This document shows positions 1-38,046 of a stretch of 38,046 nucleotides of DNA, piece after piece (the stretch's first letter is position 1; each line of letters begins with the position of its first letter). Origin of the DNA: Candidatus Aegiribacteria sp. (GTDB lineage Bacteria; Fermentibacterota; Fermentibacteria; Fermentibacterales; JCC-6); NCBI GenBank assembly GCA_030594645.1, contig JAUVEU010000025.1, forward strand, positions 1 to 38,046, in the 5' to 3' direction. A model generated the notes under the pieces. It did no database searches. It saw only the letters and a program-made list of their open reading frames with translations, and was not told the origin of the DNA. A program made the position numbers and the translations under genes.

Positions 1-261
1 GGCGATGTCAACGTAAATACTAACATCTTTGTCGCCAATCCTGCGAGATCTTCAGCTGTCGTTACCCTCACAGCCAGCGGCCCTGCCAGACTCAATGTTT
101 TTGATCTGACAGGACGGCTTGTCGCTACACCTTACGAGGGCGACATTTCCGGCTCGGAATCCTTCAGCTGGAATACTTCCGAGCTGACTCCAGGCATGTA
201 CTTCCTGCGACTGGTGCAGGGTAATGAAGTATCAACCGCAAGGGTTATGGTTTTAAGGTAA
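1..261 (+). CDS. C-terminal fragment of a secreted protein with a T9SS-type sorting domain
   Basis: The reading frame is open from the first base and ends with TAA at 259-261, giving 86 residues of a gene that starts outside the window. What is visible is a sorting domain of the Por-secretion (type IX) kind: an NPARSSAVVTL strand, a FDLTGRLV core, a SELTPGMYFLRL strand and a final TARVMVLR. In Bacteroidetes and relatives this domain directs cargo across the outer membrane and is usually removed afterwards. The catalytic or binding part is missing, so the function of the whole protein is unknown. The last 68 codons and the terminator behind them are almost identical to the end of the next gene. 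Partial because of the window edge, not because of damage. Confidence 0.8.
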   Translation, partial: GDVNVNTNIFVANPARSSAVVTLTASGPARLNVFDLTGRLVATPYEGDISGSESFSWNTSELTPGMYFLRLVQGNEVSTARVMVLR

Positions 262-311
262 CCCTTATACATTCTGATCAATTCTGCGGGAGAGTTCCGG
301 CTCTCCCGCTT
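58..311 (+). repeat. Copy 1 of a duplicated sorting-domain plus terminator module
   Basis: These 254 nt match 2584-2837 with five substitutions (about 98% identity, no gaps). The copy covers the end of the sorting domain, the stop codon and the whole terminator hairpin. Just upstream (22-57 against 2548-2583) identity drops sharply, so the boundary is abrupt. Confidence 0.9.
286..311 (+). terminator. Hairpin terminator after the first gene
   Basis: A perfect 9-bp stem, GCGGGAGAG at 286-294 and CTCTCCCGC at 301-309, closes a 6-nt loop. It lies 24 nt after the stop codon. Only a short, interrupted T-rich tail follows, so it is a strong hairpin with a weak U tract. A second copy follows the next gene at 2812-2840. 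Confidence 0.7.
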
Positions 312-414
312 CTCATTCATACTGCATTAAGCGTACTGTCAAACATATACAGGCATGTTCTTTATCATTATCATATATTCCAGTTCAAACAGCCAACGAT
401 AAAGGAGCAACAAA

Positions 415-2787
415 ATGAAACTGTCATTGATAGCGGTATTCTTTCTGGTGGTGCTGGCAATGGGTGGAAATTTCTTCGGCAGGTGTGCCGTAGTACATGT
501 CGATCAAACATCTCTTCCGACTGTCTATAACTTTTTCTCGACTATACCGGCACTCTACTTCCAGGAAGGTTCCGAATCATATGGATCTCTTCTGCTTACC
601 GATGAATCGAATTCTCAATCGGGATATTACTCTCTTGAAGACTGGGCTTCCTATCTCGTTGATGCGGGTGAGGACGGCAGCATTATCTTCGTTGGAAATG
701 TAGAAGCTGGTTTCAGAACTCTTGTGGAAGAAATGGTTCCTTTTTCGGAGCAATTCATCTATGAAGGAACCGTGGATGAAATCGCTTCGGATATTGCAAC
801 AACTGAATGGCCTGTTCAGACTGCAGCCATTCTGTGTATAAGGTCTGATTCTGATATAGAGTATCTCAACGGAGCTGCCGCAGCTGCGGGATGGGCATCC
901 ATAAAAAATTGTCCCATTCTCTGGACAGACGGTTCTACTCTGGGCACTGAAACTTCCACTGCACTCACATTCATGGGAGTCACATCGGTTTATCTCTTCG
1001 ACTATCCGGACGCTGTAGCAAGCAGTGTACTTGATGAGCTTGCTTCACTTGAAATATCAGTAATTGAATTTTCAGGTTCTGAAGACCTTCTCCCTGCAGT
1101 ACTCTTTTCAACCGGTCAGGCTGTCGCGTGTTTATACAGGGAAGAAATGCAGTCTCTTCCTGCTGCTCTTGCTGCTGCCCGCTACGGCGGGTATGTGCTG
1201 CAGCTTCCGGAAACACTTGACCGTCTGAATTTTCAGGCACAGCATGATCTTAGAACAGTTATCCCTATGGGAAACATGAAGCTGGACGCTCCAATTCCTG
1301 GGGCGAGAGCCTCAGGATCAGCTGAACTTGCAGCAGAATTCTATGCTATACTGGACAGTCTGGGGGGTTCAGATCCTGTCGATCTTGAATACGTCCTTAC
1401 TTTCTCTGACCAGAGTGTTTTCCCCGCATCTTTTGAGAGATCGATTAGCGGTGATCTGTCGGATGTATCGCGAGATGGAGCAGTTCCTGGACGTTTTCCG
1501 CTCGACTATACCGACAATATTGGAACCATCAATCGAGGCGCTCTCTATGATGCTTTGATACATTCAAATCCCAGACCCGATCATGTCACCATTGCTATGA
1601 ATGCTTACGAAGTTGACTACTGGAGTACTTTTACATTCGATGACAACTGGTACAGCAATCTGGTTGTGAATGAAGTGTTCGGATGGCCTGAAGAAGGGTG
1701 GACAGAAGCAAATGATTATTTCCCCGGATGGCCGCCTTCACAACCCGTTCTAGATCCCCTATGGCCGGGAAGCGGAGATTTGCCGGACACCGGCTGCTCT
1801 CCAGGACAGTTCGCTACTTTCTATGGTGAAGGATATGAATCTCATTTCCACAGCGGCTCAATGCCGGGATCGGGAACACATCCGTCACAGCCTCTGATCG
1901 AACTTTGCGGTTTCGTTCAGGATGTAATTGATGGCTCAACATTTCTATACTTCTCCTGCCACGGTGGGGGTACTGTGATTGCTGTTCGTAATACTGATAA
2001 CGGAGTAGCACAGGACAACTACAGTATTGAATTCGGCGATCCATGGTGGCCGGACTATGACGGCAGAGTTTATGATGGTTCTGCAGGTGGACACTATTAT
2101 CAGAGCGATCTTGATGAAGATTTCGACAATCTGCACTCTATTATCATTGCGTACAATGCCTGCAGCATGGCTAACGGGGATATGAATGAAATAGGTCTAA
2201 AACACGGTGCAATAGGTTCAATTGGAAGCCTAACAGGAGTATCGTTTGACGGCTCAGGCTGGTGGTGGAATCTATGGGTACATCTCATTACCGCGGAAGA
2301 TTTCACTATAGGGGAAGCAGCGGCATACAGCAATGCAAGAATCTCTACTGTTTATACTCCGCCGGGAGCAACTCCCGGTGTTGACGAAACTCTTCAATAC
2401 GTCCTTTACGGAGATCCGATGGTCTCTTTTGTAGATCCCGGTGCAGTTCCTCCAATTCCATATCCAAGGCATGTGGCATATGGTCTTCACTACCCTGACG
2501 GAGATGGCACGGGCATAGAAAATGGTGTGGGAATCGCTTCCCGGCTCAACATATTCATTGGTAATCCCGTGAGATCATCAGCCGTCGTTACCCTCACAGC
2601 CAGCGGCCCTGCCAGACTCAATGTTTTTGATCTGACAGGACGGCTTGTCGCTACACCTTACGAGGGCGACATTTCCGACTCGGAATCCTTCAGCTGGAAT
2701 ACTTCCGAGCTGACTCCAGGCATGTACTTCCTTCGCCTGGTGCAGGGTAATGAAGTATCAACCGCAAGGGTTATGGTTTTAAGGTAA
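415..2787 (+). CDS. Secreted C25 (gingipain-like) cysteine peptidase homologue with T9SS sorting domain
   Basis: The 790-residue protein starts with a hydrophobic signal segment (about residues 3-25). Its ATG has AAGGAG 7 nt upstream. Residues of about 130-250 have alternating small-residue and beta segments faintly like a cell-wall-binding repeat 2 fold; this is tentative. A caspase/gingipain-like core follows, with LYFSCHGGG (His516) and AYNACSMANG (Cys583) as the likely His-Cys dyad, then the YGDPMVSF motif typical of family C25. A T9SS-type sorting domain occupies about 712-790. The dyad spacing is 67 residues, against 33 in classical gingipains and in the next gene, and the His sits in CHG rather than GHG, so activity is less certain than for its neighbour. 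Predicted to be exported and released or held at the cell surface. It is flanked by strong hairpin terminators and is probably its own transcript. Confidence 0.75.
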   Translation: MKLSLIAVFFLVVLAMGGNFFGRCAVVHVDQTSLPTVYNFFSTIPALYFQEGSESYGSLLLTDESNSQSGYYSLEDWASYLVDAGEDGSIIFVGNVEAGFRTLVEEMVPFSEQFIYEGTVDEIASDIATTEWPVQTAAILCIRSDSDIEYLNGAAAAAGWASIKNCPILWTDGSTLGTETSTALTFMGVTSVYLFDYPDAVASSVLDELASLEISVIEFSGSEDLLPAVLFSTGQAVACLYREEMQSLPAALAAARYGGYVLQLPETLDRLNFQAQHDLRTVIPMGNMKLDAPIPGARASGSAELAAEFYAILDSLGGSDPVDLEYVLTFSDQSVFPASFERSISGDLSDVSRDGAVPGRFPLDYTDNIGTINRGALYDALIHSNPRPDHVTIAMNAYEVDYWSTFTFDDNWYSNLVVNEVFGWPEEGWTEANDYFPGWPPSQPVLDPLWPGSGDLPDTGCSPGQFATFYGEGYESHFHSGSMPGSGTHPSQPLIELCGFVQDVIDGSTFLYFSCHGGGTVIAVRNTDNGVAQDNYSIEFGDPWWPDYDGRVYDGSAGGHYYQSDLDEDFDNLHSIIIAYNACSMANGDMNEIGLKHGAIGSIGSLTGVSFDGSGWWWNLWVHLITAEDFTIGEAAAYSNARISTVYTPPGATPGVDETLQYVLYGDPMVSFVDPGAVPPIPYPRHVAYGLHYPDGDGTGIENGVGIASRLNIFIGNPVRSSAVVTLTASGPARLNVFDLTGRLVATPYEGDISDSESFSWNTSELTPGMYFLRLVQGNEVSTARVMVLR

Positions 2788-2837
2788 CCCTTATACCTTC
2801 TGATCAATTCTGCGGGAGAGTTTCGGCTCTCCCGCTT
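2584..2837 (+). repeat. Copy 2 of the duplicated sorting-domain plus terminator module
   Basis: Partner of 58-311, with five substitutions in 254 nt. Two of these lie in one Leu-Arg codon pair and are silent, one changes Gly to Asp, and two lie after the stop codon. The identity continues through non-coding sequence, so recent duplication or gene conversion explains it better than protein-level selection. Confidence 0.9.
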
Positions 2838-2840
2838 TCT
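2812..2840 (+). terminator. Hairpin terminator after the first C25 peptidase gene
   Basis: The 9-bp stem GCGGGAGAG (2812-2820) and CTCTCCCGC (2827-2835) closes a 6-nt loop and is followed by TTTCT. Same hairpin as at 286-311, with one loop substitution. It lies 24 nt behind the stop codon. Confidence 0.75.
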
Positions 2841-2957
2841 GTTACCGGTGATGTTTGCTTTACATGAGGAATCATTTTCAATATCTATGGTTGTTTTTCA
2901 GGGAAAGTCGCTGACTCAGTCAGATTGAAATACTTATTCAGAACGGAAGGAAAAGAC

Positions 2958-4916
2958 ATGAGAATACCGCTTTGCCTATTGGTAATCATTTCCGGAGCAG
3001 TTCTGGCTTCCGGTATATCTACAATAGAATCCTCAACAGGCGGAATCACTCTTGAATTAACTGCTTCCCAGCCTGCTTATACTGTAATCAATATAAGGGG
3101 AGACAATTATTCGGTCATATCGATGGATGGAGCTGAGAACATAAGCGATGTCTCAATGCCAAGGGTCCCTGTTTACAGAACCTGGCTTGAGATTCCGGTC
3201 GGCGCAACAGTCGAGTTCTCCATAAAGGATGAAACCATTCTCACTCTGGACGGTCCTCCATGGCCTGTTGAGCCTGGAATTCTGTCCGCACCCAAAACTG
3301 AGCCACGTGAAAATTTCACGATGGAACTTGATGAGAACGTCTACAACTCCGGCAGGTCTTTCCCGGAAAACCGGGTAAGAGTGATCTATGCAGGAGAAAT
3401 GCGAGGACGCAATCTTGCCCTCGTCGAGGTTTTTCCTCTTCAGTGGAACCCCGCTGACAATTCCTGCAAACTTCTTTCTGAAGCGACAATTACCCTTTCG
3501 TACGAAGGCGGAGATATCGAAGGAAGCTATACCAGAGCTGCTCGATACTACGCTCCACCATTTGAGCAGATACTCTCAAGCATGTTATCCAACTATGGTC
3601 TTTTCGAAACTGGATGCAAAACTTATCCTGCGCCTTATCTCATTATCAGCCACGAAAATTTCCTTGGAACCGACCTTGATAATTTCATTACCTGGAAGGA
3701 AAGCCTCGGTTTTGAAGTAACTCTCGTTGACCTGAGTGATACCGGCAGTACATATCAGGAGATAGAAGCCTATATCCTCGACGCGATTGAAAACTGGTCA
3801 GACCCGCCTGTATACGTACTTCTTGTAGGTGATACAATGTATCTTCCCGGAAACATCGCTACCAGGTACAGCGGTATTACCGATCTCTACTACGTTTGCC
3901 TTGATGATGGGGGCTATATTCCTGATGCCTTCATCGGAAGGTTCTCCGTAAGAACAGAAGAACAGATCGGGGTTATGGCCAACAGGCCGATAGAGTACGA
4001 ACAGAACGTAAATGGATTCACATCATGGGTACAGAACACATGCTGGATTGCCAGCAACGATTACTGGAACATCTCCGAAGGTACTCACAACTACTGCATA
4101 GACACTTACATCACCCCCATGAATTACACGTACGACAAGATTTACCCGCATACTTACGGCAGCAATGCGTCTGATGCCATAGCCTCTATCAATGGCGGCA
4201 TCTCCATGCTCACATTCTCCGGTCACGGATCAACAACAACCTGGGATGACTTGTTTTTCAACTCATCCCATTTCGCTCAGCTGAATAACGACGGGATGTT
4301 CCCCGGAGTTCTTTCCCATGCCTGTCTTACGGGCAGCTATGGATCCGGAGCTAGTTCGGCCTGGTGCGAAACCTGGACAAGAACTCCTTCCAAAGGAGGC
4401 CTCTGGTTCTGGGGGTCGGTACCGAATACTTTCTGGCCCGAGGACGACGTAATGGAAAAAGGTGAGTACCACTGGTTCCTTGGGGAAAATGTCTATGTGA
4501 CAATGGGCTTCCTCAATGGAGGCAAGCTTGATTTTTATAATTATTACAGTGGTGGAGGAAGATCGGCTTACTACTTCGAAGGTTACAACCTGATGGGAGA
4601 CCCTTCTCTCAACATGGCTGTCTGGGGTGTGGAGGGAATCGAAGATCAGTCCGGTGATGCTGTTCCGCACAATAGAGGGATCCTTATTGCAAACCCTGTG
4701 AGAAGTACAGCGGCTGTAACTCTCGCTGGTTACGGTCCCTCCGAACTTAACGTTTTCGACATGACCGGACGGCTCGTGGAGACTCCTTTCAGAGGCGAGA
4801 TCTCAGGTACGCAGTCATTGAACTGGGATGTCTCAAGCCTTGTTCCGGGTATGTACTTCCTCCAGCTTGTGCAGGGAAACGAAATATCAACAGCAAGAGT
4901 AATGGTTATCAGGTAG
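2958..4916 (+). CDS. Secreted gingipain-like C25 cysteine peptidase with T9SS sorting domain
   Basis: I start at ATG 2958 because AAGGAA lies 5 nt upstream and a normal signal peptide follows; the in-frame ATG at 2925 would add 11 charged residues. The 652-residue protein has a signal peptide (1 to about 19), a propeptide-like beta-rich part (about 20-200), then the C25 catalytic domain. Landmarks are PVYVLLVGD, TDLYYVCLDD, PDAFIGRFSV, FSGHGS with His423 and LSHACLTGSY with Cys456. The 33-residue His-Cys spacing equals that of RgpB (His211/Cys244), which supports real peptidase activity. GDPSLNMAV ends the core. A sorting domain (about 571-652) resembles, but has diverged from, that of the preceding gene. 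Cleavage specificity cannot be read from this. A short palindrome, CTGACTCAGTCAG, at 2911-2923 precedes the gene and could be a regulator site. Confidence 0.88.
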   Translation: MRIPLCLLVIISGAVLASGISTIESSTGGITLELTASQPAYTVINIRGDNYSVISMDGAENISDVSMPRVPVYRTWLEIPVGATVEFSIKDETILTLDGPPWPVEPGILSAPKTEPRENFTMELDENVYNSGRSFPENRVRVIYAGEMRGRNLALVEVFPLQWNPADNSCKLLSEATITLSYEGGDIEGSYTRAARYYAPPFEQILSSMLSNYGLFETGCKTYPAPYLIISHENFLGTDLDNFITWKESLGFEVTLVDLSDTGSTYQEIEAYILDAIENWSDPPVYVLLVGDTMYLPGNIATRYSGITDLYYVCLDDGGYIPDAFIGRFSVRTEEQIGVMANRPIEYEQNVNGFTSWVQNTCWIASNDYWNISEGTHNYCIDTYITPMNYTYDKIYPHTYGSNASDAIASINGGISMLTFSGHGSTTTWDDLFFNSSHFAQLNNDGMFPGVLSHACLTGSYGSGASSAWCETWTRTPSKGGLWFWGSVPNTFWPEDDVMEKGEYHWFLGENVYVTMGFLNGGKLDFYNYYSGGGRSAYYFEGYNLMGDPSLNMAVWGVEGIEDQSGDAVPHNRGILIANPVRSTAAVTLAGYGPSELNVFDMTGRLVETPFRGEISGTQSLNWDVSSLVPGMYFLQLVQGNEISTARVMVIR

Positions 4917-4924
4917 CAACATTC

Positions 4925-4982
4925 GGAGACATACAGCAGATACGAGGTTTTAGGGGACACACAGCAGAGCCTGTATGTCCCC
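4925..4982 (+). repeat. Dispersed intergenic hairpin repeat, copy A
   Basis: A 28-nt lead unit (4925-4952) is followed by a 30-nt imperfect palindrome (4953-4982). The palindrome has arms GGGGACA and TGTCCCC, a conserved C/A mismatch, an inner stem ACAG/CTGT and the 6-nt loop CAGAGC. The inner stem differs from the other copies (GCAC/GTGC) but still pairs, which is a compensatory change. The copy lies between two plus-strand genes and ends 24 nt before the next start codon. Confidence 0.8.
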
Positions 4983-5006
4983 GGATATTCTCTGGAAGGA
5001 GATAAA

Positions 5007-5756
5007 ATGAACAAACGTATATTCATCGTTCTTGCCGCAGCACTGATGCTTTCATCAGGAGTTGTTAGCGCGGACTGGCTTTATGCTGTAGACGGAGATT
5101 ACCTCTACAGTGTAGATCCTTCCGATGGAACATGGAACTCCCTTTCCTCATCATGGAGCGGAACAGAACTGCTGACATCCTGTCAGGGTAATCTGTATGC
5201 CATTCAGGGAGATAACCTTTACATTGCCGATCCGGACAATGGCGACTGGGAATCTCTCTCATCAACATGGGAGGGCGCTAATGCTTTAACCGCCAGCGCA
5301 ACTTCTCTATACGCATGTCAGATGGGAACCATATACAGGGTCGACCCTGGCAATGGCGGATGGGAAAGCATTCCGGGTGTTTACGATGGAACACAGTTTC
5401 TCGCATGGGCCGGAGGAGCACTGATGGTTATCCAGGATGATGTCCTCTACCGAACAGACCCTGCCTCCGGTGATTACACGGAGCTTCCATCTTCATACTC
5501 CGGAACTACAGCAATCGCGGGAAGTTCAAATGCTTTATACATTGTTCAGGGTGATGTTCTTTACAGGGTAGATCCGCACACCGGGGACTATTCCGACCTT
5601 GGAGGAGGATATCAGGGTGTAACTGAAATGGCTGTGGCTGATGGCCTGATCTATACTATCTGGGAAGGCACCCTCTGGGTAACCGATCCGGATACAGGTG
5701 AATATGCCGGTCTTACCGAGAGCTGGGAGGGTGCAACGGCATTCTGCTCGCTGTAA
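5007..5756 (+). CDS. Small secreted protein with six beta-propeller-like repeats
   Basis: The 249-residue protein starts at an ATG with GGAAGGAG 5 nt upstream and has a signal peptide (1-22, ending VSA). The rest is six tandem repeats of about 38 residues. Each has the pattern xLYxVxGDxLYxVDPxxGxWxxLxxxWxGxxxL, for example NLYIADPDNGDWESL and VLYRVDPHTGDYSDL. Six such repeats would close a six-bladed propeller, so the protein probably folds as a compact ring; it ends right after the sixth repeat. Unlike its neighbours it has no sorting domain, so it may stay in the periplasm. No catalytic motif is visible and the ligand is unknown. The gene is bracketed on both sides by copies of the intergenic hairpin repeat. 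Confidence 0.75.
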   Translation: MNKRIFIVLAAALMLSSGVVSADWLYAVDGDYLYSVDPSDGTWNSLSSSWSGTELLTSCQGNLYAIQGDNLYIADPDNGDWESLSSTWEGANALTASATSLYACQMGTIYRVDPGNGGWESIPGVYDGTQFLAWAGGALMVIQDDVLYRTDPASGDYTELPSSYSGTTAIAGSSNALYIVQGDVLYRVDPHTGDYSDLGGGYQGVTEMAVADGLIYTIWEGTLWVTDPDTGEYAGLTESWEGATAFCSL

Positions 5757-5768
5757 GAGTACTTCTGT

Positions 5769-5855
5769 GGGGACACGCAGCAGAGGCTAGGTTTTTGGGG
5801 ACACGCAGCAGAGGCTAGGTTTTTGGGGGACACGCACCAGAGCGTGCATGTCCCC
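5769..5855 (+). repeat. Dispersed intergenic hairpin repeat, copy B, with two identical lead units
   Basis: Two identical 28-nt direct repeats (5769-5796 and 5797-5824, each ending in GTTTTT) are followed by the 30-nt palindrome at 5826-5855 (arms GGGGACA/TGTCCCC, inner stem GCAC/GTGC, loop CAGAGC). The first 12 nt of each lead unit resemble the left arm of the palindrome, so the lead units may be degenerate half-elements. The last base is also the last base of the addA stop codon on the other strand. It fills the junction of two convergent genes. Confidence 0.88.
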
Positions 5856-8800
5856 TATATGCTGAAAACTGTTCCTTCTCTCAGAAATACAAGGTAACCT
5901 CTCGCAGGCAGACCAAATAATCTGGAAATATCCTTAATGTACTGCTGCTGCTTCTCGATATACTGCTGCGCAACCTGCTCCGTGGTTCTTCCATCAAAGG
6001 TGTCGGTCTTGTAGTCCACTACAACAAGCTCGTTGTCAATTCTGAGCAGGAGATCTATGTACCGTTTTTCCAGCCCGTTGCATGTACTTGTAGTAATGTA
6101 TGGATATTCTCTGCTGATTACGAGAGATTGCTCAATGCTGAAAGGAAGTTCCATCCGGAACAGTCTTAATGATAATTCTCTGATTTCATCAAAGTCATCA
6201 CCATACATTTTTTTAAGAATACTATCATGTTCTGCAAACCAGCTGAGGGGATCGGAGAAGTCGATCTTCTGCAGAACTGCGTGAACGTCATCACCTATTC
6301 TGGCCCCTCTGCGCTGCCAGTTTTCCGGTTTCATCTGAACCTCAAACAGACTTTCTTCATTGTCGGAATAATCCCCGCTAATTACAGTGTTCAATAAGGC
6401 GCTTTTTATGAAAGGTAATTCATCCACCTGTTCCATCTCCTCAATAATGCAGCACTCAGGATCCTTTTCAACAGCCCCCTGTAAGCTTGACCACATAATA
6501 CCTGCGGGGGAGCTGCCGGGATTCTCAAGAGAACTGACAAACAGAACCAGAGACTCTCTCGGCCTGGTTACCGCTACATAAAGAAGTCTTCTTAACTCCG
6601 CGCTTTCTCTTGCCTTGTTCTTCTGTGTTATTTCCGGCCAGAAGGGTGTTTTCAGCTTGTATTTATCTTTCCTGTCCATGGGAATACCAAGATTGAATGC
6701 GGCTATTTCATCATGATCATATGAAATGACCGGTGTTCTGGAACCTGCACGTCCGGAATTGCTTTTCGGCAGAGCAACGAGAGTAACGTGCTTCCATGCC
6801 AGGCCTTTTGCCCTGTGAACCGTGGTCAATGTTACCGCGCTGCCGTCAGACGGAACGTTTGATGGTTCTTCTGTCCTTGCGGGAGAAAGATTCTCATCCA
6901 GAAAACCAAGCAATTCCTCACAGGATGTAATATTCCCCGCCAGAACCTGCTCAAGAATGTACTGCAGGTTTCCAAGTCTCCGGATCTCCTGATACCCGGT
7001 TGCCCGAATCACCGGAATCATTTCCGTCTGGAAGAAAAGCTCGAAGAGGAAATCAGCAAGAGGAAGAGTTCTGATAGATTTCCTGAATCTTCTGAGACAA
7101 ATATTTGCCTTGAGTATCGAAAGGGGGCAGTTCTGTTTCTCATCCATATATCCTGTCGTACCATCTTGAATTGCAGTGTTGATAACAGGATCGGATATTC
7201 CGAAGAACAGCGAACGGAGAGAATGAGCCCAAGCGAGCATATCATTCCGGTAGAGCAAGCATCTCAGCAGTTCCTTCAGATCGATAATTTCGGGACGTGC
7301 GCGAAAATCTCTCGTAGCGTCAACAAAATACGGGATGCCCTCTCTCTCCAGCACGTTAACGAAATGGTGAAGGTGAGTTGTCGACCGCATGAGCAGGGCA
7401 TAATCTCCGGGAGATTCACCATCAGCAAATCCGCTCTTGAGATAAGCGGCAAACCACTCTGCCTGCAGTACGGTCTGGTATGCAGGTTCGCTGTATCTGT
7501 CCTTCAGATTATCGGGCAGTTCGGGGAGAAGTACCATTTTTACAGGGACCCCTTCAACTGCTTCAGGGCACGGTTCTATAGGCGAATAGTCGCACCCGAA
7601 TGCTTCCTCCTCAGGCGTTTGTCTTTCAAACAGCTCGGTTCCGAAGGTGTTTACAAAGCGAATTATCCTTCTGCTGCTTCTGAAATTAGTTATAACAGTC
7701 TCTTCAACAGCACCGCTGCGTTCAAGCTTCTTTCTGAAATCGCGATATGTTTCTATATCCGCGTTTCGCCAGCCGTAAATGGATTGTTTGTCATCCGCGA
7801 CGATTGTAATACTTCCGCCGGGAAGCATACCGGCCTGCTGAATGAATGCGGTAAAAAGATTTACCTGATCCGAACTGGTATCCTGGAATTCATCTATCAG
7901 TATATGATCGAATTTCTTCGAAAGACAGGAAGCCAGTGTACCACTGCTGGAAATCGCTTTCCATGCCGTATAAAGCAAATCGTTGTAGGACAACCTGCTT
8001 CTGTCACTGTCCCATTTACTGCGAAGCTCCTGCGCGAAGGAACTGGCAAAATTCCATGTCTGTTCAGTAATTTTCCCTGATTTAAGGACAGGAGCAATCC
8101 TTATAAATTCTTCTCTCGCTTCACGAAGAGATGTTTTTGCCCTGTCCTTGTCTTCCCAGTTCTTCCCGCTTCCTGAATTGAGTTTGATGACGGAACACAG
8201 ACTGACGACTTCTTCGTAATTACCATCTGAAAGATTTTCTCGAAGGTTCTTCAATCCCGCAATGAACTCTGCTCCAACCCTGAACAGTTTGTCGGAATGA
8301 TCACTGCATTCATCAAGAATCTCCTCGATTGCGGAGCCATGCTTATCCTCGAAAACATCGAGAATTGAGAGGGCTGCTGTCCTGTCTCCTATATTGTCAA
8401 TTGAAACCAGCCACCGACGCTCTTCTATTCCACGCGATATTTCAAGCACTTTGTCAGTACCTATCTGAGCCAGAGCATCTTTACTGTCTCTTAACCTGTC
8501 CCTTTCAAGCCGGAGAAGCCATGCATCCCATTCACGTATTATCTCGGATGGTGTGAAATGCCTTTCTGTCGTTGTGAAAGCAGGGTCAACTCCTGTGAAA
8601 TTGAAGTATTCCCTGAGTACTCTCGACGCAAAACCGTGTATAGTAGTAATCCACGCTCCGGGAATTGCTGACAGCGCTTCATCAAATTCCTTTCCGCCCG
8701 AATTTTTCATTGAGCGGAGTTTTTCTCGTATTCGGGAACGCAGCTCTGCTGCCGCTGCATTTGTGAAAGTCACAACCGCAAGTTTCTCAATCGGAATTCC

Positions 8801-8944
8801 GATCCTCAGGAGTTCAATGACCCTGTCGACTATCAGGGTTGTTTTCCCTGTGCCGGCACTGGCCTGAATAAACACATTTCTTCCGCTCTCAGAGCGGATT
8901 GTCTCTCTTGCCTTCATATCGGAGGTATTTATTCTGGTTTTCAT
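5855..8944 (-). CDS. addA: AddA-like UvrD-family helicase/nuclease subunit
   Basis: This 1029-residue protein is a superfamily 1A helicase fused to a RecB-type nuclease. Visible motifs are the Walker A site ASAGTGKT with Lys34, VVTFTNAAAAEL (motif Ia), the Walker B site DEFQDT at 351-356, DDKQSIYGWRNAD, TTVHRAKGLAW (motif V) and VAVTRPRESL (motif VI). The C-terminal PD-(D/E)XK nuclease has Asp964 in RYIDLLL and Asp977/Lys979 in VVDYKTD. With AddB it would process double-strand DNA ends for recombination and degrade foreign linear DNA. The length is a little short for AddA but complete. Its ATG overlaps the addB stop as ATGA, so the two are translationally coupled. The stop codon touches a dispersed hairpin repeat. 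Confidence 0.9.
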   Translation of the reverse strand: MKTRINTSDMKARETIRSESGRNVFIQASAGTGKTTLIVDRVIELLRIGIPIEKLAVVTFTNAAAAELRSRIREKLRSMKNSGGKEFDEALSAIPGAWITTIHGFASRVLREYFNFTGVDPAFTTTERHFTPSEIIREWDAWLLRLERDRLRDSKDALAQIGTDKVLEISRGIEERRWLVSIDNIGDRTAALSILDVFEDKHGSAIEEILDECSDHSDKLFRVGAEFIAGLKNLRENLSDGNYEEVVSLCSVIKLNSGSGKNWEDKDRAKTSLREAREEFIRIAPVLKSGKITEQTWNFASSFAQELRSKWDSDRSRLSYNDLLYTAWKAISSSGTLASCLSKKFDHILIDEFQDTSSDQVNLFTAFIQQAGMLPGGSITIVADDKQSIYGWRNADIETYRDFRKKLERSGAVEETVITNFRSSRRIIRFVNTFGTELFERQTPEEEAFGCDYSPIEPCPEAVEGVPVKMVLLPELPDNLKDRYSEPAYQTVLQAEWFAAYLKSGFADGESPGDYALLMRSTTHLHHFVNVLEREGIPYFVDATRDFRARPEIIDLKELLRCLLYRNDMLAWAHSLRSLFFGISDPVINTAIQDGTTGYMDEKQNCPLSILKANICLRRFRKSIRTLPLADFLFELFFQTEMIPVIRATGYQEIRRLGNLQYILEQVLAGNITSCEELLGFLDENLSPARTEEPSNVPSDGSAVTLTTVHRAKGLAWKHVTLVALPKSNSGRAGSRTPVISYDHDEIAAFNLGIPMDRKDKYKLKTPFWPEITQKNKARESAELRRLLYVAVTRPRESLVLFVSSLENPGSSPAGIMWSSLQGAVEKDPECCIIEEMEQVDELPFIKSALLNTVISGDYSDNEESLFEVQMKPENWQRRGARIGDDVHAVLQKIDFSDPLSWFAEHDSILKKMYGDDFDEIRELSLRLFRMELPFSIEQSLVISREYPYITTSTCNGLEKRYIDLLLRIDNELVVVDYKTDTFDGRTTEQVAQQYIEKQQQYIKDISRLFGLPARGYLVFLREGTVFSI

Positions 8945-11808
8945 CGGATGGTCGTCATCCCGCTGAGCAGTTCCACTCTGCTGTCAGAGACAGCTTTAGT
9001 CCTGATTCGCTGAGATGGTGTTCTTCTGCACAGGTTTTTGAAATTGCAGAATTCGCAGTTTCCGGTTGGAATCGGTGGAAAAATACCTCCCTGCATCATT
9101 GAAGCAATTCTCTCGAAATTCTTCCGGACTGTATCCATAATCTGCTCAATACCATCACCTGAATAACCGACAAGCCTGCCAGGCTCCCTCGCTGAAATAC
9201 CGGCATAGGTTACTTTTGATATACTCTTTCCAGTGTAGCTGTCTTTCATCATCCGGTAATAGAATGGAAGCTGGTAATACTTCCCTTTTTCAATCTCCTT
9301 CCTCGAAGGAAGCCTTCCTGTCTTCAGATCAAGAACAACAAGATTTTCGTTTTTATCCTCAAGAATAAGATCAATCCTGCCGCAGATATCCAGACCGCCT
9401 ATTTCCCCATTCAGGTCTACTTCTCTGTCGATGAACTTCCATTCTTCAGCAGCAAGAACTTCAAGACTTTTTCGGATTATCTCCTTCTGCTTCTCCAGAA
9501 AGAGTTCCTCGAGAAAAGGGTTACCGAGTTTCGATTCAAGATCGGACTTATCGGCCTCACGAAGGAGAATACTCATTATCTCATCATCGGAAGGTCGAAA
9601 CCCGTGCAGACGGATTATATCCTCAACTGTTTCATGAACGATTTTACCTGTAAGGCGGGAATCGGGAGAACTGCTCACGAGAGGTATCTTTCTCTCATTC
9701 AGCTTCCATATCTTCCCGGCAAGATATGCGAACGGACATCTTACGTATTCCTCAAGCATGGTTGCCGTATACACATGTTTTTTGAACGGAGAATTATCGA
9801 AAACGCCGTCGTAGCTGTCAAAATCTCCGGTGCCCATCCGGGAACTCTCTGCCGTGAGAGAACTGACAAAAAAAGGATTTCGGGGCAAACTATCACTGCT
9901 CAATACAAAGGCTCTCTGCTGCCCCTTATGTGTTCCGCCAAGCATCTGCTCAATCGCGGAAGAGGAACTCACACTGAACCATGCGGGATCGGGAGAATAA
10001 TCGGAATCGACGGTTACAAGATTTGAGATAAACGAAGACGGATATATTTCACTCCCTGCGGCATCTCTTTGTCGGTAAATTATATCCAGTGTTCTACCGG
10101 CGGTTTCTCCTGCCTGCCTGAGCAGATATCCATCCTCTGTTTCTCTTTCGGATTTCAATGTCATCTGCAGTTTTTTTCGCAGTTCGTCGCTGAGGCGGGG
10201 ATCCTCAATTGAAGGGCTGGGATAAATTCCCTCTTCAAGATCCATCAGTATCACACTGCTGAAAATGCTTCCTCTTGCCTTCTCTATTGTGAGAACCTGG
10301 AAACCATGCCGGGAGCCATCTCGCAGGACAATGGCCTTCTCCTGATAATACAATCGAAGAGCATCTGTGAATTGCCTCCATGAAACTTCTCGGTCCCAGC
10401 GGAAGCTGTTCATATCAAAGAGAGCTTCCATCAGTTCTGACGGCAGCCTTCCTGCTGATATATCTTCCACAAGGATTTTTAAACGGTTCAGATAATCAAC
10501 GGGTACCGCCTTATCCGGAAGGCCACAATAAAAACCATCCAGTTTCCTTAAAAGTCTGCCTGACTTATTACCGCTATCAAGAGATACGAACCAATCCCTC
10601 CATTGTCCGCGTCCCATGCGGATTCCGCTTGTTTCGACAATCCTGGCTATTTCAGACGGACCGGGATTGAGATCATCTGCCAGAATGCCACTGGACATGA
10701 TCTCTTCAATCAGGGTATAGTGAAAGTCTCCATCATCGATACACGCCAGATCAAGTACAAATTTCCCTTCCGGTACTGTGGATAGTTTTGCTTTAAGGGA
10801 GCAAGCGGTCGGAATGCCCTCATGGTGAGCAAGAAACGCGAGACTGTCATCCTCAATTTTCCTTCGGATCACGGCTATATCTGAAAATGGAATCTTATGT
10901 TTTGAATTGAGTTCGATGATTCGTTTCAGCGCTGCCCTTGAAGCACCCATTTCTCCGGAAACAGCAGTGATATGAAAACCATCTGCAGGCACTGATGGAC
11001 GGGATTGCACGTGAAGAGCTTCAAAAAAATCAGCAAAGGGATTCATGGCTTCCCTGCCTCCAGGCACCCTGATTGAAATAATTCCCTGATCCTCAAGCAA
11101 TTTCCTGGTTCTGGTATAAACCTTATTCCACTGAGAGTGCTCTTCCAGCGGACTGAACCAGAATATTCCTGAGTTATGATCAAGGAATCGTCTGAGAAAT
11201 CGTCTCTGGGCGGGATTAAGATCGTAAAAGCCGTAAAAAACAGTTGCTCCCGTTTCTGTATGTGGAAGTAACTCCTCCATTATCATATCTCCACAGCATG
11301 CATAACGCTCTCTTCGATATGCGCTGTACTTCCCGAACACTCTTCCGATAACGATTTCTGTTTCCGTCTGTTCCCCGGAAAGCGAAAGGGAAGTCTGCTC
11401 GTATATGTCCGGAGTTACTCCGTGTTCAAAAAGGTTTTCGAAAAATGTTCCCATGGAATGAGCGGTTTCGGAATTTTTCCTGAGATAGTAGAGAGGTTCG
11501 TCCGGCTTTATTGCTTCCATTGCCCACAGAGTGAAAAAAGTCCTGTCAGCGTGGCTGACAGTCTCCATAACCATGGGTACAGCACTTAATTCGGAAGCAA
11601 GATGCCTGATACCTGGAAGGAACTTCACCCCTCCAATGATTCCCCGGGAGCTTTTCTTCAGAAGAAGCTCACGCAGTCTGTCCAGCTGTCCGGTTCCCGC
11701 AGTAATAACGGTCAGATGTTCACCACTGGAGAGGATTTCTCCGGCAAGCTCAAGAAAATCAGTCTCAAGCGCTCTGTAATGACCCTCATAAAGAGTTTTT
11801 ATGCCCAT
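8941..11808 (-). CDS. addB: AddB-like nuclease subunit with Fe-S cluster motif
   Basis: The 955-residue protein is the first gene of the addB-addA pair. The N-terminal half is a degenerate helicase fold: TVITAGTGQL replaces a Walker A motif, and the region about 500-530 (QVLTIEKARGSIFSSVILMDLEEG) resembles helicase motif V. The C-terminal third is a PD-(D/E)XK nuclease with IDLILED and VVLDLKTGR (Asp827, Lys829). Four cysteines, Cys691 in YVRCPFAY and Cys918/Cys921/Cys927 in CEFCNFKNLC, match the CX2CX5C plus distant Cys arrangement that binds a 4Fe-4S cluster in AddB nucleases. With addA it should form the AddAB end-resection complex. AGGAAA lies directly upstream of the ATG. The low overall conservation is normal for AddB. 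Confidence 0.85.
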   Translation of the reverse strand: MGIKTLYEGHYRALETDFLELAGEILSSGEHLTVITAGTGQLDRLRELLLKKSSRGIIGGVKFLPGIRHLASELSAVPMVMETVSHADRTFFTLWAMEAIKPDEPLYYLRKNSETAHSMGTFFENLFEHGVTPDIYEQTSLSLSGEQTETEIVIGRVFGKYSAYRRERYACCGDMIMEELLPHTETGATVFYGFYDLNPAQRRFLRRFLDHNSGIFWFSPLEEHSQWNKVYTRTRKLLEDQGIISIRVPGGREAMNPFADFFEALHVQSRPSVPADGFHITAVSGEMGASRAALKRIIELNSKHKIPFSDIAVIRRKIEDDSLAFLAHHEGIPTACSLKAKLSTVPEGKFVLDLACIDDGDFHYTLIEEIMSSGILADDLNPGPSEIARIVETSGIRMGRGQWRDWFVSLDSGNKSGRLLRKLDGFYCGLPDKAVPVDYLNRLKILVEDISAGRLPSELMEALFDMNSFRWDREVSWRQFTDALRLYYQEKAIVLRDGSRHGFQVLTIEKARGSIFSSVILMDLEEGIYPSPSIEDPRLSDELRKKLQMTLKSERETEDGYLLRQAGETAGRTLDIIYRQRDAAGSEIYPSSFISNLVTVDSDYSPDPAWFSVSSSSAIEQMLGGTHKGQQRAFVLSSDSLPRNPFFVSSLTAESSRMGTGDFDSYDGVFDNSPFKKHVYTATMLEEYVRCPFAYLAGKIWKLNERKIPLVSSSPDSRLTGKIVHETVEDIIRLHGFRPSDDEIMSILLREADKSDLESKLGNPFLEELFLEKQKEIIRKSLEVLAAEEWKFIDREVDLNGEIGGLDICGRIDLILEDKNENLVVLDLKTGRLPSRKEIEKGKYYQLPFYYRMMKDSYTGKSISKVTYAGISAREPGRLVGYSGDGIEQIMDTVRKNFERIASMMQGGIFPPIPTGNCEFCNFKNLCRRTPSQRIRTKAVSDSRVELLSGMTTIR

Positions 11809-12036
11809 ATTTCCTGTTCATTCTGTAAGAAAATTTCGACATTAGAAGCAACCGCGAATTTAATGTTATATTCAGAATCATTTCCTCCAGCCCGGTCAAG
11901 TGCAGCGGAATATTCAGTCCTATTAATAACCCAATATCACCAGCTTTTCCAGCGGGTGGAAATCTTCGGAGGAATACTTCTGATCTTTCCTGGTCTCCGG
12001 ATACTGTACTCTAACCTTACGGGATAGATTTCCGCT
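11809..12036. other. Divergent intergenic region between addB and the TPR/HD-GYP operon
   Basis: This region must hold the promoters of both divergent transcripts. If the plus-strand gene really starts near 12121, it is 312 nt long. I see AT-rich patches but no convincing -35/-10 pair, strong hairpin, small gene or repeat copy. A minus-strand TTGACC (11894-11899) and TATAAC (11865-11870) are 23 nt apart, too far for a standard promoter. Confidence 0.5.
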
Positions 12037-13818
12037 TTGCTAATAAATCCATTATTGCTAATAGTACAGATAGTGCCAGGGGTTAATCCGGGTTCCTGCC
12101 TGAACAAAAGGGGAGGTCCGCTGATAAGCAGTAATATCGAGATCCTTCAAAAGAAACTCGCGAATATTCGCAGATCCGACAACAGCCAATCCGAGGAAGA
12201 GATTACAGTTCTTCTTGATCTGGCAGATATCCTTTATAGAACAGATCCTGATGAATCCTGTAACCTGGCCGAGCAGGCTCTTTTGATAGCTCAGAACCTT
12301 GAAATTGAAATCCTTTGCGCCAGATGTTACAGGATTAAAGGTATTTCGTACTCATACAGAGGCGAATATGAGAAAGCCCTTGATTACAGCCTGAAAGCTC
12401 TTGCAATTTACGAGGATACCAATGACAAGCCCGGAATTTCCAGCGTACTTAATTCTATCGGTATCATCTACGGAAAGCGCGAAGACTATGATAACTCACT
12501 CAAGTACTACCTCAGATCACTTGCGATAAGGGAAGAAATCGGTGATAAGGAAGGAATTGCTGGAACAACCAACAATCTGGGCAATATCTACCAGGATCAG
12601 GGTGATTTTGACAGGGCGCTGATGTTTGCGGAAAGATCTCTGAAATACTTCACGGAACTTGGTGATGAGCTCGGAATTGCCACTTCCTTCAACAATATAG
12701 GCGGGATACTGAAGTCCAGGGGTGACTTCGCTGCCGCGAAAAAGCAATTCAGGAATGCTTATGAAATATTCAATCGGATCGAATACAAAACCGGGTTCGC
12801 GGCATCCTGCAACAATTTAGGCGAGCTGCTCACGATTCAGGGGGAATTCAAGCAGGCCGGAATCTACCTGAATCAGGCTCTTGAAATAGCCAGAGAAACT
12901 GACGCAAAATATCGTGAAATACGTGCGTATGAAAACCTTTCAGGTCTGTGTGAAGAAATGGGGGATTTCACCGGAGCGCTTGAATACTATAAAAAATACA
13001 ATGATCTACTGCATAAAGTATTCAGTGATGAAAGCTCAAGAAACATGATTCAGCTTCAGATAAAATTTGAAACTGAAAAGAAGAAAAAGGAAGCTGCTAT
13101 ATACAAGCTGAAGAACATCGAGCTGCAGGACGAGATATCTGAGCGCATACACTTCGAAGGGGAACTCAGGAAACACCAGGATCAACTGGAAGAATTGATA
13201 AATGAAAGGACAATAGAGCTTAAGAACAGTTACAATAAGCTCGAACGCGGCTTTCAGGGAACAATAGTACTTATCTCTAAGATCACGGAACTGAGAGACC
13301 CCTATACTTCCGGACATCAGATCAGGGTCGCAAAACTGGCCTGCGCCATCGCAAGAGAGATGGACCTGCCTGAGGAGAAAATTGAAGCAATACGTATAGC
13401 ATCTCTGGTTCATGATATTGGAAAAATCAATGTACCTCAGGAGATACTGAGCAAACCGGGAACCCTGAGTAATCTGGAAATGAAAATGATACAGATTCAT
13501 CCTCTGGCGGGATACAGTATACTCAGTGAGATAAATTTTCCCTGGCCGATAGCTGAGATAGTAAGAGAGCATCATGAATACATTGATGGATCAGGTTATC
13601 CTCAGGGCCTGAAAGCAGATGACATATCGATAGAAGCAAGGATCATATGTGTTGCGGATGTTATTGAAGCGATGTCATCTCATCGTCCTTACAGAGCGGT
13701 TCTGGGTTTGAAGGAAGCGGTACGGGAAATAACTGAGAATGAGGGTATTCTTTACGACAGGGATACTGTCAGAGCATGCAAAAAAGTGATATGTGAAAAG
13801 GAATTCAGCTTTGATTAG
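12037..13818 (+). CDS. TPR-repeat HD-GYP phosphohydrolase (putative cyclic-di-GMP phosphodiesterase), paralogue 1
   Basis: About seven tetratricopeptide repeats (residues about 45-330; for example NSIGIIYGKREDYDNSLKYY) form a protein-interaction scaffold. A charged coiled coil follows (about 340-410), then a full HD-GYP domain (about 415-590). Signature residues are HDIGK (His459), HHE (512-514) and DGSGYP (517-522), which fit cleavage of cyclic di-GMP. There is no signal peptide, membrane segment or receiver domain, so input probably comes through the TPRs. The start is uncertain. The TTG at 12037 is the longest option, but alignment with the paralogue (shared NIEI near the N terminus) and GGGAGG at 12111-12116 suggest translation from a rare CTG at 12121. 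First gene of an operon with 13843, 15660 and queF. Confidence 0.85.
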   Translation: MLINPLLLIVQIVPGVNPGSCLNKRGGPLISSNIEILQKKLANIRRSDNSQSEEEITVLLDLADILYRTDPDESCNLAEQALLIAQNLEIEILCARCYRIKGISYSYRGEYEKALDYSLKALAIYEDTNDKPGISSVLNSIGIIYGKREDYDNSLKYYLRSLAIREEIGDKEGIAGTTNNLGNIYQDQGDFDRALMFAERSLKYFTELGDELGIATSFNNIGGILKSRGDFAAAKKQFRNAYEIFNRIEYKTGFAASCNNLGELLTIQGEFKQAGIYLNQALEIARETDAKYREIRAYENLSGLCEEMGDFTGALEYYKKYNDLLHKVFSDESSRNMIQLQIKFETEKKKKEAAIYKLKNIELQDEISERIHFEGELRKHQDQLEELINERTIELKNSYNKLERGFQGTIVLISKITELRDPYTSGHQIRVAKLACAIAREMDLPEEKIEAIRIASLVHDIGKINVPQEILSKPGTLSNLEMKMIQIHPLAGYSILSEINFPWPIAEIVREHHEYIDGSGYPQGLKADDISIEARIICVADVIEAMSSHRPYRAVLGLKEAVREITENEGILYDRDTVRACKKVICEKEFSFD

Positions 13819-13842
13819 TTCCGCGGGAAGTGAGTTCAGCGA

Positions 13843-15663
13843 TTGAATATTGAAATAGCGGTTCTTAAACGCAAGCTGAAAAAAGCACGATCAAACCCTC
13901 CTTCAGGAAAAACCGGCCGGGCAAGAATCGATTTGCTGAATGAGCTGGGTATGCTGCTTTACAGATCCAGACCGCTCATAACAGAAGCATACGCCAAGGA
14001 ATCCATAGTTCTTTCGGAAAGGCTGGAATATAGACAAGGCGAAGCATCCGGCAATCAGCTTATGGGCATTTCAAAAGGAGCCAGGGGCAAATACTTTGAA
14101 AGCATGAGATATTTTAACATCGCAAGCGAAATCTATGTTGAGCTTGATAACAAGAGAGGTATTGCTACAACATTCTCAAATATCGGGCTTGTCTACAGCT
14201 ATCAGAGCAGATTTGATCTTGCGATTGATCAGCATATGAAAGCACTTTCGATATTTGAGGAAATTAATGACAGAAATCGTATTGCCCATTCCCTGAATAA
14301 CATTGGCATTATTTTCCGTAAACGGCAAAACCTGGAAAGGGCAGAAGAATATTACCTGAAAGCCCTCAGGATAAGAGAAGAAATAGGAGATCTGTCAGGA
14401 CTGGCCATGTCCTTGAATAACATGGGTATTCTCGCGAAGGAAAAGGATGATCTGGAAAGCGCTCTGGATTACCACAGCAGATCTTTGAAACTGAAGGAAG
14501 ACCTCGGTGACATGCAGGGCATAGCAATTTCATACAGCAATATCGGAGATATTCATATGAAGCTGCAGGAATACACACCGGCTCTTGAATACTACAGGAA
14601 ATCGCTGTCGATTGTAGAGGAACTTGAGGACGAAAAGGGTATCTCTAACAATTGCAAGTTTATAGGTCATATCATGATTCTTCAGAAAAAATATGATGAG
14701 GCACTGGAATATCTTAATAGAGCCCTGCGGATTTCCTCCGGTATAGGAGCAAGAATTTATGAGTCAGACTGCTTCAAAGAGCTTTCCGATCTTTACAAGG
14801 CAATGGGTGATTATGAGAAGGCATTTCTGTTTTTCAAGAAGTACAGTTCTTTGATGCAGGAGATCTTCAGTGATAAAAGCGCTGAGACTATCGCCAAGCT
14901 TCAGGTCAGGTATGAAACTGAACAGAAAGAAAAAGAAGCAGAGCTGTACTACCTGAGAAATGTGGAGCTTCGTAGAGAAATCAATGATCGAAAACTAGTG
15001 GAAAACCGGCTGGTTGCTCAAGAACGCCTTCTCGAGGAACGTGTGAAGGATCGCACAGTTGAACTTCAGGAGAGCATGCGGAATCTAAAGAAGAGCGTGG
15101 AAGGAACCATTCATACTCTCTCGAGAATAATCGAGTCAAAGGATCCTTATACATCCGGACATCAGCTTAGAGTCGCGGAGCTTGCGCGTTTGATAGCAAT
15201 TGAGCTGGGATTTGATGAAGACAAGGTCGAAGCCGTATTCATGATCTCTCTGGTTCACGATATCGGTAAGATCAGCATACCTCAGGAGATCCTCTCCCGG
15301 TCCGGACAACTCTCAGAACTCGAACAGGAGATTATACAAACGCATTCACAGGTTGGTTATGAAATACTTTCAGAAGTAGCTTTTCCATGGCCTGTTGCCG
15401 ATGTAGTATTGCAGCATCAGGAATTGTATGATGGCTCAGGTTATCCAAATAAGCTTAAGGGTGAACAAATCCTGTTAGAGGCAAGAATCATCGCGGTAGC
15501 TGATGTGGTGGAAGCTATGACTTCACATCGGCCATACAGATCCACCCCGGGTCTTGAAAAAGCTATTGAGGAAATTTCCAAAAATTCCGGCATACTGTAC
15601 GACCCGGATGTGGTAGAGGCATGCAGAAGAGTAATCTGCGAAAAGGGGTTCCATTTCCAGTGA
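13843..15663 (+). CDS. TPR-repeat HD-GYP protein, paralogue 2, with HQE in place of HHE
   Basis: The 606-residue protein is a tandem paralogue of the preceding gene, 24 nt downstream, with the same order: TPRs (about 40-330), coiled coil (about 345-410) and HD-GYP domain (about 425-600). TTG is the only usual start codon between the upstream in-frame stop (TGA at 13831) and the conserved NIEI. The HD-GYP core keeps HDIGK (His472) and DGSGYP, but the usual HHE reads H-Q-E (His525, Gln526, Glu527). The second His is a metal ligand in characterised HD-GYP enzymes, so this paralogue may bind a different metal set, be slower, or act as a sensor. The pair arose by duplication and may form heteromers, but that is inference. 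Confidence 0.85.
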   Translation: MNIEIAVLKRKLKKARSNPPSGKTGRARIDLLNELGMLLYRSRPLITEAYAKESIVLSERLEYRQGEASGNQLMGISKGARGKYFESMRYFNIASEIYVELDNKRGIATTFSNIGLVYSYQSRFDLAIDQHMKALSIFEEINDRNRIAHSLNNIGIIFRKRQNLERAEEYYLKALRIREEIGDLSGLAMSLNNMGILAKEKDDLESALDYHSRSLKLKEDLGDMQGIAISYSNIGDIHMKLQEYTPALEYYRKSLSIVEELEDEKGISNNCKFIGHIMILQKKYDEALEYLNRALRISSGIGARIYESDCFKELSDLYKAMGDYEKAFLFFKKYSSLMQEIFSDKSAETIAKLQVRYETEQKEKEAELYYLRNVELRREINDRKLVENRLVAQERLLEERVKDRTVELQESMRNLKKSVEGTIHTLSRIIESKDPYTSGHQLRVAELARLIAIELGFDEDKVEAVFMISLVHDIGKISIPQEILSRSGQLSELEQEIIQTHSQVGYEILSEVAFPWPVADVVLQHQELYDGSGYPNKLKGEQILLEARIIAVADVVEAMTSHRPYRSTPGLEKAIEEISKNSGILYDPDVVEACRRVICEKGFHFQ

Positions 15664-16379
15664 CGACAACAGCACAGCTTGGAAGACAGCTGCTTTCAAT
15701 CCGGAACAGAATCACCTCTGAGAAGGAACTTTCCGGTTTGCGCAAGTTGCGGAAAAGGGAAATCCAGCTTCTTAATGAGCTGGGCAACACTTCTGCTGCG
15801 GTCGCTTCGGGTGAAAACCTTATCTCGGATTATCCGTTATGGCCTGCCGGACATTCGATTCTGGCCGATGTTCTGTGCAGAGCCCGTAAATGGGAGGAAG
15901 CTGAAAAGCTGTTTGAAAAAGCTGCGGATCTGTATGAGAAAGCAGACAATCCTGATTCAGCTGCCAGGTTGAGAATGGGACCTGTTTACAGACTTTCCGA
16001 GGCAAGAAGTGACTTCAGTAAGTGCCTGAAGCTCTGCGGAAATGACAATGAACTTGGAGCAGTTCTTCAGGTGCGGTGCAAAAGACAGATGAATCAGAAG
16101 ACATCCCTTCCGGAGGCATGTGCCGACTGGATTGCCGGAAAGCTCCTCCTTCTGGAACAGGTCCTCCTGGGGAAATCTCCCTACAGACTTTTTGATGAAG
16201 TTGTTGAATGGAAAAGCACAGAACCGGAGTGGAGATGGCGGTTCATCGTAGAAAGTATTGAAATCTGGCAGAGTCACAATTTTAATACGGAAAAGTGGCG
16301 GAAACCTGTAAAGGATACTGCTCTGCCTGTTCTGGATCCGAGATTTACAAAGGAATGGAGTAAATTATCCAATGACTGA
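15660..16379 (+). CDS. Small TPR-like protein of unknown function
   Basis: I place the start at GTG 15660, which overlaps the stop of the HD-GYP gene as GTGA with GGGG about 10 nt upstream; an ATG at 15621 would give a 42-nt overlap and is less likely. The 239-residue product has no signal peptide. Residues of about 40-105 are TPR-like (two helix pairs including WEEAEKLFEKAADLYEKA), followed by helical, Trp-rich sequence ending in WRKPVKDTALPVLDPRF. No catalytic motif is recognised. Its tight coupling to the two TPR/HD-GYP genes suggests that it works with them, perhaps as an adaptor. It overlaps queF by 8 nt. Confidence 0.65.
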   Translation: MTTTAQLGRQLLSIRNRITSEKELSGLRKLRKREIQLLNELGNTSAAVASGENLISDYPLWPAGHSILADVLCRARKWEEAEKLFEKAADLYEKADNPDSAARLRMGPVYRLSEARSDFSKCLKLCGNDNELGAVLQVRCKRQMNQKTSLPEACADWIAGKLLLLEQVLLGKSPYRLFDEVVEWKSTEPEWRWRFIVESIEIWQSHNFNTEKWRKPVKDTALPVLDPRFTKEWSKLSND

Positions 16380-16773
16380 CAATTCAGATATGGAAGGACT
16401 TACAGCTCTGGGAGGGAAGAGTCTTCCTTCAAAAAAACTGGAGGTATTCCCTAACCATCATCCCGGCCGTAATTATATTGTAACACTCACCTGTGATGAG
16501 TTTACCTGCATCTGTCCCCAGACCGGTCAGCCGGATTTTGCCTCGATCTCCATTGAATACGTGCCTGGCATAAAGATCGTGGAATCCAAATCACTGAAAC
16601 TCTATTTCTGGTCCTTCAGGAATGAGGGAGTTTTTCATGAGCATGTAGCCAACATCATCCTTGATGATCTTGTGAAAGCTCTGGATCCACGATGGTGCAG
16701 AGTTATCGCCGACTTCGGAATCAGAGGAGGTATTTCAATTTCTGTCGATGCCGAATACGGAGAGGCTCCGTAG
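16372..16773 (+). CDS. queF: NADPH-dependent 7-cyano-7-deazaguanine reductase (preQ1 synthase)
   Basis: QueF reduces the nitrile of preQ0 to the amine of preQ1, the last free-base step before insertion into tRNA as queuosine. The 133-residue protein matches the short, single-domain (B. subtilis type) enzyme. It has the active-site stretch EFTCICPQTGQPD with nucleophile Cys48 and Asp55, the QueF signature ESKSLKLYFWSF, and the following NEGVFHEH. The start ATG overlaps the upstream gene by 8 nt with GGAG at about 12 nt. The other preQ1 genes (folE2, queD, queE, queC) lie just across the convergent junction on the minus strand, so the pathway is complete but split between two transcripts. The downstream junction holds a hairpin repeat. 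Confidence 0.95.
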   Translation: MTDNSDMEGLTALGGKSLPSKKLEVFPNHHPGRNYIVTLTCDEFTCICPQTGQPDFASISIEYVPGIKIVESKSLKLYFWSFRNEGVFHEHVANIILDDLVKALDPRWCRVIADFGIRGGISISVDAEYGEAP

Positions 16774-16778
16774 TTGTC

Positions 16779-16808
16779 GGGGACACGCACCATAGAGTGC
16801 ATGTCCCT
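16779..16808 (+). repeat. Dispersed intergenic hairpin repeat, copy C
   Basis: A 30-nt palindrome with arms GGGGACA and TGTCCCT (one terminal mismatch), the conserved C/A mismatch, inner stem GCAC/GTGC and loop CATAGA. It has no lead unit. It occupies nearly all of the 47 nt between queF and the convergent hydrolase gene and could act as a terminator for both. Confidence 0.8.
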
Positions 16809-16820
16809 GAGCGAATTCCT

Positions 16821-18356
16821 TCAGCGATCTGCAAACCTGTGCATCAGCAATTCCTCCAGATCAAGTATCAGTTCACCTGCCCAGGGACGCTGGCGGTCAC
16901 CGGTTCCGGCGTATGTAGCTGCCGCTATCTCCGGATCCATCTCAACTGATCCGGAAAAAATCTGATGACCGTTGCATATGACGGTAACTTCCCTGTCAGG
17001 ATCAACCATATCCGGATGAAGCAATAATCGGAGAACGCATAATCTGTTTACTTCAATGTCGAAGCAGTTGTCAGCGTAGACCGCTTCCACTCTCACTGAG
17101 GGCACACTTCGGGGAAACAACCAGTAGTACTCCGGCGGGTTGAGGTTGCCTGTCAAATGTACCTGATCACTCCCTCTTTTTACATCCATGGTAAAATGAT
17201 CTCCAGGGGACATCTCCGACATGAGCAGGAAAAGGTCTTCCAGATCCGTTACGGGACAATCCTGAAAACCGATTATTACATCGTCTGCCTTCAGATCTAT
17301 CCTGTTAGCAGGGGTATCACCATCTAGAACCTGTACAACTGGAATGCCGTCGCCATTCGCTTCCCAGTCAGGCATGAAACCAATGGTAAGCCTTTCAGAG
17401 ACAAGAACCATGTTATGGTCGGTATCCTCCGTCAGCACAGGCCATGGAATGATTGAATCCACCATCAGCCAATCGCAGCCTGAGGGCTCCCCGGCTCTCC
17501 AGATAAGATGTCCAGGGAAGCGCTCCCTGTACGTAGTATCAATAAAATTCAGAACATCTTCCTCAAGCAGAGGCAGGTAATCAGCATCGTGTTCGTAGCC
17601 TTCAAAAGTGTAATATGCTATCTTCGCTCCTGCTTCCTGCGCAAGTTCAACTGAAGGAGACATAACCGCTGAAGGGTACAGACCGTCCTCGTCAGTGTGA
17701 GATGCAATACCCGGACGGTTTGAAAGACTTGAAAGGTATGTGGCTCGACCGCCATCTATTGCTGCTACTCCCAGATGTCCTGAGAAAGCAAGGTAACCCG
17801 CAAACGGAGAGGGCTGCAGCATCATCAGCGCCCAGCTGCCGGAAGCCCCATCAGAAAATCCTCCGACGAACACCCGCGAGTCTTCGATATTGAGCCTGTG
17901 CTTGAGAGCGGCAATTATGTCCATTATTCCCTGCTGACCAACCAGATCCCACCATACCGCTCCGCTCTGAGCACAGGGGAAAACCAGTATACAACCCATA
18001 TCAAGTATACCGGGGATCAGATGCCACTCGGTCAGCACTTCCGGTTCGTAATCACTGAGTTCCTGAGTACTTACGCCTCCATGAAGCCATACCATCAACG
18101 GTGCCGGGGTACCTGATTCGTAGGACAGCGGAACAGCATAGTAGAAGTGCCGGTAAACGCTGTCAGCATAAAGCACACTGTCCTCAAGCAGGACAGCTCC
18201 GGGAAGATCAAAACCAGTATCGGGATTGTATGCTTCTATGGCAGAGGCAGCTTCAGCTGCACTTTCACATCTCGAAGCGATGCTCAGATCATCTGCATCT
18301 CCTGCTGAAGTAATTAGTGCAATCAGAACCGGAACATATTTAATCCGATAATTCAT
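16821..18356 (-). CDS. Secreted alpha/beta-hydrolase (esterase-like) with C-terminal PDZ domain
   Basis: I start at ATG 18356, giving 511 residues with a signal peptide (1 to about 21, YVPVLIALITSAGDA); AAGAGA is 7 nt upstream. ATG 18362 is nearly as good, while the longer frame from 18440 overlaps folE2. The catalytic domain (about 40-270) has the oxyanion motif VWLHGG, the nucleophile elbow GGFSDGASG with Ser168 and a probable catalytic His in GYEHD, as in PHB-depolymerase or feruloyl-esterase-like hydrolases. A PDZ-like region (about 320-410) contains NGDGIPVVQVLDGDTPANR and ADDVIIGFQ. The last 100 residues are beta-rich and unassigned. It would act in the periplasm or outside the cell; the substrate is unknown. 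The gene is 13 nt behind folE2, an unexpected partner for queuosine genes. Confidence 0.78.
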   Translation of the reverse strand: MNYRIKYVPVLIALITSAGDADDLSIASRCESAAEAASAIEAYNPDTGFDLPGAVLLEDSVLYADSVYRHFYYAVPLSYESGTPAPLMVWLHGGVSTQELSDYEPEVLTEWHLIPGILDMGCILVFPCAQSGAVWWDLVGQQGIMDIIAALKHRLNIEDSRVFVGGFSDGASGSWALMMLQPSPFAGYLAFSGHLGVAAIDGGRATYLSSLSNRPGIASHTDEDGLYPSAVMSPSVELAQEAGAKIAYYTFEGYEHDADYLPLLEEDVLNFIDTTYRERFPGHLIWRAGEPSGCDWLMVDSIIPWPVLTEDTDHNMVLVSERLTIGFMPDWEANGDGIPVVQVLDGDTPANRIDLKADDVIIGFQDCPVTDLEDLFLLMSEMSPGDHFTMDVKRGSDQVHLTGNLNPPEYYWLFPRSVPSVRVEAVYADNCFDIEVNRLCVLRLLLHPDMVDPDREVTVICNGHQIFSGSVEMDPEIAAATYAGTGDRQRPWAGELILDLEELLMHRFADR

Positions 18357-18369
18357 TTTCATTCTCTTT

Positions 18370-19179
18370 TCAAATATCTGTTGAAGGGTTCCTGAACCAT
18401 TCAACCCTCGCATAAGCATTATGGTTGTGTATGCTCTCATGGTTTTCTGCTGTAACCTGGAACCAGGTCACTCTTTCATCCTTCATCAGTTTCTCGGCGG
18501 CATTTCGAACCATATCTTCAACAAACACCGGATTATCATAAGCCTGTTCAGTTACATACCGTTCATCAGGCCTCTTGAGAACCGCGTAAACTGGGGACGA
18601 TGCCGATGATTCCGCTATCTCGATCAGTTCCTCTATCCAGACAATCGCCGGACTCCCGCTCTCGTCAGGTCTGCTTCTGACATCAATCGTAATATATCCC
18701 CTCTGGTTATGCGCTCCATACCTGCTGATCTCTTTGCTGCACGGACACAAACTGCTGACAGGCACGGATACACTCAGGATAAAATCAGTTGAATCGGGAC
18801 CGGTTCTCCCTTTAAACCTGCACTGATAACTCATTTTTGCAGAGGTATTTGTTACAGGGGCTTTTCTTTCGAGGAAATACGGAAAACTGATTTCCATACT
18901 GGCTGATTCAGAGTCGAGAACCTGTTTCAGTTCCTCCAGAATTTCCGGGATTGTATGTCCTGTAAACTCGCAGGAGTGTCTGCTGAGAACTTCCACAAAA
19001 CGGCTCATATGCGTGCCCTTGAAATGGTGAGGAAGCGCAACTGACATCGAAATAGTCGCAATTGTCTGCTGTTTTTCGTTTTCCCTATCAAGAATTATTA
19101 TCGGGTATTGAAGATCTTTTACCCCGGCTTCGTCAAGTGGTATTCTCCGCGGGTCATGACTGTTCTGAACGTCGTTCAT
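18370..19179 (-). CDS. folE2: GTP cyclohydrolase IB (FolE2 type)
   Basis: This metal-flexible enzyme converts GTP to 7,8-dihydroneopterin triphosphate, which feeds QueD and possibly folate. I start at ATG 19179, which overlaps the queD stop as ATGA and begins MNDVQNSHDPRRIPL, the normal FolE2 N terminus; the 34-residue longer frame would lie inside queD. At 269 residues it has normal length. The catalytic Cys147 lies in SLCPCSKEIS and is followed by RYGAHNQRGY with His157; SFPYFLERKAPV is another family landmark. The type IB enzyme, rather than zinc-dependent FolE, fits an organism that tolerates low zinc. Fourth gene of queC-queE-queD-folE2. Confidence 0.93.
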   Translation of the reverse strand: MNDVQNSHDPRRIPLDEAGVKDLQYPIIILDRENEKQQTIATISMSVALPHHFKGTHMSRFVEVLSRHSCEFTGHTIPEILEELKQVLDSESASMEISFPYFLERKAPVTNTSAKMSYQCRFKGRTGPDSTDFILSVSVPVSSLCPCSKEISRYGAHNQRGYITIDVRSRPDESGSPAIVWIEELIEIAESSASSPVYAVLKRPDERYVTEQAYDNPVFVEDMVRNAAEKLMKDERVTWFQVTAENHESIHNHNAYARVEWFRNPSTDI

Positions 19180-19541
19180 GATTCTTCTGAACCCCGATAT
19201 CTGCAACCGGAAGAAGGCGTTTCCTTTATTTCCACCATACTCAGTTCGGGAAGGGCAGGTTTGAGACGGTTCCATATCCATCTCGCGATATTCTCACTTG
19301 TCGGATTCTCAAGCCCCGGAATATCATTCAGAAAGGAATGATCAAGTTCCTCCAGTACAGGCCGGCACAGTGATTTGATGGCACTGAAATCCATTACCCA
19401 GCCGGTTTTCTCTCCAACAGGTCCTTCTACGTAAATACCAATATGAAAAGTATGGCCATGCATACGGCCGCATTTCTGACCTGGAGGAAGGTTCGGAAGT
19501 AAATGCGCTGCGTCAAATGTAAATAATCTGTAAATTTCCAT
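19176..19541 (-). CDS. queD: 6-carboxy-5,6,7,8-tetrahydropterin synthase
   Basis: QueD turns dihydroneopterin triphosphate into 6-carboxytetrahydropterin, the substrate of QueE. The 121-residue protein has the family's zinc His residues in FDAAH (His13) and MHGH (His28, His30), the catalytic Cys24 in KCGRMHGH, the MDFSAIK segment and the LDHSFLND His. GCRYRG near the C terminus is also typical. A GAGAGAG stretch precedes the ATG. It starts 13 nt after queE and overlaps folE2 by 4 nt, so the order of genes follows the operon logic rather than the order of reactions. Confidence 0.94.
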   Translation of the reverse strand: MEIYRLFTFDAAHLLPNLPPGQKCGRMHGHTFHIGIYVEGPVGEKTGWVMDFSAIKSLCRPVLEELDHSFLNDIPGLENPTSENIARWIWNRLKPALPELSMVEIKETPSSGCRYRGSEES

Positions 19542-19554
19542 GTTTCTCTCTCTT

Positions 19555-20154
19555 CTATGGAATACCGGTGTACTTATGCATCTGCAGACTCAAACGCCAG
19601 CGGGGATGTTCAAGGCAGTACTCAATTGCAAGCCGCACATTATTCTCAAGATTCATTCCTGATATCGGTTGAAGAAAAAAATGCCTGAAATCAAGGGCAA
19701 GATATTTCTCAGGATCGATACCCTCCTGAGGATAGACAAGTTTGAGTTCATTCCCCTGCCTGATTACAGGATACTCTCCAGCCTTCGGACTGACACATAT
19801 CCAGTCGATTCCATCCGGTGCGGCAAGAGTGCCATTGGTCTCGAGCAGAATTTCGAATCCACGATCGTGCAAAGCATCTACAAGCTCTGAGTCAAGCTGC
19901 AGCAGGGGCTCACCTCCTGTGCATAAAATCCTGCGCGAAGGGACACCTCCCCGCCAGCATCGACATGCAGCTTCGGCGAGTGAAGCAGCGGTTGAAAATT
20001 CACCGCCTGAAGGTCCATTAACTCCCGCAAAATCGGTATCGCAGAATGAGCAGTCGAGATTACACCCTTCGAACCTGCAAAGGACAACTGCTGTCCCGGC
20101 GTTGGCCCCTTCACCCTGCAGCGTGTAAACCATTTCCTTAACTCTGTATATCAT
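19555..20154 (-). CDS. queE: 7-carboxy-7-deazaguanine synthase (radical SAM)
   Basis: QueE contracts the pterin ring of 6-carboxytetrahydropterin to 7-carboxy-7-deazaguanine using S-adenosylmethionine and a 4Fe-4S cluster. The 199-residue protein begins with VYTLQGEG, the family's substrate-binding start. It has the shortened radical SAM motif CX3CX2C (Cys31, Cys35, Cys38 in [13 protein letters not shown]), then [13 protein letters not shown] and SPKAG. The C terminus HKYTGIP is also family-like. The ATG overlaps the queC stop by 4 nt (ATGA). Confidence 0.95.
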
Positions 20155-20858
20155 TCACATCCGCATTTCCCGCAGTAAGAGGCAGGATCTTTCAGACCAT
20201 TCTCCCTGAAACCCTTCAACCTCAGAAAACATGCATCACATCGACCGCAGGCCCGCCCTTCTCTGTCAGGATTGTAGCAGCTTACAGTTAAAGAATAATC
20301 AACGCCAAGTTCGAGTCCCAACCGGATAATCTCAGCCTTTGTCATATCCAGAAGCGGGGTATGAATCCTCGTGGGATATCCTTCAACCGCTGTTTTCGTC
20401 GCGAGATCAGCAAGCTTCTGAAAAGCTGATATGTACTCCGGGCGACAGTCTGGATAACCGCTGTAATCCAGGGCATTGACACCGATGAAAATGTGCCCTG
20501 CATCTATCACCTCAGCCCATCCCAGAGCCATTGAAAGAAAAATTGTATTCCGTGCGGGAACATACGTAGGGGGTATTTCCTCCGGGATTCCAATGGTTAC
20601 ACTGTTAACCGGCACATTCCCCGTACCGGTGAGCGCGGATCCTTCGAAAAGACGGGGATCAAGAGACACTTTTATATGATCCTCGGTTCCCAGCGTCCGG
20701 GCAATGTCAGAAGCTGCTTCAAGTTCCGGTGAATGAAGCTGGCCGTAACTGAAAGACATCGCGTATGTACTGAACCCTTCAGCTCCGGCAACAGCAAGAG
20801 TCGTCGCGGAATCAAGGCCGCCGCTGAGAAGAACTACTGCTCTACTCTCCCTGTTCAT
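20151..20858 (-). CDS. queC: 7-cyano-7-deazaguanine (preQ0) synthase
   Basis: QueC uses ATP and ammonia to convert 7-carboxy-7-deazaguanine to preQ0. The 235-residue protein has the PP-loop SGGLDS (12-17), [17 protein letters not shown] and four zinc cysteines, Cys194, Cys204, Cys207 and Cys210, in [18 protein letters not shown]. It ends with three additional cysteines, YCGKCGC (229, 232, 234), which I do not recognise as part of the usual family C terminus. GGGAGAA lies upstream of the ATG. Only 18 nt separate it from the T9SS-type propeller gene before it, so either they share a transcript or the queC promoter lies inside that gene. There is no room for a preQ1 riboswitch directly upstream. 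Confidence 0.95.
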
Positions 20859-20876
20859 AATTTCTCCCGATTAACT

Positions 20877-22478
20877 TCAGTTCAGTATCATCACTTTTCT
20901 TGTTAAAACAGTACCGGGAGCACTCAACTTAATCAGGTAGAGCCCTGATGAGAGAGATTCACCTGAATCATCCGTAACATCCCAGACAGAGACATGATCT
21001 CCCGGGGCGGTAGCGCAGTTCAAAGTGGTAATCCTTCTGCCATCGAGACTGTACACGGCAAGGTCAGTAATACTCCCCATCTGTGGTACATGCACTTCCA
21101 CGCTCATCTGTGAAACAGCCGGATTTGGATATGGCTCCCCCACCAAGTAACTCAGTGGATTCGGCTGAGCTCCTTCCATTCCCTCAGTCGTAAGATCTAT
21201 GCTGTAGACCTGCCCCCCGTTACCCATCTGCCTTGCATGAACGGCCTTACCTGAAGCTGTCGCATATTTTCCGTCAGAACTGACACTGACACTGTAGATT
21301 GAGCCCGGTTCATCGATATCATCCAGAAGATTGAATATCACGCCGCCACTGCGGTCAAAGGCAGTAAACACATCGCCTGAAGTCCCCTGATACATTCCCC
21401 AGCTTCCGGCAACGATTACCGAACCATCTTCAGAGATATCAACAGAAGTGACATAATCTCCGTAATCGCTGTACTGCCACAGCTGAGTCGGTGAGCCTTC
21501 TGAAGGCCAGTCGAACGCTATGACTTTTCCCCGCAGCGGGCTGGTTCCCATTGTTCCGCCAGCAGCTGTCTGTCCGTCACCACTTATCCCCACACCCGTT
21601 GCCCAGGTATGCCCCGTATAGAAATTAAGAACCTGAATCCAGGAAGTTCCATCGAACTCGTAGAACTTGATACGTCCCTGGAAGTCGCCATTCACCAATC
21701 TTGTGCCATCATCAGAGATTCTTGCAGGTAACTGGCTGTAATTTCCCACAGGAGCGCCGAGAAGACTTCCGTCAGTCATATCGTAAACCATGCATCCGGA
21801 AGAAGCATCATAGACCGAGGCCACTACGCGTGAATTGTCACCACAGATCTCCACGCCGTCTGTCTGACTTCCTACAACAAACAGCGCAGTCTGCCAGATC
21901 TCGGTGCCTGTAGAAGTATCAACACATATGAGCGAATCCCCGGAACTGTTGACGTAAACAAGGTAGAGACCGTCCGATGAAATGTCCTGATTTCTTCCAG
22001 GATCAAGAGACAGATCGGGAACTGATGATCCCGACAGCCATGCAAATACCCCGTCAAATGCAGTAGCTGCTGAAAACATCAGAGTATCCTGACCAGCGGC
22101 TACATCGATTTCCCATTCATTCGCCGGCATACTGAAATTCCAGAGAGGTATTTCAGATCCAAAAGTATCGTATCTGGAAACCCTGTCATTGTTGAGCCCC
22201 CAGCCGGCCAGGATCCCCGTACCGTCCCTGCATATTACCGTTTCATCGGCGATTGCATTCTGGTGATCTCTATCAACCCAGAACACCTCTGAAAGCAGAT
22301 CAGTGCCGCCCGTATCACCGGTTTCCTGTAATGCCTGCCCGGCGTTCTCAATGATTTCTCCATCGATCTCTGTCATCATTTTTGTGATAACGTAACCATC
22401 TGAATCTGTTTCAGTGAGTTCAGTGAATCCTGTAAATCCTGAACCCAGCATCGCTATAACAACCATGCATTCCAACAT
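20877..22478 (-). CDS. Secreted beta-propeller protein with T9SS sorting domain
   Basis: The 533-residue protein starts at an ATG with AGGGAGGT 3 nt upstream and has a hydrophobic N-terminal signal (about 3-16). Residues of about 80-440 are WD40/PQQ-like blades, with repeats such as SVDISEDGSVIVAGS, GVGISGDGQTAAGG and SVSVSSDGKYATASG. The C-terminal 85 residues are a classical Por-secretion domain: a YPNP box in VGEPYPNPAVS, LAVYSLDGRRI, a GLYLIKL strand and a final TRKVMILN. It is therefore probably exported by T9SS and displayed or released. This sorting domain is of the common YPNP type and differs from the NPVRS type at the left end of the window. No enzyme motif is seen. Confidence 0.8.
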   Translation of the reverse strand: MLECMVVIAMLGSGFTGFTELTETDSDGYVITKMMTEIDGEIIENAGQALQETGDTGGTDLLSEVFWVDRDHQNAIADETVICRDGTGILAGWGLNNDRVSRYDTFGSEIPLWNFSMPANEWEIDVAAGQDTLMFSAATAFDGVFAWLSGSSVPDLSLDPGRNQDISSDGLYLVYVNSSGDSLICVDTSTGTEIWQTALFVVGSQTDGVEICGDNSRVVASVYDASSGCMVYDMTDGSLLGAPVGNYSQLPARISDDGTRLVNGDFQGRIKFYEFDGTSWIQVLNFYTGHTWATGVGISGDGQTAAGGTMGTSPLRGKVIAFDWPSEGSPTQLWQYSDYGDYVTSVDISEDGSVIVAGSWGMYQGTSGDVFTAFDRSGGVIFNLLDDIDEPGSIYSVSVSSDGKYATASGKAVHARQMGNGGQVYSIDLTTEGMEGAQPNPLSYLVGEPYPNPAVSQMSVEVHVPQMGSITDLAVYSLDGRRITTLNCATAPGDHVSVWDVTDDSGESLSSGLYLIKLSAPGTVLTRKVMILN

Positions 22479-22566
22479 AATAACCTCCCTGCTGATTTAT
22501 CCAAAAAAGCCAGTTCAAACTATATCTGTTTTTCTGTCTACTACCCACCGGGGTAATCTGACATGG

Positions 22567-23697
22567 CTATTCCTGGTCAACTACAGGTAAATCAACCATA
22601 TAAACTCTCTGAACCCCTGACAGGGGGTCGAGATTCCAGGCAAGGCTGCCGTTCGGTGAAATACTGAACTGCCAATACTTTCCTGACCTGGGAAACTCTG
22701 CCGTACCGATATGAATTCCATCATCATCGATTATATCAAAGACAGGTCTCTCTTCTGTTCCCCGCTGGATCCACAGGTTTCCACGGCTGTCAACTCCCAG
22801 ATCCACTATGAGTGTGTGAAAGGGGTCAGGTTCATAGCCTTCAGGGAGAGTGTTCATACCCAGGGAAGAAAATTGAATCCTCGCATATTCTGTCTCTTCG
22901 AGCAATTCCTGTTGAGTTTTCGCGACCGGTGGGATTCCAAGTGAAAATGAAAAGAGAGAGTTCCCATGAATATCCCAACAATGTATTCCATGATGAGCTG
23001 TAGACATGTTTGTGTAGAATACTCTTCCGTTTCTATTATCAGATGTCATTATTGAGTACCTAATGCCTGATGGTGTCAGGGGCGCTTCTTCAGGATTCTT
23101 TACAATTAATGTATCTGAAAAGAATTTCAGTTCTCTATCGGTACTGTTCAGTGTATAAAGGGAAGGTATGAATATTAATACCAGATCCACCCCCTGCATG
23201 TCATACTCAATCCCGCAACCGGCTATGTGGTTCTCATCTACTGAAACAATCGCGCTGGGTGGTAATAATGGCCAATCCACCAGATCTGAGAGACTTTCGC
23301 CATTAGCGGTAAGGATAATAATAGAACTTCTCAGCATATCCCTGACAATTATCCTGCCATCCGGCAGCAGGGCCATTTCCATAGGATACGCAAACTCGCC
23401 AGGTCCGCTTCCTCTCCTTGAAAAGATCGACAGATACGTACCTTCCGGGGAAAACTCCCTGATGCAGCAGGCAATCTGATCAAGCAGCAGTATCGATCCT
23501 GATGGTGTTATTTCAGCATCAACTATCGAACCAAGGACATAGCATGAATCACCTGTTTCAATACCTATGCTGTCTCGTACTGTAATACTCAACCTGTCGG
23601 GAAATGGTTCAGACCATTGTGAATCAGCACATCCTGAATACAAAGAAACAGCCATGCAAAAGAGAAAGGCCAAAATGCCTTTTCTATGAAAATTCAT
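22567..23697 (-). CDS. Lipoprotein with six-bladed (NHL-like) beta-propeller
   Basis: The 376-residue protein has a lipoprotein signal with lipobox LYSGC, so Cys23 should be lipidated. The mature part has NHL/6-bladed propeller features: GSIVDAEITPSGSILLLD, IREFSPEGTYLSIFSRRGSGPGEF and LGVDSRGNLWIQRGTEE. Proteins of this type are common in Bacteroidetes relatives, where they sit on the periplasmic or outer face of a membrane; their ligands are mostly unknown. GGAGG lies directly upstream of the ATG. It precedes the T9SS-type propeller gene by 88 nt on the same strand and may be co-transcribed with it. Confidence 0.8.
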   Translation of the reverse strand: MNFHRKGILAFLFCMAVSLYSGCADSQWSEPFPDRLSITVRDSIGIETGDSCYVLGSIVDAEITPSGSILLLDQIACCIREFSPEGTYLSIFSRRGSGPGEFAYPMEMALLPDGRIIVRDMLRSSIIILTANGESLSDLVDWPLLPPSAIVSVDENHIAGCGIEYDMQGVDLVLIFIPSLYTLNSTDRELKFFSDTLIVKNPEEAPLTPSGIRYSIMTSDNRNGRVFYTNMSTAHHGIHCWDIHGNSLFSFSLGIPPVAKTQQELLEETEYARIQFSSLGMNTLPEGYEPDPFHTLIVDLGVDSRGNLWIQRGTEERPVFDIIDDDGIHIGTAEFPRSGKYWQFSISPNGSLAWNLDPLSGVQRVYMVDLPVVDQE

Positions 23698-23738
23698 ATT
23701 CCTCCGATACTGCGAACAGATTATGATAGTATGTCATT

Positions 23739-24293
23739 TTATGGTTTCGGACCATCTGTCGATAAAATCCAATCTGCTACTTCACCTAGACTGTTCCCGA
23801 TAAAGTCTGCATAAAGCCGCGCCGCTTCTAATTCTGATTTCTTCTTCCCCCATCCTGTTTTCACGAAACACCCCAGTCCGCCGATGTTCTTTGCTGCTTT
23901 AACATCGGATGCGCTGTCACCAACAACGTATGATCTTCTTAGATCTATCGATAAATCCCTGGCTGCTTGATCGTACAACATGGAGTTCGGCTTTTTACAT
24001 TCACAGGGCTCTGAAAATCTGTGAGGGCAGATATATGGCCCCTTCAGATTCAATTTCAAGCAACTAAAGAAGTCCTGGAACCAGGTTCGAAACTCTGATT
24101 CTGAAAAAAGCCCTTTCGCAATTCTGGATTGCACGGTTACAACCGTACACAGAAATCCTGCATTGATTAACTTCGCCACGGCTTTGTCCACACCGGGGAT
24201 TAATCTGAATTCCGAAAGAGAGTTAACCTTGACTGGCATTACCAAAGTTCCATTGAGGTCCAGAAATACAGCTCGCCTGGTATTTATACTCAT
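23739..24293 (-). CDS. GmhB-like HAD-family protein with an altered catalytic motif
   Basis: This 184-residue HAD-IIIA protein resembles D-glycero-D-manno-heptose 1,7-bisphosphate 7-phosphatase. It has motif I FLDLNGTLV, motif II VVTVQSRIAKG, a zinc loop C-x-H-x5-C-x-C (Cys89, His91, Cys97, Cys99) followed by KKP, and motif IV GDSASD at 125-130. Asp12 is the expected nucleophile, but the second Asp of DxD is Asn14. In HAD phosphatases that Asp is the general acid/base, so phosphatase activity may be weak or altered. The zinc loop is shorter than in E. coli GmhB. No lipopolysaccharide genes are nearby, so the substrate is open. A weak ribosome site (AAGG) precedes the ATG. Confidence 0.75.
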   Translation of the reverse strand: MSINTRRAVFLDLNGTLVMPVKVNSLSEFRLIPGVDKAVAKLINAGFLCTVVTVQSRIAKGLFSESEFRTWFQDFFSCLKLNLKGPYICPHRFSEPCECKKPNSMLYDQAARDLSIDLRRSYVVGDSASDVKAAKNIGGLGCFVKTGWGKKKSELEAARLYADFIGNSLGEVADWILSTDGPKP

Positions 24294-24332
24294 ATGCCTT
24301 GCGAACGCTGCTTTTCAGCCGTGCGGTCAGCT

Positions 24333-24358
24333 GTTAACTGCAAAAGTTTTGTTAACTG
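24333..24358. repeat. Short GTTAACTG direct repeat with potential hairpin
   Basis: GTTAACTG occurs at 24333-24340 and 24351-24358 around CAAAAGTTTTG. The segment can also fold as GTTAAC...GTTAAC with an AAAA/TTTT stem and a 3-nt bulge. It lies just downstream of the GNAT gene stop on the minus strand and ahead of the HAD gene. It could be a weak terminator or a binding site. Confidence 0.35.
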
Positions 24359-24362
24359 GCAT

Positions 24363-25154
24363 TCATACATTTTTCAATTCTTTCGATATCTTCTTTTTTA
24401 TTTTCTTATACGATGGAGGAGGACCCGTATTAAGCTTTTTTCTATTAATGAATAGAGAATCAGAGATGCCCCATTCGTCGAATACTTCTCTGTCAGAGGT
24501 ATTTATTCCATGAAAAGCAACCTGGTCTCCAAGTTCCAGGGAAGCACGCTTCGCCCTTTCAAATACCATATTGTAAGCCGGACACCATCCATTAATGAAT
24601 CCTGTGACAGTTACCCTGTCATGGTCTAATTCAGGCTCTTTACATGCTTCTATCCATTTTGGCGGGACAGCATCATTCGAAAAGGGTTTCCATAATAGAA
24701 CCCGTCCTAAAAAACCTTCCTTATCCACTTGAACATATCCCTGTTTCCTGAACCAGGATGCTTTCATAAATACCGGGAGAGGCACTCCCCAGGCAACCAG
24801 TCCTTTCGCGCCTCTCTTTTTTACATCCTCTTCCGCTGCAATTATCAACGACTTACCTATTCCCTTTTTCTGACAATTTCCAACCCCCTTGTTCTTATAT
24901 CCGTGGACCCAGATGCACAGAACAAAGTATAGATCGCTCCCTTCAGCGAAAGAGTATTCGATCGGGATATATTGAATCATGCCAACCGGTTTTCCTTCAT
25001 CATTAAGGGCAAGTTTAACACCTAATCCCTTATCCTTCATCTTCTGATACCAGAGTTCTTTATGATTTCCGGCTTCCCTTATCTCATCTGACCAGTCTTC
25101 AAGGCAAACGAAGTAACTGCCCTCATACTCTTCCGATAAATCAACGATTTTCAT
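24363..25154 (-). CDS. GNAT acetyltransferase fused to a thioredoxin-like (YoaP-like) domain
   Basis: The 263-residue protein has an N-terminal GNAT domain (about 1-165) with an acetyl-CoA loop in QKKGIGKSLI and the usual WFRKQGY end strand. The C-terminal part (about 178-263) is thioredoxin-like: VTVTGFINGWCPAYN, VAFHGINTSD, WGISDSLFINRKKL and GPPPSYKKIKKKI. The overall order matches YoaP-type proteins. The site GWCPAYN has a single cysteine where thioredoxins have CxxC, so a redox-disulfide role is unlikely. The acceptor substrate cannot be inferred. AGGAG lies 4 nt before the ATG. It follows the small secreted protein by 20 nt on the same strand. Confidence 0.78.
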   Translation of the reverse strand: MKIVDLSEEYEGSYFVCLEDWSDEIREAGNHKELWYQKMKDKGLGVKLALNDEGKPVGMIQYIPIEYSFAEGSDLYFVLCIWVHGYKNKGVGNCQKKGIGKSLIIAAEEDVKKRGAKGLVAWGVPLPVFMKASWFRKQGYVQVDKEGFLGRVLLWKPFSNDAVPPKWIEACKEPELDHDRVTVTGFINGWCPAYNMVFERAKRASLELGDQVAFHGINTSDREVFDEWGISDSLFINRKKLNTGPPPSYKKIKKKISKELKNV

Positions 25155-25174
25155 GATCTCCTCTTATTCAACAT

Positions 25175-25558
25175 TCAGTCATCTGTCGTTTCATCATCCC
25201 AATTGTAGAATGAGATGTTGATTCTTTGATTCAGTTCCCAGTCGTATACATACAGAATCATGTCAGCATGTACGAAACGGGAATTAAAATTTTCAGGATT
25301 ATTGTACTCCGCAACGGAGATGGAGTAGCGAGATGTCAGTCTAAAGTCCGCATATCCAGTCTGGCCTGACCATATACTGACTGCGTGAACAGCATCCGGA
25401 TAGTAGATCTTCACGATTTCCTCTACCTGCGCTTCGCTCATGTCGGGCTGAATTCGGCCCAGGATCTGATTCACACCATCGGGAAACAGAGGCTCATCGG
25501 CAGCGAATACACCAGTTATGACTGAGAACATTATGATTGCTACGGTGATCAGTTTCAT
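25175..25558 (-). CDS. Small secreted protein of unknown function
   Basis: The 127-residue protein has a clear signal peptide (1-19, ending VFA before ADEPLFP). The mature part contains RIQPDMSEAQVEEIVKIYYP, reminiscent of the helix-helix start of SmpA/BamE-like folds (compare GMTEAEV), then beta-rich acidic sequence ending in WDDETTDD. I do not recognise the family. AAGGAG lies 4 nt upstream of the ATG. First gene of a minus-strand run, directly downstream of a candidate promoter. Confidence 0.65.
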   Translation of the reverse strand: MKLITVAIIMFSVITGVFAADEPLFPDGVNQILGRIQPDMSEAQVEEIVKIYYPDAVHAVSIWSGQTGYADFRLTSRYSISVAEYNNPENFNSRFVHADMILYVYDWELNQRINISFYNWDDETTDD

Positions 25559-25595
25559 TTTACTCCTTCGCCGGTATACAGCACCAGAGATTCGT

Positions 25596-25625
25596 ATTAT
25601 CTCGTTTCGATAAAATATCGAACAA
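25596..25625 (-). promoter_or_regulatory. Candidate promoter with overlapping palindromic operator
   Basis: On the minus strand, TTGTTC (25620-25625) and GATAAT (25596-25601) are 18 nt apart and could drive the gene at 25558. The 17-nt palindrome TTCGATAAAATATCGAA (25606-25622) fills the spacer and touches the -35 box, the position of a repressor site. The rest of the divergent region to 25828 is AT-rich with no other clear element. Confidence 0.4.
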
Positions 25626-25828
25626 TCAGTATTTCATATTAATACATATTTTATCGTTTTCATGCCATTATTTCATTTCCATGCATGAAAAAACCGTCCA
25701 GCGTTTTGAACGTGAAACATTGCGTTCCATCCGTCTCAGAAGTAGATTCTTATTATAGGTTGCTGTTCGTCTCTATATTCAGAAATCCAATATTAGAGAA
25801 TACGTATGATATTCTAGTGGAGGCTATT

Positions 25829-27067
25829 ATGGTAAAAGTCAGACCCTTTCACGGACTCCGTCCGGCAAAAGAACTGGCAGAGAAGATCGCTTCTCGCCCT
25901 TACGATGTACTCGATTCTGACGAAGCGCGCGAACTTGTTAAAGAAAACCCTCTAAGTTTCCTTAGAGTTGTAAAACCGGAAGTTGATCTTGAGCCGTCTA
26001 TCGACCTTTACGACAGGTCTGTATACGAACAGGGGGCCAGAAATCTTCGCCGGCTAATGGAAAACGGAGCGATGGTTCAGGAAGAACTGCCTATATTTTA
26101 CTTTTACCGACAGATCATGGGAGATCATTCGCAGGTTGGCCTGGTTGCAACCGTCTCCGCACAGGACTATCGGAACAATCTCATCAAGAAGCATGAGTTT
26201 ACAAGAAAAGTAAAGGAAGAAGACAGAATCCGACATATTGAAACCCAGAACGCCCAGTGCGGACCGGTCTTCCTAACCTATCCCGATGTATCTGAACTTG
26301 ACTCGTTGCAGAATCGAGTTTGTGATACAATCGATCCCGAATACGATTTCACCGCTCCGGACGGTATCAGGCATACTCTCTGGCTTGTCAGTGATAATAA
26401 AGATATCGAAGTGATAGAAAGCATTTTTTCCAGGGTACCCTCTCTTTACGTCGCGGATGGGCATCACAGAAGTGCCGCGGGTACGATCATCGCGGAGAGA
26501 AGACAAAAGAATAACAGTGGGCATACAGGTAATGAGGAATACAATTACTTCCTCGCCGTGATATTCCCGAAAAGTCAGATGAAAATCCTGCCGTACAATA
26601 GAGTTGTCGCTGATCTGAATGGGAATACAGTAGATGAATTCATTAACAGAGTAAAAGAGAATTTCACTGTATCAGAGTCTTCGGATGCTTCCCCGAGTCA
26701 GAATCTCATGTACTCCATGTACCTTGGCAACAAATGGTACAGCCTTGAACCAAGGGAGAGCAGTTTCCCCGCAGACGATCCTGTAAAAAGCCTTGATGCC
26801 AGCATTCTCCAGGAAAATCTTCTGAATCCCGTTCTTGGAATTGATGACCCGCGAACCAGTGAAAGAATCAAGTTCGTCGGTGGAATCCGTGGAACAGAAG
26901 AGCTGGAAAGACTTGTGGATTCCGGAAAGTATTCCGTAGCCTTTTCTCTATTCCCGACATCAATTGATCAACTCATTAATGTGGCTGACAGCGGTAACGT
27001 CATGCCCCCAAAATCAACCTGGTTCGAGCCTAAGCTTCGAAGCGGAATGGTGGTGCACGTATTGTGA
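25829..27067 (+). CDS. DUF1015 family protein
   Basis: I start at ATG 25829 because GGAGG lies 5 nt upstream and MVKVRPFHGLRP is the normal DUF1015 beginning; the longer frame from 25685 adds 48 residues without family character. The 412-residue protein has the family landmarks ASRPYDVLDSDEAREL near the N terminus and the ADGHHRSAA motif (Ala209 to His213), plus FVGG and MPPKSTWFEPKL at the end. Molecular function is not established. DUF1015 genes are often found near serine biosynthesis genes, but none are here. The stop overlaps the next start (GTGA). Confidence 0.88.
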   Translation: MVKVRPFHGLRPAKELAEKIASRPYDVLDSDEARELVKENPLSFLRVVKPEVDLEPSIDLYDRSVYEQGARNLRRLMENGAMVQEELPIFYFYRQIMGDHSQVGLVATVSAQDYRNNLIKKHEFTRKVKEEDRIRHIETQNAQCGPVFLTYPDVSELDSLQNRVCDTIDPEYDFTAPDGIRHTLWLVSDNKDIEVIESIFSRVPSLYVADGHHRSAAGTIIAERRQKNNSGHTGNEEYNYFLAVIFPKSQMKILPYNRVVADLNGNTVDEFINRVKENFTVSESSDASPSQNLMYSMYLGNKWYSLEPRESSFPADDPVKSLDASILQENLLNPVLGIDDPRTSERIKFVGGIRGTEELERLVDSGKYSVAFSLFPTSIDQLINVADSGNVMPPKSTWFEPKLRSGMVVHVL

Positions 27068-27549
27068 AGAGAAAAATCTTCACTGTTTCCGTTTTCTTTC
27101 TTGCCGTTCTGATTGCGTGCGGTGACGATGATGGTGCTTCCACAACTGTAAAATCATTTGCTGCTGCTATTTCCGATTCCAGCTACGCTGAAGCCTGGTC
27201 TCTCATAACCCCGGAAAGCCGTCAATGGTACGATTCAACCGCTTCAATACTTCATGAATTCGGCTGGACCGAATCCAGAGAGGCTGCATGCAGACTTGCG
27301 GGCGACATGACGGAAGAAGAATTCCTGAACCTTACCGGTGAGGATCTTTTCGCGAGGATGGTCACAAGTTCTTCAGATGCACATAATCTCAGTACCAGCA
27401 TAAAGTCTGTCAATTATCCTGACAGTCTGGTCTGTGTAGTTGTCGTCAGAATAGATGATGGTCTCCAGGAGGTTATCGTCAGAAAAGTCGGAGAGAGCTG
27501 GCTGATAGACCTGACCAGTCTGTCTCCACCGTTTGAAGGGGGAGAGTAG
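27064..27549 (+). CDS. Small lipoprotein, possibly NTF2-like
   Basis: The GTG start overlaps the DUF1015 stop by 4 nt. The 161-residue protein has a short lipoprotein signal with lipobox VLIAC, lipidating Cys19. The mature domain (TTVKSFAAAISDSSYAEAWSLI followed by a final beta-sheet with GESWLIDLTSL) looks like the DUF4878/NTF2-like alpha-beta fold used by many small bacterial lipoproteins. No catalytic residues stand out. It is probably anchored in the inner or outer membrane, facing the periplasm. Confidence 0.7.
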   Translation: MKRKIFTVSVFFLAVLIACGDDDGASTTVKSFAAAISDSSYAEAWSLITPESRQWYDSTASILHEFGWTESREAACRLAGDMTEEEFLNLTGEDLFARMVTSSSDAHNLSTSIKSVNYPDSLVCVVVVRIDDGLQEVIVRKVGESWLIDLTSLSPPFEGGE

Positions 27550-27550
27550 C

Positions 27551-27886
27551 ATGAATGGAAAGAGCAGGGGTATCATTATTTTCGCGTTTATTTTCGGAGG
27601 AGTCGGAATACTCTTCCTGCTCTGGGGTCTTGGAGTATCAGTCGGCAAATGGTGGCCTGCTTTCTTCACCGCGGTAGGACTTGCTTCATTCGCGCGTGGA
27701 ATGCGTGAAATGGGAAATGTAATACTGGGTTTACTTCTTGTGGGCTGGAGCATCGCGGGGATCGTCTGTCTCCATGCAAGCGAGCTTAAGATTGACCACG
27801 GCCTGCCGTTCTTCATCGGAGCATTCATTCTATGGATCCCACTGGCCTGGCTCTTCGGGAAATTTCTGAGTACGGATACAAAGTAG
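27551..27886 (+). CDS. Small four-helix membrane protein
   Basis: I start at ATG 27551, one base after the lipoprotein stop, with GGGAGA upstream; a TTG at 27533 would overlap that gene. The 111-residue protein has four likely membrane helices: about 8-29 (IIIFAFIFGGVGILFLLWGLGV), 35-50, 56-75 and 84-106. The pattern recalls the LiaI/LiaF-like membrane segments often found in envelope-stress proteins, but that is only a resemblance. Third gene of a DUF1015-lipoprotein-membrane protein operon. Confidence 0.65.
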   Translation: MNGKSRGIIIFAFIFGGVGILFLLWGLGVSVGKWWPAFFTAVGLASFARGMREMGNVILGLLLVGWSIAGIVCLHASELKIDHGLPFFIGAFILWIPLAWLFGKFLSTDTK

Positions 27887-28018
27887 TTTCACGCACCAGA
27901 GCAACTTGTTTTCAGGGGACACCCACCATAGAGTGGATGTCCCCGTTTGCTTTTTCAGAGTGGATGTCCCAGGGGGGGTTGTCGCTTTTATTGGTGGGTG
28001 GCACTGTTTGTGTCCCTA
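27885..28018 (+). repeat. Dispersed intergenic hairpin repeat, copy D, with degenerate flanks
   Basis: A degenerate lead unit (27885-27914) is followed by the 30-nt palindrome at 27915-27944: arms GGGGACA/TGTCCCC, conserved C/A mismatch, inner stem CCAC/GTGG and loop CATAGA. The inner stem is again a compensatory variant. A partial right half, CAGAGTGGATGTCCCA, follows at 27956-27971. A second motif, GGTGGCACTGTTTGTGTCCCT, ends at 28018 and resembles an inverted, diverged element. The whole convergent junction between 27886 and birA consists of this material. Confidence 0.78.
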
Positions 28019-29002
28019 GGAATTGTGGTTCGCTATATGAGCGTCTCCGGCATAAACTTTACGGATAGTACCGGTGGAAAGTTTCACCATGAGGGATCCA
28101 TTATCTGATAACCCGGTGGCAACACCGGCAATTATTTCTGAGGGGGTTTCTATTTTAACATTCCTGCCAATCAGGAGTGAATATCTTTCCCATTCTTCTA
28201 CATATCTCTTCAGATTCCGATCCTGCAGCCATTCCAGATAAATTCCCTCCAGTTCCTCCAGCAAAGATGCGGATAATTTCGTTCTGGAGTATTCCTGACC
28301 AGTTTCTAATTTCAGGGATGTAGCAATATCGGAAATACAGGAATCCATAGATGTCACGTTTACATTGATCCCTATTCCCACAACTACATGATTGATCTGA
28401 TCCGTGTCGGATTTCATTTCGCAGAGTATTCCGCACACTTTTTTCCCCTGGCACAGAATATCGTTCGGCCACTTGATCTGAAAAGGAAGACCAGTATGCA
28501 GCTTTTCCAGAACTCTGACTACAGATATGACTGAAATCACCGGGATTTGCGAAGCTTCCGCAGGTGAAACGGATGGGCGAAGAATGACAGACATGTAAAG
28601 ATTACACCCTGGAGGAGAGAACCAGTCTCTACCCCTTCTTCCACGTCCGCCGGTCTGGGAATCGGATGTTACCACTGTCCCATGAGGCGCTCCGTCGGAA
28701 GCAAGAAGCATGGCAACGCTGTTCGTGGAATCTATTTCCCTGTGGAAAATAACTGTTTCTCCTATCGTCCTGGTGCTGAGAAAGCAGTGAATCTCCTCCT
28801 CAGAAAGCATATCGGGAGATGAAGCAAGATGATAACCTTTGTTGGGAACAGCATCTATTATGTATCCTGTTTTCCGAAGATCTTTAATATGCTTCCAGAT
28901 TGCAGCCCGGGTAAGCCCGAATTCCGTAGATATCTGCTGACCTGAAATATATCCTGTGCCTGATCTGAGCATTTCAAGAATTCCGCTCGAGACTTTATCC
29001 AT
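28016..29002 (-). CDS. birA: Bifunctional biotin ligase and biotin repressor
   Basis: BirA makes biotinyl-AMP and attaches biotin to carboxylase subunits; forms with an N-terminal helix-turn-helix also repress biotin genes. I start at ATG 29002 (GGGG 8 nt upstream, MDKVSSGILEML); the TTG six codons earlier is less likely. The 328-residue protein has the HTH region (about 5-55, QISTEFGLTRAAIWKHIKDL), the ligase loop GGRGRRGRDW (118-127), KWPND (177-181), GIGINVN and a C-terminal SH3-like domain. The HTH means that it can bind DNA, and a matching palindrome lies at 29089-29120. No biotin synthesis or carboxylase genes are in the window. Confidence 0.94.
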   Translation of the reverse strand: MDKVSSGILEMLRSGTGYISGQQISTEFGLTRAAIWKHIKDLRKTGYIIDAVPNKGYHLASSPDMLSEEEIHCFLSTRTIGETVIFHREIDSTNSVAMLLASDGAPHGTVVTSDSQTGGRGRRGRDWFSPPGCNLYMSVILRPSVSPAEASQIPVISVISVVRVLEKLHTGLPFQIKWPNDILCQGKKVCGILCEMKSDTDQINHVVVGIGINVNVTSMDSCISDIATSLKLETGQEYSRTKLSASLLEELEGIYLEWLQDRNLKRYVEEWERYSLLIGRNVKIETPSEIIAGVATGLSDNGSLMVKLSTGTIRKVYAGDAHIANHNS

Positions 29003-29088
29003 TGTTATTACCCCATGCAAATATGGTGAAGATCAGAAGGATATCCGGAAAGAAAAAGCTTTTTGAACCATGAGAACCAGCGTCTGAA

Positions 29089-29120
29089 TTGTCAACCTGT
29101 CATATCGATTCGGTTGACGT
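29089..29120. promoter_or_regulatory. Candidate BirA operator upstream of birA
   Basis: TTGTCAACC (29089-29097), 14 nt, then GGTTGACGT (29112-29120). The 7-bp arms GTCAACC and GGTTGAC are perfectly inverted. Spacing and half-sites fit the published BirA signal TTGTAAACC-N14/15-GGTTTACAA. On the minus strand one arm provides TTGACA, a good -35 box about 90 nt before birA, though no good -10 box follows at 16-18 nt. Suggests autoregulation of birA. Confidence 0.6.
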
Positions 29121-29146
29121 TAAGCACCTCCCGCACAAGAGAGGAT

Positions 29147-31492
29147 TTAGTCTATGAAAATCGGCTGCATGAGATAAAGAATCTGCTCCAGATTGAACAA
29201 ATTCTGAATTCCGGATGTGACTCCGAAACCGGGCATTTCAATTGAGCCGGGGAAAGAAGGTGTCGGATATATCCGTACACGGATATCTTCATCCGAATCC
29301 ATTCCTGACATTCCAGCTGCGTAATGAACAGCGTCAACAACCCCGCCAATCTCGTCCACAATTCCTATCTCGACTCCATCGATTCCGGACCAGACTCTTC
29401 CCTGAGCGATAGAATCAACCTCCTCAAAGGTCATCCCCCGGCCTGAAGCTACCTTTTCAACAAAGAGGTTGTATCCATCCTCCATCAGGTCGAAGGTTCT
29501 GCTTCTTTCTATATCTGTATATGGCCGGAAGTTGCTGGACATTGACGCCATTGAACTTGTTGATACTTCTTCAACATTGATGCCGAGGTTATCCAAAAGC
29601 TCTCCGAAAGAGAATTTTCCTGATATTATCCCTATAGAACCTGTTATCGTCATTCTGTCCGCGAATATTCTGTCTGCTCCACAGGCCATATAGTAACCTC
29701 CGGATGCGGCAACTCCGCCCATGGAAACTATCACCGGGATATTTTCTCTGATTCTTTCTACTGCATGATGCATATCATCACTTGCCAGAGCATCACCTCC
29801 AGGAGAATCTATCCTGAGGACAATTGCTGAAACGCTGGACTGCGACGCAGCAGTACGAAGAGCATCACAGATAGATTCGCTTCCCATAACTCTCCCGAAT
29901 GGGAATGATGATCCGCTGTGCCCTCTCCAGATGTATCCGGTAGCAACGACAACTGCGATGTGTTTATCCTGTCCCCAGTCGTTGTATTCAGGTATGGAAG
30001 ATGCATATTCCTCGATCGGGACCGTTGTAAAATTACTCCCGAAATCTTCTCTTGCCAATCTCTCGACTTCATCAAGGTAACAGAGTCCATCAACCATTCC
30101 GTAATCAACCGCTCTCTGAGCAGTATAGGGACCTGTGTCCATTATCCTGCGAAGCTGAGCCGGTTCAAGCCCGCGTCCATTGGCCACACCTGCTACTAAT
30201 TCCGCCTGCAGCGACGAAAGCAGGGTTGTCATGGCCCGTATATGGGCATCGGACATATCTGATCTTGTCATCATATCACTTGCGTTCTTGTATTCACCTA
30301 TATGCACCAGGTCGGGATAGATACCGATACGGTCAAGAAAATCTCTCAGGAAGAATGCTTCTGAGGAAAGGCCGATGAATCTAATTTCTCCGCATGGATG
30401 TATCCAGATTCTGCTCGCACAGGACGCAACATAATACTCAGCGTTACTGCCGTTTTCCAGATAGACATATACCTTTTTGCCTGATCTCACTATCCTGCTG
30501 AGAAGAGTACGAATCTCTTCAGCCTGAGCAAGAGAGCCGACAGGACCTCTGATGTCCACTATCACACCGGATACAGACTTGTCGGAAGCAATTCTGTCGA
30601 GCAGAAGAGCCGTCTCGGTGTAGCAGGGCTGAACACCGCTGAGGAAAGGTCTCTGCTGAAGCTCGTCCATATCCTCTATTTCAAAACGCACGAACCTGCC
30701 GGAAGGAGTGAGGAGATTCGGACCAGGGTCGGATGAGAATGTGAAATCAGCCCTGGAACCGGAATAAGAGTAGTCCTCGTCTGTGGTTGCCCCGCAGGCA
30801 AAGGACGTCGACCCGAATCCGGCCTCAAGTCCTAGACTGAGATAATTACTCCCAGCTTCAGCACGAATAGTCAGACCATCCATGGGAAGAAATTCGAATC
30901 CACCTGAAAACTGGTTGTTATCAAAATCCTTTTCAGTTTCAAAATTAGTAACCAGCGTAAGCCTGTTCCCAAAAGGTCTGACTGCAATTCCGGCTCTGTA
31001 GACAGATTCTACATCATCCCCTGGAAGATCGACTCCCCCTCGCCGTACCAGTCCGAAGCTGAACCATTCAACGGGTCGAATTGTAAGCCCGAGCGTAAAG
31101 AAATGTTTTCCGGACCATTGATGTCCTTTAACTGTTGGATCGAACCAGGTGTAACCGACACCAACGGATGCTATCTGATCAAACAGGTACGTTCCACTCG
31201 ACAGAGTGAATCGTCGCATGTCGTAATCATCATTCCACCATCCCGATATGCCTGCCCCGGGAAATGCTATGGATAGACGATCAACTCCCTCAAAGGCGCT
31301 GTCAGAAGCAGCCATGCCTATTCTCAATCGGAGGCTGTTTATAAAATTGTATCCGGCAGGATTGATCAATTCAGGATTGCCGACTTCAGGATAAGCTACC
31401 CAGTTAAATATCTCCTGGGGACCAGGAGCTACAGCTGCTGCTGCGATAGAGGAAAACAGCACCAGCACAAATACAAAACTGATCAGTTTCAT
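29147..31492 (-). CDS. sppA: SppA-type protease with an N-terminal beta-barrel-like region
   Basis: The 781-residue protein has a signal peptide (1 to about 19). Residues of about 25-265 alternate short amphipathic beta strands (GVGYTWFDPTVKGH, FFTLGLTIRPVEWFSFGL, SLGLEAGFGSTSFACG) like an outer-membrane barrel. Two SppA (S49, ClpP-like) domains follow. The dyad is split as in E. coli SppA: Lys402 in GEYKNASD lies in the first domain and Ser597 in VAASGGYYMAC in the second, 195 residues apart (200 in E. coli). SRIDSPGG-like LRIDSPGGDA and TGSIGII are further landmarks. SppA degrades membrane and signal-peptide remnants. A fused barrel would place this enzyme at the outer membrane. AGGGAG precedes the ATG. 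Confidence 0.88.
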   Translation of the reverse strand: MKLISFVFVLVLFSSIAAAAVAPGPQEIFNWVAYPEVGNPELINPAGYNFINSLRLRIGMAASDSAFEGVDRLSIAFPGAGISGWWNDDYDMRRFTLSSGTYLFDQIASVGVGYTWFDPTVKGHQWSGKHFFTLGLTIRPVEWFSFGLVRRGGVDLPGDDVESVYRAGIAVRPFGNRLTLVTNFETEKDFDNNQFSGGFEFLPMDGLTIRAEAGSNYLSLGLEAGFGSTSFACGATTDEDYSYSGSRADFTFSSDPGPNLLTPSGRFVRFEIEDMDELQQRPFLSGVQPCYTETALLLDRIASDKSVSGVIVDIRGPVGSLAQAEEIRTLLSRIVRSGKKVYVYLENGSNAEYYVASCASRIWIHPCGEIRFIGLSSEAFFLRDFLDRIGIYPDLVHIGEYKNASDMMTRSDMSDAHIRAMTTLLSSLQAELVAGVANGRGLEPAQLRRIMDTGPYTAQRAVDYGMVDGLCYLDEVERLAREDFGSNFTTVPIEEYASSIPEYNDWGQDKHIAVVVATGYIWRGHSGSSFPFGRVMGSESICDALRTAASQSSVSAIVLRIDSPGGDALASDDMHHAVERIRENIPVIVSMGGVAASGGYYMACGADRIFADRMTITGSIGIISGKFSFGELLDNLGINVEEVSTSSMASMSSNFRPYTDIERSRTFDLMEDGYNLFVEKVASGRGMTFEEVDSIAQGRVWSGIDGVEIGIVDEIGGVVDAVHYAAGMSGMDSDEDIRVRIYPTPSFPGSIEMPGFGVTSGIQNLFNLEQILYLMQPIFID

Positions 31493-31542
31493 CCCTTACT
31501 CCCTCTTCTGCGGAACCGGAAATTAATTACGCTGCTGTATTC

Positions 31543-31617
31543 GTAGACACGCACCAGAACACCATGCTTCTTGGGGACACGCACCAGAGCGTGCATGTCC
31601 AGAGCGTGCATGTCCCC
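31543..31617 (+). repeat. Dispersed intergenic hairpin repeat, copy E, with duplicated right arm
   Basis: A diverged lead unit (31543-31572) precedes an element at 31573-31617. It is the GGGGACA...TGTCCCC palindrome (inner stem GCAC/GTGC, loop CAGAGC) in which the 15-nt right part AGAGCGTGCATGTCC is exactly duplicated in tandem (31586-31600 and 31601-31615). It lies between two minus-strand genes, in a 205-nt gap. The remainder of the gap (31618-31697) shows nothing clear. Confidence 0.8.
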
Positions 31618-31697
31618 GAGTATGTGTCATCAATTGGGTTATACACATTCATGCATGCTGGGTTCCACTAATGAAGAATGAATTGCAGGTAATAAAA

Positions 31698-32186
31698 TCA
31701 GATCGGGTGTATTATCGGATCTTCCTTCAGCACTCTGCTGAGTATATATGAAGCCCTGTCTGCCTCTTCATCGGGCAGGACTACGAATACCCTGTTTCTG
31801 CTTGCAGCTATATGCCTTACATCAACATGTTCTTTTGAAAGTGCGCTCAGCGCAAGTGTCATGGTGCCCATTACAGTCTCGCAGACAGTCTCCTCAAGAT
31901 CAAAACTCAGTATCGCAAGGTCATGCTCCACCGATACGTTTTCAATACCGATAGTATCCCCGGTTTCCCTCAGTACTTTCTCTGCTTTTATAAAACAGCT
32001 TTCCCCGACACTGAAGGATATGTCTCCCTCGGTTTCCCCATGTTCGGTATTGAACATATGCAGGATATTGATTTCTTTTTTCCCGAGAGCGGTAAATAGT
32101 CTGCCTGCGATTCCGGGTATTGCCGGAACATGATGACAGGTGAACCGTACTATTTTTCTTCTCCTTGTCATAAGAATCTCGTTCAT
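31698..32186 (-). CDS. Tandem ACT-domain regulatory protein
   Basis: The 162-residue protein consists of two ACT domains and little else. The first (about 12-75) contains AIPGIAGRLFTALGKKEINI, the typical ligand-binding loop and helix; the second (about 85-160) contains ETVMGTMTLALSALSKEHVDV. The arrangement is like the regulatory tail of aspartate kinase without a catalytic domain. ACT pairs bind amino acids and act allosterically. As the last gene of the C4-acid operon it might link amino-acid status to malic enzyme or neighbouring enzymes, but no direct evidence exists. AAAGGA lies upstream of the ATG. Confidence 0.78.
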   Translation of the reverse strand: MNEILMTRRRKIVRFTCHHVPAIPGIAGRLFTALGKKEINILHMFNTEHGETEGDISFSVGESCFIKAEKVLRETGDTIGIENVSVEHDLAILSFDLEETVCETVMGTMTLALSALSKEHVDVRHIAASRNRVFVVLPDEEADRASYILSRVLKEDPIIHPI

Positions 32187-32209
32187 ATACTATCCTTTCC
32201 GGCACTCTT

Positions 32210-32238
32210 CCCGGAGGACAGCACAGCTGCCCTCCGGG
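32210..32238 (-). promoter_or_regulatory. Strong intercistronic hairpin between malic enzyme and ACT genes
   Basis: CCCGGAGG (32210-32217) pairs with CCTCCGGG (32231-32238); inside, after one A/C mismatch, CAGC pairs with GCTG around a 3-nt ACA loop. No U tract follows on either strand, so it is more likely an attenuator, RNA-processing or stability element than an intrinsic terminator. Confidence 0.55.
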
Positions 32239-32245
32239 ATATCAG

Positions 32246-33700
32246 TCAGCTTACCGAATCAACAGCTGTTTTGACAGCTTCTTCAATAAGAGCTATTGGA
32301 GGCTGAGCTATGTCTCCGTCATCCATGAGTTTCTGTACAAGATTCCTTGCTTTCATAATATCGGATCTTGCTTCTTCGAGAACCTGTTCCCTTGTCTTCT
32401 GAAGTCTGGCTACGCCGTCCTTGATAGCCTGCATCGCAACATCAGCGGCCTCTTCAGGGAATACATCCGCCTCATCCATCGTCGGGATAATATAGTCAGG
32501 CGATACACCTTTCCTCTCTGCGAAATTCGCAAGGGATCGAGCTGCCGCGACAGCCATATTGTCAGTTATCTTCGTCGCTCTGACCAGAAGGGCGCCTTTC
32601 AGTATTCCAGGGAATCCAAGGGAATTATTGACCTGGTTAGGAAAATCACCCCGGCCTGTAGCTACAACTGCTGCTCCCGCTTCCCTGGCCTCGTAAGGAT
32701 AGATTTCCGGCACAGGATTAGCGCATGCGAACACAATGGGATCTCTTCCCATTGATCTGATCCATTCCTTCGGAATAAGACCTGGTCCCGGCCTGGATAC
32801 AGCTATAAGAACATCTGCTCCTTTTATGGCTTCCTCATGTGTCTGGAATTTTTCCGGATTCATGGCTTCACAGAGTTCCCACTTCCGATAGAAGCGTTCA
32901 TCAGCCTTGATATCTTCTCTGTCCGTGGAAAGACTTCCTTTGGAATCGAACATCACCATTTTTGAAGGATCACCGCCGGCCGTGATTATCAGCCTTGCGA
33001 TTGTTGTATTGGATGCTCCTGCACCGATAAAGACAATTCGGACATCCTCGAGTTTTTTTCCTACAACTTCAAGAGCTCCAAGCAGTCCCGCAAGAGTAAC
33101 GCATCCGGTTCCCTGGGCATCATCGTGCCAGACAGGAATGTCGCATTCCTCTCTCAGAGTATCAAGAACCTTGAAACAGTTCGGCTGCGAGATATCCTCG
33201 AGATTGATCCCTCCGAAACTGGGCTGAACCATTTTTACAAAATCAATGATCTTGTCGGGATCAGGATTACCGTTCTTATCGCGATTATCTATGCAGAGCG
33301 CTACCGCATCCACCCCTCCCAGATATTTCATCAGGAAGGCTTTTCCCTCCATTACGCCGAGACCTCCAGGAGGTGTACAGTCGCCATCTCCGAGAACCCT
33401 TGTGGAATCGCTCACGACAGCAATGAAATTACCTTTGTTCGAGAGTTCGTATGCAGCCTCATTATTATCCCGGATGGTGGTCGATACTTTTGACACGCCC
33501 GGCGTGTACCAAACATTGAACCAGTTAAAACCGTAAAGACCAGCTTTGGGAACTGTCATCATTTTCCCTTTGTAGAATTTGTGCGCACTGTAAGCCAGTT
33601 CTTTCAGAAAGACGGTTTTTGCCTTTGCAATCTGTTCCTGGGAAAAATCCTCAGGGAACAGATCACCAAGATTTTTCAGGGTCAGGTCGAATTCCTTCAT
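32246..33700 (-). CDS. NAD(P)-dependent malic enzyme (oxaloacetate-decarboxylating)
   Basis: Malic enzyme converts malate to pyruvate and CO2 with reduction of NAD(P), or the reverse. The 484-residue protein has WYTPGVS with the catalytic Tyr65, VMEGKAFLMK with Lys120, a divalent-metal site in VWHDDAQGTG (Asp193/Asp194), the dinucleotide loop GAGASN (226-231) and ACANPVPEI. It is of the short bacterial type without a phosphotransacetylase tail. A C-terminal helical extension (about 420-484) is somewhat longer than usual. GGAG lies 4 nt before the ATG. The gene is 42 nt behind the fumarase beta gene, so its malate supply is co-encoded. Cofactor choice cannot be read safely. Confidence 0.9.
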   Translation of the reverse strand: MKEFDLTLKNLGDLFPEDFSQEQIAKAKTVFLKELAYSAHKFYKGKMMTVPKAGLYGFNWFNVWYTPGVSKVSTTIRDNNEAAYELSNKGNFIAVVSDSTRVLGDGDCTPPGGLGVMEGKAFLMKYLGGVDAVALCIDNRDKNGNPDPDKIIDFVKMVQPSFGGINLEDISQPNCFKVLDTLREECDIPVWHDDAQGTGCVTLAGLLGALEVVGKKLEDVRIVFIGAGASNTTIARLIITAGGDPSKMVMFDSKGSLSTDREDIKADERFYRKWELCEAMNPEKFQTHEEAIKGADVLIAVSRPGPGLIPKEWIRSMGRDPIVFACANPVPEIYPYEAREAGAAVVATGRGDFPNQVNNSLGFPGILKGALLVRATKITDNMAVAAARSLANFAERKGVSPDYIIPTMDEADVFPEEAADVAMQAIKDGVARLQKTREQVLEEARSDIMKARNLVQKLMDDGDIAQPPIALIEEAVKTAVDSVS

Positions 33701-33742
33701 TTCTCCATCCCGTTCATGTTCAGAGTTAGTACAGCAGTCATC

Positions 33743-34300
33743 CTATTCCTCGCGGCGGTATTCTGCGACTCCCGCCTCGAAGAGATCATTACCTTTTGTA
33801 TCATTCACAACGAACAGAGGCATCCGTTCAACAATAAGCCTTCTGATTGCTTCCGGTCCAAGATCTTCGTAAGCGATAACGGAAGCCTGTTTTACAGAAA
33901 AAGCGATTCCAGCAGCTGCTCCGCCTACAGCGGCAAAATACACCCCTTTGTTCTTTACCATTGATTCACGTACCTCTATTGATCTGGGACCTTTACCAAT
34001 TGTTCCTTTCAGGCCGTTCTCCAGCATCAGCGGCGTGAATGAATCCATTCTGTAACTGGTAGTGGGTCCGGCGGAGTTCATTATCTGCCCGGGTCTTGAA
34101 GGAGCAGGGCCGACATAGTATATGACCGCACCCTTCAGATCGAAGGGCAGCTCTTTCCCTTCCTCAATGAGTTTGACCAGACGTTTGTGTGCCGCGTCAC
34201 GACCTGTATAGATCTCTCCGGAAAGAAATACTTTATCTCCGGATTCAAGGTTGCTGATCTGATCGTCGTCAAGGGGAGTTCTCAATTCTACTGTCTTCAA
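33743..34300 (-). CDS. Class I fumarate hydratase, beta subunit
   Basis: This 185-residue protein matches the C-terminal domain of class I fumarases/L(+)-tartrate dehydratases, here as a separate subunit. Landmarks are LRTPLDDDQI, GDKVFLSGEIYTGRDAAHKR, YYVGPAPSRPGQIMNSAGPTT with Arg and Gly residues that line the substrate site, and GKGPRS. With the alpha subunit it hydrates fumarate to malate. The gene begins 18 nt after the alpha gene. The genuine substrate could also be tartrate, but the neighbours favour fumarate. Confidence 0.9.
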   Translation of the reverse strand: MKTVELRTPLDDDQISNLESGDKVFLSGEIYTGRDAAHKRLVKLIEEGKELPFDLKGAVIYYVGPAPSRPGQIMNSAGPTTSYRMDSFTPLMLENGLKGTIGKGPRSIEVRESMVKNKGVYFAAVGGAAAGIAFSVKQASVIAYEDLGPEAIRRLIVERMPLFVVNDTKGNDLFEAGVAEYRREE

Positions 34301-34318
34301 TGCAATCTCCTCCTGTTC

Positions 34319-35170
34319 CTAGATTATTGTTTCGCCATGCCGACTGACATGGCATTGAATGTTAACAGCAACAGGCATGGAAGCAATATGACATGGAACA
34401 GTCTTAATATGTACAGCAAGAGCGGTTGTCCTTCCACCGAGACCCTGTGGTCCAATACCGAGGTTATTGATCCTGCGAAGAAGTTCTTTTTCAACCTCGT
34501 TGAATTCGGGATCAGGATTGGGTTCACCAATCGTCCGGAAAAGAGCTTCTTTCGCGAGCATGGCGCATCGCTCAAAACTCCCTCCTATTCCAACACCTAC
34601 TACTATTGGAGGACATGGATTGCCACCGGATCTCGATACTCTGTCAACAACGAAATCCTTCACTCCCTCAATACCCTGCGCTGCAGTCATCATTCGAACT
34701 TCGCTCATATTCTCCGCGCCGCCGCCCTTGGGAGCAAACTGTATACTTACTTTGTCACCCGGTACAATCCTGGTATAGATAATCGCAGGTGTATTGTCGG
34801 TTGTGTTTTTTCTCTTCAATACAGGATCGGCAACGATGGATTTGCGAAGGTAACCTTCCGCGTAACCCTGCCTCACCCCTTCGTTTATGGCATCTTCAAT
34901 AGCTCCTCCGGTGAAATGAACTTCCTGACCGACCTCAAGGAATACAATTGCTACCCCTGTATCCTGACAGATTGGCATTTTCTCGCGCTCACTGATTTCG
35001 TGATTCTCCAGAATAACCTGGAGGATCTCCCGCCCGAGTGGAGACTCCTCTTTTTCAAGCGCTTCTCTTAAAGCATTCTTCACGTCATCACCGAGATAGA
35101 TATTCGTGCTGATGCTGAGATCCTTGACCGCTTTTGTGACGGAAGCAACGTCAATTTCTCTCAATTTCAA
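34319..35170 (-). CDS. Class I fumarate hydratase, alpha (4Fe-4S) subunit
   Basis: The 283-residue catalytic subunit has the three likely cluster ligands Cys68 (KMPICQDTG), Cys186 (GNPCPPI) and Cys273 (NIQCHVSRH). It also has [12 protein letters not shown], a substrate-binding stretch, and GVGIGGSFE. The two-subunit, oxygen-sensitive type is typical of anaerobes. The reaction is fumarate + water to malate, reversible. The ATG overlaps the sucD stop by 4 nt (ATGA), so the C4-acid genes are tightly coupled. Confidence 0.92.
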
Positions 35171-36036
35171 CCTCCCAGCTTCTCACTGATTAATTTAACA
35201 ATGTACTCGACCGTATCCGCAACAGGTATACCATGATCTCTGAGAACTTCAACCTTCGCTGCAGCAGTGCCGGACGCGCCTTCAACAATGGCTCCCGCAT
35301 GCCCCATTCTCTTTCCGGGAGGGGCGCTTCTTCCAACGATGTAACCGACAACCGGTTTGGTGATGTGCTCTTTAACGAAGGCAGCAGCATCCTGCTCATC
35401 AGAACCGCCTATTTCTCCCACAATTACTACAGCTTCAGTGTCTCCATCGTTTTCCAGAAGTTCAAGATAATCGTTGTATTTCATGCCGATAATCGGGTCT
35501 CCGCCCATACCGATAGCGGTTGATTGCCCGAAGCCGGCAGCGGTAAGCTGATTAACGACTTCGTATGTAAGCGTTCCGCTTCTGGAAATAACGCCTACAG
35601 GTCCGCGCTGAAATATTCCTCCAGGCATGATTCCAACTTTTGATTCCCCCGGTGAGATAAGACCGGGGCTGTTCGGGCCAATCAGACGAACTCCGAGTTC
35701 ATTCAGTTCCTTCAGAACGCCTGACACATCCAGAACAGGGATTCCTTCCGTTACCGCCACAACCAGGTTTATGCCGGCGTTCGCGGCAGCCAGAATCGCG
35801 TCCTCGGCAAAGGGCGCGGGCACAAAAATCACGCTGCATTCAGCTTCGGTTTCCTCAACAGCTTCCTGCGCGGTGTTGAATACAGGAAATCCTTCAAGAT
35901 ATGTCCCGCCTTTTCCAGGATGCACTCCGGCAACGATGTTCGTCCCGTACGCTACCATCTCCTTCGCGTGAAAAGATCCGTCACGGCCAAGACCCTGAAC
36001 CATCACGCGCGTATGTCTGTTTATCAGTATGCTCAT
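35167..36036 (-). CDS. sucD: Succinyl-CoA synthetase, alpha subunit
   Basis: SucD binds CoA and carries the phosphohistidine. The 289-residue protein has the Rossmann segment [19 protein letters not shown], the PGKGGTY loop, IGPNSPG, the SRSGTLTYE motif and [10 protein letters not shown] with His246, the same number as the phosphorylated His in E. coli. It overlaps sucC by 4 nt upstream and the fumarase alpha gene by 4 nt downstream. In this operon it makes ATP (or GTP) from succinyl-CoA or activates succinate. Confidence 0.96.
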
Positions 36037-37181
36037 CGGCTGCCACCCCCCATTGAGGCAAGGTTAATCGCTTTAAGAGCCCCTTCGGTCATGTCTCCTG
36101 TTGCACTTATGCCGAAGTCGGAAAGAATTTTTCTCCCTTCCTCTTCATTTGTTCCTGTAAGCCGAACAACAAGGGGCAGGTCAGATTTTATCTCTCCCAG
36201 AGCTTTGACAAGCCCGTTTGCGACATCGTCACAACGTGTTATGCCACCGAAAACATTTATGAAAATAGCTTTCACGTTTTTATCTGATACCAGAAGCTCC
36301 ATGGCGTGAACAACCTTTTCGGGACTGGAACTGCCTCCGATATCGAGGAAATTTGCGGGCGTTCCTCCCAGATGCTTGATAATATCCATTGTAGCCATGG
36401 CAAGACCGGCTCCATTCACCATGCAGCCTATTTCTCCATCGAGTTGTACATAGCTCAATCCATGCCTGGTAGCTTCAAGTTCCTTCTCCTCGGATGGAGT
36501 CGGCAGCCTTAGTTCTTCCAGTTCAAGATGTTTGTACATGGCGTTTTCATCCAGTACTATTTTTGCATCGAGAGCAAGAATGGAACCGTCCGAAAGCTCA
36601 GCGAGCGGATTGATCTCAGCAAGGGATGCGTCTACTTCCCTGAAGCATTTCCACAGCTTCACCATTATTGATGATGCCGCCAGAGCCTTTTTCTTATCAT
36701 CGAACAACTGGAAAGCTACCTGTTTAGCTTCAAACGATCGCAAACCTCTCTCAGGATTAATGTCCTGGAAAATGATCTTTTCAGGTGTTTCCGAAGCGAC
36801 CTTCTCTATGTCGACTCCTCCGGATGCGGAAGCCATCATCACCGGAATTTTCTTTCTTCTGTCAATTGTTATGCCGATGTAATATTCACCTGCAATTGAT
36901 ACCGCCGGATCTACAAGCACCCTATGAACCACAAGATCCTTTATTGTCATTCCAAGTATTGCGTCTGCTGCCCTCCGGGCTTCAGCAGGGGTCTCAGCGA
37001 GTTTTACACCCCCGGCTTTTCCTCTTCCGCCTGCCTGAACCTGGGCCTTGATCACAACGGGACATCCAATTTCCTGAGCAGCGGTCTCCGCTTCAGCTGC
37101 TGAGGTCACCATTATTCCGGCAGGAGTGGGGATGTCATGTTCTCTGAACAGTTTCTTCGCCTGAAATTCTTCGAGTTTCAT
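36033..37181 (-). CDS. sucC: Succinyl-CoA synthetase, beta subunit
   Basis: SucC is the ATP-grasp, nucleotide-binding subunit. The 382-residue protein (normal length) has [20 protein letters not shown] at the N terminus, the lid [29 protein letters not shown] with metal-binding residues, [20 protein letters not shown] and [11 protein letters not shown]. It is the first gene of the operon sucC-sucD-fumarase alpha-fumarase beta-malic enzyme-ACT. GAAGAG precedes the ATG. Nucleotide preference (ATP or GTP) is not decided here. Confidence 0.96.
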
Positions 37182-37383
37182 TGCTCTTCAGATTGTCCTT
37201 TCAAGTGGCTGAATCCTCTCACTAATTCAACAGATACAGAGTAACAACAATATCACATACTCATAAATGAAAACAGGTGATATTCCCGGAACAAACTTTT
37301 CAAACACACCTGCTTTTTTCAGAGAATTGTTCTTATATTGAAACCTGATGAAATTTGGTAATGTGGATTTCAGAAAGGTATTA
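37182..37383. other. Divergent intergenic region between sucC and gltX
   Basis: The 202-nt gap must hold both promoters, but I see no convincing -35/-10 pair. It contains a terminator-like element on the plus strand: CAGGTG (37274-37279) and CACCTG (37307-37312), a 27-nt loop, then CTTTTTTC. It sits 71 nt before gltX and could be a leader hairpin, though a 6-bp stem with such a loop is weak. No T-box or repeat copy. Confidence 0.4.
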
Positions 37384-38046
37384 ATGACTGCTAAAGAAGT
37401 AAGAACTCGACTGGCTCCGTCTCCAACCGGTGATCCCCATGTAGGTACCGCCTATCAGGCCCTGTTCGGGTACGTCTGGGCCAGAAAGAACAATGGATCT
37501 TTCATTCTTAGAATAGAGGATACTGACAGGGAGCGATCTTCGCCCGAATACGAGAAGTCGATAATCGATTCACTAAGGTGGCTCGGTCTGGAATGGGATG
37601 AAGGCCCTGAGATCGGCGGGCAATTCGGACCGTATCGGCAAAGCGAAAGACTGGATATATACCAGAAGTACATTAACAATCTTGTTGCGGAGGGATATGC
37701 GTATCCGTGCTTCTGCACGAAGGATCGTCTCGCGGAACTGAGGAAAGAATGCCAGAAATCCGGCGCAGGCAGCGGCTATGACCGTAAATGCAGGGACATT
37801 CCTCCGGAGGAAGCCACCAGAAGAGTTGAAGCAGGTGAGGATTTCGTTGTTCGTATGAAGGTTCCTCTTGAGGGCAAGTGCGTATTTGAAGATCTGTTAA
37901 GAGGTAAAATAGAGAAGGACTGGGAATCAATTGATGATCAGGTGATAATGAAAGCGGATGGATACCCTACATATCATCTTGCCGTTGTTGTTGATGACCA
38001 CCTGATGAAGATATCTCATATCATCAGAGGTGAAGAGTGGATCAAT
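37384..38046 (+). CDS. gltX: Glutamyl-tRNA synthetase, N-terminal part
   Basis: The first 221 codons are present and the frame runs off the window end. I start at ATG 37384 with AGAAAGG 5 nt upstream; an ATG at 37361 is out of frame. Class I synthetase features are [17 protein letters not shown] (HVGT replaces HIGH), [11 protein letters not shown] and the family's RGEEWIN at the edge. A zinc motif is visible: CFC (PCFCTKDRL) and Tyr-x3-Cys in [14 protein letters not shown] and the anticodon-binding domain lie beyond the window. Whether it is discriminating or also charges tRNA-Gln cannot be seen. Confidence 0.95.

Follow-up and report, generated by a model that had tools for sequence, protein, structure and literature searches.

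TIRtrons are Y1 transposase genes that lie within long terminal inverted repeats (TIRs), and the account of Di Nocera et al. (2013, PMC3733652) gives GGGGWSAS as the TIRYT consensus TIR motif and describes the TIR repeats as moderately abundant and single, dimeric or grouped. REP, BIME and REPIN repeats with their RAYT (TnpA-REP), as outlined in PMC8266576 and PMC2817692, are short extragenic palindromes with a stem mismatch and mosaic arrays, found at convergent or same-strand sites near 3' ends in genomes that encode RAYT-type proteins.

We analysed a 38,046-nucleotide stretch of a Candidatus Aegiribacteria contig (the window) in which a hairpin recurs. The hairpin is real and belongs to a small mobile repeat present in about 42 copies. 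It adds a further example to a known kind of repeat that accompanies single-strand DNA transposases and does not make a new system. It shares with the TIRtrons, as described in PMC3733652, Y1 genes bounded by long TIRs, the GGGGWSAS motif and moderately abundant single, dimeric or grouped repeats. In contrast to them, no matching TIRYT was found for this abundant family in its own genome, and the copies take the form of fused 30-nt hairpins that retain a C.A mismatch, together with arrays of half units. GGGGACAC fits GGGGWSAS when most copies are read on their oriented strand; at the other hairpin end the sequence is GGGGACAT, in which the final motif letter is lost to the kept mismatch. The hairpin also has all the REP-type features listed above, and the junction bias and closeness to 3' ends published for REPs (as given in PMC3733652) are similar to those found here. 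It differs in lacking the unpaired GTAG or CGTC tetranucleotide of tagged REPs, neither of which occurs in the 6 nt next to the base of the stem (0/44 copies, either side), with no conserved flanking tag seen around the 44 copies, and in that the Y1 genes are bounded by other TIRs.

The repeat widens REP/TIR-repeat biology to include an uncultured phylum, in whose genomes as many as nine RAYT-type genes occur, most of them having terminal repeats of their own. A literature search found no papers on Aegiribacteria transposases, and none of the matches listed for a GGGGACA palindromic repeat was on topic by its title; we make no claim that the family is unpublished.

Anatomy, abundance and turnover of the hairpin

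The same palindrome occurs at all five loci named by the sequence-only reading of the window (Table 1). Copies 1, 2 and 4 match GGGGACAC-N4-N6-N4-A-TGTCCCC exactly, while copy 3 ends in TGTCCCT, which gives a G.U closing pair, and the right arm of copy 5 is duplicated in tandem (15 nt). The last base of copy 2 also belongs to the stop codon of the minus-strand ORF 5855-8944. Counted on both strands, GGGGACA is found 14 times in the window, whereas 100 shuffles gave 4.43 (sd 1.95) and never as many as 14; an Rfam scan of the window at gathering thresholds gave no matches. Besides the five copies, the window holds pieces that had been overlooked: the half units before copy 2, the left-arm remnants or half units before copies 1, 4 and 5, the right-arm remnant after copy 4 and an L021-type TIR arm.

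Table 1. Hairpin copies, partial units and a solo TIR arm in the window
Feature	Position	Strand	Context or composition
Left-arm remnant before copy 1	from about 4926
Hairpin copy 1	4953..4982	+	Between same-strand genes 2958-4916 and 5007-5756
Two half units, head-to-tail	5769..5824	+	Left arm GGGGACACGCAGCAGAG and spacer ending TTTTT
Hairpin copy 2	5826..5855	+	Convergent junction
Hairpin copy 3	16779..16808	+	Convergent junction, 16372-16773 (QueF-like by Pfam) / 16821-18440
Left-arm half unit before copy 4	27888..27914	+
Hairpin copy 4	27915..27944	+	Convergent junction
Spacer and right-arm remnant after copy 4	27945..27970	+	Remnant itself at about 27956-27970
Solo arm	27986..28005	-	Identical to the TIR of Y1 gene L021 (AGTGCCACCCACCAATAAAA)
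Left-arm half unit before copy 5	31545..31572	+
Hairpin copy 5	31573..31617	+	Between same-strand genes

The whole genome (G000) contains 36 palindromes of the form GGGGACA-N(10-24)-TGTCCCC, with none in the reversed control. A model search yielded 44 matches (E<=0.05) at 42 loci, after removal of two reverse-strand duplicates and with R1 matches above E 0.05 excluded from all counts. Of the 44 copies, 40 retain the C.A mismatch. Pairing was assessed in an alignment (A2) of 14 sequences, which omits four of the 18 rows of alignment A1 (two of 29 nt, one of 28 nt and one copy cut at TGTCCAG); the set was picked by intact outer arms, so that outer-arm conservation proves nothing. Within it, the inner arms pair, all 154 cells of the set being paired. 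Two-sided changes occur at inner positions 9/22 and 12/19, while 1/30 and 11/20 are changed on a single side. Cells with a both-sided change number 8, against 1.8 in shuffles (0/500 reach 8), whereas the number of position pairs with such a change, two, is also reached by 229 of 500 shuffles. The proposed covariation of the inner arms stands insofar as pairing is kept in the larger set, but the variation splits into few recurrent subfamilies. Because whole subtypes, even orientations, are exchanged at orthologous sites, the covariation does not show selection on RNA.

The hairpin is abundant in one species cluster within the genus. Exact palindromes number 36 in G000, 36 in G017, 37 in G014, 21 in G007 and 10 in G004; G019 carries 16 with other loops, and the other 34 of 40 genomes hold 0-4 each. 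At the site of copy 3, the relatives G017, G014 and G007 are empty with both flanks matched. This is the one clean empty site, 'EMPTY' marks having been inspected at window sites only. The sites of copies 1, 2, 4 and 5 differ between relatives in how long the array is, in subtype and in orientation (for site 4, only the left flank was matched in G016 and G010). Site 1 is filled in G007 and G014 with the hairpin in the opposite orientation, and the number of half units before copy 2 differs in G014, G007 and G004. Most of the orthologous pairs found carry a copy in both species, a share biased by the fetching of loci because they were occupied. By eye, no target duplication was seen at the orthologous window sites.

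Junction preference and the terminator question

With genes called by a home-made hexamer method and taken from the list of ORFs, the hairpin lies at 3/3 convergent and 0/3 divergent junctions of the window, and in two cases it separates same-strand genes, as had been reported. Genome-wide this rule becomes a bias. The hairpin fits the REP pattern of a 20-40 nt palindrome that is extragenic, repeated (here at moderate copy number) and placed at convergent or same-strand sites; of the 42 loci, one inside a called ORF and one at a contig edge were left out of the junction classing. The remaining 40 comprise 23 same-strand, 13 convergent and 4 divergent loci, compared with 125, 14 and 21 element-free gaps, these background gaps coming from stretches chosen around copies rather than at random. 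Convergent loci are enriched relative to all element-free gaps (13/40 versus 14/160, Fisher p = 3e-4) and to gaps of at least 40 nt (p = 0.005), yet of 27 convergent gaps on the stretches that were fetched, 14 carry no hairpin. In the relatives, 8 of 23 loci are convergent against 6 of 111 gaps, 11 of 34 loci having been left out where a gene was missing on one side. An even spread over junction types, named beforehand as contrary evidence, is not seen for the convergent share, but the divergent loci do match the divergent share of gaps (p = 0.79, although divergent gaps make up 23% of gap bases). The convergent junctions are enriched because copies tend to sit just behind stop codons: the median distance is 36 nt to the upstream stop versus 89 nt to the downstream start, and 16 of 22 untied loci lie closer to the upstream 3' end (p = 0.05).

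The suggestion of a two-way terminator was not supported. None of the five window copies scores in a terminator scan, and five or more T among the 8 nt following the stem are found in 3/44 copies on one strand and 1/44 on the other; we therefore reject an intrinsic terminator. Like intrinsic (bidirectional) terminators, the hairpin is G+C-rich and occurs at convergent gene ends; in contrast to them, it mostly lacks a U-run on either strand and belongs to a dispersed sequence family. A hairpin at every convergent junction of one window can thus stem from a mobile repeat rather than a terminator system.

Transposases and the origin of the repeat

The repeat is probably a REP-like TIR repeat of the non-autonomous type, which a TIRYT-type transposase would have spread and which is tolerated where it lies behind stop codons. 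The earlier view of a REP-like mobile element is supported by its dispersal, its polymorphism between congeners and the nine RAYT-type Y1 genes of the genome. The element consists of two short inverted ends (GGGGACAC...ATGTCCCC) that flank a loop of 6 nt and enclose no transposase gene, and would have spread in the Aegiribacteria lineage most likely by a RAYT/TIRYT-type Y1 (HUH) transposase acting on single-stranded DNA. Inserted copies would then be inherited, gaining or losing half units of 28-30 nt and switching subtype or orientation in place. The turnover differences are observed at orthologous sites, while slippage, template switching or re-insertion are presumed causes. Loss of insertions in genes and promoters may most simply explain why copies remain just behind stop codons. 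Several findings tell against this reading: GGGGACAC bounds no Y1 gene of G000 and few Y1 cassettes elsewhere (2 of 74), Y1 gene number does not follow hairpin number, neither a conserved flanking tag nor a target duplication was seen, and a clean empty site is limited to one window site.

A host-used RNA element, protecting or forming mRNA 3' ends by means other than a U-run and selected for pairing and position, would account for the convergent enrichment in this genome and its relatives and for the short distance to upstream stops. It also agrees with the strand bias at same-strand loci, where the more stable (G.U) strand is the one present in the mRNA at 18 of 23 loci (hand tally) and at 10 of 13 in relatives (pooled p = 0.001, with loci partly shared by descent). 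However, most congeners have few or no copies, orientation flips at site 1, the terminator-like tail is absent, about half of the sampled convergent gaps (the 14 of 27 above) lack a hairpin, and closeness to the upstream 3' end has the p value of 0.05 given above; we consider this explanation rather unlikely. About as improbable is a satellite without a transposase of its own, whether lost or never had, that spreads via the Y1 enzymes of other lineages. Short-type TIRYTs, reading no more than the opening GGGGACAC bases, might then cut free hairpins, and the hairpin could also be carried inside the loops of palindromic elements that belong to another TIRYT; if so, the orientation bias would give transcripts the more stable hairpin.

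Another idea, that the hairpin is a hitch-hiker in the loop of the palindromic solos (with GGGGCCGGGCCTAACAT arms) that belong to the L020 transposase, and is spread mainly by that enzyme, draws on the presence of GGGGACAC inside 5/5 short G000 elements with both exact L020 arms and on 6 of 44 hairpins that adjoin at least one such arm. Yet 38 of 44 copies have no L020 arm within 75 nt, and the exact palindrome is found in only 1/5 paired-arm elements of G017, making this idea distinctly improbable. An immobile product of local tandem or palindrome mutation (slippage, template switching), arisen repeatedly, fits the turnover of array length and subtype and the 15-nt and 28-nt tandem duplications. 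It is nonetheless very unlikely indeed because sequence is shared among the copies, with near-identical 30 letters at 42 dispersed loci and the conserved C.A mismatch; the empty orthologous site also speaks against it.

As to the transposase of a mobile REP-like repeat, the window holds no Y1 (RAYT) gene, as stated before, and the genome holds nine Y1_Tnp genes (9/9 over the cut-off). The best NCBIfam match of all nine is the REP-associated tyrosine transposase, four lying at or above the 80-bit cut-off (one printed as exactly 80). A script detected TIRs of 19-32 nt for eight of the nine, the TIR arms of two recur apart from their genes, and eight proteins have an HTH-type match at E<=0.1, all below Pfam cut-offs. 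TIRYT proteins combine a Y1 domain with, in most cases, a helix-turn-helix at the C-terminus. The short-type L021 has no HTH-type match and is related to the GGGGACAC-bounded L050. A Y1 gene flanked by the hairpin motif, which the sequence-only reading proposed to look for, did not turn up in G000: 0/9 cassettes of the genome are bounded by GGGGACAC, and no cognate gene was found. The assembly consists of 158 contigs at 94% completeness, and a gene may therefore be missing from it.

From 101 Y1 matches, 77 were fetched and 74 cassettes remained, three having no ORF that passed the filter. Two of the 74 are GGGGACAC-bounded, both in other genera and both matching the hairpin over the first 8 bases only: L225 (G024), with a perfect 24-nt TIR, TTATGGGGACACATCACTTATCTC, and L050 (G019), with a 43-nt TIR containing GGGGACACCATCA. 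In G019, at least two further stretches share the ends of the L050 TIR but contain no gene. In the tree of 74 proteins, a single group of 18 rows (support 99/100, its inner order resolved only in part) unites L225, L050 and L021. It includes L066 (G017), L207 (G004), L073 (G014) and L076 (G007), but also ten proteins from hairpin-poor genomes, and as a lead to the cognate enzyme it is suggestive only. L068, placed from a wrong ORF frame (looser filter) in both scan and tree, has an L023-like TIR and no GGGGACA anywhere. The numbers of Y1 genes and hairpins show no clear relation (G018 has eight genes and two palindromes).

We note that occupied and empty orthologous junctions in congeners form a natural comparison for whether the hairpin affects mRNA 3' ends. 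Replication-linked orientation was looked for because it is expected under single-strand transposition. Fourfold-site GC skew has a mean of +0.021 in 17 plus-copy regions versus -0.046 in 12 minus-copy regions (p = 0.14), and concordance within contigs is 17 of 21 pairs (permutation p = 0.03).

Hairpin copies and their mosaics

All five hairpins claimed by the sequence-only reading were found, two of them irregular: the copy at 16779-16808 ends in TGTCCCT and that at 31573-31617 carries a 15-nt duplication. The fold comprises an outer stem of 7 bp, a C.A mismatch, an inner stem of 4 bp and a loop of 6 nt. For three copies both strands were folded: the reverse strand has a G.U pair in place of the mismatch and is the more stable (-22.2 to -24.1 versus -16.4 to -18.8 kcal/mol).

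The genome (assembly G000; 3.07 Mb, 158 contigs, 94% complete, with the window as contig C153) contains 36 GGGGACA-N(10-24)-TGTCCCC palindromes versus 0 for the reversed control, and 31 match GGGGACAC...ATGTCCCC on one strand. Searching it in full with a covariance model (R1, built from 14 sequences) reveals 44 distinct copies at 42 loci at E<=0.05, of which 40 retain the C.A mismatch. Small mosaics are common among these 44. Allowing <=3 mismatches, a threshold that overlooks decayed half units such as one ahead of the copy at 4953-4982, a left-arm half unit (a single hairpin arm with its spacer) lies <=45 nt upstream of 16 copies and a right-arm half unit downstream of four; arms of another repeat, that of the Y1 transposase locus L020, adjoin six copies, and 19 have none of the three.

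Differences between related genomes

Exact palindromes are plentiful in five of the 40 genomes compared, namely G000, G017, G014, G007 and G004, which form a close cluster with ~82-90% DNA identity in the window. They are also abundant in G019, from another genus, but with other loops; the remaining 34 genomes hold 0-4 palindromes each. The site of the copy at 16779-16808 is empty in G017, G014 and G007. That of 4953-4982 has an opposite-orientation copy in G007 and G014 and another variant in G017. At 5826-5855, unit number and subtype differ among G000, G014, G007 and G004, and in G007 the 31573-31617 site holds a longer tandem array. We note that this array, at the start of G007 contig C227 (L095), has at least four units of GGGGACACGCACCAGAGCGCCTGGCTTTTTG. 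For 27915-27944, G016 and G010 match on the left flank only, and the left-hand gene there has no copy behind it.

Concerted changes in the inner arms had been taken to mean that pairing is maintained. Given the exchanges of subtype and orientation at orthologous sites, we find that this covariation separates recurrent subfamilies and is weak evidence of selection on pairing; it can come from replacement or template switching.

Junction bias and strand

Junction types were assigned with a simple hexamer gene caller. G000 loci number 23 same-strand, 13 convergent and 4 divergent, against 125, 14 and 21 element-free gaps in the same stretches (convergent enrichment, Fisher p = 3e-4); in relatives (G014, G007 and G004 contigs and one G009 contig), 13, 8 and 2 classified loci compare with 94, 6 and 11 gaps (p = 4e-4). 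The proposed copy at every convergent junction is therefore a genuine bias but not a rule, with 13 convergent loci in G000 facing 14 empty gaps in the sampled stretches. Use of divergent junctions, at 4 of 40 loci, matches their number and falls below their share of gap length (23% of bases). At same-strand loci, the mRNA bears the more stable hairpin strand in 18/23 cases in G000 (hand tally) and 10/13 in relatives. A location near 3' ends and a preference for convergent or same-strand junctions, as seen here, are also reported for REPs by Di Nocera et al. (PMC3733652). The suggested role as a two-way terminator was not supported: tested as an intrinsic terminator, the hairpin did not qualify.

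Y1 transposases and the kind of element

G000 holds nine Y1_Tnp genes, and the best match of all nine proteins is the NCBIfam REP-associated tyrosine transposase (four at or above cut-off). Terminal inverted repeats (TIRs) were detected by script for eight; that of L018 is imperfect and visible by eye. The L020 TIR has 17 exact arms in G000; two are at the gene itself, and among the others are those of five short paired-arm elements, each of which holds GGGGACAC between its arms. Of the 25 exact arms of the L021 TIR, three accompany the gene and another lies in the window, next to the copy at 27915-27944. Ahead of the L021 gene (L021:1282-1340; G000:C6:28816-28874), the left arm occurs twice, head-to-tail, 38 nt apart, a half-unit layout as in hairpin arrays. 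At L024 (G000:C88), the TIR directly adjoins downstream-flank sequence that by eye we take to resemble a tmRNA gene end. A solo TIR arm at G000:C34 ~2710-2735, present without its enzyme, is of the L071/L077 Y1 type, which occurs in G014 and G007 and is absent from the nine G000 TIRs.

A Y1 gene flanked by the hairpin motif did not emerge in G000: none of the nine G000 genes has GGGGACAC ends. From 101 Y1 matches in 25 genomes, 74 cassettes were scanned for hairpin-type ends, and two combine GGGGACA on the left with TGTCCCC on the right. L225 (G024, another family) has a perfect 24-nt TIR, TTATGGGGACACATCACTTATCTC; L050 (G019) has a 43-nt TIR that includes GGGGACACCATCA. This TIR is found again in at least two gene-less G019 stretches, and the L050 protein is 56% identical to that of L021 over 213 residues. 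In G019:C450 (L202-L204), 117-nt tandem units with an L050-type TIR arm end beside sequence resembling, by eye, a tRNA gene.

GGGGWSAS is a motif at many ends of TIR-bounded Y1 transposases (TIRYTs), according to PMC3733652 and PMC6006769. The hairpin agrees with TIRYT TIR repeats in motif and habit, and the REP-like character proposed for it is supported: its behaviour is that of a non-autonomous REP/TIR repeat. It differs in that the defining same-genome Y1 gene with matching ends was not found in G000; consequently, we claim likeness of kind to these repeats, not a proven TIRtron derivative. In four stretches from the relatives' contigs (L166, L173, L185, L189), hairpin copies are no more than 100 nt away from where the contig starts, and draft assemblies presumably tend to break at such repeats, so a cognate gene may be missing from the G000 assembly. 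As a canonical tagged REP, also considered, the hairpin did not qualify.

A separate 290-nt repeat in the window spans the 3' ends of neighbouring genes and a terminator-like hairpin. The genes at 415-2787 and 2958-4916 encode a Por_Secre_tail sorting domain, the latter also Peptidase C25.

Positions of the 290-nt repeat and its hairpin in the window
Feature	Positions	Identity
290-nt repeat	22-311 and 2548-2837	95%
Third copy of the 290-nt repeat	4677-4966	60%
Terminator-like hairpin GCGGGAGAG...CTCTCCCGC within the repeat	286-309 and 2812-2835
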